This document shows, in pieces, positions 1 to 64,000 of a stretch of DNA of 64,000 nucleotides; position 1 is the stretch's first letter; each line of letters starts with the position of its first letter. The stretch comes from Closterium sp. NIES-65 (lineage: Eukaryota; Streptophyta; Zygnematophyceae; Desmidiales; Closteriaceae). Location of the stretch: contig CANXME010000309.1 of the NCBI GenBank assembly GCA_948144175.1, positions 868,001 through 932,000 of the forward strand, written 5' to 3'. The position numbers and the translations under genes were made by a program. The notes under the pieces were generated by a model, which worked only from the letters and a program-made list of their open reading frames with translations, made no database searches and was not told the DNA's origin.

Positions 1-764
1 GATGCAGCTGGTGGAATGTGTGTGTGTGTGTGTGTGTTTTTTTTATATATATATAATGAAATCGATTTTTTTCGTTGTCGTCATTAACAGCAACAAGAGT
101 ATTTTTTTTTTGAAAACTGCCAACATGGACATTTTCCCATGAAGTGTTTTATGTTGTGTAAGAAGTAACAACGTAGATTGGCGATTTTGCACTTTTTTTA
201 CACGAGGAGGCTGCTGCATTATTGCCTTGCAGAATATTATTGCAACGTGACGAAATTATTGCTCATTGGGCAACGCCGCCAGACACGGCGCTTGCACGCA
301 CAACACATCGAAATTACTGTACTGACGAAGCGACGGGATGGGATAACATGCCGCAGGCGAAGTTACGGAGGTGCTTTAGGCGAAGTGACGAATGATGAAG
401 TGACGAAGACGCTCAGGCCAAGTTACACGTGCATTATTGTACACTTCAACTCGAATCGCGATGGTCTTGACAGCCCCACAGACAGCTCAATCTCTCCTGA
501 AGGAGCCAATTTCGGATTCCACTGGAAGTAACTAGACTCGAAAGCACACAACACGCCACCCAAGCAGAAGAGCAGCACGTGCTTGGCAAGTGAAACTATT
601 ATCAGGCACCCCCAGTGAGGGCGACTTATCAATCCGGCGACTTAGCTTGCTCGTCCTATAAGCTTGCGCCAGAAGGTCCGGATTCGCGCCATCATTCGTT
701 GATAGTTACGCTGTCCGTACCTGTTGTTTTTTTAAAACGAAACCGGTCATCTTCATCGTTCGCA
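1..764 (+). promoter_or_regulatory. Upstream region of MLO-A
   Basis: No convincing gene is seen. The stretch opens with a TG/AT-rich simple repeat (about 18-56). Between about 277 and 420 it holds a block with CGCCAGACACGGC and GCAGGCGAAGT words. The same words recur upstream of MLO-B (13525-13990), and 530-620 also aligns by eye with 14035-14120, so the two promoters are homologous. A 117-codon reading frame here is not supported as a gene. No TATA box could be fixed with confidence. Confidence 0.5.
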
Positions 765-3700
765 ATGGCGGGAATTCCTCATGACTTCACCGCGTCGGAC
801 CTGCATCATCTCCTCTTTGAGCGCATTCTCGGCGAAGAAGGCGACGGCGGCGGAGGTGGTGAGAAGAAGACAAGCGGCATGTATAACTACATGGTTTACT
901 CGCCGAGCTACTACATCGCTACAGTGACCGCCTTGATTGTCATCGTTTCACTGCTCTTCGAAAAATTCATCCACGTCATCCACCACGTAAGCTTCCTGAA
1001 CTTCAACACGGGTTTGTCCTTCTTTCTTTCTTTACTTGGATTTTCTAATTCAAGAAAAAGAAGCAGGCTGTAATGCGTCACGCACATTTGTCTAATGTGC
1101 GCAGTGGTTTGGTCACAGGAAGAATAAGGCTCTCGTGCACGTGGTCGACCGCATCAAAGACGGTGAGAACTGATAATAATGTATTTTGAGGCTCCTAAAA
1201 ACGCTTCAATTATGATCGCAACTGACACCTGTCCACATTCTCCTCTTTCTCCTCCTCTTATCCTATTGACAGAACTTATGGTCGCCGGGTTCCTCTCCAT
1301 CGTTCTCGCGTTAATCAATCCGCTCCTCGCTGGGTGGTGCGTCCCGGTCGCGAGAGACACCATTCTTATTCCGTGCAAACCGCCGGAGATGCCTTACTAC
1401 TCGCCACCGCCCGTACCTGCTAACTCAACTGCAAACTACACGGAAAAGGGTTTCTCAAAAGTTCAACCAAATCATAGTGGGGTTACTCCGGATAGCGGAA
1501 ATGGCACGACATTCTCGACGGTCGTCAATACCGAGCAGTTCGCGAACGGAACTGGGATCGAGATTCGCGAGACTACGATCACGTTTCGTAACGGGACGAA
1601 GATGAAAACGACGACGAGAAACGTGTTTGTCGGCAACGGAACGGGAGCTGTTACGAACAACACTAGTCTGACAACACCAGATGAAAGTACAGACTCACCA
1701 ATACATGGAGATGGAGGAGAGTTGTTTCCGCATTTTGATTCTTCAAACAATACCAACAACGGCCACGAAAGAGGCCTTTTGGGGACCACATCACACAAAA
1801 ACAGTGATGTTTCTTCCAGTGGCATAGAGAACCAAATTCGTCGGTTGATCCTGGATTGGGAACGACAAAAAGACCGGGAGCAGCACAAGCGGCTTCTTTT
1901 GGAAGGAGACGGCGGTTGGGAGCATGGCAGCCGGTTCAGCCACCATGTGCGAAGGAAGCTGGCGAGTTTCCCAAACGAATGTCCATCTGTGAGTGTCAAT
2001 ACATGCCATTTCCACCTCCTCTGACTGTAGTACCCTTTAGTTGCTATGTTTTTTCCCTTTCATTTTTTGTTGTTTTATTATATCCTTGCATCAATTTTTT
2101 GTTCTTGCCTGTATCGAATCACTCTGTACGTGGTTTCAGGGCCAGGAGCCGTTGATGTCGCCTTCAGCCATCCACCAATTGCATCTCTTCATCTTCTTCC
2201 TCGTTGCCGGTCACATCGTCTACACCTGCATCACCATTGTCATCGCCCGTGCCAAGGTAAACTCCTTGCACTTTCACCCTTCTATACACTTTCAATAGAT
2301 TAAGTAATAGCATCGTCTACACCTGCATCACCATTGTCATCGCCCGTGCCAAGGTAAACTCCCCTCAACATACCTGTTTACCCACAAAAAAATCAACTTC
2401 ACATTCCTTCCAGCCCTGTGGTCGCATCGCCTACACCTGCAACACCATTGTCACCGCCCATGCCTAAGTAAACTCCTCTCACTCTCACCCTTCGTCTATA
2501 TACACTTCCAATATAGGTCAATAAAAATATATATTGAAAAAGGCCTACGAATGATAGCACCTCCGCTTCAGGTATCCACGTGGCACAGGTGGGAGAACAC
2601 GTGTCAAGAGAAGATGAGGCAAAGAGTAATCGAACCTTTCTACGTCTATTCCGCCTTAACGGTTAAATTCCCCTTTCCCGATGCCCCCTTCTCTCCCCAC
2701 CCACCCACCCCGTCCCAGGTGTCCACGTGGCACAGGTGGGAGAACAAGTGTCAAGAGAAGATGAAGCAAAGGAAGGGCGCGGTATCAGGTACGTGTTTAG
2801 GGGTGTGGTATCAGGTATGTTTCAGGGGTGTGGTATCAGGTATGTTTCAGGGGTGTGGTATCAGGTATGTTTCAGGGGTGTGGTATCAGGTATGTTTCAG
2901 GGGTGTGGTATCAGGTATGTGTTCAGGGGGTGTGGTATCAGGGAATTGCCAGTCCCAGACTTTTCATTGAAATCATAGAAGCTTTTCTCTTGATACTCAT
3001 GCCTTTCTCTCTCTGCGTTGTTCTCCCCCCTTCCTCTCTGTGCATCACTCACAGGTCAGCTCACCCGCGCCCTGCAAGACCGTAGCTTCATTCTCCGCCG
3101 CACAGGGCCCCTTGCCAGCTTTCGCCGCCGCGTGGCACCTGACGTGGCAAATGCCGGTTCCAGCTCAGCAGGTGCCGGATATGACGTGGAGCAGCCCCCT
3201 TCCGGCGTGGGGCAGGAGCCAGAGCTGGCGAGAACCTTCCAGGAAGTTGTCAAGGAGGGGGAAGAGGCGAAAGCTCAGGGGAGTCAGGAGCAGCAGGTTC
3301 GGGAGCAGGCTCGGGCACAGGAGGCTCAGGAGCCTGCTCGGCGAGGCTCGAAGTTGCAAGTTCACTATAGCGATGAGGATGACGTGGCAGAGGAGGAAGA
3401 GCCGGAGCATTTCACGTGGATAGGGGAGGAGGAGGAGGAGGGGGATGACCTGGATACGGTATATGAGGACGAGGAGGAGAGAGAGGAGGAGGAGAAGGAG
3501 GAGAAGGAATGGAGGAGGCAGAAGGGGATGAAGGAGGGAGGGGCAGGGGAGAAGGGGAAGAAGCGGCTGACTCGGCTGGCAACGATGGCGAGGAGAGAAG
3601 CGAGCACTGAGCTGACCGTGTGGCAGTCGCTGGTGCTCACTGTGGTGAGTTGGGGTTGGGGATTGTCAAGGGGTTGAGGCGAGGTGGGCAGAAAGCAATA

Positions 3701-6700
3701 AGTTAGGCTCTCAACCTTGCCGTCCTTCTTCTCCCCTCTCCCTTTCGCATACGCCCTTCCCCGTTCTCCTCTCTCCCAATGCTCTGGCTCCCTCTCATGC
3801 ACCCGTGTCCTGCCCCAACCCACCCCATGCTGACTGAACCCCACAGCAATGCTTTTCCCAGCAACTGTTCAACCCGATCACCCGGTCTGACTACTACACT
3901 CTCCGGCTTGCATTCATTCATGTAAGTAATATTATGATTATGAACTATTATTATATTGCTGTTACTAATACTATTATCACTACTATTGTTATTGTTATCA
4001 TCTTTGGTTTGTTTTTTCCTACTTCCTTTAGAGTGCACACAGTTAAGTGTACCTCGGCTGGCTGTGTGATCCGATCAAGCACTGATGCTGTTCCTCCCTT
4101 GGTGACTTCCTTTCTACAATATCAGAATCAGATTCAAGCAAGCACCATTCGCCCACTCCCTTTGCCTTCCTCCCAGTCTTTCAGACTCAGGACCTTCCTC
4201 AAGACTTCGATTTCTGTCACCATGTGGTTAGCACCACTCGCCCACTCCCTTCCCCTCCTCCCTTCCCCTCCTCCCTTCCCTCCTCCCCATCTTTCAGAAT
4301 CAGGACCTTCCTCGAGACTTCGATTTCTATCACCACGTGGTTGGCTCCCTGGAGAAGGACTTTGTCCACATCGTCGGCCTCAGGTGAAAGCTCAGGTGTT
4401 TCCAACAGATGATTGGTTGATGACCTAGAAAACGACTTCGTCCACATCGTTAACCTCAGGTGCTTTTTTTCATGTGCGTGGCCGATAGGCTCAGTCGTAC
4501 TTTTACAGAATGCTACTCAGGTAACGACTTTGGATTTTCAACATAGTGTTTCTGTTTCGTTTCTGGTTTTTCCTCATCCATAAGCCCCTCCCCCTCCCTT
4601 CCCCCATATCTCCTCCCAACTCTTTCCAACCCCTCCCCCAACCCCTTCCCTCTGCCTACCCAGCTTGCCTCTCTGGATCACTCTCGTTATTGTCATTTGC
4701 ATCACAAGCTACAGTAAGTCACTCTTATCTACTGTAATGACAGTCAGTTTCCTGTTTTTGTTAGATACTGCTTCTTTCGCTATCGTCGCTGATGCTCTGT
4801 CAAGCATCTCTCGAAATTTACATGTATATATGTATATATCTCTCTAAAAATAGTATATGTGTGTATATATTTACATCTATGAAATATGTATGCATGTAAG
4901 TCCCTCTACTTCTTTCTTTGCGCTTAATCACCCCGCCTCACCCCTCGTCACGCTTACCCTCTCCCCCTTCCACAGAGTGGGACATCTCATTCATCTTTTC
5001 CGTTCTCGGCCTCCTGGTGAGCACATTCTCGTTGTAGAATTGTAACGCATGCTCGTCCAAGCACATAGTATTTTTTTTTACCACTCGTTAGATACACAGA
5101 AACAAAAGCATTGATATCCATCTAAATAGCATGCACATGCCTGTGCAGAGCCTGTGTAACATCAATCTATGTAGCATGCTTTGACGCATTTGTTATGAAC
5201 CTACATATTTAAGTATGCGTTTGTTTACTGTACATGTATACACAGATCGTGCTGGCAGTGGGAACGAAGCTGGAGTACATCGTATCGCTGCTGGCTCTAG
5301 AGAGTGCGCATGTGACTGGAGACTGCGAGGGCGACCACTTAAAGCCCCGAGGCTCGCTCTTCTGGTTCAAGCGACCCTCCTTCATGCTGTCTTTGCTGCA
5401 CTTCGCTCTCTTCATTGTAAGCAACTCTCTGAGTTCCTGAGTTTCAGCCACTCTCTGTTGTAAGCGAGAGGGTTAGAAATAGGAGTTACCCTCCTGCTTT
5501 GTAGAGAGAGAGAGAATGAGTGAGTGAGTGAGAGAGAGAGAGAAAGAGAGAGAGTGAGTGTGTGTGTGTGTGTTTTGGAATGTGTGAGTTCTAGTGACCA
5601 ACCTTCAAAGTACACCCGCTGCACTATGCACTATTTGATGCTCTGTAGATTCTGTCAGATTCCTTTTTGTATGATGAGCCGTTTCTGCCATAAATAAAAC
5701 AACAGGGTGTTGTGCAATTAAACAACTGGCTAGAAATTTATCTCCTTCACAAGTTGGCTCTTTATTCTCCTCTTTTCCACCCGACTGTGCCTGTTTTTTC
5801 TGCAGAGCTCGTACATGGTCGGCAACCTAGTCGTCTACTATGTAAGTACCACCCCAAGTACCACCCCAACGGCCACAAGGAATAAGTGTGGTGTTTCCAG
5901 CGCTTGTCTCATCATTTCCAAAAAAAAAGGGTTTCCAAGGTAGTACTGATCCAGTCGCAGTTCAAGACCTACTCTGCCTGGGTGCCATGGCTCATTCATA
6001 TTTTAAATACCAAGCACTTCACAAATCCCTTACCTTCAACTGCTGTTCCCGGTCTTCTTCCCTCCCCTGCCCACACCAGTAGCTAGCACTGAACCAGTCG
6101 CAGTGCAATACCTGCTCTGTCTGTGTGCCATGGCTCGAGTGTATAATCTTGATCAGAAGTTTCTTACTCCACAACTCCCGTTCTCGCTCCCTTCCTTGTC
6201 CATCCCTCCGCTGCCCAAACCAGTATCTAGCGCTGAACCAGGAGCAGTGCGGTTCTCACTCCCCTTCCCTTCCCTTCCCTTCCCTTCCCTTCCCTTCCCT
6301 TCCCTTCCCTTCCTTTTCCTGATCCGCCCTGCCCTCCCCTGCCCAAACCAGTATCTAGTGCTGAACCAATCACAGTGCAAGAGCTACTCCGCCTGGGTGC
6401 CGTGGCTTAAGTTTATAATTGGCATCGCCACTGTACTCATCTGCAGCCTCAGCACGCTGCCGCTATACGCCCTCCTAACCCACGTGAGTATGAGGTTTCA
6501 ATGCATGTACACTTGAAAAGAGCCTGTTATTAGGATTGCCACCCTGCTCATCTGCAGCCTCAGCACGCTGCCGCTATGTGCCCTCCTAACCCACGTGAGT
6601 ATGAGGTTTCAAGACATGTACACTTGAAACGAGTCTGTCCTTGGGATTGCCACCCTGCCCATCTGCAGCCTCAGCATGCTGCCACTATACGCCCTCCTAA

Positions 6701-7013
6701 CTCACATGAACTTGCAGTTTTTTAGGCGCCTGCCTACATCTTTTGCTCAAGTCGCAAGTCCATCCTCCGCATTGGCTTGTAATCTTCGCTGCTGCAGCCT
6801 CAGTCGGCACGCTGCTGCTTAGATGTCACTGATAAGTGTACCCGCCCCGCCCACCCGCATTCTCATCTCAATCTGTTTGTTTGTGTTGTGCAGATGGGAG
6901 GCAAACCCAGCCACTCGGACGAAGGACGCAAGCAAGGGAAAATAGGGGCTGTTTTCACAGAGCAGATGAAAAAGATACAGGAACACAGATCCAAGGATGA
7001 CATACGAGCATAG
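765..7013 (+). CDS. MLO: MLO-family seven-transmembrane protein, copy A (14 exons)
   Basis: MLO proteins are plasma-membrane seven-helix proteins of green plants, linked to calcium signalling, cell-wall responses and mildew susceptibility. Exons read from splice sites: 765-986, 1105-1162, 1273-1988, 2140-2256, 2719-2788, 3055-3644, 3847-3921, 4298-4383, 4664-4713, 4976-5016, 5246-5416, 5806-5841, 6352-6483, 6894-7013. They sum to 2484 bp and stay in frame (827 aa plus TAG). Family signatures are WFGHRKNKAL, ELMVAGFLS, IHQLHLFIFFLVAGHIVY, DYYTLRLAFIH, FDFYHHVVGSLEKDF, LPLWITLVIVI, AVGTKLEYIVS and LFWFKRPSFML. At 827 aa it is longer than the usual 500-600, because exon 3 adds an Asn-Xaa-Ser/Thr-rich extracellular loop and exon 6 an acidic Glu-rich cytosolic loop. 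The short C-terminal tail is basic but lacks the Trp of the usual calmodulin-binding helix. Family assignment is secure; exact starts and alternative exons are inferred. Confidence 0.9.
2206..2475 (+). repeat. Triplicated exon-4 end with splice donor (MLO-A)
   Basis: The last ~46 bp of exon 4, coding for HIVYTCITIVIARAK, plus its GTAAACT donor occur at 2206-2261. They recur at about 2310-2361 and in more decayed form at about 2425-2475. Only the first copy is joined to a full exon. The copies are pseudo-exon ends lying in intron 4. Confidence 0.8.
2571..2630 (+). repeat. Partial copy of MLO-A exon 5
   Basis: The exon-5 start coding for STWHRWEN-CQEKM with its CAG acceptor occurs here, and again at 2719-2788, which is the copy used in the gene model. 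Either could in principle be spliced. Only the second is followed by a donor that keeps frame with exon 6. Confidence 0.75.
2780..2945 (+). repeat. 25-bp minisatellite of splice donors, MLO-A intron 5
   Basis: About six units, mostly 25 bp apart, each contain GGTATCAGGTATGT. This is the exon-5 end (GGTATCAG) followed by a consensus-like donor (GTATGT). The array starts at the real donor (2789) and extends into the intron, so the 5' splice site itself has been amplified. The homologous array in MLO-B has 27-bp units. Confidence 0.85.
5480..5575. repeat. GA/GT microsatellite in MLO-A intron 11
   Basis: A run of GAGAGA and GTGAGTGAGT words passes into GTGTGTGT between about 5504 and 5572. It is a simple repeat with no coding sign. 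Many embedded GTGAGT words resemble splice donors. Confidence 0.8.
5934..6720 (+). repeat. Serial partial copies of MLO-A exon 13
   Basis: Fragments of the exon-13 start (coding for LNQSQCKSYSAWVPWL) lie at about 5945-5995, 6066-6140 and 6220-6250, upstream of the full exon (6352-6483). Fragments of its end (coding for ICSLSTLPLYALLTH) lie at about 6531-6600 and 6645-6720. Several carry the acceptor or the CACGTGAGT donor. A CCCTT microsatellite fills 6262-6325. MLO-B shows similar end copies at 33490-33660, so part of the stutter is older than the gene duplication. Confidence 0.8.
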
Positions 7014-7018
7014 AGTGC

Positions 7019-7077
7019 TATTACGGTACCTTCAACGTACCTTGAACGTAGAAAATCGTTTTCTACATACCGTAATA
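7019..7077 (+). other. Compact three-stem inverted repeat just after the MLO-A stop
   Basis: An outer stem TATTACGGTA (7019-7028) pairs with TACCGTAATA (7068-7077). Inside it are hairpin TTCAA/TTGAA (7031-7046) and hairpin GTAGAAAA-TCG-TTTTCTAC (7048-7066). Together they form a three-way junction in the presumed 3' UTR, six bases after the stop. It is absent from MLO-B at the matching place. It could be a tiny MITE-like insertion or an RNA structure. Confidence 0.7.
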
Positions 7078-7238
7078 AGCAGCACCCCCCGTAGGTTGTT
7101 TCTTTGCAAATTCCCAAAATAAATGGGGGGGCTTTAGATGTGTTGGTTCACTCCACCTGGTGAACCTGCTAGCTTCACATACAATCTCTAATGCCATTTC
7201 ATGACAATTAGGAATGGTTTGATTTAGATGTGTTGGTT
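7078..7238. other. Spacer between MLO-A and Copia-A
   Basis: No gene is seen. The word TTTAGATGTGTTGGTTCA occurs twice, near 7132 and near 7223. This stretch probably holds the MLO-A 3' end. Confidence 0.5.
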
Positions 7239-7243
7239 CATTC

Positions 7244-7669
7244 TGTTGGGCTGAGATAGCCCCTTAGGATCTTTGCAAGGGATAACTCTAGGTGAAGTAG
7301 TTGTAACAGCGGAAGCGTTTAGTGAAGAATTTGAACCGACCTTGCACTGGTGTGTGAGAGCAAAGTTGATTGAATTAAACAAGCAAATACAAGGATTTAT
7401 ATAAGAGTACAGGGAATAGATAACTGTATTGCTGTTGCGGTTCGATATAGCGCGACTCGGGCAACTGCTCTGTAACGAGTCAGTTGTGTGTCCTTAACTG
7501 TCGCGCTGTAATTGTCGAGTCAAAGGTCAGCGACCTTTGACTTTCTCGTAACCTCCAGGCGGTTACCCTAACCTCCGAGGTTGACTCGATGCTTCGATTG
7601 GGACTGCTTCGCTTGGTACCTTGGATTTTGATACGACAGAAGCGCACTTAGGACTTATTGTTTCCAACA
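7244..7669 (-). repeat. 3' LTR of Copia-A
   Basis: Starts TGTTGGG and ends CCAACA, 426 bp, matching 12880-13305 throughout by eye. An 11-bp inverted repeat with a 3-nt loop (AGTCAAAGGTC/GACCTTTGACT) sits at 7518-7542. It contains TTGAC words like the WRKY W-box. Confidence 0.95.
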
Positions 7670-10600
7670 CTCCCCTTCGCTTCTGGAGTGTTACTGCTGG
7701 TGACGTGGCCTTGTCCAGTCAGCATCATGCAGTATTCGAACTTCTGCTTGCCGAGTTTCTTGGTCAAGTAATCGGCTGCCATCTCGGATGTTGGACAGTA
7801 TGACAGATCGAGTTTCCCTTTTTCTATCTCGTCCTTCACGAAGAAATAGCGCAGGGCGATGTGTTTCGTCCTGTTTGCGAAGCCGTTTTTGTTGGCGATG
7901 CGAATCGCTGACTGGTTGTCGCAGAACACGGTGAAGCTGGGTAACTCGGCTAGCTTCGCTTCTTCCAGTAGTTCGCGAAGGTAAAGTCCCTCCTTGGTGG
8001 CTGAGCAGAGTGCAATATATTCTGCTTCTGCTGAAGATAGTGCGATTAACTCCTGCTTGCTCGACTGCCAGGAGATAGGACCGATAGGCTCAAGGCGGTA
8101 GACATAGCCGGTGCGTGAGCGCCTGTTGTCGGTGTCGCCGGCGTGATCGGCGTCGACGTAGCCGATTAGCTTAGTCGGTGTAGCTGCGCTCTTGTGGTAG
8201 GTTAGCCCGATCGTCGCGGTGCTGACGAAGTAGTGGAGAGCGTGATCAAGTTCCGCCAGGTGTTCAGCTTCAGGCTTCTTGAGATAGGTGGCGAGCTGAC
8301 TTGCGGAGTAGGATAAGTCAGGACGGCAGGTGACGGCGGCGAATAGCAGGCATCCGAGCTTCTTCTGATAGTCGCGTATGCCGGCGGGCTTGAGTAGAGT
8401 AGTTCGTTCCTTCTCGGTTCCTGATGTGTAGCGGTAGGGCGTGGAGATGGCGCTTGGTGTGAGGCTGAAACGTTTCGCGATGGTGTCGGCGTATTTCTCG
8501 GCGCTTAGATAGATGGCGTTTTCTTCTTCGCGGATGTTGAGCCCGAGGTACTGTGTAACGGTGGAGGAGACCGTGAGCGTGAGGTCTTTCTGGAGCTCTC
8601 CTTCGAACCACGTGGCGATGCCGTCGGTTGACCCAATGTAGAGGAGATCGTCCACGTAGACGATCAGGAGAACGTAGTCGCTTCCCTTAGTGAGGCGGTA
8701 CATGCCTTGGTCGTGAGGTAGTTGACTAAAGCCGATGCGGATGAGACGGGCGTGCAGGTACTGCTGCCACAGTCGCGGTGCCTGCTTGATCCCGTAGAGC
8801 GACTTAAGTAGTTGACAGATTCGGTTGGGTTCGCCGTGGGAACCGTGCGGGAGCTCGACGTAGATTTCTGCATCCACAGGTGCGTAGAGGAAGGCATTCG
8901 CGACGTCGATCTGCCGTAACTTCTTCTTCTTCATGGCGGCAATGGCGAGGAGAATTCGGAGTGACGTGTGGCGGCTGACTGGAGCAAAGGTCTCGGTGAA
9001 GTCTCGTCCTTGCTCTTGGTCGAATCCACGTACGACCCAGCGTGCTTTGAATTTTTCGATCGTGCCGTCTGCTTTCGTCTTGATGCGGAAGACCCATTTC
9101 CCGGTAAGGATGGTTTTGTTCCGTGCCACGCTTACGGGAACAACCTTCCAAGTGTTGCGTTCCTCTAATGCCTTCAGTTCTCTATCCATGGCTTCACGCC
9201 ATTTCTCCCTGTGTTCCCCCCCCAGAGCCTGCTGACCGTTGCAGGCTCCTTAGGAAGCGAGCTGCGTGTGTTCCCGTGGACTGCGGTGACGAGGCCGAGG
9301 ATTTGCAGCCCAGTCTGTGAGTATCGAGGGAGTTCTGGATCCTCGGGATAAGCTGCTTCGTCTCCCGTTTCTGGGTCGGGCATGAAATTTGGCCCTACCC
9401 TTTCTGCTTCGTTGGTGTTGACTGTCACAGGTGTTACGTAACCATCGTCGGCGAAACGGTAGAAGATTTCGGCGTTGTTACTGTCGCGAGGATTATCCTC
9501 ATCCATGGGCACGTCGACGGAGCAGTATGGGAGAGGTCCGGCTTCTTCTGAGGCGTTGTCGACGTTCTGTTCATCCCAGTCTGCTTCGTCCGCTGCTGAC
9601 GCGAAGGCTCGGTCACCACGAAAACCACTGGTGAGGTCCCGATTCTCGTGCAAGTTGGCGAGGTACGTCTGAAGGGTGAGTCTTTCGTAGAAGATCACGT
9701 CACGTGCTGCTACTGTTTCCTTTGTGTGGACGTCGAAGATTTTCCATGCGTTGTAATTTTTCTCGGTGCCGAGGTGTAGTCCCCACTGTGCCCGTTGCGA
9801 AAATCTTCCCGCTCGTGCTTCTGGGGGTCTGTACTGTACCATGCACCCGAAAACTCGTAACATTTTCGTGCTGCCCTGCTTCCCTGTCCACAGCAGATGC
9901 GGTGATGCGTTGTTCGGGAGTGACGACGACGACAACAAGTTGTGTAGCATGACAGCGTGGTCCATTGCTGCTGGCCACTGGTGGTTGGGTAGCCGCATGC
10001 CACGTAATAGTTTGCGCATGCTGTTCTGCAGGGTCCTGTTCAGTCGTTCTGCAACACCTTGCTGCTGATGTGCGTAAGGAAGGGAGAGGAGTTGCTTGAT
10101 CCCCCTTTCCGCCAAGGACTGCTTGAAGCGGTGAGAGGTGTACTCGCCACCTCCGTCTGACTGGAATTTTTTCAGTTGTGTTCCAGACTCTCTCTCTGCT
10201 ATCGGTAGCCAGGCGGCGAATGCTGCGAGCGCCATGTCGCGGCTGGGTAGGTTGCGATGCCAGACGTATCGAGTGGCGGCGTCGATGAAGGTGATGGTGT
10301 AGTTGTAGTTGACTTGTCCTGGCTCGCGATTGTAGAGGATGTCGCTGTAGACTTTTTCGAGTGGTGCGTACGCTGGAGCGCTCGGGTTGTGATGTGAAGC
10401 AAACGGTCGATGAGGTAAGTCAGCTTCGGGACATATAAGGCAAGTCCCTCGTGCCTTCTGGAGTTCTCTGCCATCGGGTAGAAGTAGAGAATCTTTGTCA
10501 AGGACTCCTGCTCTTATCGTGTTATTCAAAACCGTGTTACTTGGATGTCCTGTTCGTGCGTGCCAGATCTCTTCAGAGGCACGGTGTCCAGGTGAACGCT

Positions 10601-12879
10601 GATATGCGTCGGAGTTGGAGTAAAAGCTGGCGACGAGGTTGGCGCTTCGGTGGACTTCACGTTGAGTCGGATTCAGCTGTTTCGCGGGTGTTGGTGGTGC
10701 TTCGTCGACTGTGACTGGTGTCGTTGTTCCTGCTGCTGCTGATGTTGTTGCTGCTGCCGATGTTGTTACTGCTGCTGATGTTGTTGCTGCTGCCGATGTT
10801 GTTACTGCTGCTGATGTTGTTGCTGCTGCCGATGTTGTTACTGCTGCCGATTGTCGAATTGTTGCTAATGCTCGTGTTCGTTCTGCTTCAGGAATGGTGT
10901 GCGAGTACCAGAAGCCTCCTGGGCTGAAGTCGGGGTCGAGATCCGGAGGGTGTGTTCAGTCAGTGAAATTCACGATGGCGTCGCTGTCTGCAGTGCCCAG
11001 GTCAGGAACGAAGTCGAGGACGAAGACGTTGTTCTTCAGCACTGCTTTCCCGATGTAGAGACCGCCTCTCCCGTGGTAAAGTTTGAACTCCTGGGTCGTG
11101 CTGTCGGCTTCCAGATGAATTCCTTTCGCCATCAACTGGCTAACGCTCAGTAAGTTGTAGCCGAGTCCTTCAGCGATGAGTACCTTAGACATGTGCAGTA
11201 TGACATTTGTTTCTCTTGACTGAAGCTGTACCACTCCTTGTCTTCGTGTGCGCAGGTTTTGGTTGTTGGCAACCGTGATGATCACTTCCCGTTGGAGTCG
11301 ATGTTCGCGTTGTACGAAACGCCCGGACGAGCACATGTGTTGCCCGCAGCAACTGTCCAAGAACCAGGTGTCTTGGCCGGACGGTTCACTTTGAGCGATG
11401 GCGGCGTACGTTGGATTCGGCTGGAGTAGCTCACGGCGAGGCGTTCTGTTGTCAAGCTCTTCTTCCGGTGAGTAGTGTGGTGGTGATTCGGTTGTACATG
11501 AATCGGTTATCTTCGTCATGCAGTTGATTATATTTCTTGCTCCTTGTGCAGGTTGTCCGGGTGAAGTCGTTGAAGCTTGAATAGTGGTCGTCGCACTTGC
11601 TTGTGTTGAAGCCATTTGGGAGCTTGAAGGTCGAAGTTGTCGCTGTGGTGCCGTTGATTGCTGACGATTCGGGCAGTGTGTGCGCGGGTGCCCTGAAGTC
11701 TTGCAGATGTGGCAGAAGGGAGGTACTATCTTCGGTTGCTGCTGTCGGTTGTTATAATTGCTGTGTCGTCGTTGAGTGTGGAATGCGAACTCTGATACTG
11801 TCGTTTTCTTCCTGTGTCGTTCTTCCTGCAGGTCCATATCTTGCTGCTCGGCATGTATTTCGGCGCAGAGTGCAGCTTCAGAGATTCTTCCGTGGGCTCG
11901 AAGAATGGCTTTGGTGGCGCGCCACTGAGGACCAAGCCCACCAATGATGACTGTCACGAAGGCGTCTTCAGAGATTGACCCTCCGCATCGAAGCAGCTTG
12001 TCGCGCAGTTCGCGACATCGGCTGATATACGCCAGTCCTTTTTCTCCTGGTTTCATTTCGACTGTCGTCAACTGCGCCATTAACCTGCTCTGGTTTACAC
12101 TGTCTGTTGCTTGATACAGGTTCTTCAGATGGCTGTACGCGAGCTCCGCCGAGTTGCCGAAGGTCCGGTAAGAGCGAATGTTCTGCTGCTGAGTTGGTGT
12201 CACATTCCTCAATAGGATTGTATACGCCATCATTGATTGATACGTATACTGCTGCTTTTCATATTGTGTCCCGTTGGCTGGATACTGCAGGGACCCGTCG
12301 AAGAAGCCGAGTATCTGCGCGCCCTCCATCATCAGCTCGAATTCAAAGGACCAGGTAAAGAAGTCTTTGCCGTCGAAGGGTCTTGACGTTTGCAGTTTTA
12401 AGACGTGTGCAAACTGCGACTGAACTTGAAGTGCGTCCAGTGGTCTTTCTTGTCCAGGTGAAGGTTGCGGGTGGGGCACGAAGCTGATTGACCCGCGCTC
12501 GTACGGAGCAAAGGTAGGTTGCTGCTGCTGGTTTCCTCGCGCATATGACGACCCATCAAGACTCATGGGTGTCGCTCCGTTGTTGCTGTTGTGTGTTTGT
12601 GCAGGTCCCGACTGCTGGTGTTGTTCGTAGAAGGACATGAAGGAGAAAAATTTCTCCATCATGTTCTGGTCAAAGTCCGAAGGGTGGTTCATGGGGGTCT
12701 CGGTTGACGTTCCTCTTGGTCTTGTTGCCGTGCCTTCTTCTGTCTGCAGGCCAGAGGCTGACGGTGGAGTAGGAGTAGTGCCCGAGGAGCCATTAGGGGA
12801 GCTCCTTTCCTTGTTTGTTGCCATGTCTTGTAATGATATTGAAAAAAGAGTAGAGTTTCCCTTGTCTGCTCTCATACCA

Positions 12880-13305
12880 TGTTGGGCTGAGATAGCCCCT
12901 TAGGATCTTTGCAAGGGATAACTCTAGGTGAAGTAGTTGTAACAGCGGAAGCGTTTAGTGAAGAATTTGAACCGACCTTGCACTGGTGTGTGAGAGCAAA
13001 GTTGATTGAATTAAACAAGCAAATACAAGGATTTATATAAGAGTACAGGGAATAGATAACTGTATTGCTGTTGCGGTTCGATATAGCGCGACTCGGGCAA
13101 CTGCTCTGTAACGAGTCAGTTGTGTGTCCTTAACTGTCGCGCTGTAATTGTCGAGTCAAAGGTCAGCGACCTTTGACTTTCTCGTAACCTCCAGGCGGTT
13201 ACCCTAACCTCCGAGGTTGACTCGATGCTTCGATTGGGACTGCTTCGCTTGGTACCTTGGATTTTGATACGACAGAAGCGCACTTAGGACTTATTGTTTC
13301 CAACA
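12880..13305 (-). repeat. 5' LTR of Copia-A
   Basis: Partner of 7244-7669 and followed by the CATTC target duplication. On the minus strand it is upstream of the primer site and Gag, so it would carry the element's promoter. Confidence 0.95.
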
Positions 13306-13310
13306 CATTC

Positions 13311-13525
13311 CACCCATTGTATGCACTACACGGACAATTCTTCCAATGACAAGCCAACCAGTAACGCATCCAGAACAAGCCAGAAATCCTTTTGATAGGA
13401 CGAAATCTTCACTTCACTGCATTGCAACAGCTTCCCATGCCTGGCGATCCTCCTCATGTTGTCCAGCGACAATCTCTAGCTGCTCCTCGTGAAACTCTCG
13501 TCTCAATATTCACTTCACTTCCCTT
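13311..13525 (-). pseudogene. Decayed tail copy of the 41.8-kb small gene
   Basis: The words AGAACAAGCCAGAAATCCTT, CTTCCCATGC, GCGATCCTCCT, CCAGCGACAATCTCT and CTCCTCGTGAAACTCT match 41690-41940, the last part and 3' flank of the gene at 41839-42243. The reading frame is lost. The fragment lies downstream of MLO-A, as the intact gene lies downstream of MLO-B. It therefore marks the edge of the segment duplicated together with MLO. Confidence 0.8.
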
Positions 13526-13990
13526 GGTATCGCATCGCCAGACACGGCACTTCCACAACACGCTATCATCAAGCACTTATTGACGGGGCGGAAGGGGATA
13601 CTCGCGCAGGCGAAGTCACGAAGTTTCGTCAGGCGAAAGGGCATCAATGCCGTGCATAGAAGTATTGCAGCTACATGATTATTGCTCCTACTTGGTATCG
13701 CCAGACACGGCACTTCCACACACGCTATCATCAAGCAGTTCTATTGACGGCGCGGAAGAGGTTACTCGGCGCAGGCGAAGTCGCGAAGTTTCGTCAAGCG
13801 AAAGTGCATCATTGCCGTGCATAGAAGTATTGCAGCTACAGGATTATTGCTCCTACTTGGTATCGCCAGACACGGCACTTCCACACACGCTATTATCAAG
13901 CACTTCTATTGACGGCGCGGAAGGGGATACTCGGCGCAGGCGAAGTCACGAAGCTTCGTCAGCGCAGACGCACGCGACTCGCAATGGTCT
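13525..13990. repeat. 165-bp direct repeat upstream of MLO-B
   Basis: About 2.8 copies of a unit with ATCGCCAGACACGGCACTTCC, TTGACGG-GCGGAAG and GCGCAGGCGAAGTC (period 165 bp, for example 13651 to 13816). MLO-A has a single related block at 277-420. This is a promoter-proximal duplication peculiar to copy B. Confidence 0.8.
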
Positions 13991-14303
13991 TCACGGCGCC
14001 GCTACTCTCGCTCGAAGGAGCCACGGATGATAAATTACTCGACCCAAAAAAACACAAGCCACCCTGAAGGACAGCGCGTGCCTGACGGGCCGCAAAGCTA
14101 TTATCTGACGGGCACCACCTCTCCTACGTTTTGATTGGATTCTTGTAGCGAAGCCAGTCAGGGCGACTGATAACTTGCTCGCATCTGACGCTTTTCTCAG
14201 GAGGCATTGAGGCATTGGGGTCTGCTTTTGAGGCATTGCCGATTGTTACATTGTCTGCTCCATTGTCCGACAAAACCCGTTACATCTTCATCGTTGGCTG
14301 GCA
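13991..14303 (+). promoter_or_regulatory. Upstream region of MLO-B
   Basis: No gene is seen. The sequence from about 14035 to the ATG at 14304 aligns loosely with 530-764 of MLO-A (shared words such as CGTTACATCTTCATCGTT versus CGGTCATCTTCATCGTT). It is therefore the homologous leader and promoter. Confidence 0.5.
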
Positions 14304-14414
14304 ATGTCGGGAAGTCGTCATGATTTCGCCGTGTCGGACCTGCGGCGCCATCTGCTCTTCGAGCGCATTCTCGCCAAAGGATCCGGAGGCGGTGAGACGG
14401 AGCCAGGCGGAATG

Positions 14415-15297
14415 TACAACTACATGGTTTCCTCGCCTTTGAGTCGACTCAAAAGTGTACAACTACATGGTTTACTCGCCTTTGAGTCGACTCAAAAGTG
14501 TACAACTACATGGTTTACTCGCCTTTGAGTCGACTCAAAAGTGTACAACTACATGGTTTACTCGCCTTTGAGTCGACTCAAAAGTGTACAACTACATGGT
14601 TTACTCGCCTTTGAGTCGACTCAAAAGTGTACAACTACATGGTTTACTCGCCTTTGAGTCGACTCAAAAGTGTACAACTACATGGTCTACTCGCCTTTGA
14701 GTCGACTCAAAAGTGTACAACTACATGGTTTACTCGCCTTTGAGTCGACTCAAAAGTGTACAACTACATGGTTTACTCGCCATTGAGTCGACTCAAAAGT
14801 GTACAACTACATGGTTTACTCGCCTTTGAGTCGACTCAAAAGTGTACAACTACATGGTTTACTCGCCTTTGAGTCGACTCAAAAGTGTACAACTACATGG
14901 TTTACTCGCCTTTGAGTCGACTCAAAAGTGTACAACTACATGGTTTACTCGCCTTTGAGTCGACTCAAAAGTGTACAACTACATGGTTTACTCGCCTTTG
15001 AGTCGACTCAAAAGTGTACAACTACATGGTTTACTCGCCTTTGAGTCGACTCAAAAGTGTACAACTACATGGTTTACTCGCCTTTGAGTCGACTCAAAAG
15101 TGTACAACTACATGGTTTACTCGCCTTTGAGTCGACTCAAAAGTGTACAACTACATGGTTTACTCGCCTTTGAGTCGACTCAAAAGTGTACAACTACATG
15201 GTTTACTCGCCTTTGAGTCGACTCAAAAGTGTACAACTACATGGTCTACTCGCCTTTGAGTCGACTCAAAAGTGTACAACTACATGGTTTACTCGCC
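14415..15297. repeat. 43-bp satellite inside MLO-B exon 1 (20 units plus partial)
   Basis: The spacing from the first TACAACTACATGG (14415) to the last (15275) is 860 bp, exactly 20 x 43 with no indels. Each unit is a 23-bp piece of exon coding for YNYMVYSP joined to the perfect palindrome TTTGAGTCGACTCAAA plus a few bases. Only the last copy continues into the normal exon (GAGCTACCTCATC). Unit differences are a few point changes. Confidence 0.97.
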
Positions 15298-16290
15298 GAG
15301 CTACCTCATCGCTATAGTGACCGTCGTAATTGTCACGATTACACTGCTCTTCAAGAAAACCATCCGTGTCATCCACCGTGCAAGCCGCGAAGGATGACGG
15401 TTTCGAGAAAACCTCAACTTCAAATCGCATATACTTTCTTTCGTCTTTTCAGGCTTCTCTAGTGCAAGGAGAGGAAGCCGGCCAGGCTGTGTAACACATC
15501 ATGCATTGTGTCTTGTGCGCAGTGGTTTGGTCACAGGAAGAATAAGGCCCTTGCGCACGTGGTCGACCGCATTAAAGACGGTATGGACTACCTTATCTCA
15601 GGGAGGACACCTCTGACTTCTCATGAAGTGGGGTGAAGGGGTTTACAGTGTGCCTCAGGGAGAAAACCAACAATCTCATGGAGTATCGCAACTGTCGATT
15701 TTCTCCTCTTTCTCCCCTTGCTCTCAATCTGCCAGAACTTATGGTCGCGGGATTCCTCTCCATCGTTCTCGCGTTAATCAATCCGCTCCTCGCCGGGTTG
15801 TGCGTGTCAGTCGCGAGAGACACCATTCTTATTCCGTGCCAACCGCAGGAGGTGGCTTATCATTCTCCACCGCCGCCGCCCATACCTGCCAGTACAGCTG
15901 CTAACTATACAAATAAGGGTTTACCACTGGTTCAGTTGAATCAGAGTGGGGTTACTCCCCACAGCGGAAATGGCAAGACATTCTCGACGGTCGTCAATAC
16001 CGAGCAGTTCGCGAACGGAACTGGGGTCGAGAAAGACCAAGAGCAGCATAATCGGCATCTTTTGGAGGGAGGCGGCGGTTGGGAGCATGACAGCAGGTTC
16101 ATCCACCACGTGCGAAGGAAGCTGGCGAGTTTCCCGAACGAATGTCCAGATGTGAGTGAATACATGCCCACCTCCTCTTGCTCCAGCACCCTGTGGTTGA
16201 CCCTGCGAGTTTCCCGAACGAATGTCCAGCTGTGAGTGTCAATACATGCCCTTTCCACCTCCTCTAGCTGTGATACTCAAGTTGCTACTT

Positions 16291-16293
<3 letters not shown>

Positions 16294-16326
<33 letters not shown>
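16294..16326. repeat. 33-base poly-C tract in MLO-B intron 3
   Basis: An uninterrupted run of C lies shortly after a duplicated exon-3 end with a second GTGAGTGTC donor (about 16206-16238). The length is prone to sequencing error. Confidence 0.85.
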
Positions 16327-16328
<2 letters not shown>

Positions 16329-16704
16329 CCCCCTTTGTTTTTCGCGTGGATTTCTGTTTTCTTGCATTGATTTGCTGTTGTTACCTGTATCGAATCATGC
16401 TGTATGTGGTTACAGAGAAAGGAGCCGTTCATGTCGCCATCAGCCATCCACCAATTGCATCTCTTCATCTTCTTCCTCGTTGCCGGCCACATCGTCTACA
16501 CCTGCGTCATCATTATCAGCGCCCGTGCCAAGGTAAATTCCCCGCACCATAGCTGCTTACACTCTACAATTCCGATTATATAACCTTTCAAGCCCTGCAC
16601 CATCTATGCCTCCCTCTCTCTCCCCCCTCCACTCCGCCACAGGTGTCCACGTGGCACAGGTGGGAGAACAAGTGTCAAGAGAAGATGAAGCAAAGGAAGG
16701 GCGC

Positions 16705-17060
16705 GGTATCAGGTATGTGTTTAGGGGGTGTGGTATCAAGCATGTGTTCAGGGGGTGTGGTATCAGGCATGTGTTCAGGGGGTGTGGTATCAGGCATGTG
16801 TTCAGGGGGTGTGGTATCAGGCATGTGTTCAAGGGGTGTGGTATCAGGCATGTGTTCAGGGGGTGTGGTATCAGGCATGTGTTCAGGGGGTGTGGTATCA
16901 GGCATGTGTTTAGGGGGTGTGGTATCAGGCATGTGTTCAGGGGGTGTGGTATCTGTTATGTGTTCAGGGGTGTGGTATCAGGTATGTTTCAGGAGTGTGG
17001 TATCAGGTATGTGTTCAGGGGTGTGGTATCAGGCATGTGTTAAGGGTGTGGTATCAGGTA
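16705..17060 (+). repeat. 27-bp minisatellite of splice donors, MLO-B intron 5
   Basis: About 13 units carry GTGGTATCAGG(T/C)ATGTGTTCAGG. The first is the true exon-5 end and donor (16712/16713). Most later units read CAGGCATGT, so the donor-like word is GC in most copies and GT in a few. The intron (16713-17258, 546 bp) is a multiple of three and has no stop in the exon frame, so retention would add a 182-residue insert with 9-residue GGVVSGMCS-like repeats. Confidence 0.88.
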
Positions 17061-17140
17061 TGTGTTCCCTTCACAGCTCACCTCACTCGCACTCTGTGTC
17101 GCTCTCCCCTCTTCTCTTCATCGCTCGCCCCTGGGTCACT

Positions 17141-17300
17141 CGCAGGTCACCTCACCCGCGCCCTGCAGGACTGGAGCTTCGTTCTCCCACATACAGACTG
17201 CCCCCTCCATCTCTCCCACTGATCGCCCTCCCGTCCTCCTCCCCCGTGTCACTCGCAGGTCACCTCACCCGCGCCCTGCAGGACCGGAGCTTCATTCTCC
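17141..17300 (+). repeat. Duplicated exon-6 start in MLO-B
   Basis: CACTCGCAGGTCACCTCACC, the acceptor and start of exon 6 (GHLTRALQD), occurs at about 17138 and again at about 17250. The second copy continues into the full exon. Confidence 0.8.
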
Positions 17301-17985
17301 GCCGCACGGGTTCCCTTGCCAGCATGCGGCGCTGTGTGGAGCCTGTCGTGGAAGCTGACGTGGCACCTGATGTGGTAGATGCCGGTTCCAGCTCAGCAGG
17401 TGGCAGATATGACGTGGAGCAGTCCCCTTCTGGCGTGGCACAGGAGCCGGAGCTGGCGAAAACCTTCGAGGAAAATGTCAAGGAGGAGAAAGAGGTGCAG
17501 GGGCAGGGGAGCCAGGGGCAGCAGGTTCGGGAGCAGGCTCGGGCAGAAGAGGCTCGGGAGCCGGCTCGGCGAGGCTCGAAGCTGCAGGTTCGGTACGACG
17601 ACGACGGCGATGATGACGTGGCAGACCATATCCAGGAGCATTTCACCTGGATTGGGGAGGAGGAGGAGGGGGATGACTTAGACGTGATTTATGAACAAGA
17701 GGAGGAGAGAGAGGAGGAGGAGAGGAAGGAGAAGGAATAGAGGAGACGGGCGGGGAGGAAGGAGGGGGGGGGAGGAGGGGGGGAAGGAGGGGGAGGGGGT
17801 GAGGGGGGAGGGGGTGAGGGAGAAGGGGGTGAGGGGAAGAAGCAGCTGGTGCGGCAGGCAACGATGGCGAGGAGAGAGGCGAGCACTGAGCTGACCGTAT
17901 GGCAGTCGCTGGTGCTCACTGTGGTGCGTTGGGTTGGGGGACTGTCAAAGGGAGGGTACAGTTGGGGAAGGGGATTAGTGGGCAG

Positions 17986-18096
17986 AAGGCAATCTTGCAA
18001 CCCTAAGTTAGCCTCTCAACCTTGCCATCTTTCTGAGGCGCCTCAAAAAGGCAATCTTGCAACCCTAAGTTAGCCTCTCAACCTTGCCATCTTTCA
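17986..18096. repeat. Direct repeat with a palindrome at the junction
   Basis: A ~46-bp segment starting AAGGCAATCTTGCAACCC occurs at 17986 and again at 18048. Between the copies lies TTCTGAGGCGCCTCAAAAAG, whose core TGAGGCGCCTCA (18034-18045) is a perfect palindrome. It lies in MLO-B intron 6. Confidence 0.9.
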
Positions 18097-18214
18097 ACTG
18101 TGCCATCTTTCTTCTCCCCTCTCCCTTCCACATTCGCCCTTCCACGTTCTCTTCTCCTCCCCCCCCCAATGCTGTGTCTCCCCTATCATCCACCCACGTC
18201 CCACCCCAACCCAC

Positions 18215-18275
18215 CCACGGCAATGCCTTTCCCGGCAACTGTTCAACCCCATTCACTTTTGAGGCGCCTCAAAAG
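18215..18275. repeat. Truncated exon-7 copy ending in a palindrome
   Basis: A copy of the exon-7 start (CAATGCCTTTCCCGGCAACTG and onwards) runs to CCCATTCA. It is then cut by CTTTTGAGGCGCCTCAAAAG, a perfect 20-bp palindrome at 18256-18275. The used exon 7 follows at 18324. Confidence 0.88.
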
Positions 18276-20384
18276 ACGTTCCACCCCATCCTACCCCATC
18301 TCACCCCATCTCCGTCTCCACAGCAATGCTTTTTCCAGCAGCTGTTCAACCCCATCACTCAGTCTGATTACTACACTCTCGGACTTGCATTCATTCATGT
18401 AAGTGACATGCGCTATGATATTTACTACTACTGATATTACTATCATCATTAACATGAATTCCACTACTATTATTTTCATTAGTTTATTATGTTTTTATTA
18501 GTTTTTATTGTTGCTTTATTATCTATATTGTTATTGTAATCTTTGGTTTGTTTTCCCAACCTCCTTTAAGATGTACACAGTGAAGTGCATCTCTTCTTTG
18601 TGGTTGATCTATTCTCAAGCACTGATGTTGTTCCTCCCTTGGTGCCTTCTTTCCACAGACTCAAAATTAAGCTCCACTCGCCCACTTCCCTCCCATTTTC
18701 TCCATCTTTCAGAATCAGGACCTTCCTCGCGACTTTGATTTCTATCACTACGTGGTTGGCTCACTGGAGAAAGATTTTGTGTACATCGTCGGCCTCAGGT
18801 GAATGCTCAGGTGTTTTCAACAGGTGAAATCTTATGTGTATTCTCACAGACGCAAAATGACATGCTCATCCTTCTCAGGTAAAGACTCAGGTGTTTACAA
18901 CAAATTGTTTCTGATTCCTTTCTGTTTTTTCCCCCATTTCCCACGATATCCCCTCTGAAATCTTTCCTTGCCTTTCCCGCCTCTCCCAACCCCTTCCCTT
19001 TGCCTACCCAGCTTTCCTCTCTGGATCAGTCTCATCATTGTTATATGCATCACAAGCTACAGTAAGTCACTCCTTTCTATTGTATTTTTAGGGCAGAGTG
19101 AATACACCAAATATGTTACTCAATAGTCTACTACTTGATCAATCCCTCTTATGCTCACTATTATAACAATTCTCAACACCTTCCTTCGACTTCTACTCAC
19201 AGCATTCAGCCTTCTGCTTTTGTTAGATTTTATATATTTTTAGCAAAACTCTGCCAACTTGCCATTCGCCCTGCCAGCCTGTCATTCGCCCAGCCAGCCT
19301 GTCATTCGCCATGCCTGCCTGTCATTCGCCCTGCCTGCCTGTCATTCGCCTCTGCTCACACCATCACTCTCTGTCTGGACCCGTCCTTTCCCTACTGTCG
19401 CTGCATCTGTGTCAAGTTCCACAAGAAAAATGTGATAGGAATAGTGTATATTGAGAAAGCTTGCTTTCTGATTATTGCAAGGCAACGTGCTTCATTTTAA
19501 TTGGGTAATTACAACATTCTCGTCCAACTTACACATTACATAAACATCAACTAGGGGTGGGCGGGGGGGAAGCAGAACTGAAAAGTTCCGAAATGAAGAC
19601 GTGGGTGGAGGCCAAATGGCCTCCAACCCTCGTTATGTACTCGGGAAGAGGCATTCGCAGTTGCCTTGCTTCACTACAGTCAGCTGCGCTTTCACAATCT
19701 TTATTTTTAGAAAGTGTTTCACACTTTCAAAAAATGTCATATTGAGAAAGCTTGCTTTCTGATTATTGCAAGGCAACGTGCTTCATTTTAATTGGGCCTT
19801 CTGAGACATGTGCGTGCGTGGGCTAAGCGTAGATCGCGAAGCCGGTTGATGGCGATGTCCAGTGATATCAGTTGTTGGTGCAGGTCGTTGCATTCCCTGT
19901 CGACGTGGTTATGCGAGTTGCTCCCTCCTTTGGTAGATGTATGTGCCCTTCGTTGTTGGTGGAGAGGGGGCCCGTGGTTTAGAATGATTGTTATGCTGGC
20001 ATGCGCGGTGGGGAAGATGGTTGTTGAAGACGGCCCATGTGTCAGTGATGAAGCTCCCAGTATTGCGCGTAGACTGGTGCCGCGATTTTGATGTTGTTTG
20101 GTCGATGACGCGGCGTAGGGTCTTGGACTAGTGACGTGTTATAAAAAATCAATGCTTTAGTTTGAAACTTTCATATTTGCGATTGGCCCCGAGTACGAGA
20201 TCTTTAGCTAGAGGAACTAAGGGGGGCTTAGAATAAGGTGTGTCCGTAGGGAAGAGGCTGATATTGAAATATGATGCTTGCGGGACTGGTGCGGTATGCA
20301 TCATTTGTATCATGTTGAGATCCGAAAGGGTGTGGGTTTGTAAGAAAAATGTCGCATAACAAAACCTCCAGCCATGCGTTACTG

Positions 20385-20970
20385 GCCCATCAGTTTTTCG
20401 CCTTTTGGCATGTCTGGTGCTTGTCTCTTGGCCCATCGGTTGCTCGTCTCTTGACCTATCGGTTGCTCGTCTCATGACCTATCAGTTGCTCGTCTCGTGG
20501 CACATCAGTTGCTCATCTCGTCGCCCATCAGCTACTCATCTCGTGGGCTATTAGTTGCTTGTCCATTAACCCATCAATTGCTACTCCCTTGGCCCATCGG
20601 TTGCTCGTCTCGTGGCCCATCGGTTGCTTGTCTCGTGGCCCATCGGTTGCTCGTCTCGTGGCCCATCGGTTGCTCGTCTCTTGGCCTATCGATTGCGCGC
20701 CTCTTGGCGCATAGGTTGCTCGTATCGTGGCCCATCGGCTGTTCGTCTCGTGCCCTTCGATTGCTGGCCCGTTGGCCTATCGGTGGGCCATCGGCCGCTC
20801 ATCTCGTGGCCCATCGGTTGCTCGTCTCGTGGCCCATCGGTTGCTCGTATCGTGGGCCATCGGTTGCTCGTCTCATGGCCCATCGGTTGCTCGTCTCGTG
20901 GCCCATCGGTTGCTCGACTCCTGGCCCATCGGTTGCTCGTCTCATGGCCCATCGGTTGCTCCTCTCTATC
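20385..20970. repeat. 23-bp satellite
   Basis: About 25 units of TGGCCCATCGGTTGCTCGTCTCG with variants. As 23 is not a multiple of three, three units give a 23-residue pseudo-protein repeat open in several frames, which explains the long spurious reading frames here. Confidence 0.93.
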
Positions 20971-21589
20971 CTGGACCGTATATGATGGTTGCCCAAGAAA
21001 AACGACAAGAGGTGCATTGGCTGCCCTGCCACACCATGTTACCGATGTCTCGTAGCTCCAGTCAACAATTATATTGTCGAAGCGTAACGAGTAACGGTAG
21101 TGGCAGGTAAATTACCTTGACATTCGGTACATGTTTTACTTTCCCCTCTATTGTTCGGAAGGTGTGACGAAACAAGTCATCGTACTAGTGAATAATGGTT
21201 GCATGACACTCTCTCCTTCCTCGTTGTGCAGTGTAGGTGAGTTATAAAGTAGGATCCCATGGATGTCCTTACTACCGGTACGGTAGTTGCACTCTACCAA
21301 CCTTACCAAAGTCAGTCAACTAATTGTTTGTGGCTTCGACATCCGATTAGGACCAAAATTGCTCCATTTTTTTTCACTATAATCATATTGTACACATAAT
21401 GGCCAATGATACTACGAATCCACATACACAATAATTATGTAACCCACATACATAATTCCTCATATTGCAAGTCCGCAAATCCTCCCTCCCTAAGAAGGAG
21501 GCCCTTTGGCCAGCATACTTAGAACCTGTCCACACCCCTCTTGGAAGTGTTTTTTTTTTTTTTTTTTTTTTTTGCCAAATATCGAAGTT

Positions 21590-21975
21590 CACGGACCTCG
21601 GTCCCCTTCCCCCCCCTGGGGGCGGCTCTCAGGCCAACTTGGGGACCCCCGGTCCCCTTCCCCCCCTGGGGGCGGCTCTCAGGCCAACTGTGGGGACCCT
21701 CGGTCCCTTCCCCCCTTGGGGGCGGCTCTCAGGCCAACTGTGGGGACCCTCGGTCCCTTCCCCCCCTGGGGGCGGCTCTCAGGCCAACTTTGGGGACCCT
21801 CGGTCCCTTCCCCCCCTGGGGGCGGCTCTCAGGCCAACTGTGGGGACCCTCGGTCCCTTCCCCCCCTGGGGGCGGCTCTCAGGCCAACTATGGGGACCCT
21901 CGGTCCCTTCCCCCCCTGGGGGCGGCTCTCAGGCCAACTTGCGGACCCTCGGTCCCTTCCCCCCTAGGGGCGGCC
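21590..21975. repeat. 50-bp satellite bounded by poly-T runs
   Basis: About 7.5 units with period exactly 50 bp (AGGCCAACTT at 21631, then at 21681, 21731 and so on) carry CCTGGGGGCGGCTCTCAGG. A run of T lies on each side (about 21550-21572 and 22022-22038). Confidence 0.93.
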
Positions 21976-22289
21976 CGGCCCCTCCTTTCGATGTGCGTGC
22001 AGTTGATCCCGTCGTCATTGCATTTTTTTTTTTTTTTCCGCGCGACTTCAATCAACGGCTTTCCATCTTGTGCCGGTTTTTCTGCCATCAAGAGAGTCAA
22101 GGGGGTATCGAGATTTATAGGCAATGAGAGTAAAAATTAGAACTGGAAGAAGAAGACGAAGAAAGAAAGGAAAAATAAATGAAAAGAAGTTGCAACGATT
22201 TATATGCAACAGCGAAATAATTGGTGAGGTGACATGGGGTGCTCCACTGGGCCAGTCAAACGCCTTAGGCGCGGCAGTAGCAGTTTCTT

Positions 22290-22600
22290 GACTGCCGCGC
22301 CACTGGCCATTTCGTCCATGGCGATTTCGCCACTGGTGCAAATGGCCATTTCGCCACAGACGCGCGCCACTGGCGCAAGTGGCGATTTCGCCACACCCTC
22401 GCGCCAGTGGCGCAAGTGGCGATTTTGCCACACGCGCGCGCCAGTGGCCCACGTGGCGATTTCGCCACACACGCGCGCCAGTGGCGCAAGTGGCGATTTC
22501 GCCAGACACGCGCGCCACTGGCGCAAGTGACGATTTCGTCACTAGCGCACGCAAATGGCGCACGTGGCGATTTCGTCACTGATGCGCCAGTGGCCGTTGC
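22290..22600. repeat. 37-bp doubly palindromic satellite
   Basis: About 8 units of period 37 bp contain GTGGCGATTTCGCCAC (a hairpin with 7-bp arms) and GCGCCAGTGGCGC (near palindromic). Each unit can therefore fold twice. No coding sign. Confidence 0.9.
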
Positions 22601-23099
22601 TTCATGCGCACTTCTTTCTCAGTTGCGCGTACGCCAAGTGCATCGCGGGCGCAATGCTGTACCCTCCGCAGTTGACGCACGCAGTAGCTAATGTATAACT
22701 ACGCTGCTGCAGCACTTGTCCTAGCGTTGCCTCTGTGCTTCTAGAGTGAGAATTAAGAAAAATTGAGAACGGAACTGGTTGGACGAGAATGAAGCAGAAC
22801 TGAAAAGTTCCGAAATGAAGACGTGGGTGGAGGCCAAATGGCCTCCAACCCTCGTTATGTACTCGGGAAGAGGCATTCGCAGTTGCCTTGCTTCACTACA
22901 GTCAGCTGCGCTTTCACAATCTTTATTTTTAGAAAGTGTTTCACACTTTCAAAAAATGTCATGTCTATACATGTCCCTCTGTTTTTTTCTTCGCACTTTA
23001 TCACCGCGTCTCGCCCCTCATTACTCTTACACTCTCCCCCCCTGCCGCAGAGTGGGACATCTCCTTCATCTCTTCCGTTCTCGGCCTCTTGGTAAATAC

Positions 23100-23234
23100 T
23101 GATAAGAAGTGAACGAGAGAAATGAGTGAACTATGAACGAAGTGAGTACAAATAGGAAACCCTAACTGGGTTGTACCCCCTATGGGATACCCCACTATAG
23201 CCTACATAAATGAGTAAGCTATAATGTTCTGACA
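23100..23234 (-). repeat. 3' LTR of Copia-B
   Basis: A 135-bp repeat, TGATAAG to TTCTGACA. Preceded by the target duplication AATAC. Confidence 0.93.
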
Positions 23235-26200
23235 CACCCCCATAGGCAAAGTGGGGGAGAACAAGGGGTCACAAGACCAGTCAAGTAAAGCAAAGCAAAG
23301 CTCAGGGTGGATCACAAAGTCACCACACATTCCGAGCACAAGTTCAAAAAAAGGCCAGAAGGCCAGTTCATATGCAAGATCATATATAAAGATATACAAG
23401 AGTCAAGCAAGTAAGAGCAAGAGTATATATAGGTGAAGGTACAAGCAAGGTCAAGAAGTGAGCAAGTGAGGCAAGACAGACACAAGACCCAACTGCATGC
23501 AACAACGCTGATGATCACAAGGCGCAAGTGCCTTAGTGAAGACATCAGCAGTGTTGGCCTCAGAGGCCACGTACGCAAGTCGTAACTATCCACGCTGCTG
23601 CAGCTCACGAGCAAGAAAGTAGCGGAGGGCAATGTGCTTCGTTCTGTGCTCCAGTCGCTGCTCTCGACACAAGGCCAGCATGGCCTTGTTGTCTACGTAC
23701 AGGACTGGAGGAGAACGAGGCTGCTCTCCAAGGTCGGTCAGCAGGTAGGTGAGCCAGCGTAACTCCTGTGCAGCCATAGCCCCAGCGTAGATCTCAGCCT
23801 CACAACTGGAGCCCAGAACAGAAGACGAGCGAGTAGCCCGCCACGAAACAGAGCCGGAACCAAGGCTGAAGGTGCAACCCTGTGACGACCGCTGCGTAGC
23901 CTGGTCGTCAGCCCAGGAAGCGTCTGCGTGCCCAGTGAGGACCACTGGACTGCGCCCTCCAAGCACTAGCCCCATGCCCGACGTACTGCACAAGTAACGC
24001 AACACCCTCTTCGCTGCAGCCATGTGCTCTGGTCGGTGTCTCCCAGGAGCAACATAGCGTGCTAGAATGCTAAGAGGGTATGCAAGGTCAGGACGTGTGC
24101 AGGTCATCAGGTACATGAGGCAGCCAACAAGCTCTGCAAACGGGCCACTCGACTCTGCGGACTCATCCGAAGGCAGAGCTGAGAGCGAGTGGCGAGTAGG
24201 CAGAGGAGTGGCCTGAGGCGAGGAGTACGTGAAGCCGAAGCGCTGAAGGACCTGCTGCACCATGTGTGACTGAGTCAGGGTAATGGTGCGGCGCGCTCTG
24301 TCCCGGGTGATCTGCAAGCCAAAATAGCTACGCAGTTCACCCAGGTCAGTGCACGTATGTCTCTTCTGCAGCTCGGACTTCACGTAGGCGAGTCCAGCAG
24401 TGTCAGCTGTGGCAAAGACCAAGTCGTCGACGTACACGAGGATGTAGAACGGCGGCAGAGAGGTGTCGGTGCGCAGAAACAGCGACGGGTCGGCAGTAGA
24501 CGGAGCAAACCCAAGAGTCGCGAGCGTAGTCCTCAGTGTGTCGTGCCACTCACGTGGCGCCTGGCGGAGACCGTAGACTGGACGCCGGAGACTCCACTGG
24601 GTACCAGGAGGGAAAGACCCAGTGAAGCCAGGTGGGCGGCGCAGCCAGATCTCCTCGTGCAGACTGCCCTGCAAGAAAGCTGTGCTGAAGTCGAGAGAGT
24701 GCAGCTCGTAGTCACGGTGAGCAGCAACGTGCAGCAGAACCCGAAGAGTGGTCATCTTCGGGGTGGGGGAGAAGGTCTGAAAGTAGTCAACCCCCTGCCG
24801 CTGACTGGAGCCACGAGCCACGTAACGCGCCTTGAAGACAGGCGGAGAACCCGGCGGCCGCTTCACCCTGAAAATCCACATGCCACTGACGATGTTCGCC
24901 CCAGGAGGGGGGACAGCGTCGACGTAGGTGCCTGTGGACTTCCAGGAAGCCATCTCTGCATCCATAGCTGCCTGCCACTGAGAGGAGTAGGGACCCTCTA
25001 TCGCCTCCGCGTAAGAGCGCGGAGTCGGGATGTCTGGTGCATCCGGGTCTCCCTCAGGGGCTAGCAGTACAGACGCGAGATGGGGTGAAGCGGCGGCCAG
25101 ACACTGGAACTCCTCCTGCCTGTCCTCAAGGACGTCCGTGCCGAGGGCACACTCACCCCCGACGGACGGAGGACAGGCAGACTCAGACTCAGCGACAAGA
25201 CTGGCAGCGTAGTCTAGACGACAGCGCGCAGCAAAGTCGACAAGCTCAGTGACAAGGGCAGACGCAGCAGACGACTCGAAGGAAGGGTCAGTGACAGCAG
25301 TAGCAAGGAGACGCGTGACAGTAGGACTGGCAGCACGAAGTGAGTCCGACTCCGGGTCGGCAAGAGCAGGAAGAGAGGAAGCAGGAGGAGAAGGCAAAGG
25401 GGCACGCAGAGGAGCAGTGGACGGACGCAGTGACATCCGGTGCGTGCCAGGAACAGGAGGAGGACGCTGACGCGACCCGCGACCACTAGCGCGCTCAGTA
25501 CGAACAGGCGACGCAGGACGAGACGCAGGCTCACGACGCTCAGTAAGACCTCCAGTCGGACCAGCGTAGGCAGAAGGAGCAGGCAAAGGGGAGGCAGGCT
25601 GTAGCTGTGGCTGTGACCGGACAGGCTGCGGACCCTCTAAGGGAGGAGGAGAAAGTGGAAGACCAAGAACCTGCTGCAGGAGCGGAACGAAGTACGGTCG
25701 GGGCCGCGCGGCGACGCCAGAAACAGCAGGAACAGCACCAGCACCCTCGGCAGGAGCACCCACTCCAGTAGCACCTCTAGCAGCACCACCAGAAGCTCCA
25801 GAACCTCCAGCAGCAGCACCAGGAGCACTGTCAGTCAGACCGCCAGCAGCAGGCTCAGCGCCAACACCCTCAGTAGCACCAGCTCCAGGAGAACTCGCAG
25901 ACCCAGCAGCTCCAGCACCCACAGGACGAGCACCGCCGGGACGCGCGGCAGCAGTGCCCTCTGCAGCCGAAGAACCACCAGCACCAGCAGCACGCCTCCA
26001 GCGCCTGGCAAACCACTCACGCAGCTCCTGTGGGGAGAGTGGCTCCCGGCGAGACGAAGCACCCCCAGGCTCAGCACCCCCAGGCTCAGCACCCCTAGGC
26101 ACAGCACTCCCAGGCACAGCACCCCCAGGCTCGGCACCTCCAGGCTCAGCACCCCCAGGCACAGCACCCCCAGGCTCAGCACCTCCAGGCTCAGCACCCC

Positions 26201-29200
26201 CAGGCTCAGCACCCCCAGACTCAACACCCCCAGACTCCGCACCCCCAGGCTCAGCTCCCGCAGCAGCACCAGAGTCACCAGTGACCTCGACAGGCTCGAC
26301 CGCGTCAACCTGGGACACACCTGAAGGGGCAGGACCCTGAGGGGGGAGGGGGACTACCGGGGGGGGACCTGGTACCAAGAAGAGCGGGGGTGGGGGGAGG
26401 GACGGAGTGCGGTAGGGGAAGAGGCGGTAGTAGGGTACCGACTCGTCGAACGTGACGTCCTGGGAGGACAGAACACGTCGAGAGGAGGGGTGGTAGAATT
26501 GCCACCCAGGGGCGTCGGGGGGGAACCCTAGGAAGACGCAGGGAGCAGCGGGAGGGGACAGCTTGTCCGCAGACAAGTCGCGGACAAACGCCCGAGATCC
26601 CCAGACCCGGAACGCCGACGCATCGCCAACCTTCCCCGTCCACAGCAGGGCTGGGGAGGTCTCCGGCCTGGAGACCCTGGGGTGGAGGTTGATCTGATGC
26701 GCTGCGTACCTGACCGCAAACGGCCACAGAAAATGGGGGGCAGCCGCATGCATCATGGACGTACGGGCGACGTCCATGACCATGCCAATGCGGCGCTCAG
26801 CAATCCCATTTTGCTGTGGAGAGTCCGGAAGCGTGAAGGACTGGCGGATGCCTCGCGCCCGACAGTAGGCACGTAGAAGGCCAGAGGAGAACTCTCCGCC
26901 TTTGTCAGAGTGCAGACGCAACACAGGAAAGTCGGAGCCAAAGCTCTGCCTGAGCTGAAGACGAGCTGTGCGGATCCAGTCGATCAGCACCTTAGTAACA
27001 TCACCCTTGCTGCGCAAGGGGAAGACTGTGGTGTAACGCGAGTAGTCGTCAACAACGAGCAGGAAGTAGCGCTCCTGACCCTGTCCACGGACGCGGGCTG
27101 GGCCCCACACGTCCATGTGAAGTGTCTGCAGCGGGGCCTCTGTCGGAGGAAACTGGGAGGAGTGAGGGGCAGCACGCTGGCGCCCCTCGACACAGGGGAC
27201 AGAGGCGGGGCCAGGGCCCTGAGGAAGGGGAGGTAGAGACCGGGGGAGACCAGACACAAGAAGACGGGAGGCCATGCCTCTGAGCCGAAGCAGAGAGGGG
27301 TGGCCAAGGCGGTGGTGCCAGAGGAGGGTCTCGTGAGACAGACGACGACACGAACAGGGGGAAGACTCAGGACCAGACCTGGACGTTGCGGCAAACACCT
27401 GACCAGACGAAGGGACCCTACCAGACTCAGTACCTGGAGGAGAAGTCGTGGTCAGTGTGTACAGGCTCGACCCTGGCCGACGTGTAAACGTAGCCAGGTG
27501 GCGTCCCGTGCTAGCCTCCGTGCAGTGGGTCACCCGCTGACGAGCAGGAGTGAACTGGTGGACACCCGCATCCTGTAGGTCAGCACCACTCACCAGGTTC
27601 GTCGAGAACGAGGGGAGGTAGAGACCAGACAGGGTGCCAGAGGGGGCCGCCGGACACGGAAGTACCGTGGAGAAGCGAGACAGAACAGGCCCCCCAGAGG
27701 GGTCAGCCAGGGACACCGCAACCGGCCGACTCAGCGGCGTGAGAGTAGTGCGGTCCCGAAAGAAGGAGCGAGACGCTCCAGAGTCAAGTGTGAAGGTGTG
27801 AGAGGCCGAAGCCGACACAGTACCTGAGAGGGCAGACTCACCAGCACCTGAGAGCACAGACGCACTGGCACCTAGAGCAGCAGCCTCACTAGTACCTGAC
27901 GCAGCAGTACCAATGCCCGGGTCGGGCGGGAAACACCGGTAACAGTCATCCTCATCACTACCAGTCACAACATACATAGCAGAAAGAATAGCATCAAAGT
28001 CAAGATCATAAATGGCTACACCAGCCCTAGACAGATCTCAGCGGCCTCCGGAAACTGCTGACGCCAGGCGTCGGTCAGGCGGCCAAAGCAGCGGCGGGCT
28101 GTGTGGGTGCCTCCACACCTCTCCCCCGCACGGTCGCCGGTGCGAAGAACGTAGGGGCAGGGACCAAACGCACCACCACGCTGACGCTGCAAGTACCACT
28201 CACGGAGCTGCTGAGGGGCGGGGACGGTGCGAGAGCGCTGCTGATGCTGCTGCTGCTGCTGCTGGCGCTGACCACCCCCAGAGCTGCTGCGCTGGGACGC
28301 GACACTCCGACCCCCGCCGCCACCGCCACTCCCGCCTCCACCACCGCCCCCGTCTCCACCGCCACCGCCCCCACTGGTACCCTCGCCCCCGCCTCCTCCG
28401 CTACCGCCTCCGCCGCCACCTCCGCCTCCACCGCCTCCACCAGTACCTCCACTCCCGCCACCACCTCCACCGCCACCCCCACTCCCCCCGCCACCCCCAC
28501 CTCCTCCGCCACTGCCTCCTCTAGCTCCACCCGCTCCCTTGCCCCCCTTGCCCTTGCCAGAGCGGCGTCTACCGCTGGGGGCAGACGCCGCACCGACCGA
28601 CTCAAAACCAGCGAGGTCGGCCGCAGCGGCTGAGGCGACAGAGGGCAGCAGGGGGGAAGGAGAACACCCCTCAAAGATGGGGGTGCGAGGGTCACCCCGA
28701 GAGGCCCCTACAGCGACTATGCTCTTCTCAGCCGCTAGCAGGGACTCCTCAAGGAGGTCGACAGTGAGGGTGGTGGGACAGACAGAGAGAAACTGGTCCC
28801 TAACGACACGAAGGGACTCAGGGAGACGGGTGACAAGAAAGTAGAGAGTGATGTACATGGGAGGAGGGTTGGCGGCGCGGAACTCAGCAGGAAGGGCAGC
28901 GCGGTAGCGAGCGTCACTAGCGCGGAGGTGGGTAATGAGGTCAGCGACAGTGGGAAAGGCAGCGAGGTCAGGGAAGAGAAAAGGTAGCATGAGGCGGCTC
29001 AGCGTAGCGGAGGAAGGGGAGGAGTAGCGTGCAACTACAGCGTCGTACAAGGCCTGAGCGGTCTTGCACTGACTAAAGTGGGCACGCTCGGAGGAAGGGA
29101 GGTGGCGACGCACAGCAAGACGTGCAGCAGCATCGCGGGTCGCCCACTTGGAGCGAACGGCGGAATCAGCATCAGGAGGAGGGGCAGGGACAGCGCGAGA

Positions 29201-29425
29201 GACAAAGTCAAAGAGAGAGACCTCATCGACCGCATCACACAGTAAGTACAGCTGCAGGTCCTCAATCCAGACTGCAAAGTCAATGGCTCTACCCTCAGCG
29301 TCAAAAGCTAGGACATTGGGGGTGGCCATGACAGCAGCTGACAGTCTCACCGGGCAGGAAGAGTCGGGTAGGTCAGCGGCGCAGGTACACAGCCCAGGAG
29401 CAGCAGTAGCCCGACAGGAGTAGGA

Positions 29426-30199
29426 GTGCAGCTCCTCTGGCGGCTCGGGCAGCTCGGGCGGCTCGGGCGGCTCGGGCGACTCGGGCGGCGCGGGCGGCTC
29501 GGGCGGCTCGGGCGGCTCGGGCGGCTCGGGTGGCTAGGGCGGCGCGGGCGGCCCGGGCGGCTTGGGCGGCTCAGGCGGCTCGGGCGGCGGCACGGGCGGC
29601 TGGGGCGGCTCGGTGGCGGCTCACGGGCGGCTAGGACGGCGCGCGGGGAGCTCACGGGCGGCTGGGCGGGCGGCGTCGGCGGCTCACGGGCGACGGCAGC
29701 GGCAGCGGCGTCGGCGGCTCACGGGTGGCGTCGGCGGCGTCGGCGGCTCACGGGCGGCGTCGGCGGCGTCGGCTGCTCACGGGCGGCGTCGGTAGCTCAC
29801 TGGCGGGCTGAAGGCCCACGGGTGGGCGGTTCGCGGGCAGCGCCGGCTCACGGGCGGGCGGCGTGACGGGCGGGCGGCGGGACGGGCGGCGGCGTCACGG
29901 GGGGGGGGGGGGGCGACGTGACGGGCGGCGGCGTCACGGGCGGCGGCGTCACGGGCGGCGGTTCACGGGCGGCTGCGTCACGGGCGGCGCTCACGGGCGG
30001 CGGCGCACGGGCGGCGCTAAAGGGTGGCGCGACGGGCGGCGGCTCACGGGCGGCGCTACGGGCGGCGGCTCACGGGCGGCGCTACGGGCGGCCGTACGGG
30101 CGGCGCTACTGGCTGCGCAAAGGGCGGCACGAACGGGCAGCCGCACGGGCGGCGCTGACGGGCGGCGCTAACGGGCGGCGCTAACGGGCGGCTCGAAAG
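29426..30199. repeat. GC-rich leader repeat of Copia-B
   Basis: Low-complexity sequence built of GGCTCGGGC and CACGGGCGGCG words fills the stretch between the nested element and Gag. Long reading frames on the plus strand here (GRLGRLG and similar) are by-products of the repeat. Confidence 0.85.
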
Positions 30200-31698
30200 T
30201 GTCAGAATATTATCTTATTGTTCTAGCCTGTAGTGGGGTGCTCTATAGCGAGTACAACCCTTCTAGGGTTTGCTATTTGTATCCTCATTCTTGCTAGTTC
30301 AATCCTCTTTCTTTCTTCAAACTTTGACATGCTATCAGAGCAGGTCGATCCCCTTGGATCGATCCTGTGGGTGTGTCCCCACCTTGCTTCCGCTGCTACT
30401 TTTTCCTCCCGCCGTGCGCCCCGAGGCGCGCGGCGGTTTTCTGCCCACCGTGCGCCCCGAGGCGCGCGGCGGTTCATTACCCGCTGTGCGCCCCGTGGCG
30501 TGCGGCGGGCTTCTCCTCTACGTCGCGGCCCGTCGCCGCCCGTGCGCATGCCCGGCTCGGCCCCGCCCTTCGTCGCGGACCCGCCCCGGCCCGTCGCCGC
30601 CCGTGCGCGTGCCCGGCTCGGCCCCGCCCTTCGTCGCGGACCCGCCCCGGCCCGTCGCCGCCCGTGCGCCTGCCCGTCGCGGCCCCGCCCTACGTCGCGG
30701 CCCCGCCCTATGTCGCGGCCCCGCCCCTCGAAGCGGCCCCGCCTTACGTCGCGGCCCCGCCCCGCTCGTCGCGGCCCCGCCCCTTGTCGCGGCCCCGCCC
30801 TCCAACCAGGCTCGTGGTGGGCCCCTTTCACCACACCGCCTCCCCCCCCCCCCCCCCCTGCCATTTCCCGTCGCCCGTCGCGGCTCCTTCGGGGGCCGCA
30901 AGCGGCCCCCTCAGGTCGCCACGACGGACGACGGGAGGGGCGAGCTGTGGGGTGGCGGGTATGGGGGTGGTCGGTGTGCCTTCCTCCCTTTCTCCTCCTC
31001 CTCCTTCGTCTCCCACTGCTGCAGCTGTCGCTGAGGGGGGTGGTTGTGTGGGAGACTGGGTTTAGGGTTTAAGGGGGGTGCGTGGGAGTAGAGCTAGTGG
31101 TGTAGCAGTGGGTGTGTATCAGGGGGGTGGGACTGTGTGCGGGAGGATGAGCGGAGGTTGCCAGTTTGTCGTCAGCAGCACCTGTAGTCCGGGGCGCTGT
31201 CCCGGTAGCCCAGTCGTAGCCAGCTGTGCCAGCCGCCCGTGGGTCCGTTGCCCGTCCGCCGCTATTTGAGCCGCGGGGCCTGTTACTCCTGTAGTCCGGG
31301 CGCTGTCCGGTAGCCGCTGAGCCAGTCTGCCTCCTGTTGCCCGTGTGTCTGCAGCTTCAGCCGTCGCCTCCTGTCTCCTCTCCCCTCACTCTCCCTCCTC
31401 CTCCTCACTTGCCCGTTGTGACTACCACTAGCTTTGCTTATAATTGTGAACTCTAAACTATTTCTTCTTGAACTTGTGCTCAGAATGTGTGGTGACATTG
31501 TGATCCACCCTGAGCTTGTTTTGCTTTGCCTGCTCTGCTGATTACACCCCACTTTGGCTATGGGGGTGTGTCAGAATATTATCTTATTGTTCTAGCCTGT
31601 AGTGGGGTGCTCTATAGCGAGTACAACCCTTCTAGGGTTTGCTATTTGTATCCTCATTCTTGCTAGTTCAATCCTCTTTCTTTCTTCAAACTTTGACA
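30200..31698 (+). mobile_element. Nested non-coding LTR element (TRIM/LARD-like)
   Basis: LTRs of 130 bp (30200-30329, 31569-31698) look identical and are flanked by GAAAG duplications (30195-30199, 31699-31703). A primer-site-like TGCTATCAGAGCAGG follows the left LTR, and a purine tract (GGCTATGGGGGTGTG) precedes the right one. The ~1.24-kb interior has GC-rich CGTCGCGGCCCCGCCC repeats and no recognisable gag or pol. It would depend on proteins from a relative. Its LTRs and the last ~80 bp of its interior resemble those of Copia-B and Copia-C. It inserted into Copia-B's leader in the opposite orientation, after Copia-B had arrived. Confidence 0.9.
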
Positions 31699-31811
31699 GA
31701 AAGGGCGGGCGCTAGGGCGGGCGCTAGGGCGGGCGCCAGGGCAGAAAAAAAAAAAGTTTTAGGTGGTGGGCCCGAAGCACAGTTCCCACAGGGGAACCTG
31801 CTCTGATTCCA

Positions 31812-31946
31812 TGATAAGAAGTGAACGAGAGAAATGAGTGAACTATGAATGAAGTGAGTACAAATAGGAAACCCTAACTGGGTTGTACCCCCTATGGGAT
31901 ACCCCACTATAGCCTACATAAATGAGTAAGCTATAATGTTCTGACA
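31812..31946 (-). repeat. 5' LTR of Copia-B
   Basis: Matches 23100-23234 with about one difference. Followed by AATAC. The primer site lies immediately inside it. Confidence 0.93.
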
Positions 31947-32016
31947 AATACATGCTAGATATGATTTTGTTTTCTCACCACACATTTTTGTATACTACGC
32001 TCGTTCAAACAGATGG

Positions 32017-32041
32017 TTTTTTTTTTTTTTTTTTTTTTTTG
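32017..32041. repeat. Poly-T tract in MLO-B intron 10
   Basis: A run of about 25 T lies just downstream of Copia-B. No element boundary could be assigned to it. Confidence 0.7.
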
Positions 32042-32765
32042 CAAATTAATCTAACTATTAAATGCCTACCTTTTCATTACTTCATATCAATCTACCGTGT
32101 GTAGCATTCACATATTTGCGTATGTATTTGTTACTGTATATATGTCCAAAGATCGTGCTGGCAGTGGGAACGAAGCTGGAGTACATCGTATCGCTGCTGG
32201 CTTTAGAGAGTGCGCATGTGACTGGAGACTGCGAGGGCGACCACTTAAAGCCCCGAGGCTCGCTCTTCTGGTTCAAGCGACCCTCCTTCATGCTGGGGTT
32301 ACTGCACTTCGCTCTCTTCGTTATAAGCAACTCTCGAGTTACTGAATTTCTGAGTTTCATTTGGAATAGGAATAGGCGTGAACCTGCTTGTAGTGTTATT
32401 TTTTCTGAGTTTTTCCGTTTCAGTCCCCACCGTTCTTACTGGCCCTGCTGCATTATGCTATGCACTCTTTGTTGCTCCGAGCATTCTTTTCCTCTGGCTT
32501 GACCTTTGCATGGCAGTCGTTTGCTGCTCGTATACTGAGCCTTATCTGGCATTCATCGAATAGGCATGTACTGAACACTCTGGCTTGAAATCTGTCTCCT
32601 TCAAAAGCTGTTTTTTGATTCGCCTCTTCTCACTTTGAACCCTTTTCTTTCCCACGCAGAGCTCCTACATGATTGGCAACCTTGTCGTTTACTATGTGAG
32701 TAACACCACCGTAGCAACCACCATAAGGTAGAAAGGAGCTGTCCCTGTCCTTTCCCACGCAGAGC

Positions 32766-33010
32766 TCCTACATGATGTCACTGTACCATTGTCACTACCA
32801 TTGTCACTGTACCATTGTCACTACCATTGGCACTGTACCATTGTCACTACCATTGTCACTGTACCATCGTCACTACCATTGTCACTGTACCATTGTCACT
32901 ATACCATTGTCACTATATCATTGTCACTGTACCATTGTCACTGTACCATTGTCACTGTACCATTGTCACTGTACCATTGTCACTGTACCATTGTCACTGT
33001 ACCATTGTGG
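32766..33010. repeat. 14-bp minisatellite in MLO-B intron 12
   Basis: About 17 units of CTGTACCATTGTCA follow a second, truncated copy of the exon-12 start (CGCAGAGCTCCTACATGAT at about 32757). The array begins where that exon copy is cut. Confidence 0.85.
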
Positions 33011-33484
33011 CATTGTCACGCACATTGACACCCACTGTGCTTCTGGTACAAGATCAGCGACTTTGCGTCTACGATGTGAGTAGCACCCCGACGGTGACCA
33101 CAAGGGAGAAAGGATTTGCTTCCAAGGCACAAGTATCATGTTCATCCTCAAGGTCTCAAGGTCACAAGAACTTGACTCAAATTTAAAGGGTACGCAGTCA
33201 GTGCCCTGGTTCCAAATTCATCCTCAAGGTCTCAAGCGCTTCATCCTCTAAGTCCTTCCCTTCACTCCCCTTCCCTCCCCTGCCCAAACCAGTATCTAGC
33301 TGTGAACCAGGCGCAGTGCAAGACCTACTCCGCCTGGCTGCCATGGCTCAAGTTCATATTCGGCATCGCCACTCTACTAATCTGCAGTCTCAGCACGCTC
33401 CCGCTATACGCCCTCCTAACCCACGTGAGTTCGCTTTTAGTGCCCTTGGTGTGCACATGCTGACTTGACACCATGTTCGATATG

Positions 33485-33665
33485 GGGTGGCATCGCCACT
33501 GTACTCATCTGCAGCCTCAGCGCGCTGCCGCTATATGCCCTCCTAACCCACGTGAGTATGAGGTTTCAAGACATGCACACTTGAAACGAGTCTGTCCTTG
33601 GGATTGCCACCCTGCTCATCTGTAGCCTCAGCACGCTGCCGCTAATGCCCTCCTTACTCAAGTGA
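33485..33665 (+). repeat. Partial copies of MLO-B exon 13 end
   Basis: Two further copies of the exon end coding for ICSLSALPLYALLTH lie downstream of the full exon (33293-33424); the first carries a CACGTGAGT donor. They match the copies at 6531-6720 of MLO-A, including the intervening GAGGTTTCAAGACATG word. Confidence 0.82.
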
Positions 33666-34233
33666 GTCGGCTTTTAGTGCAACCTTGGAGTGCAATCGTT
33701 GGCTTGACTTGACACAATGCTGTGATTTGGGTTGGATAACCACTGTACTTCCAGCACGCTGCTCCTATACTCTGTAAGTGCACCCACCCACCCACATTCC
33801 CCATCTGTTTGTGTTGTGCAGATGCGAGGCACACCCAGCCAAGGAGGCAAGGCAAGCACTTGCTCCCGAGGTGCTGCATATTCTTATCCATCCACTGATA
33901 AGTGCACCCCTCCCACATTCTCCAATTGTTTGTGTTGTGCAAATGGGAGGCAAACCCAGCCACTCGGATGAAGGGCGTAAGCAAGAGAAACTAGCGGCTT
34001 TTTTCACTGCACAGTTGAAAAAAATTAAGGAGCACAGATCCAAGGAGGACATACCGTACAAGCATAGAGTGCTTGAAACTCCTCACTCTCTCGAGACTTC
34101 CCCCAGTCCACCACTTCCTCTCGGCTCTCCACCAGCTCACCCCGTTTCTCCCCTCCCCTCACTCAGCCCATGTGCCTTTCTCGTTCCCCCCGCCCCAGCC
34201 CACCTGCTACTACCGTATGGCCCCTCCCTCTAG

Positions 34234-34466
34234 CCCACCTGCTTCGCCCGCCACTCCAAACCAACTGTGATTCTTGTTACACTGATTTTGTACTACTGCT
34301 CAAAAGGAAAACCATACACATAGTTCTCAGCGTTTTCTATTCGTACCAACCTTGAATTTTCAGGATTTTTTCCCCAGGTAACGCTGATAGTCAGTGTTTT
34401 TTTCTGTACCGAGGTTTGATGGATCAGCCTGGCCCAAAACGAATTTAGGGCCCTACATACATGCAA
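34234..34466. other. Spacer between MLO-B and Copia-C
   Basis: No gene is seen. The word TGGCCCAAAACGAAT near 34430 recurs at about 55319. Confidence 0.5.
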
Positions 34467-34576
34467 TGTCAAATGTTGTAGCCTGTAGTGAGGTTTGTCT
34501 TAGGGGGTACAGAAGTTAGGGTTTGTCATATGTACCCCAACCAACATCAATGCAACACTCATTCCTCATTCTGACA
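34467..34576 (+). repeat. 5' LTR of Copia-C
   Basis: A 110-bp repeat, TGTCAAATG to TTCTGACA, identical by eye to 41536-41645. Confidence 0.95.
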
Positions 34577-34689
34577 TGGTATCAGCTAGGTTAGGATCCT
34601 GTGGGATCCCGTTCCTCCGTTCTCCGTTCGTACCTCCCGAGCCTGATCCTACCTCTCGTTCGTATCAGTTTCGTAGTTACCGCGCCTAG

Positions 34690-35250
34690 TACCGAGCCTA
34701 GCGTCATCTCCCCCGTCGCGTCACGCCTGTTCCCCCCCCGTCGCGTCACGCCCGTTCCCCCTGTCACGTCGCGCCCGTTCCCCCCGTCGCGTCGCGCCCG
34801 TTCCCCCCGTCGCGTCGCGCCCGTTCCCCCTGTCGCGTCGCGCCCGTTCCCCCCCGTCGCGTCGCGCCCGTTCCCCCCGTCGCGTCGCGCCTGCCTGTTA
34901 CCCCCCCCCGTCCCGTCGCCCTGTCCCGTCGCGTCGCCCTGTCCCGTCGCCCTGTCCCGTCGCCCTGTCCCGTCGCGTCGCCCTGTCCCGTCGCGTCGCC
35001 CTGCCCTGTCCCGTCGCGTCGCCCTGCCCTGTCCCGTCGCCCTGTCCCGTCGCGTCGCCCTACCCCGTCGCGTCGCCCTGCCCTGTCCCGTCGCCCTGCT
35101 CCGTCGCGCCGCCCTGCCCCGTCGCGTCGCCCTGTCCCGTCGCGTCGCCCTGCCCCGTCGCGTCGCCCTGACCTTTCCCCCGTCGCGTCGCCCTTCCTAG
35201 GCCCTGGCCCGTCGCCCTACCCTAGGCCCTGGCCCGTTGCCCTACCCTAC
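34690..35250. repeat. GC-rich leader repeat of Copia-C
   Basis: Repeats of CCCGTCGCGTCGCCCTGTC fill the leader between primer site and Gag. This parallels the GC-rich leaders of Copia-B and of the nested element, though the repeat word differs. Confidence 0.88.
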
Positions 35251-38200
35251 GTCTTGGCCCGTCGTCCTAGCCCACTCTTCCGCTGCGACTGAGTCCTCTT
35301 CCCCCCCCGGTTGTTACTCGCCTGTTCGTTCTCACTATGGCGACTCCGCGAGTTCTTCGTTTCGACGCCGACGGTAGACCCCTTGACTTTTCCGTCTGGC
35401 TTCTTCGCGCTCGTCGTCTGTTAGAGAGTCAGGTCCAGGGGGGCGAGACCCTCTGGTCACACGCTACTGGTGACCTCCCCGAGCCCCCCGAGCCTACAGC
35501 TTAGGCCCTGCTCCTGACGATGCTGCTACGGCTCGCTTTGCCCGTCAGCGCGCTGACCGGACGGCTTGGACGTCGCGTGACGCTGCGGCCTGCATCGCAC
35601 TCAGCAGCCTCCTCCCTGAGTCCGAGGAGGTCCACTTTACTCAGGTTCGCACCGCTGCTGCGTACCTCACTGCGATTAAGGCCCGCTACTCTACTCCCGC
35701 TACTGTCTCTCTCGGCCGTCTTTTCCTCCCGTTCCTGTTTCCTGATCTTGCCTCGTTTGAGCGCTCTGCTGACTTGATCGCTCACCTCCGCTCGCTTGAC
35801 GCTAGTTACCGCGCTGCTTGCACTGAGGCACAGCTTGCACTGCTTCCTCCCCCCATGGCGATTACTGTCTATTTCATCGCCACTAGCCTCCCTGACCGCC
35901 TTGCCTCCGTTCGTGACGCGCTTCTGCTGAAGCACCCTAGTGAGCTGACTATCGAGGTCCTTGAGTCTGCACTCAAGGATGTCGAGAGCAACCTTCGTTC
36001 GGTAGCTGCCGCCTCTGGTACTGTATCCCCCCCACTCTTCCACGGGTGCACAGTCCCGCAGTTACCCACCTTCACTGCCTCTCTTGCCACTGCCGCTACT
36101 GACGCGACTGCGGCTGCTGTTACGACTGCGTCGCGGTCCCGCGGCAGGGGGGGCAAGAAAGGTGGTTCCGGTGGAGGTGGAGGCGGAGGTAGCGGAGGTA
36201 GTGGGGGTGCTGTTGCGACTGGCGGTGGTGGGAGTGCAGCGTCTGGAGAGACCCCTCGTGCAGCGGCCGGTGACTCCACTGCACCTGCTGGTGGCAGCGA
36301 CCCTCGAGCTCGTCAGTCGCCTCCTGTACTGTCGGCCCCGCTAGGTGGAGCAGCGGCGTGGTACCAGGCTCAGCGTCAGCAGCACCTTCAGCAGCAGCAG
36401 CAGCCCCTTTCCTCCCAGCAGCCTCAGCAGCAGCAGCGTCAGCAGCTGGCTCCGGGGTCGGGGCTGCGTCAGCCCCAGCGCGGTGCTGCTTACCCTCCCT
36501 GCCCCTACCAGGTTCAGACAGGTCCTCGTCGGGGCCACCCTTGTGGCCGCTTTCACCCCCCTGGTCAGTGCTTTGCTCAGCTCACTGACACGGTCCGGTT
36601 GACCTACGGGGTTGGCGGTCCTGCTCCTGACTGGCTTCCTCTGGTTCAGCGCTACGGCTCCGCTCTGTGGGGCATGTCTGCTGAGCAGTTAGTTGATCTG
36701 ATTAGTGCTCCTCATGCTATGTATGCTGTTGTTGACTCTAGTGTTTCTGACTCTGTTTACTCTGGTGTTGTTAGCTTAGGTGCTAATCTTGCTGAGTTGC
36801 CTGTTGCTAGTGTAGGTACTTGTGTAGACTCTAGACCAGCGACTACCTCAGAGGACGCTTCGCTGTCGTTCACACTGGACTCTGGAGCCTCCCACTGCTT
36901 CTTTCGGGACAGCACGACACTTACACCACTTCCTGCGCCTGTTTCTGTAGCGTTGGCTGATCCCACTACGGGACCAGTCACTGCACGTCACACTACCACT
37001 TTACCGTGTCCTGCTGCTCCCTCCGGGTCTCTCACTGGGTTTCACGTCCCCTCGTTCTCCCGGAACTTGGTGGGCGTGCGACCCCTCGTGAGCCAGCACG
37101 TGGGTGTGTGGTTTGAGCCTTCTGGAGAGACTGCGGTGTGTGTTGACGGAGACTCTTACCAGCCTCTTGCTACCTTTACTGCTGAGCCGGGCTCGGGTCT
37201 CTACACTCTTCACACTGGCCCGCGTGCGCCGCAGCAGCAGCCGCAGCAGCAGCAGCAGCCGCAGCCGCAGCAGCAGCAGCAGCAGCAGCACCAGCGGCCG
37301 CACCAGCAGCCCCCCCTACTGCCACTGCCCCCGGTTCCCCCCCCCGTTCGGGTCCCCGCGTCTCACCAGGTTGCTACGTCCCCCCAGGTGTCTGTGTCGT
37401 GTCAGGTTCCTCCGTCTGTTCCAGTCGCTGCGTCGTGCTCCTGCCGGTCGCTTGCCCACCCCACCGTTCTGTGGCACCACCGGATGGGGCACCCGTCCCT
37501 TCCACGTCTGCGCGCTATGTCTAGTCAGCGTCTTGTCCTAGGCCTCCCACGTGTCTTGCCGTCGCTGCCGCCTTCGCCTGCGCCGCCGTGTCGTCCCTGC
37601 GTCGAGGGTAGGCTGCGCGCCACCCCTCACTCCTCCTCCCTTCGTCCGGCCACCGAGCCTTTTGAGACGCTTCACTTGGACGTCTGGGGCCCAGCCCCTC
37701 GTCTAGGCCCTGAGCGTGAGCGTTACTTTCTGGTGGTCGTTGACGACTTCTCTCGCTACACCACAGTGTTCCCTCTGGCGAAGAAGTCTGAGGTGACTTC
37801 TACGCTGATCAGGTGGTTGCTCACCACCGAGGACACTCGTGGTCGTCGTGTCAGCTGTCTCCACTCCGACCGTGGGGGTGAGTTTCGCTCCGGCATTCTC
37901 GCTGGATTCTGTCGCGAGCAGGGCATTCGTCAGTCCTGGACGCTTCCAGAGTCCCCACAGCAGAATGGGGTTGCTGAGCGCCGCATAGGCCTGGTCATGG
38001 AGATCGCCCGCACCTCCCTGACTCACGCCTGTGCCCCCCATTTTCTGTGGCCCTACGCGGTCAGGTACGCCGCGCACCAGCTGAACCTCTGGCCACGTGT
38101 CTCTCGACCAGAGGTTTCACCGACCAGTCTTTGGACAGGGTTCCCTGGTGTTGCGTCGCGGTTTCGTGTCTGGGGGTGCTTGGCTCTTGTCCGCGACACC

Positions 38201-41200
38201 TCCGCGGACAAGCTCTCGCCTCGTGCCGTCCCCTGTGTCTTCCTTGGTTTCCCTGAGGACTCCTCTGACTTCACCTTTTACCACCCTCCCTCTCACCGGT
38301 TCTTTGACTCCCGTGACGTCCGTTTCGAGGAGTCCACTCCGTACTACGTCAGGTACCCCAGTCGAGGTCTCCCGGTTCCTCCTCCCCCCCTCTTCCTGAC
38401 TGCCGTTCCCCCTCCTGCTCCCCCGGTACAGCCTCCCCCCCCTGGTCCAGCCCCGTCAGGTGTGTCCCAGGCTACCCCTCCTCCTTCGGTAGCCCCTCCG
38501 GTACAGCCTCCCTCCCCACAGTCCTCCTCGCAGCATGCCGCTGGTGCTAGCTCTCGAGAGGTTGGTGCGACGCCTGTTCCTGTACCGGTTTCTGGTTCTG
38601 GGGGTGCTGGAGTTAGAGCTGGAGTTGGAGCTGGAGTTGGAGCTGGAGTTGGCACTGGAGTTTCTGGTTCTGGGGGTGCTGGGGTTGGAGCTGGAGTTTC
38701 TGGTTCTGGAGTTGGAGCTGACCAGGTGGGTGCAGAGGACGCTTGTCGTCCGGGAGCTGGTGCTGGCCGCGCGGACACTGGGGGTGCTGCGTCTGGGGGT
38801 GAGGGTGCGCCTCCTTTGGGTTCAGGTGAGCCTGGGTCTGGAGCTGGTGTTAGTGCTGCCTCTGGGGGTGGTGAGCCTAGTTCTTCTGGAGTGGACTCTG
38901 GAGCTGCCGCTGCTTCGGACACTACTCCGCCCCCCCACCCCTACCCGACTAGGCACCAGGCTCGTGTTCGCCGTGCCCGTGACGATCAGCTGGCGTTGGA
39001 GAGAGAGGAGAGGGAGTTACAGCGGCTGGAGGAGCAGCAGCAGCAGCTGGACCCGCAGGAGCAGCAGTCCCAGCAGCAGCCGCGTCCGCAGCAGCAGCAG
39101 TCGCAGCCGCAGCAGCAGCAGCCACTTCCTCCTCCTGTCTCGGGTCTTCGGATCCTTGGTCTCCCCTCCCCTTCTCCTCCCTCCTCCGCCTCTCCTCCTG
39201 TCTACGGTCCCACGTTTCCTCCTCCTGACTCCTCCCCCGCTGTTTTCCCCAGTTCTCCGCCCTTGTCCTCTTCTCCTCCGTCTCGTTCTTGGGCTACTCG
39301 TCGCTCCCCTCGTGCTCGTCCCTCGTCTCCTGTTCCCTTCACTGACCTTCGTACTGCCTTCCTTCTTTCTAGTCCACCTCGTCCGTCTCAGTCTGTGCTT
39401 CCGTCTCCTCCTGAGTCGGCCCTCACTGTGTCGCTCCCTACTCCTGTCACTGACTACTACCGCACGTACCGTCCTGTTCTCTCTCGTGTTCTCGCCTCTC
39501 TTGTTACTCACCCTCGTGCCTCTGTGTCCTCTGTGTCCGCTCTTACTGCCGCAGTTACTGACTTTGCCTCTACCCGCCGCCTTGACTACGCCACCACGCT
39601 TGTGGCTGCTCCTCCTACCAGTCCTCTGGCCGTCGGGGGTGTGTCTGCCCTTGGCCGTGACGCCCTAGAGGACAGGCAGTTTGAGCTAGAGTTCCTGGCG
39701 GCCGCTTCCCCTCATCTCTGTGCCATGCTCCTCGCCCCTGAGGGTGACCCCGACGCCCTTGACATTCCGACTCCTCGCACTTACGCTGAGGCAGTGTCAG
39801 GGCCTTGGGCCTCTCAGTGGAGAGCTGCCATGGACGCAGAGATGGCCTCCTACAGATCCACAGGCACCTACGTCGATGAGGTTCCCCCCCCGGGGGCGAA
39901 CGTAGTCGACGGCATGTGGATCTACAGGGTGAAGCGGCCACCGGGATCTCCCCCGGTCTTCAAGGCGCGCTACGTGGCTAGAGGTTTCAGTCAGCGCGAG
40001 GGAGTTGACTTCTTTCAGACCTTCGCACCTACCCCGAAGATGACCACTCTTCGGGTGTTACTACACGTAGCAGCACAGAGAGACTACGAGTTACACTCTC
40101 TTGACTTCTCCACTGCTTTCCTTCAGGGCAGCCTACACGAGGAGGTCTGGTTGCGTCGTCCCTCGGCCTTCACTGGCACCTTCCCTCCTGGGACCCAGTG
40201 GAGGCTGAGGCGACCTGTTTACGGTCTTCGCCAGGCCCCTCGTGAGTGGCACGACACTCTGCGTTCTACCCTCTCTGACCTTGGGTTCCAGCCGTCTTCT
40301 GCCGACCCGTCGCTGTTCGTTCGTCGTGGCTCCACACCGTTCTTTGTTCTGGTTTACGTCGACGACCTCGTTTTCGCCACTCCGGACAGGGTTGCTTTGG
40401 CAGACGTGAAGTCCGAACTGCAGAAGAGACACACGTGCACTGATCTTGGTGAACTGCGCCACTACCTTGGCCTGCAGATCACCAGGGACAGAGCCGCTCG
40501 CACCATTACACTCTCACAGTCACACATGGTGCAGCAGGTCCTTCAGCGGTTCGGGCTTCAGCACTCCACCGTACAGCGCACACCTCTAGCTGTTGACCAC
40601 AGACTCACTGGTCCCTTTCCTGACGAGCCGTTTGAGCCTAGTGGTCCCTACGCAGAGCTTGTGGGTTGCCTCATGTACCTGATGACTTGTACTCGCCCGG
40701 ACCTCGCCTTCCCTCTCAGCATCCTTGCGCGCTTTGTTGCGCCAGGGAGACACCGTCCTGTTCACTGGACGGCAGCTGTGAGGGTGGCGAAGTACCTAGC
40801 GACTACATCAGGCGTGGGGCTAGTTCTTGGAGGGCAGCAGTCTGTCGTACTCACTGGTCACTGTGACTCCTCTTACGCTGACGACGCTGAGACTCACAGG
40901 TCTACTCAGGGGTACTGTTTCAGTCTGGGTTCTGGAGCTGTTTCCTGGCGTTCCACGCGCTCCTCTTCTGTCTCGACCTCTACAGCTGAGGCTGAGATTT
41001 ACGCTGGTGCCATGGCGGCACAGGAGTTGCGGTGGTTGACCTTCTTGCTCACTGACCTTGGTGAGCGGCCGAGCTCTGCACCGACCTTGTTTACTGACAA
41101 CAAGGCGTCGATCCTCCTCTGTCGTGAGCCGCGACTGGAGAGCAGAGTGAAGCACATTCACATCAGGTACTTTCTTCTGCGAGAGTTGCAGAGGCGTGGA

Positions 41201-41535
41201 CAGGCTCGCTTCGAGTTCGTAGAGTCCGAGGCCAACACTGCAGACATCTTCACCAAGGCGCTTCCGCCTTGTGACCACCAGAGGTGTTGTGTGCAGTTAG
41301 GCCTTGTTGACACAGGTTCTAGTCATGCGTAGACTTGAGTTTATTGCCTGCTTCGTCTGTACATTTACTATATATACTTGTGATCTCTTGGACTGGCCTT
41401 GTGGCCACTGTTGCTTGTGCTCAGAGTGTGTGGTGACGTTGTGATCCACCCTGAGCTTTGTTTTCTTTTGGACTGGTCTTGTGACCGTACTCTTTTTGTT
41501 TTTGCTAGACACCCCTCACTTAGGCTATGGGGGTG

Positions 41536-41645
41536 TGTCAAATGTTGTAGCCTGTAGTGAGGTTTGTCTTAGGGGGTACAGAAGTTAGGGTTTGTCATAT
41601 GTACCCCAACCAACATCAATGCAACACTCATTCCTCATTCTGACA
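41536..41645 (+). repeat. 3' LTR of Copia-C
   Basis: Partner of 34467-34576. Preceded by the purine tract GGCTATGGGGGTG. Confidence 0.95.
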
Positions 41646-41694
41646 TGCAATACTGGAACCATCAAATCAGTAGTGTAACGTCCACCAGAACAAG

Positions 41695-41838
41695 CCAGAA
41701 ATCCTTGTGCAAGAATGAAATCTTCACTTCACTTGCAGCAGCTTCCCATGCTTAGCAATCCTCCTAATGTCATCGAGTTACAATCTCTGCTTGATAAGCT
41801 GCTCCTCGTGAAACACTTTTAAGTTCGTCTCAGAAAAT
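41695..41838 (-). pseudogene. Partial tandem copy of the small gene's tail
   Basis: CAGCAGCTTCCCATGCTTAG and the ~90 bp after it repeat the last exon part at 41848-41940. The junction reads TTTTAAGTTCGTCTCAGAAAA, which looks like a decayed form of the TTTTGAGTCG(A/T)CTCAAAA palindrome found at other junctions in this window. Confidence 0.75.
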
Positions 41839-42243
41839 TCACTTCACTTCCAGCAGCTTCCCATGCTTAGCAATCCTCCTAATGTCATCCAGCGACAATC
41901 TCTGCTGAATAAGCTCCTCGTGAAACTCTTTCAACGCGTTGCAAAGCGCCACCGCATCTCCCGGCGGCAAGTGCGCCGCCACTCGCTCCTGCAGCACTTC
42001 CCAAAACGACCTAGAAGGAGTAGGAGCCGTTCCCCCAAGCCCTAGATTCGCTTCACCTGTCTCGGGTTGCTGCCCGGAAACTCCCTCTGCAAGTAAACTG
42101 ACTTGCTTGGGATTACCGCGCTGGGATTCAGATGCGTGGGAGGAAGCAGCAGCAGCGGTGGCCGGGAGATCGTTTTCGTTGTAGTCACGCGAGCGAACTA
42201 CTGGGTAAAGCGCCAGGGCTTTAAGAAAATCCGACTCATCCAT
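41839..42243 (-). CDS. Small uncharacterised protein (134 aa)
   Basis: A single-exon reading frame from ATG at 42243 to TAA at 41839. The N-terminus reads MDESDFLKALALYPVVRSRDY. A low-complexity Ala/Ser/Gly middle follows, then a charged, probably helical C-terminus (FWEVLQERVAAHLPPGDAVA and LKEFHEELIQQRLSLDDIRR). I do not recognise a named domain. The VVRSRDY start and FWE...EELSL-type end recall small uncharacterised plant proteins, but that is from memory and weak. Decayed tail copies at 41695-41838 and 13311-13525 support a real, duplicated locus. It converges on MLO-B and lies in tandem with the protease gene. Confidence 0.65.
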   Translation of the reverse strand: MDESDFLKALALYPVVRSRDYNENDLPATAAAASSHASESQRGNPKQVSLLAEGVSGQQPETGEANLGLGGTAPTPSRSFWEVLQERVAAHLPPGDAVALCNALKEFHEELIQQRLSLDDIRRIAKHGKLLEVK

Positions 42244-42843
42244 GTGGGAAAAAAATTGCGGGACGGAGGATACGCTTGGCGGAGAGATGCGGAGAAGCGA
42301 GAGAGAGCCTGGACTATAAATTTAAAAAAGAGATGTTATGGAAAAGAATCAGCACCAAACAGGACACCAGTATTTCCAGCTCTTCTTGACAAGATTACTA
42401 TGTCGGACTAGTGCGCGCAATGAGGCTGTGAGAGCGGACCAAGCCTGGTTCACTATCGGTAATCTCCAAACAGCACCAGTAGTTTTTTTTTGCATACGTG
42501 ATAAGGTCGAACGTACGCGACCTCGATAAAGATTTGCGATAAACGGGAGGGAGAATTCATGGAGGGTAGGTAACTGCTGCAAACGGTTCCCATCATTTCT
42601 TATGATACCACTAATTCAAAATCTGCTAAATAGTTCACTACACCACATGTATTCACATTCACAGCTGATATGATTGACAAGGGAAGAATGTTTGGGAGAG
42701 AAACTCACAAATACAAGCTTTGAAAGCGACGCAAACTACTAAACTGCTTCACTATGCATAGACTGCAGATTTGTCTCGCATGTAGCAACTACACAGGAAA
42801 TACAGCACCACACATGACGCCACTTCATACCTGCCAGTAAACG
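42244..42843. other. Spacer upstream of the small gene and downstream of the protease
   Basis: No gene is seen. It should hold the promoter of the 134-aa gene and the 3' UTR of the protease gene. Short reading frames here have no recognisable content. Confidence 0.5.
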
Positions 42844-45800
42844 TCACCATCTTACCACATCATCATATAGCCATGGCATTGGTTCATGTGAACTGTGCTC
42901 CTCAAGCTCTCTACAAGAGCGGCCTTGTGCTAGTGCAACTTGCGCAAGCCTTTGACACGGTAAACCACTGCTTCCAGACGCCTCCATTACTGCTACTGCT
43001 GCTGGCCCTCGCTGAAAAGAAGACTCGTTCTCTTCTAGCAAACCCTCTCCACCAGCGCCGAGGAAAAGCACTGCAGATGCTAGCGCAGCCGCTAGTAGCG
43101 AGAGCATGAAAGTGGGGCGCCGAGCCGCAGAGGCGGACGACTTGACCGGTGGCGGCGGGGAGAGATTGGCTCCCACAATAATGGTGACGTTGTATTCCCC
43201 TCCATCGGCTGTGATCGTTCCCACGGAACCTGTATGATGAGATGCGCAGAGGGAGGAAAAGACAAGTGGAGGTCTTGTGGTTTGAAACGTCCCAACTGTG
43301 TAATCCAGCTGTCGGCAGCAACTTGTTTAGTGGGAGGGAGGGAGAAAGGTGGGAAGGAAGGAGGGAGAGAGAATGAGGAAGGAAGTAAGGGAGGGAAGGA
43401 AGAAGGAAGGGAGCAAAACTATTGAATGATGAACATTGTCTGCACAAGTGCACGGAGACTCACAGTCATATGGAGCCCATCCGAGCTTCATGTTGTCCGT
43501 GTCATACACCACAAGGTGACTTCTCAATAGACTCAAAAGTTAAAAAAGTTGCACAAGTGCAATGGAACTCACAGTCATATGGAGCCCGTCCGAGCTTCAT
43601 GTTATCCGTGTCGTACACAACGAGATGGTTGCCTTTGACTCGAGTCAAAGGCCACCTGACCATAGAGGCACCTCAGAGCACTGTTGCAGCAGTGCAGTGA
43701 AAGGAACTCACAGTCGTAGGGAGCCCATCCGAGCTTCATGTTATCCGTGTCGTACTCAACGAGATGGTTGCCTTTGACTTGAGTCAAAGGCCACCTGACC
43801 GTAGAAGCACCTCAGAGCACTGTTGCAGCAGTGCAGTGAAAGGAACTCACAGTCGTAGGGAGCCCATCCGAGCTTCATGTTATCCGTGTCATACACAACG
43901 AGATGGTTGCGCAGGACTATGTCTGGGAGAAGGGGAGAGGAGAGAGAAGGGACAGGATAGGCAAGGGTGAGCGGGAGGAGGAGGCGAGGGCAAGATTGTA
44001 CACGAAATTCTACCTTGATAACAGTGACTGTAACAAAAACAAGATTGTATCTCAATTGGCAGTGACTGGATGGAAACGCAATCAAGGGGTGTGCCTCCTA
44101 CGACAGTGACTGTAATGAATATGCCACACACCTCAAATGAACCAGTGAACACAGTAAATGCAAGGTGTACCTACCTCCAAATGACAGTGACAGTATGCAA
44201 GGTGTACCTCCAAAGACAGTGACTGTAACGAATGCAAGGTGTATCTCCAACGACAGTGGCTAACAAATGCAATGTGTACATCCAATGACAGTGACAGTAA
44301 CGAATGCAAGGTGTACATCCAATGACAGTGACAGTAACAAATGCAAGGTGTACCTCCCATGACAGTGACTGTAACAAATGCAATGTGTACATCCAATGAT
44401 AGTGACTGTAAGGAATGCAAGGTGTACATACCTCCAATGACAGTTATCTTGGAAAAGTCTCCTCCAAGCATGGGTTGCCATCCTATGCACGCAGCCATGA
44501 CCACCCCCTGCCAGCCACATGCACACACACACATGCAATCACAAACACACACACATGCAATCACAAACACACACACATGCAATCACACAGACACACACAT
44601 GCAATCACGTGACCAAACATGGGCTTATTGAGGTGCCTCAATAGTAGTCTCCTCTCTTCCTCTGAGCATGGCCCAGAGGGGAGGGGTGGAACGCTGCAAT
44701 CACTGAGGGCCGGAGGCGAGGTGTGCAGGAGGGAAAAGGCTGGAAGGCCGGACTCGAAAAAATTGCAGGAAAAAGGGAGAGGGAGGTGGCGTGGGGAGGA
44801 AGAGTGGAAAAGGGGGAAGAGTGGGAGAGGAAGCGTCAAGGGGGAGAAAGAGTGGGAGGGGGGAGAGGGGGGCGGAAGGGGGAGGAATGGCATAGTGGGC
44901 TCACATTAAAACGCAGGAAGTCATAGCCGCGAGGGACGATGGTCATGTACTCTCAGATGTGGGATGGGCTTGATTCAATAGGAAAGATTGGAAGGGATCG
45001 CATGCTGGGCTCACATTGGAGGGCAATGTGCAGTTTGACAATGCTATATGTGAACACATAGCCGGGGGGTTCGACGGTCATGTATTTCTGGTCGACTCAA
45101 AATAAATAACCCAGGCAGGGGTAGAAAGGGGATGGCATGCTGGGCTCACGTTTGAATGCAGGAAGACGTAGCCGGGGGGTTCAACGGTCAGCCCTCTCAG
45201 ATGGGGGACGGGGCTTGATTGATAAGGGAGGAGCGGAAGGAAAGGCATAGTGGACTCACATTTGAGTGCAGGAAGACATAGCCGGGGGGTTCAACGGTCA
45301 TGTCTGCCCCCTCGAAATGCAGAGTCACCGTCGGAAAGTACTTGGAAAGTTCCTCATACTTGCTGTGATAAGGAGGCAAGAACGCAGGACAGGAGACGGG
45401 AAGCGGGGAGCGGGGAGGGGGAGAGGGGGAGGGGGGTGGTGGGGCAGAACAGTTGATGACTAATTCTGAGGTGCCTGAGAAATGGTGGAGGAACTTTTAT
45501 CTATACTTTAATTGCCCTTGCTTAATGGGAGGCATTAGCCATCCATACCATACCACAGCTGCCCCTGGTGCGGGTGGGAAATATTGCTGTGATAAACAGG
45601 CCGTGCTACAACTAGCTGCGGTGCATTTGGCTGTAGCACGGCTGGCTGTAGCACTTCTGGCAGTAGTGCAACACAGCCTTACTCTTGCACAACTGCCTGT
45701 AGCGCACTCACTTGGAGCCAAAGTCGTAGCAGAGGAAGTCTGACGTGGCGCCCACTTGGGGCAAGGTGATGAGAGAAGTAACCTGGTAACAGGGGGCAAT

Positions 45801-48800
45801 GTGGGGAGGAGAGGGGTGGGAGTCGGGAGGAGGTGAGGAACGACAGAAGTGGAGGCTCTTTTGGAAGAGTAATGAAAGCAGTAACCTAACTATCAAGAGC
45901 AGCACCGATGAGGAGGGCTTTGTCAACAGCAGCACCAGTGAGGAGTGCACAGCCTATGAGAGGCATGAGGAGGAGGATAGCATTTTTGTCAACAGCAGCA
46001 TCGGCAACGCGAACAACCCACGTGGTGAGTGCACCGCCTCCCTCAGGCCCCCTTGTCATCCACCAGAGGGGCCTGAGGGAGGCGGTGCACTCACCACGTG
46101 GGTTGTTCGCGTTGCCGATGCTGCTGCTGACAAAAATGCTATCCTCCTCCTCTGCCCGTCATGGACTGTGTGCACTCCTCACTGGTGCTGCTGTTGACAA
46201 AGGTGAGGTCCTCCTTCCCACTCACCGCGTCCAGCCACGTGTTGTAGATGGGCGTGGGGAACATGGCGAGGGTGGTGCCACTGTCCATAATCACCCCTCC
46301 CTCCCCCCTGCAGGCTCCCCGACCCGCAGTAAAACCAGTGCATGAAGCCATGCACACACTGCTGCCCCCTGACTGCCACAAGCAACACTCACCGCGTCCA
46401 GCCACGTGTTGTAAATCGGAGTGGGGAACATGGCGAGGGTGGTGCCGCTGTCTATGATCACCCCTCCCGCCTGCAGGCTGCCCGAGCCGCCAAACACGTC
46501 CGGCTGCGGGGAGAAGGACGACTGGTCGATGCCTGGCAGGCGCTGCCCCCCCACTGAGATGCCGTTCAACTGGACATAATAATGTGATCTGGGGTTGGGG
46601 GACGAAGGGCAAGAGGAGGGGTTGGGAACAAGAGGAGGGTGGGGGGGAGGGTGTGAGCAGCCAAACACGTCCTGCTGCGAGGAGAAGGCCGGCTGGTCAA
46701 CGCCTGGCAGGCGCTGCCCTCCCACTGATACGCCGTTCAACTGGACATAGTAGTGCGACCTATTGGGGGGGTTGAAAGGGGGTGAGGGAGCATTGAAGTG
46801 AAGCATTGGGGATGAAGTACCCTGCATTTGAGTGAGCATAGATCTGCTATTGAGTCGTCTCAAAACACGACTCAGTACCATCCATTTGTGTGAGCATAGA
46901 TCTGCTATTGAGTCGACTCAAAACACGACTCAGTACCATCCATTTGTGTGAGCATAGATCTGCTATTGAGTCGACTCAAAACACGACTCAGTACCATCCA
47001 TTTGTGTGAGCATAGATCTGCTATTGAGTCGACTCAAAACACGACTCAGTACCATCCATTTGTGTGAGCATAGATCTGCTATTGAGTCAACTCAAAACAC
47101 GACTCAGTACCCTGCATTTGAGTGAGCATAGATCTGCTATTGAGTCGACTCAAAACACGACTCAGTACCCTGCATTTGTGTGAGCATAGATCTGCTATTG
47201 AGTTGACTCAAAACACGACTCAGTACCCTGCATTTGTGTGAGCATAGATCTGCTATTGAGTCGACTCAAAACACGACTCAGTACCCTGCATTTGTGTGAG
47301 CATAGATCTGCTTTCGAGTCGACTCAAAACACGACTCAGTACCATCCATTTGTGTGAGCATAGATCTGCTATTGAGTCGACTCAAAACACGACTCAGTAC
47401 CATCCATTTGTGTGAGCATAGATCTGCTATTGAGTCGACCCAAAACACGACTCAGTACCATCCATTTGTGTGAGCATAGATCTGCTATTGAGTCGACTCA
47501 AAACACGACTCAGTACCATCCATTTGTGTGAGCATAGATCTGCTATTGAGTCGACTCAAAACACGACTCAGTACCCTGCATTTGAGTGAGCATAGATCTG
47601 CTATTGAGTCGACTCAAAACACGACTCAGTACCATCCATTTGTGTGAGCATAGATCTGCTATTGAGTCAACTCAAAACACGACTCAGTACCCTGCATTTG
47701 AGTGAGCATAGATCTGCTATTGAGTCGACTCAAAACACGACTCAGTACCCTGCATTTGTGTGAGCATAGATCTGCTATTGAGTTGACTCAAAACACGACT
47801 CAGTACCCTGCATTTGTGTGAGCATAGATCTGCTTTCGAGTCGACTCAAAAAACGACTCAGTACCATCCATTTGTGTGAGCATAGATCTGCTATTGAGTC
47901 GACTCAAAACACGACTCAGTACCATCCATTTGTGTGAGCATAGATCTGCTATTGAGTCGACCCAAAACACGACTCAGTACCATCCATTTGTGTGAGCATA
48001 GATCTGCTATTGAGTCGACTCAAAACACGACTCAGTACCATCCATTTGTGTGAGCATAGATCTGCTATTGAGTCGACTCAAAACACGACTCAGTACCCTG
48101 CATTTGAGTGAGCATAGATCTGCTATTGAGTCGACTCAAAACACGACTCAGTACCCTGCATTTGTGTGAGCATAGATCTGCTATTGAGTTGACTCAAAAC
48201 ACGACTCTGTACCCTGCATTTGTGTGAGCATAGATCTGCTATTGAGTCGACTCAAAACACGACTCAGTACCCTGCATTTGTGTGAGCATAGATCTGCTTT
48301 CGAGTCGACTCAAAACACGACTCAGTACCATCCATTTGTGTGAGCATAGATCTGCTATTGAGTCGACTCAAAACACGACTCAGTACCATCCATTTGTGTG
48401 AGCATAGATCTGCTATTGAGTCGACTCAAAACACGACTCAGTACCATCCATTTGTGTGAGCATAGATCTGCTATTGAGTCGACTCAAAACACGACTCAGT
48501 ACCATCCATTTGTGTGAGCATAGATCTGCTATTGAGTCGACTCAAAACACGACTCAGTACCATCCATTTGTGTGAGCATAGATCTGCTATTGAGTCGACT
48601 CAAAACACGACTCAGTACCATCCATTTGTGTGAGCATAGATCTGCTATTGAGTCAACTCAAAACACGACTCAGTACCCTGCATTTGAGTGAGCATAGATC
48701 TGCTATTGAGTCGACTCAAAACACGACTCAGTACCCTGCATTTGTGTGAGCATAGATCTGCTTTCGAGTCGACTCAAAACACGACTCAGTACCATCCATT

Positions 48801-51800
48801 TGTGTGAGCATAGATCTGCTATTGAGTCGACTCAAAACACGACTCAGTACCATCCATTTGTGTGAGCATAGATCTGCTATTGAGTCGACTCAAAACACGA
48901 CTCAGTACCATCCATTTGTGTGAGCATAGATCTGCTATTGAGTCGACTCAAAACACGACTCAGTACCATCCATTTGTGTGAGCATAGATCTGCTATTGAG
49001 TCGACTCAAAACACGACTCAGTACCCTGCATTTGAGTGAGCATAGATCTGCTATTGAGTCGACTCAAAACACGACTCAGTACCCTGCATTTGTGTGAGCA
49101 TAGATCTGCTATTGAGTTGACTCAAAACACGACTCAGTACCCTGCATTTGTGTGAGCATAGATCTGCTATTGAGTCGACTCAAAACACGACTCAGTACCC
49201 TGCATTTGTGTGAGAATAGATCTGCTTTCGAGTCGACTCAAAACGCGACTCAGTACCATCCATTTGTGTGAGCATAGATCTGCTATTGAGTCGACTCAAA
49301 ACACGACTCAGTACCATCCATTTGTGTGAGCATAGATCTGCTATTGAGTCGACTCAAAACACGACTCAGTACCATCCATTTGTGTGAGCATAGATCTGCT
49401 ATTGAGTCGACTCAAAACACGACTCAGTACCATCCATTTGTGTGAGCATAGATCTGCTATTGAGTCGACTCAAAACACGACTCAGTACCATCCATTTGTG
49501 TGAGCATAGATCTGCTATTGAGTCGACTCAAAACACGACTCAGTACCATCCATTTGTGTGAGCATAGATCTGCTATTGAGTCGACTCAAAACACGACTCA
49601 GTACCCTGCATTTGAGTGAGCATAGATCTGCTATTGAGTCGACTCAAAACACGACTCAGTACCCTGCATTTGTGTGAGCATAGATCTGCTATTGAGTTGA
49701 CTCAAAACACGACTCAGTACCCTGCATTTGTGTGAGCATAGATCTGCTATTGAGTCGACTCAAAACACGACTCAGTACCCTGCATTTGAGTGAGCATAGA
49801 TCTGCTTTCGAGTCGACTCAAAACGCGACTCAGTACCATCCATTTGTGTGAGCATAGATCTGCTATTGAGTCGACTCAAAACACGACTCAGTACCATCCA
49901 TTTGTGTGAGCATAGATCTGCTATTGAGTCGACTCAAAACACGACTCAGTACCATCCATTTGTGTGAGCATAGATCTGCTATTGAGTCGACTCAAAACAC
50001 GACTCAGTACCATCCATTTGTGTGAGCATAGATCTGCTATTGAGTCGACTCAAAACACGACTCAGTACCATCCATTTGTGTGAGCATAGATCTGCTATTG
50101 AGTCGACTCAAAACACGACTCAAAAGCAGATGAGATACCCTGCATCTGTGTGAGCATAGAGCAAGCACCCCACATAAACCCCTCACCTGGCGGATTCCCT
50201 CACCTGTCGGCCAATAGACTCGTGTATAGCAGCCCATCTTCCAGCACCGTCCCAAAGATCAAACTCCTTCCCCCCAGCTCCTCGCCTCCCAGGCAGTGCC
50301 CCACCTGTCATCACTAGCCCTAACACCAACCAACCATCATTCCTCTCACCTGTCGTCCAGCAGACTCGTGTACAGCAGCCCATCCTCCAGCACCGTTCCA
50401 AAAATCAGACTACCTCCCCCGAGCTCCTCTCCCCCTAGGCAGTGCGCAAAGACGCCGTTGGTCTTGCGTGCCGGCTGCATTTGAGTGAGCATAGAGACCA
50501 TCCACATAAACCCCTCACCTGCCGAATTGCACTCACCTTACCTGGCACCATCATTCCCCTCACCTATCGTCCAGTAGACTCGTGTACAGCAGCCCATCCT
50601 CCAGAACTGTGCCGAAAATGAGACTCCCACCACCGAGCTCCTCGCCCCCTAGACAGTGCGCAAACACGCCGTTGGTCTTGCGTGCCACCTGCATCTGAGT
50701 GAGCATGGAGAGCGCCCCCATGTTGAGCCCCATCACTCCATCGACTAGATGATTGCCCGATACCAGGTTGCCTGACTGCTGGAACCCGCAGCTGGAGGGG
50801 CAGGGAAGGAGACGGAAGGGAGTGGGGCAGGGAGAAGAAGCGCAAGGGAGGGGGAGAGTGAGCATGGAGAGCGCCCCCATGTTGAGCCCCATCACCCCGT
50901 CTACTAGGTGGTTGCCCGAAACCAGGTTGCCCGACTGCTTGAACCCACAGCTGGAGGGGAACGGTGTGTGCGAGGGGAGGGGGAAAGATTTTTGAGGCGC
51001 CTCAAAAGTGTGAGGGGAGGGGGAAAGACTTTTAAGGGGCCTCAAAAGTCCTCAAAAGTTTTGAGGCGCCTCAAAAGTGCGAGGGGAGGGGGAAAGAGAG
51101 TGAGCATGGGGAGCGACCCCATGTTGAGCCCCATGACCCCGTCCACTAGATGGTTTCCGGATACCAGGTTGCCTGACTGCTGGAACCCACAACTGGTGAA
51201 GGAGTGATTGGGAGCATGGGGCGGCGGGGGCGGGCAGGAGGCAAGGCAATGTGCATGAGCGATGAAAGGAGAGAGGAGATCAACGGCCCATGCTGACGCA
51301 GCAAGCAGTGGTATTGCATGCTGCCTGCATGTGCGTGAGCATGGAGAGCGAGCCCATGCCCTTTCTCCCTCTCCCTCTCCCTCTCCCTCTCCCGTCCCCA
51401 GCCCCCCTCTCCCTACCCTCGCGCTCACCCAAAGAGATAGTCCATGGAGGCGGGATCGCCCCCCAGAGTAGAAAACGAGAGCCGGTCCCTTACCAAATAG
51501 CCGGTGCTGCTGGAGTTGTCGGCGTACTGGATGCCGTAGTAGCACCGCGCGGGTCCCTCGAGTTGGATGGGGTGCAGCATGTCCACACAGACAGCCCCTC
51601 TTTCCCCTCTCTTTCTACTCTCCTTTCCCCTCCTTTCCCCTGCCCCCCCCTGCCCGCCCCTACCCGCCCCTGCCCGCCCCCTCGCGCTCACCCAAACAGG
51701 TAGTCCATAGAAGCGGGATCACCGCCCAAAGTAGAGAAGGTAAGCCGGTCTTTAACCAAGTAGCCGGTGCTGCTGGACTTGTCGGCGTACTGGATGCCGT

Positions 51801-53672
51801 AGTAGCACCGCGGGTCCCCTGAGCTGGGATACAAGATGTCCAGGCATCCCTGCCCGAGGGTTCGTCTGGTTTGCTGCAGCGCCGAGCAGGTGGAGGTGCC
51901 GCAATCAACCACCTGGTATGAAAAAAAGAGAGAGAAGGGGAGGGAGGGGTTGGAGGAGGGGGAGGAGGAGGCAGGAAATAAAGGACGGCTAAACATGTGT
52001 GCAATGCAAGTAGCAGGAGAAAGAGCAAGGGCCTCAACCCAAAGCAAGTAGCAGGAGAAAGAGCAAGGGCCTCAACCCAAAGCAAGTACCAGGAGAAAGA
52101 GCAAGGGCCTCAACCCAAAGCAAGTAGCAGGAGAAGTCGAGATGGCATGACTAGTTGCAGCGCCTTTACATCAATCTGCCCACCCACCCAGCACCTCCCC
52201 CACGCACCAGCCCACCAACATCCCCCCATGCACCACCAACCCACCCAGCTGACCTGAGCTGTTGACGACTTGGTAATGTCGTACGGCGGGGAAAGGACCT
52301 GTGCGAGAGATGCGGTGTTTGGGAAGTGGGGGAGGATAGTGGTGATGAATAAGAGGGTGTGCTTTTCAGGCACGTCAGGGATCAGTGACTTGGTAGTGCT
52401 GTAAGAAAAGGAGAAAAAGACTTGCAGGAGAGACATTGAATTGGGGAGAGGAGGGGAGGGGGAGGGGTTGGGGGCGGGTGGGGCGGAGGGTGGGGAGGGG
52501 GTGGGGACAGTGGTGATGAATTAGTGAGGCACGTCAGGAGTCAGTGCCTTGGAAATGTTGCAAGGCACGTAAACCCCTCCTGCTAACCGTTTCTTACTCC
52601 TCTAAACTCCCCACAACCGGAATGAGAAGCCACGCACCACTGTGGAAGCGACCGGACAGGCGAGGCAGGGCGCGCAGGTGACCCACATGACGTCACTGCC
52701 CGTGTCAATCTGAACCTTAAACTTTTGCACGGGCTGCCCGAGCTGCACCTCCGCCCAATAGAGGCTGGAGACAGGGAACGACGGGCAGGGTGACGAATTC
52801 AGGGTGAGTGCATCAGGGCTAGTGCGAGTAACGAGGATGAAACGGGAGGGGACTTAACGTGGGAGGGGGAAGGTGGACTGTGAGAGGACTGCAGTGACGT
52901 GAAGGAGAACAAGTGCTGCAATCTTCAGTCCTGAGTCCTCAGTCTCAAATGACCCACATATGCTCATTGTCATTCCCAATCGTACAAGTCCCGCTACAGT
53001 CACCTCGCACATACCCGTTATAGTCATCTCAGCTAGAACCTACCCCGCTATAGTCATCTCCATATTGCCTCCTAGCTGGTAGAACGCTCCGCCTCCCACT
53101 TCCGTCACCGTCCCTTCGGCCAGAGATATGTTCCCCACGTTTGCACTGATCGTCCAATCCCCTGTTCCCGCCCTAACTGCGCCGTTTTGTGTGCCGGTTT
53201 TGGCGGAGGGAGACTTTCCTTGAAGCCGGAGGAGCCGGCGACGATCGTGCAGTTTGAGCAGTCGGGCGTGATCTGCGGTCATGATGCCACGTGGCTGCCC
53301 GTGACGCGCGTGGAAGGAGCTTTCGGAGAGATGCGCGTATGAGTGGGTGACGGGGAGGACGTAAAACGAGGATGACCCATCGGACGGCTGGGATTCGACG
53401 AGCGAACGGAGAGATCGAACGGGTCTGGAACCAATCCTAGAACCTGGTCTTGTCACGAAATCGGTGGCGCTTGTAACGGGTACGGAAGGCCGGGTAGCTT
53501 GGATTTGACAGGGTAATAGGGTTGCTGGGAGAGCCGCCAGAAGTAGCAGCGCGAATGGTAACCGATGGGATAAGGATGTAATTAGAGGTGCGAAACTGAA
53601 GGGTTGTCTAGATTGGGAACGGCGATCGCGGAAACCACTGCAACGTAGCTTCGACTCGTAAAACGAAACCAT
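42844..53672 (-). CDS. A1-family aspartic protease, membrane-anchored, plant aspartic-protease-like type
   Basis: Pepsin-fold endopeptidase with two catalytic Asp motifs: [12 protein letters not shown] (exon 2) and [11 protein letters not shown] (exon 6). Exons (minus): 53672-53044, 52764-52638, 52298-52254, 51912-51692, 50791-50564, 46588-46393, 45782-45712, 45362-45260, 44507-44432, 43922-43851, 43229-42844. They sum to 2154 bp and stay in frame (717 aa). The N-terminus has a hydrophobic segment ([17 protein letters not shown]) after a ~37-residue basic lead, then a long prosegment. Order after that: [70 protein letters not shown], and a C-terminal hydrophobic helix ([18 protein letters not shown]) with a ~60-residue tail. 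The layout fits plant aspartic-protease-like proteins such as those with a C-terminal anchor. A small extra exon between 46393 and 45782 is possible. Most exons have partial extra copies in the introns. Confidence 0.85.
43455..43922 (-). repeat. Four copies of protease exon 10, two cut by palindromes
   Basis: The exon coding for [18 protein letters not shown] occurs at 43922-43851 (complete, with acceptor) and at about 43769-43701, 43630-43572 and 43515-43455. Two copies lose their 5' part exactly at CCTTTGACTCGAGTCAAAGG (43632-43651) and its near copy (43771-43790). Those two are followed by the same flank (CCACCTGACC, then GAAGCACCTCAGAGCAC or a variant). Confidence 0.88.
44165..44450 (-). 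repeat. 37-bp minisatellite spanning the exon-9 donor
   Basis: About 7-8 units of period near 37 bp. Read on the minus strand, each holds TTACAGTCACTGTCATTGGA(G/T)GTACAC. That is an acceptor-like TTACAG, then the last bases of exon 9 (CATTGGAG), then a GTACAC donor. The array starts at the true exon-9 end (44432). Confidence 0.85.
44515..44612. repeat. CA-rich minisatellite
   Basis: Units of CACACACATGCAATCACAAA repeat about four times in protease intron 8. No coding sign. Confidence 0.8.
44626..44643. repeat. Isolated near palindrome TATTGAGGTGCCTCAATA
   Basis: An 18-bp sequence pairing with itself except at the central position. It belongs to the same palindrome family as those at 18256 and 50990. 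Confidence 0.7.
44905..45200 (-). repeat. Extra copies of protease exon-8 end
   Basis: Copies of the exon end coding for [14 protein letters not shown] lie at about 45186-45150 and, truncated, at about 45085-45048 and 44960-44915. Two or three keep a GTGAGC-like donor. The full exon is 45362-45260. Confidence 0.78.
45918..46202. repeat. Long inverted repeat of exon-like sequence in the protease gene
   Basis: Arms of about 134 bp (45918-46051 and 46068-46202) are reverse complements with a few mismatches around a ~16-bp spacer. Each arm holds two exon-like blocks ([11 protein letters not shown] and [10 protein letters not shown] when read in gene sense). Only the right arm is in gene sense. 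A transcript would fold into a long hairpin. Confidence 0.92.
46213..46765 (-). repeat. Extra partial copies of protease exon 6
   Basis: Besides the full exon (46588-46393), a copy of its 5' part ([17 protein letters not shown]) lies at about 46761-46660. A copy of its 3' part, with a second [20 protein letters not shown], lies at about 46305-46213 and keeps a GTGAGTG donor. Confidence 0.88.
46819..50159. repeat. 58-bp satellite in protease intron 5 (57 palindromes)
   Basis: From the first TTGAGTCG(T/A)CTCAA (46850) to the last (50098) is 3248 bp, exactly 56 x 58, so no net indel has accumulated. Each unit joins a piece of exon 5 (SMLTQM, minus strand) to the TTGAGTCGACTCAA palindrome and an ACGACTCAGTACC spacer. 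Variants recur in blocks. The CTTTCGAGTC form is at about 47311, 47833, 48297, 48761, 49225 and 49805, spacings of 9, 8, 8, 8 and 10 units, which shows a higher-order repeat. Confidence 0.97.
50188..51195 (-). repeat. Serial partial copies of protease exon 5
   Basis: The 5' part ([24 protein letters not shown]) occurs at about 51192-51098 and 50951-50862 besides the full exon 50791-50564. The 3' part ([11 protein letters not shown]-type to the splice donor) recurs at about 50490-50350 and 50300-50204. Copies are 85-95% alike by eye and several keep the acceptor or donor. Confidence 0.88.
50962..51100. repeat. Three direct repeats separated by palindromes
   Basis: The segment GTGCGAGGGGAGGGGGAAAG occurs at about 50969, 51008 and 51077. 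Between them lie TTTTGAGGCGCCTCAAAA (50990-51007) and a compound of a decayed copy plus TTTTGAGGCGCCTCAAAA (51059-51076). Confidence 0.92.
51430..51565 (-). repeat. Second copy of protease exon-4 3' half
   Basis: Codes for [19 protein letters not shown] and on to DYLFG with its GTGAGC donor, matching 51692-51830 of the full exon. An AG before GGACCCGCGC could act as an acceptor. Confidence 0.85.
52005..52145. repeat. 38-bp minisatellite in protease intron 3
   Basis: About 3.6 near-identical units (TAGCAGGAGAAAGAGCAAGG and following, period 38 bp; 52011 to 52049). No splice-site content is evident. Confidence 0.9.
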
Positions 53673-55103
53673 GGTGGTCCTCTAAGAGACGCACTTGGGG
53701 AGCCAACAATAATAAGGCTACGTGATACACGTTGACCTTCTCCTGAACGACGATCGTATATTCGTTACGACGACATGCTTTAGGTTGCGATCACTCTGGT
53801 GTCGTTCGGGAGTCGTAAGAGCAAATGACAATGCTTCCTGTCAACGTTCGAACGTAAAGAGCTGTATGATCACTTTGGTCAATTGAAAGGTAATGGATCA
53901 GTCGTAGCGCAGGGAATACAACCGACGCAATAACGCAACCACGAAGGAAAACAGGAAACTACGAGCGTAGCGCAGCAGCTCGTGTAGACGGTGAATCTAT
54001 TACGAGGATCCAGTCAACATCGAAACTGGGATGGTTTCAGTGGAGGGAGTTGCTTCTCGGGATCGCCTCACGTATGGAAAGCGATGCGTGTAATGAGAAG
54101 ATAATGTTGGTTGAGAGACTCGTCATGAGGAGAACGATATGTGGTGTGGAGTGGAGTTCCCCTCGAGGTTCAAACCCAACAATCTCGAGGGCAAGCTCAT
54201 GTGGCCTGAGGCTGATGAAAGGCACATCTCTGCCTGGTGAGCTTGGTGGAGGAGGAGTTGGTCTCCATTCAAACTGACCGAAGGACTGCCCTTGGTCATA
54301 AAAAAGTGCAAAGGTGTATGGAAAGCTTTGTTAATTCGACAAGGGGCTCTCAATCACATGATATGTACGAACCGTTTATGGTACGATTTTGACATAATGA
54401 TTACGCATACATAGAAACAACTCTGTACAACGACTGGTCAAACACTACGGATATCAAATTCGCAGCGGTCAGAACAAACATTGTGAAGTCGGTGGCAAAT
54501 CACATAGTGATGTCCAAGTGGATGCCGCGAAGCAAATTCGCCCATCCGTGTATTTATGGGCCAACGAGGGCTGTCGTCGACTGAACAGACGACTTCGCAT
54601 CGGTTTCTGCGAAACATATCGAGCGAAATGAGGGCGACTCGCAACGCAGGGGGAGGTACTTTCGAGGGCGAATCGACTAGGCACGTGGTTATTCCTTATT
54701 GGACCGTAGCTTGAAGCGGTTCGAGGGACGACAAGCCCAGAAACTCTACAGTACTTTTTGTAACAAGGTCAAATTTGCTGGCTATATTGTGGTGGGGTGA
54801 CTGCAGGGTGAAGCAACACTGACACAGAACACAGATGCAGTGCACCGGCAGAATATCGAGCGACAGGTAGTGGATTTTTAACCCTAGGCCAGAAAGTGTA
54901 AGTGGATTTTTTACCCTAGGGCAGAATATCGATGAGGGTAGTGGATTTTTTACCCTAGGCCAGAAAGTGTAAGTTTTTAAATACCCTTTGAAAAACAGCA
55001 TAAGGAACACATTACTCTGACTGTACAGTGTACAGTCCCAGTTATACTGGTACTGAGTGCTCCGTAGCGAGACGAAACACTATACAGGTCCCTGCAAAAC
55101 GAT
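53673..55103. promoter_or_regulatory. Upstream region of the protease gene
   Basis: No gene with recognisable content is seen. Between about 54860 and 54975, GTGGATTTTT(A/T)ACCCTAG and GCCAGAAAGTGTAAG words repeat two or three times. The hairpin CCCTCGAG...CTCGAGGG lies near 54165. The protease promoter should lie just above 53672. Confidence 0.4.
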
Positions 55104-55175
55104 ACCTCTAGCGAGATTAGAACTAGCACCTTACAGATCTAATGCGCAATTGAACCAGCTGAACTACTAGCCATT
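55104..55175 (-). tRNA. tRNA-like remnant
   Basis: On the minus strand TAGTTCAGCTGGTTCAATTGC resembles a D-arm with box A, and GCTAGTTCTAATCTCGC resembles a T-arm with box B at the right spacing. The acceptor and anticodon stems pair poorly and no clear anticodon can be named. It is probably a tRNA pseudogene or the head of a SINE. Confidence 0.35.
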
Positions 55176-56180
55176 GATCATAAGTGCTTCGGCACAAATT
55201 TTTAAGAATACCCTGCCCAAACAGACTAACTGTTTTTTTACCCTGCATTTGTCAGGGAAACCAAAATGTTACCCTACGCATCAGGGTTGACTATACCTAG
55301 AACCCTGATTACTAAGGGTGGCCCAAAACGAATCTGAAGCCCTGGTATACACTGAATGTACATTCCGAATCCTTCCCGTAAAACACCCGAGACAATAAGT
55401 CAACCAACATTTCCGCATAATCAAATCTTGTGTGAAAAATACTGATCGTTGACTCGATGAACTGGCTTAGTGCCCTTCTTTGGGATATTTTATTGTAATA
55501 ATGAAGAAGAAAAGAAAAGAAAAGAGAAAGGGAGAAGGAAAGTGAAACCGCCAAGAAGAACCCAAATGCAACACACATAAAACCCCCCCTCAAGATACCC
55601 AATCAAAACGCCCAGTCAAGACACCCTGTCAAGACATCCCATCCCACACCCCATTCCCCCCCCCCCCCCCCAATCACAACAGCGAATCCACCATGTACGG
55701 GGCCTCCACCCAGAGAGCCCCGCCTTCCGCATCGCCATCGTCCCACTCCCGGTCCACCAAGTCAACGTTAATCCCCCCCATAGAAGACGCCGCTCGAAGC
55801 AGGATGACACGGGCTTGCGCACGTTGCAACGCCACCCCGATGAGCGCCTTCAGTGACCCTAGAAGATAAGCCGAAAACACAGTGTCGTCCTCCCGACAAG
55901 CCCCCCGCGACACAGCTAGCCCCACGTGCGCATCTCCCAGCTGACGAAGCCACCTCCGAAAGCGACCGCCGAGACACCCCCATGTCTCCACTGTGGAGAT
56001 TAACTCTACAACGGTAGTGAGCTAGACTACAGGGGTTGGCACGAACTACTAGAGGTGATCTTAGCTTTGCTTAGTTCCTTAGTGTTTGCACATTCACGAA
56101 AGAATTTGGCAAGAGTTTTCACTAGCAAAGTTGGAATTCTAGAATAATCAAGAAGCAATGACAACAATGACTACATCAGG
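55176..56180. other. Spacer before the LINE
   Basis: No gene is supported. A 105-codon minus-strand frame (55991-55674) has no recognisable domain. A run of C lies near 55658-55671. The word TGGCCCAAAACGAAT near 55319 also occurs near 34430. Confidence 0.4.
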
Positions 56181-56589
56181 CACCTAGCAACCCTGCAGCC
56201 AGCCTGGTCGACCGCCAGCGCAGCTCGGTTGACCGCCTGCCAGCATTGCGTAGAGGAGCCGCGCCAGCACTGCAGAAGGGCGACCTGCCAACAAAGCAGG
56301 TCGACGGCGTGCCTCGTAGAACACAGCAGTGCGCGCGCTCACGGGTGTGCGCAGACGATTGGCCCGACTTGCCTCGTTGGGCATCCGTCGGCTGTTTGTC
56401 TGCGCCTGACGAGCCACATCGACTTCGGGATACCAGCCCGAAGTCGCCTGCGCCATCGCGATCTCGACGACGTTCGCGTGCCTCCGCAGAACTCGTCGAG
56501 CAGGTTACCCGGTCGACCTGGTCGACCCCTGGTGCTCTGGTCGACTCCCAGGTGCCTCCCGTCGACCACTGGGTCCCTCTGGTCGACCA

Positions 56590-56765
56590 CCGGGCGAACT
56601 GCAGTTCGACGGGATGCTCCGTTGTCCTCTTGGTCGAGCTGCAATTCGACGGGACGCTCCGTTGACCTCCCGGTCGAGCTGCAGTTCGACGGGATGCTCC
56701 ATAGACCTCCCCGTCGAACTGTAGGTCGACGGACTGCTTCGTCGACCTCCCGGACGGCTCACCCG
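56590..56765. repeat. 40-bp repeat in the LINE 3' region
   Basis: About four units of period 40 bp (TTCGACGGGATGCTCCGTTG and variants; 56605, 56645, 56685, 56725). GGTCGAC words are frequent through the surrounding region. Confidence 0.85.
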
Positions 56766-56857
56766 TCGCCCAGGCCAGTCAGGTGCAGCTGTCGAGCATC
56801 CTGGTCGACAGCAACACCACAGTGGTCCGCTGCAGCTCGACGTAACCTGTCGAGCAG

Positions 56858-59800
56858 CTATCCCACTGTGAGAAGTCGGCTGCTACTTCCGTACATCCGA
56901 CCAAGTTGTCGGCGTTGCCCAAGCGAGGGCGGGGCCAACACTTCATTCCCGTTAACATCCACTATCAGAGGAGTGAACTGCACGCCCCGGTTGCGTGCAA
57001 GCAGGGGCGCGTAATCGCTCGTTTTACGACGCTCCCATTCTCTTGCCGCCACGCCTATTTGACGCCCACACTGTCCTAGCAAAGATGGAGACAGCGATAG
57101 CGGGTCCGCGACGCTGATCTCCAGGGCGTGAGCCTCTCCAGCCATTGGTCGTTGCACCGCCACATCAACCCGCTTCCCCTGCAGCACCACACTATCCTCC
57201 ATTGTCACCACCCCCCCAGGCGCCTTAGAGATCTTCGCCACCGCAAACTTCACCTCATCATGTACCCGAGATGGACCATGCTGGTGCTTGCATCTCAGGG
57301 CATGATGCGGGTCTGCTGGGTCAACATATGCTGTGCCACAAACACACCTCCCCGCCACCTGCAGCTGCTGAATTGGGAGCCCGAGCCGTATAGCAGCAGC
57401 AATGCCCCACTCCGCCGCAGTGAATGTGAGATCTGAGTGAGCCGGAACCGCCGAAACCCATGCACCAGCCCCCGGGCCCTGAAGGGATGTGAAACGGGCC
57501 AGGGTGGCATCGTCACGAGCCGAGCGACGCAGTGTCTGGAGCTCCTCTACCGCCAACAACCGCTGCCGCGCCTGGAAAAGCCGAAGAGGAGGGGCCGCTA
57601 CGCACAGAGGTAAGCCCGGCATCTCCTGGCGTATAGTCGCAGGCAGCTGCTCAAGAGCCTTGGCAAACCACGGGTCAAGAAACTCCGCCCCTGCCGAAGT
57701 GGTGAGGTACTCCGCAAACATCGCCTCCTCGCCCGCCACCCCCAACTGTGCAATATCACGCGCGGCCTGCGCCCATCCACAAACATAGGACAGCGGACTC
57801 AAAGAGGCTGCTGCCCGGATCCCAAACCCTCCGAGTCGCACAGGGAGATGCAGCTGCATGCGCGCGCGCCTAGACCGGTCGGGGTCATGCTCCCAAGTGC
57901 CAGGTGGGAAAAGCTGCTCAAAGCAATCCTCCAGACAGCTATCCCAATCCCTGAAGGCCTCCACCACCTCCGGACGCGGCGGCATAGTCCGGGCCAGGTA
58001 CATCGGCCGTGCTGAAACTGCAATGGCGAGGAGATGTGAAGCCATCTGGGGGTGGTCGAGCAGGGGGAGCCATGGCAATTGCGCCTGCAACTGTCTAAGC
58101 CGCTCCCGTAACCGGGTCACCTCCCAACCCTCCTCCCCAATAGGCATGCCCACCACAGTGAGACCCTCCTCCACCCGCTGCATCCCCAATGGCAGTGCCA
58201 GCTCCACATCCCCGCCCTCGCGCTCCCAAAACCGGCACTTGTGAGCCTGCACCTCCAGCCCCACCCATTCCAACCGCTCCCGCAGCACCCCAAACGCCTC
58301 TAGAATCCTAGCCGCCGGTCCCATGATATAGGTATCGTCTGCGTAGCTCAGGAAAAGTAGGTCCCTGAACTCTCTAGTCACCGACTCCATCACCTGCTGC
58401 TGCGTGAACGCGAAAAGAAAAGGGCCGAGCGGGTCCCCTTGCCGTGATCCTCGTGCCGACTCAAGGCTCTGTACAAAAGGGCCCGCTCGGAGGTACAGAT
58501 CGCTAGGTGTCCCGTAGAAAACACGTAAGAATGGGATCAACCCTGAGAAAGGCGACTCCCGCAGCCCCTCAAACATCGCATGACGGTGAAACGAATTGAA
58601 GGCGTTCGCGACATCTATCTGCAGCGCACACCAGTCGGGGTGAGTAGCCAGCGCTGACCGGAAAGAATGGGTAAGAATCTCTACCCCGGCCCTGGTGCCC
58701 GCTCCCAGCTGGTTGCACGGCAGAAAGTAGGAAGCCATCGTAGGGCGGAGCGAGATGCAGAGAGCTCGAGCAAGGATACGCGGAAGCACTTCCCCAATCG
58801 CGACCGGCCGGACGTCGCCGTTAGGCTTGGAAAGCCCAACTAGGTTGGATGCGGCGAGCCAGGGCCGAGCCCGCTCGGGGACCTGTCCCGCCACCCATTG
58901 GTTGAACACCTCCAACAGGTGGGAAAGGCAGGAAGGTTCAGTGAGGAAGGTGTCGCGCAGATGCTTTGTGACCCACCCCGATGGCCCTGCTGCTGAAGTG
59001 CGAGCGGCTGTATGGATAGTTCTGGCCAGGATGTCGGCCGTGAGTGGAGGCCGCTGAGGAGCATCGACGGTGAAATCACGGACCCACTGTGGTACCTCGC
59101 TAGTGCTAGCAGGGTGCTTCTCTCGCAGCGACTGCACCATGGCCTCAGACGGCCGGGCCAACTCCCCTGCTGTAAGGCAAGCCAATCCGCGGCTCCACTC
59201 TCCCACTTTACACCGAGATCGGCACCGTGACAGGCGGATGGCATCCGGGTCCTGGTCAGAGCAAGTGTAGGCAAGTGGGCGTACTGCTGGCCGCGCCGCC
59301 ACCATGGCGGAGTCGAACAGCTCCCGCCACCTCCCCTCCCAAAACGCCCCCAACCGCTCTATGATCAGCGCCTTCTGTCCTATGCCTGGCTTGGGAGGCA
59401 CGGCTAGGATGAGGCGCGGAAAAGCCAAGAGTAGGAGGGTAGCGGCTTCATCCCCCGGCCGGCTCTTCAAACGCTTTAAGACGCAACAGAGCGCGTCTAA
59501 GACCCCCGACCGAGCCCGCTGTGGGATCCGGCGCACTGTCCTCCCTCCAACCGCCTCCACACTGAAAAATGCTTCCCATTCCCAAGACGTAACCCCGGCC
59601 CACGCCTCGTCCCCAAATTCCCGCGGCGTCGGTCGCTCCTGCGTGTCGGTCTCCACCAGTGACGGGGTCGAGCCAAGTGCCTGCGCGCGCCTCTCCGCCT
59701 CAGCCGCCCGGCATACCCTCATGTGGTTCGCAGCAGCCCCTCGCGTAGCGAACGTGTGAAAACACGTGTCACACGGAAAACGAGGGCATGGGGAAGGCTG

Positions 59801-59905
59801 CATGGGAGGTTCTTCGTCCGCCTCTGACTCCTCCGCAGTCGCCATGGGGGTATCAAACTCCAAAAGTCGGCACCACTCCTCCAACTGCTGCTCCCGGTCG
59901 TCCAA
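56858..59905 (-). CDS. LINE ORF2: reverse transcriptase with C-terminal endonuclease (1015 aa)
   Basis: Copies element RNA into DNA at a nicked target. Visible parts: an N-terminal zinc-finger-like CDTCFHTFATRGAAANHMRV near residue 43; reverse transcriptase about residues 340-640 with LVGLSKPNGDVRPVAIGEVL, ALQIDVANAFNSFHR, GSRQGDPLGPFLFAF and the catalytic FLSYADDTYIMG; a thumb-like stretch to about 740; then CVCGTAYVDPADPHHALRC, a knuckle, and KRVDVAV...ALEISVADPLS, which fits a PD-(D/E)XK endonuclease with Asp and Glu present. The frame is open from end to end, so the copy may be recent or active. The start at 59905 is the first ATG after ORF1's stop. Confidence 0.85.
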   Translation of the reverse strand: MDDREQQLEEWCRLLEFDTPMATAEESEADEEPPMQPSPCPRFPCDTCFHTFATRGAAANHMRVCRAAEAERRAQALGSTPSLVETDTQERPTPREFGDEAWAGVTSWEWEAFFSVEAVGGRTVRRIPQRARSGVLDALCCVLKRLKSRPGDEAATLLLLAFPRLILAVPPKPGIGQKALIIERLGAFWEGRWRELFDSAMVAARPAVRPLAYTCSDQDPDAIRLSRCRSRCKVGEWSRGLACLTAGELARPSEAMVQSLREKHPASTSEVPQWVRDFTVDAPQRPPLTADILARTIHTAARTSAAGPSGWVTKHLRDTFLTEPSCLSHLLEVFNQWVAGQVPERARPWLAASNLVGLSKPNGDVRPVAIGEVLPRILARALCISLRPTMASYFLPCNQLGAGTRAGVEILTHSFRSALATHPDWCALQIDVANAFNSFHRHAMFEGLRESPFSGLIPFLRVFYGTPSDLYLRAGPFVQSLESARGSRQGDPLGPFLFAFTQQQVMESVTREFRDLLFLSYADDTYIMGPAARILEAFGVLRERLEWVGLEVQAHKCRFWEREGGDVELALPLGMQRVEEGLTVVGMPIGEEGWEVTRLRERLRQLQAQLPWLPLLDHPQMASHLLAIAVSARPMYLARTMPPRPEVVEAFRDWDSCLEDCFEQLFPPGTWEHDPDRSRRARMQLHLPVRLGGFGIRAAASLSPLSYVCGWAQAARDIAQLGVAGEEAMFAEYLTTSAGAEFLDPWFAKALEQLPATIRQEMPGLPLCVAAPPLRLFQARQRLLAVEELQTLRRSARDDATLARFTSLQGPGAGAWVSAVPAHSDLTFTAAEWGIAAAIRLGLPIQQLQVAGRCVCGTAYVDPADPHHALRCKHQHGPSRVHDEVKFAVAKISKAPGGVVTMEDSVVLQGKRVDVAVQRPMAGEAHALEISVADPLSLSPSLLGQCGRQIGVAAREWERRKTSDYAPLLARNRGVQFTPLIVDVNGNEVLAPPSLGQRRQLGRMYGSSSRLLTVG

Positions 59906-59932
59906 TGACTGCCCCCCTGGCTGCTGCTCTAT

Positions 59933-62900
59933 CTAGGGTGCTCCGGTCACCCCCGGCTGCCCCCCTGGCTGTAGCACTCCCAGGGGTGCTCCGGTCGCCC
60001 CCGGCTGCCCCCCTGGCTGTAGCACTCCCTGGGGTGCTCCAGTCACCCCCGGCTGCCCCCCTGTCTGTAGAACTCCCAGGGGTGCTCCGGTCACCCCCGG
60101 CTGCCCCCCTGGCTGCTGCACTCTCTGGGGTGCTCCAATCGCCCCCAGCTGCTCCCCTGGCTGTAGCGCTCCCTGGGGTGCTCCTGTCACCCCCGACTGG
60201 CCCCCTGGCTGTAGCACTCCCAGGGGTGCTCCGGTCACCCCCGGCTGCCCCCCTGGCTGTAGCACTCCTTGGGGTGCTCCGGTCACCCCCGGCTGCCCCC
60301 GTGCCTGTAGCACTCCTAGGGGTGCTCCGGTCACCCCCAGCTGCTCCCCTGGCTGTAGCACTCCCAGGGGTGCTCCGGTCACCCCCGGCTGCCCCCCTGG
60401 CTGTAACACTCCCTGGGGTGCTCCGGTCACCCCCGGCTGCCCCCCTGGCTGTAGCACTCCGTGGGGTGCTTTGGTCACCCCCGGCTGCCCCCCTGGCTGC
60501 TGCTCTCCCTCGGGTGCTCCGGTCACTCCCGGCCGCCCCCCAGGCTGCTGTGTTCTCTGGGGTGCTCCGGTCACTCCCGGCTGCCCCCCAGGCTGCTGTG
60601 TTCTCTGGGGTGCTCCGATCACCCCCGGCTGCCCCCCAGGCTGCTGTGTTCTCTGGGGTGCTCCGGTCACCCCCGGCTGCCCCCCTGACTGTAGCACTCC
60701 CAGGGGTGCTCCAGTCACCCCCAGCTGCTCCCCTAGCTGTAGCGCTCCCTGGGGTGCTCCGGACACCCCCGGCTGCCCCCCTGGCTGTAGAGCTCCCAGG
60801 GGTGCTCCGGTCACCCCCGGCTGCCCCTCTGGCTGCTGCTCTCTCTGGGGTGCTCCAATCGCCCCCAGCTGCTCCCCTGGCCAAGGCGCTCCCTGATGTG
60901 CTCCTGTCACCCCCGGCTGCCCCCCTGGCTGTAGCACTCCCAGGGGTGCTCCGGTCACCCCCAGCTGCTCCCCTAGCTGTAGCGCTCCCTGGGGTGCTCC
61001 TGTCACCCCCGGCTGCCCCCCTGGCTGTAGCACTCCCAGGGGTGCTCCGGTCACCCCCAGCTGCTCCCCTGGCTGTAGCGCTCCCTGCGGTGCTCCGGTC
61101 ACCCCCGGCTGCCCCCCTGGCTGTAGCACTCCCAAGGGTGCTCCGGTCACCCCCAGCTGCTCCCCTGGCTGTAGCGCTCCCTGAGGTGCTCCGGTCACCC
61201 CCGGCTGCCCCCCTGGCTGTAGCACTCCCAGGGGTGCTCCGGTCACCCCCAGTTGCTCCCCTAGCTGTAGCGCTCCCTGGGGTGCTCCGGTCCCCCCCGG
61301 CTGCCCCCCTGGCTGTAGCACTCCCAGGGGTGCTCCGGTCACCCCCAGCTGCTCCCCTGGCTGTAGCGCTCCCTGGGGTGCTCCGGTCACCCCCGGCTGC
61401 CCCCCTGGCTGTAGCACTCCCCGGGGTGCTCCGGTCACCCCCGGCTGCCCCCTTAGCTGCTGCTCTCTCTGGCGTGCTCCAATCGCCCCCAGCTGCTCCC
61501 CTGGCTGTAGCGCTCCGTGGGGTACTCCTGTCACCCCCGGCTGCCCCCCTGGCTGTAGCACTCCCAGGGGTGCTCCGGTCACCCCTGGCTGCCCCCCTGG
61601 CTGTAGCACTCCCAGGGGTGCTCTGGTCACCCCCGGCTGCCCCCCTGGCTGTAGCACTCCCCGGGGTGCTCCGGTCACCCCCGGCTGCCCCTCTGGCTGC
61701 TGCTCTCTCTGGGGTGCTCCAATCGCCCCCAGCTGCTCCCCTGGCCAAGGCGCTCCCTGATGTGCTCCTGTCACCCCCGGCTGCCCCCCTGGCTGTAGCA
61801 CTCCCAGGGGTGCTCCGGTCACCCCCAGCTGCTCCCCTAGCTGTAGCGCTCCCTGGGGTGCTCCGGTCACCCCCAGTTGCTCCCCTAGCTGTAGCGCTCC
61901 CTGGGGTGCTCCGGTCCCCCCCGGCTGCCCCCTTGGCTGTAGCACTCCCAGGGGTGCTCCGGTCACCCCCAGCTGCTCCCCTGGCTGTAGCGCTCCCTGG
62001 GGTGCTCCGGTCACCCCCGGCTGCCCCCCTGGCTGTAGCACTCCCCGGGGTGCTCCGGTCACCCCCGGCTGCCCCCTTAGCTGCTGCTCTCTCTGGCGTG
62101 CTCCAATCGCCCCCAGCTGCTCCCCTGGCTGTAGCGCTCCGTGGGGTACTCCTGTCACCCCCGGCTGCCCCCCTGGCTGTAGCACTCCCAGGGGTGCTCC
62201 GGTCACCCCTGGCTGCCCCCCTGGCTGTAGCACTCCCAGGGGTGCTCTGGTCACCCCCGGCTGCCCCCCTGGCTGTAGCACTCCCCGGGGTGCTCCGGTC
62301 ACCCCCGGCTGCCCCCCTGGCTGCTGCTCTCTCTGGGGTGCTCCAATCGCCCCCAGCTGCCCCCCTGGCTGTAGCGCTCCGTGGGGTGCTCCTGTCACCC
62401 CTGGCTGCCCCCCTGGCTGTAGCGCTCCCAGGGGTGCTCCGGTCACCCCCGGCTGCCCTCCTGGCTGTATCACTCCCTCGGATGCTCCGGTCACCCCTGG
62501 CTGGCCCCCGGCCCTCTGCCCTCCCTGTCGTCGCCCCCTTCGGCGCCGCGCCCGCGGCCTTTCCGCTTGGCCCGTGCCGCCCGGGCTAGTGACCCCCTGC
62601 TGATCCTGCACCTGCAACTCCTGCGACTCCCCCATCGGCAACCCCTGTTGTACGCTTCCAGTCAAGGGCTGGTTCGCCTCATGACACCCTTGCCGCCGCC
62701 CTTCCTGCGACTGGGGTTGATTCCCGATTTGACTCCCCTCCTGCACGCCTACCGGCAGCTCCCCTCGCGCCTCCTCTTGTGGCTCCTCCATCTCCACCTC
62801 CAGCTCATGCAGCTCTTGCTGCCCCCCCGCCTGCAGCTCCTGCTGCCCTCCCGCTTGCAGCTCCTGGTGACCCTCCTCTTGCAGCTCCTGCTGTCCCCCC

Positions 62901-63913
62901 GACTGCAGCTCCTGCCGTCCCCCCGCCTGCAGCTTCTGCTGCCCCCCAGCACGCAACTCCTGCTGCTCCCCGGCCCCCTGCTCCACCTCCATCGCCTCAT
63001 GCGCCTGCCGCCCTCCGGCCGGCTCCTGCTGCCCCCCCACCTGCAGCTCCTGCTGTCCCCCCGCCTGCAGCTCCTGCTGCCCCCCCGCCTGCAGCTCCTG
63101 CTGCCCCCCCGCCTGCAGCTCCTGCTGCCCCCCCGCCTGCAGCTCCTGCTGCCCCCCCGCCTGCCGCTCCTGCTGCCCCCCCGCCTGCAGCTCATTCTGC
63201 CCCCCCGCCTGCAGCTCCTGCTGCACCCCCGGCCACTCGTGCTGTCCTCTGGGCCGCAGCTCCTGCCCCCCTCCGGCCCGCCTCGCGCAGGGTCTTTCCT
63301 ACAGGGCTCCGGGCGTGCGCCTCCGTTCCTGTCGTTGGGCCAAACGTGGGCCGCGCAGTGTCGGGATGCCGCGTTCGGTGAGGGCGGAGCCCACCAACGA
63401 AGTGCCGAGGGCATGGCGACGCCTGTCGTGTGTCTCCTGCAAACGCTGGCGGTGTGCTTCCCATGCTGCCATCGCCGCATTAGGGGCAATGCTCTGCCTA
63501 AGCTCCCCGTGTACCTGTTCGCCCTCTTCTGTGACCACCCCGCCTTGATTGGGGCAATTATTGCTGCCGGCTGCGGGGCTGCCCGGAGTGTCTTCAGAGT
63601 GTGCCTCCGTCCTCACCTCCGTCGAAAGTGATCCGCACCGTTGGCGTTTGCTGGGCGTGCCTAAGAGGCACTGCTCTTGACTGTGGTGTAGGATACGGAG
63701 ATGTGGGTGTTGTGTGTCTAGTGCCGTCTCTCTGAGCCTCTTGGGGCCAGACTCCGACGGGCGCTTCCATCCCCTGGTTGCTGTCCTCTCCTCCACGTCG
63801 CCCTGGAGTTCCCCTGTTCGCCTCGGGTCTCCCCAGGGCGGCGCCGGGCGGCCTCGGTCAGGGGGTTCGGGGTTGTTGTTCATGGCGACCAGCGCTTGCA
63901 CGCTGCTGGGCAC
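59933..63913 (-). CDS. LINE ORF1: repetitive protein with one in-frame stop
   Basis: From ATG at 63913 a basic, proline-rich 204-residue segment runs to a TAG at 63301-63299. The same frame then continues to 59933, with an ATG at 63226 that could restart a 1097-residue product. The second part has QELQAGGQ-type 8-residue repeats, a middle section of Gln/Gly/Arg, and then some 50 copies of a 16-residue repeat (GGQPGVTGAPLGVLQP). No nucleic-acid-binding domain is recognised. Its placement directly before ORF2 is the main reason to call it ORF1. Composition is dominated by the 48-bp satellite, so a coding role for the repeat part is uncertain. Confidence 0.55.
59935..62510. repeat. 48-bp satellite within LINE ORF1 (about 54 units)
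   Basis: Units of CTGGCTGTAGCACTCCCAGG followed by GGTGCTCCGGTCACCCCC-GGCTGCCCCC. As 48 is a multiple of three, stop-free frames persist: two on the minus strand and at least one on the plus strand (59788-62589, 933 codons of VLRSPPAAPLAVALPG-like repeats). Blocks of several units recur (for example 61200-61500 resembles 61900-62110), so there is higher-order structure. Confidence 0.95.
62805..63235. repeat. 24-bp satellite within LINE ORF1
   Basis: Units of CTGCAGCTCCTGCTGCCCCC (24 bp) code for QQELQAGG on the minus strand. The block is interrupted once by a less repetitive stretch around 62960-63040. Confidence 0.92.
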
Positions 63914-63939
63914 TGGCGGGTTTCACGCTGCTACGCGCT

Positions 63940-64000
63940 GTTCGGGCGGATTTAACGCTGCTAAGGGTGGATTTAACGCTGCTAAGGGCAGATTTAACGC
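63940..64000. repeat. 21-bp repeat at the window edge
   Basis: TTTAACGCTGCTAAGGG units of period 21 bp (63951, 63972, 63993) run off the end of the window. The position, just upstream of ORF1 on the minus strand, would fit a promoter-type 5' repeat of the LINE. Confidence 0.8.

Follow-up and report, generated by a model that had tools for sequence, protein, structure and literature searches.

Short palindromes that lie between direct repeats throughout the genome of Closterium sp. NIES-65 are best explained as micro-insertions of Penelope-like elements (PLEs), made by tailing both 3′ ends of a staggered break and then joining them, a reading to which we give a probability of about 0.7. Judged by sequence, the source of the palindromes is the PLEs, and this source is itself palindromic. 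An unexplained class of genomic palindromes, tens of thousands in number, is thus given a source, and a repeat easily missed by annotation is explained.

Palindromes and duplications within the window

The window, the whole 64-kb stretch of DNA analysed here, contains 67 perfect palindromes of at least 14 bp, against about 4 expected from its composition. Apart from three (at 43, 35544 and 56595), all are members of one family, and 60 of these 64 sit in two arrays with units of 43 bp and 58 bp. Exact TTTTGAGGCGCCTCAAAA starts at 18257, 50990 and 51059 (3 matches in the window vs 0 in 100 shuffles). An earlier note on this DNA had correctly located the sequences at 50990, 51059 and 18034, but had put the first exact copy at 18256, which is where the 20-bp form CTTTTGAGGCGCCTCAAAAG (18256-18275) begins. 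The core TGAGGCGCCTCA at 18034 is contained in a near-palindrome with a GCGC core (18031-18048). Similarly, GCCTTTGACTCGAGTCAAAGGC and its copy with one mismatch are present, but they start at 43631 and 43770 rather than at 43632 and 43771. CTTTGACTCGAGTCAAAG is one variant form of the palindrome.

The 43-bp array (14413-15297) lies where the second Mlo-like gene has the region of its first exon and comprises 20.6 units, each made up of a 25-bp target repeat plus TTTGAGTCGACTCAAAAG. Its first palindromic insert, with a TCGA core, occupies 14438-14455 between repeats at 14413-14437 and 14456-14480 (96%). The Mlo label is based on three weak collinear Pfam matches under the family cut-off; two other pieces gave no Pfam match, and an Mlo-like fragment used as a protein query found nothing. 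The 58-bp array (46816-50122), located in a TAXi-type aspartyl protease gene region, has 57 units, most of them with a TCGA-core palindrome. Of the two arrays, only the 43-bp one contains TTTGAGTCGACTCAAA (19 units), once ascribed to every unit of both; the 58-bp array has TATTGAGTCGACTCAAAA in 40 units and TTTCGAGTCGACTCAAAA in 6, plus mutated units.

At other junctions, 44-bp direct repeats (17987-18030 and 18049-18092, 100%) flank the near-palindrome at 18031-18048, and an older duplication (18187-18252 and 18287-18355, 85%) has a palindrome at 18257-18274 between its copies. Decayed palindromes are found in two duplications of 90%, one at about 41813-41834 between 41723-41812 and 41838-41924 and the other at 43521-43538 between 43441-43518 and 43550-43627; the former is the decayed form previously noted, which is indeed present but at about 41813 instead of 41805. 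Two tandem duplications (43548-43630 and 43683-43769, 92%; 43653-43769 and 43792-43908, 97%) contain GCCTTTGACTCGAGTCAAAGGC (43631) and GCCTTTGACTTGAGTCAAAGGC (43770); this form is a TCGA variant altered on both sides. The duplication of 50846-50954 at 51084-51196 (90%) encloses two palindromes with a GCGC core (50990-51007 and 51059-51076), which have a decayed copy between them. The order of copy, palindrome and copy holds at the window junctions examined, but not at 44626-44643, where TATTGAGGTGCCTCAATA, an isolated related palindrome that the earlier note did not list, has no detected flanking duplication and is a counter-example.

Within the same window, a paralogous copy of the gene has neither palindrome nor duplication at any of the three sites compared. 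At 0.7-1.0 kb of the window it carries a single copy of the target repeat of the 43-bp array and no palindrome, and at 3.6-3.9 kb it is without the duplications and palindromes of 17987-18092 and 18187-18355. The proposal that palindromes sit at duplication junctions is confirmed in the window.

Abundance and association with direct repeats across the genome

Genome-wide, a scan for TTTTGAG-N4-CTCAAAA, as proposed in the earlier note, found 30,327 copies, compared with 4 for the reversed control. Four self-complementary cores make up 26,579 of these copies (TCGA, 13,080; GCGC, 5,851; ACGT, 5,047; AATT, 2,601), with 0 copies for each control. The expected enrichment between direct repeats was borne out in the samples of sites: the form repeat-palindrome-repeat was found at 63 of 77 sites of an earlier set, compared with 183 of 1000 random positions in the same genome, and at 87 of 109 distinct sites, the other 22 showing no flanking repeat. 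These figures supersede anchoring tests with other, earlier settings (22/43 and 26/43 clusters vs 317/2000 and 216/1500 random positions). The host duplications around the palindromes range from 13 to 237 bp, and most micro-insertions are about 18-60 bp long. Extra or rearranged filler was seen in some inserts (L014, L017 and L039), and palindromic insertions are located within genes and elsewhere. Tandem duplications are common in this genome even away from palindromes, and 127 of 163 near-adjacent repeats have neither motif nor palindrome between their copies.

Identity between the flanking repeats has a median of 0.95 and falls as low as 0.73. Such diverged repeats, the decayed copies and the insert-free paralogue make an assembly, library or cloning artefact, which the earlier note had allowed for, very unlikely, with a probability close to nil; in addition, the cores trace to coding genes, and no supporting point for an artefact was found. 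A viral source was rejected as well: the 30 commonest viral cores listed include none of the four, and 0 of the 119 matches listed from viral contigs lie between repeats.

Penelope-like elements as the source

The motif TTTTGAG-[TCGA/GCGC/ACGT/AATT]-CTCAAAA is found inside the 3′ end of the reverse transcriptase (RT) gene in several PLE families. Among 17 further RT copies drawn from 67 matches, a sample that includes two near-identical pairs (L234/L240 and L236/L243) and a close copy of L219 (L242), 14 have the 18-bp motif at homologous codons (L-[SR]-[RHI]-L-K), with all four cores represented. One further copy, L239, retains a palindrome via changes on both sides. By sequence comparison, different cores (GGCGCC, GTCGAC and others) mark different PLE families; the variation in core reported earlier is real, but it is not arbitrary, and the palindromes do form one PLE-derived family with a common motif. 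In half-sites from a 264-kb sample, judged by eye, there was no clear non-palindromic source copy. Once the PLE coding source had emerged, explanations invoking telomeric repeats, hairpin telomeres, a small-RNA template or a DNA transposon with such ends were dropped.

In two tandem PLE loci, C95 and C73, the motif also delimits the repeating unit. The units, 3.63 kb in length, start with [ACGT]CTCAAAACACTCC and finish with TTTTGAG[ACGT]. Unit starts are 3625 and 3628 bp apart in the C95 array, and C73 consists of a full copy and a 589-bp copy in head-to-tail order. At the 5′ boundaries of both loci, a short arm is present in inverted orientation on the far side of the palindrome. The large C73 insertion is bordered immediately at both ends by an exact 36-bp direct repeat, a length that falls within the range seen for the micro-insertions; a direct repeat around the C95 array was sought and not found, the 3′ end of this array lying outside the resolved part.

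Judged by sequence and predicted fold, the source element encodes a telomerase-related RT. In an AF2 model (pLDDT 83.5), the 11 best PDB fold matches are all telomerase TERT, with TM-scores of 0.34-0.39 normalised by query length. The PLE RT shares 28% identity across 375 amino acids with a protein containing both RT and GIY-YIG; its Pfam RVT_1 match is weak (E = 0.0035, below the cut-off). Homologues in Closterium sp. Yama58-4, NIES-53 and NIES-54 show 49-59% identity. Pfam found no GIY-YIG endonuclease in two open reading frames (ORFs) of L219, and 14 PLE ORFs terminate 38-54 codons past the motif, so that there is no room for this domain there. Since endonuclease-deficient PLEs are described as a recognised subgroup (PMC3846280), the missing GIY-YIG excludes only the canonical PLE subgroup. 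A search of L219 against Rfam gave no hammerhead ribozyme match at E ≤ 1, and no ribozyme was found.

The inserts match the PLEs beyond the motif itself. Outside the core, their arms reproduce between 0 and about 20 nt of the PLE stretch lying 3′ of the motif, in opposite orientation on the two sides, with matches of up to 18 nt. A match of at least 6 nt to the 3′ side of a same-core PLE was found at 22 of 38 TCGA sites, 3 of 36 ACGT sites (a figure resting on few sampled PLE copies), 3 of 11 AATT sites and 1 of 18 GCGC sites, as against 0 of 103 sites for the 5′ side. The pattern used to retrieve roughly half of the TCGA sites contained 3 nt of the arm, which inflates the TCGA arm figures in both the 109-site and the 103-site sets; among TCGA sites selected independently of the arms, 8 of 19 match the 3′ side and none the 5′ side. 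The arms of GCGC sites are short, and their agreement with same-core PLEs does not exceed that with PLEs of other cores (2.06 vs 2.83 nt); the GCGC core was found in 2 PLE copies. As far as sequence can tell, the identity of core and arms with the same-family PLE is clear for TCGA, ACGT and AATT, the GCGC arms being too short.

An ultra-short DNA transposon of MITE type, possessing its own ends and leaving long target-site duplications, would also account for a common core, flanking duplications and arm subfamilies at unlinked loci (one 28-nt arm has 437 copies). We regard it as highly improbable: the outer ends and the duplication length (13-237 bp) are variable, the arms are RT coding sequence, with 8 of 10 translated ACGT arms sharing a peptide pattern, and no transposase-bearing partner was encountered in passing.

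Proposed mechanism and related systems

The action of the PLE enzyme is deduced here from its insertion products. We propose that a PLE ribonucleoprotein engages a staggered double-strand break, and that each exposed host 3′ end would pair over a few nucleotides with the PLE RNA immediately downstream of its stem-loop. Reverse transcription would extend both host ends up to the stem-loop, leaving each with an identical tail that terminates in the self-complementary 4-mer. The tails could then anneal head to head and the gaps be filled, giving repeat-palindrome-repeat with the overhang duplicated. The duplicated overhang may contain exon sequence, and the direct repeats may grow into minisatellites, of which the 43-bp and 58-bp arrays would be examples. 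Because no endonuclease was found in the 14 ORFs, the origin of the staggered break is left unexplained by this reading. Among the causes suggested in the earlier note, templated repair and an ultra-short mobile palindrome pointed in the right direction, but there is no need to invoke a dimeric endonuclease site, and none of the elements tested showed an endonuclease domain.

Host/PLE microhomology was found at 42 of 59 arms, with a mean of 1.39 nt vs 0.52 ± 0.10 nt (0 of 2000 shuffles), in left and right arms alike. The two arms of one insert agree with each other beyond the arms of other inserts (ACGT, 2.92 nt vs 0.55 ± 0.19 nt), and are often of unequal length. RNA folding of four PLE segments gave the expected stem and 4-nt loop for L219 and L228, the same structure with a bulge for L231, and a different fold for L227.

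The agreement between arms and the folding of L219, L228 and L231 could also be explained by hairpin self-priming, in which one end is extended through the stem-loop and the 3′ end of the cDNA folds onto its own CTCAAAA, copies its own arm and joins the other end. Self-priming has been proposed for head-to-head inverted repeats with junction palindromes of rotifer PLEs (PMC3846280). Self-complementarity is not required of a hairpin loop, however, whereas 26,579 of the 30,327 cores are one of four palindromic 4-mers, and microhomology occurs at both arms; we consider self-priming unlikely, though of appreciable weight. Capture of a ready-made short palindromic DNA (a cDNA end or an excised palindrome) by end joining at a staggered break, with the PLE supplying the fragment and host repair joining it, is rather less probable. 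It would agree with the variable trimming of both ends, the filler in some inserts and the frequency of tandem duplications away from palindromes (183/1000 random positions; 127/163 near-adjacent repeats). On the other hand, trimming of the two arms is often uneven, one being long and the other short, and the large PLE insertion shares the palindromic head and the 36-bp duplication. Arms also end at host microhomologies above chance, as priming predicts, although microhomology-mediated joining could do the same.

The commonest visible product of such a retroelement may be a scar of roughly 20-60 bp together with duplicated host DNA, instead of a new copy of the element, and very many natural products are available for reading how PLEs insert. 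A broader reading, which we hold tentatively and at somewhat less than even odds, is that an endonuclease-less, telomerase-like PLE enzyme seals breaks genome-wide by adding one and the same self-complementary tail to any pair of 3′ ends. Since such tails would stick together, repair by reverse transcription could account for a large share of the tandem duplications, minisatellites and exon duplications of this lineage, tying a telomerase-like RT to all three. Like endonuclease-deficient PLEs, of which Athena and Coprina are examples, the Closterium elements have a telomerase-like RT and no endonuclease that we found, and would need ready 3′ ends. The endonuclease-deficient PLEs named in PMC3846280 are telomeric, whereas the Closterium insertions lie within genes and elsewhere; those of protists and fungi are said there to lack the inverted organisation that the Closterium PLEs have.

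The earlier note knew of no described element of this form. The palindromes are PLE fragments by sequence, and head-to-head PLE palindromes are already known: endonuclease-bearing Penelope elements of Adineta vaga occur as head-to-head inverted copies with palindromes of 18 bp and 38 bp (PMC3846280). The two systems share a palindrome at the 5′ end of the pseudo-LTR, tandem copies and flanking target duplications. The A. vaga copies shown in that source are large with duplications of 8-10 bp, in contrast to the mostly 18-60 bp insertions and 13-237 bp duplications of Closterium, and no GIY-YIG was found in the Closterium PLEs. Our literature search found no micro-insertions like those of Closterium in such numbers. 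The purified protein of PAc, a Poseidon-type PLE of Anolis, cuts and extends both strands, and reverse transcription begins internally, in an AC-rich stem loop (PMC11167929). Tandem organisation is common to PAc and the Closterium PLEs, whereas PAc has an endonuclease and a start site 111-118 bp into the ORF, in its 5′ part, the Closterium motif being at the 3′ end of the RT gene; genome-wide palindromic micro-insertions are not reported for PAc (PMC11167929). Arabidopsis SIRC also consist of short direct repeats broken by other DNA, with spacers that are said to be diverse (PMC10342631), unlike the Closterium palindromes. Yeast mitochondrial GC clusters are likewise very short mobile palindromes with putative target duplications; they are organellar and GC-rich, target the nucleotides AG and have no link to PLEs (PMC4478555).

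Palindromes between direct repeats

The palindromes are best explained as micro-insertions of Penelope-like elements (PLEs), a reading to which we give a probability of about 0.7. It is evident that the window is rich in them: 67 perfect palindromes of at least 14 bp were found vs about 4 expected, of which 64 belong to one family and three are unrelated to it. Sixty of the 64 lie within the 43-bp (14413..15297) and 58-bp (46816..50122) arrays. TTTTGAGGCGCCTCAAAA occurs at 18257, 50990 and 51059 and never in 100 shuffles. The positions in the earlier note are borne out with small corrections. At the resolved sites of the window the order is direct repeat, palindrome, direct repeat; the single exception is 44626, where no flanking repeat was found.

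A second Mlo-like gene copy (a label resting on weak Pfam matches) lies at about 0.6-4 kb of the window, with a related copy at 14-19 kb. When the two are aligned, the 0.6-4 kb paralogue has the repeat once and lacks the palindrome at 14431, 18031 and 18257. The simplest reading of this alignment is that duplication and palindrome arose together, later than the Mlo-like gene duplication. Both paralogues also carry related minisatellites of 25 bp and 27 bp at 2781-2942 and 16705-17067 (GGTATCAGGTATGTTTCAGGGGTGT and GGTATCAGGCATGTGTTCAGGGGGTGT), and the array at 16705-17067 is the longer. The window further contains a C homopolymer of 33 bases (16294-16326) and Copia-like polyprotein ORFs with long low-complexity tracts at 7648-12899, where RVT_2 was found, and at 23586-29533 and 35474-41332, both recognised by eye; one of these regions has a 1952-aa open frame. 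A further reverse-transcriptase (RT) ORF (RVT_1, E 1e-17) adjoins a 48-bp array of 54 units (56858-59932 and 59909-62509).

The 18-bp motif TTTTGAG-N4-CTCAAAA is found 30,327 times in the 874-Mb assembly that contains the window vs 4 times for the pattern read backwards. Self-complementary cores, the core being the central 4-mer, account for 26,579 copies (TCGA 13,080, GCGC 5,851, ACGT 5,047 and AATT 2,601). Sites were sampled at first-listed places, not at random, with arrays counted once per 200 bp: 18 ten-kb stretches at first-listed matches and 2 others, and short stretches for 20 TCGA, 20 and 13 ACGT, 10 AATT and 10 GCGC sites, 19 of the 20 TCGA sites having been listed by a 24-bp pattern in which 3 nt of either arm (the sequence outside the constant 18 bp) were specified. 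Direct repeats end and start at the palindrome in 87 of 109 distinct sites (TCGA 35/38, GCGC 16/18, ACGT 27/37, AATT 7/11, others 2/5), with a median length of 45 bp (range 13-237) and a median identity of 95%. The test proposed in the earlier note, run on sampled sites, showed enrichment: under shared settings, direct repeats flank 63 of 77 palindrome sites vs 183 of 1000 random positions in the same loci, >500 bp from any palindrome, and 0 of 119 motif matches in viral contigs. The random score also shows that tandem duplication is common in these loci regardless of palindromes. In a motif-blind search of loci that had been chosen for the motif, 163 near-adjacent repeats with short spacers were found; the spacer is palindromic in 28, of which 25 contain the family motif, and has neither palindrome nor motif in 127. 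Four other contigs of the assembly (C277, C448, C562 and C637) hold arrays of 39-63 bp spacing, each with roughly 10-25 copies among those listed; their units contain a full PLE arm, and they are apparently minisatellites grown from single insertions. Another sampled locus, L012, has at about 9327-9500 an array of about 20-bp units with the half-motif TTTTGAGGCAC and no palindrome.

Cores and arms in Penelope-like genes

Palindromy extends beyond the constant 18 bp to a distance that varies between inserts, and one long and one short arm per insert are frequent. The two arms match better within than between inserts for ACGT (2.92 nt vs 0.55 ± 0.19), AATT (3.55 vs 0.71 ± 0.38), TCGA (3.97 vs 2.93 ± 0.19) and GCGC (0.94 vs 0.56 ± 0.16, reached in 4 of 300 shuffles). 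A single 28-nt ACGT arm has 437 copies (control 0), and two of its recurrences led to contigs C95 and C73, which hold repeating units of 3.63 kb starting with the core ACGT followed by CTCAAAACACTCCTTCTTTCACGTGGC and ending with TTTTGAG followed by ACGT. Unit starts in C95 are spaced 3625 and 3628 bp; C73 has one full copy and one 589-bp copy. A 700-aa reading frame spans the boundary between units. It has relatives among proteins of Closterium sp. Yama58-4, NIES-53 and NIES-54 and is 28% identical to an RT with a GIY-YIG domain. For a structure model of the RT, built from 23 aligned sequences with a mean pLDDT of 83.5, the 11 best PDB matches are all telomerase catalytic subunits, and since the TM-scores by query length are 0.34-0.39, the match is limited to the RT core. 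Such features are the signature of PLEs.

An RT query gave at least 67 matches (64 of 3032 candidates scored), and the 3′ ends of 17 were examined. Fourteen carry the exact motif at the homologous codons L-[SR]-[RHI]-L-K, the core being TCGA in six copies, AATT in three, GCGC and ACGT in two each and GCAC in one; these represent fewer than 14 independent families, given the near-identical pairs L234/L240 and L236/L243 and L242, a close copy of L219. The motif is mutated in L241 and absent from L229, which belongs to the group most distant from the query (37%). The PLE gene L239 (contig C1450) has TTTTAAGTCGACTTAAAA, its palindrome preserved by changes on both sides, as is that of TTTGACTCGAGTCAAA at 43631 in the window; these two sequences hint that self-complementarity itself may matter.

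The arms of the inserts are PLE sequence 3′ of the motif. Pairs of PLE copy and insert with corresponding arms are L228 and L041, L236 and L043, L238 and L199, and L231 and L009; L231 also supplies the initial 10 nt of the L202 arm, and L242 the arms of both L046 and L188. A same-core PLE 3′ match of at least 6 nt was found at 22/38 TCGA, 3/36 ACGT, 3/11 AATT and 1/18 GCGC sites, and PLE 5′ sequence gave no such match at any of 103 sites compared. For TCGA sites fetched independently of their arms, the 3′ match is 8/19 vs 0. GCGC arms match other-core PLEs equally well (2.83 vs 2.06 nt for same-core). Of ten hand-picked ACGT arms translated in the PLE frame, eight read LK[TN]xLx[ST]R, while L185 ends early and L012 deviates from the pattern; therefore ACGT arms without a match among the sampled copies probably come from unsampled PLE subfamilies. 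By sequence comparison, all four cores come from PLE genes; for GCGC inserts the assignment is based solely on the core and its homologous position.

Possible insertion at breaks

The 87 sites have 174 arms, and a sampled same-core PLE copy accounts completely for 59 of those that measure at least 1 nt. In 42 of the 59, the host keeps matching the PLE for 1-6 nt past the arm; the mean microhomology over all 59 is 1.39 nt vs 0.52 ± 0.10 with host sequences swapped (0 of 2000 shuffles). This fits priming by host 3′ ends, which may start reverse transcription from a short match located immediately 3′ of the PLE stem-loop. With a purified PLE enzyme from an animal, both strands are cut and extended, and reverse transcription begins within an AC-rich stem loop (PMC11167929); the genomic products here look like the outcome of such a two-ended extension that would halt at the stem-loop. 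The two identical tails would then join through the self-complementary core. Self-priming, the main rival, is the explanation offered for rotifer Penelope elements, whose head-to-head copies have palindromes of 18 bp and 38 bp (PMC3846280).

Under the micro-insertion reading, the PLEs may exploit breaks of other origin instead of making their own. They look endonuclease-deficient because the frame ends 38-54 codons past the motif in 14 copies, without a GIY-YIG domain being found there, and Pfam found no GIY-YIG upstream of the motif in L219. This lack, together with the long and variable duplications, suggests the use of breaks that arise by other means.

Inverted PLE junctions with palindromes are already known (PMC3846280). 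In the open-access literature searched, we found no description of PLE micro-insertions comparable in size and abundance, of the long duplications that flank them or of the motifs themselves. For the C95 array, whose 3′ end was left undelimited, no flanking direct repeat was found. At the start of the C73 insertion, read in the direction of the element, a short arm lies inverted across the palindrome. Its host flanks form a direct repeat of 36 bp, which is exact and abuts both ends of the insertion. The large element therefore shares its head and its duplication size with the micro-insertions, and this 36-bp duplication raised our confidence in the PLE explanation from 0.70 to 0.72.
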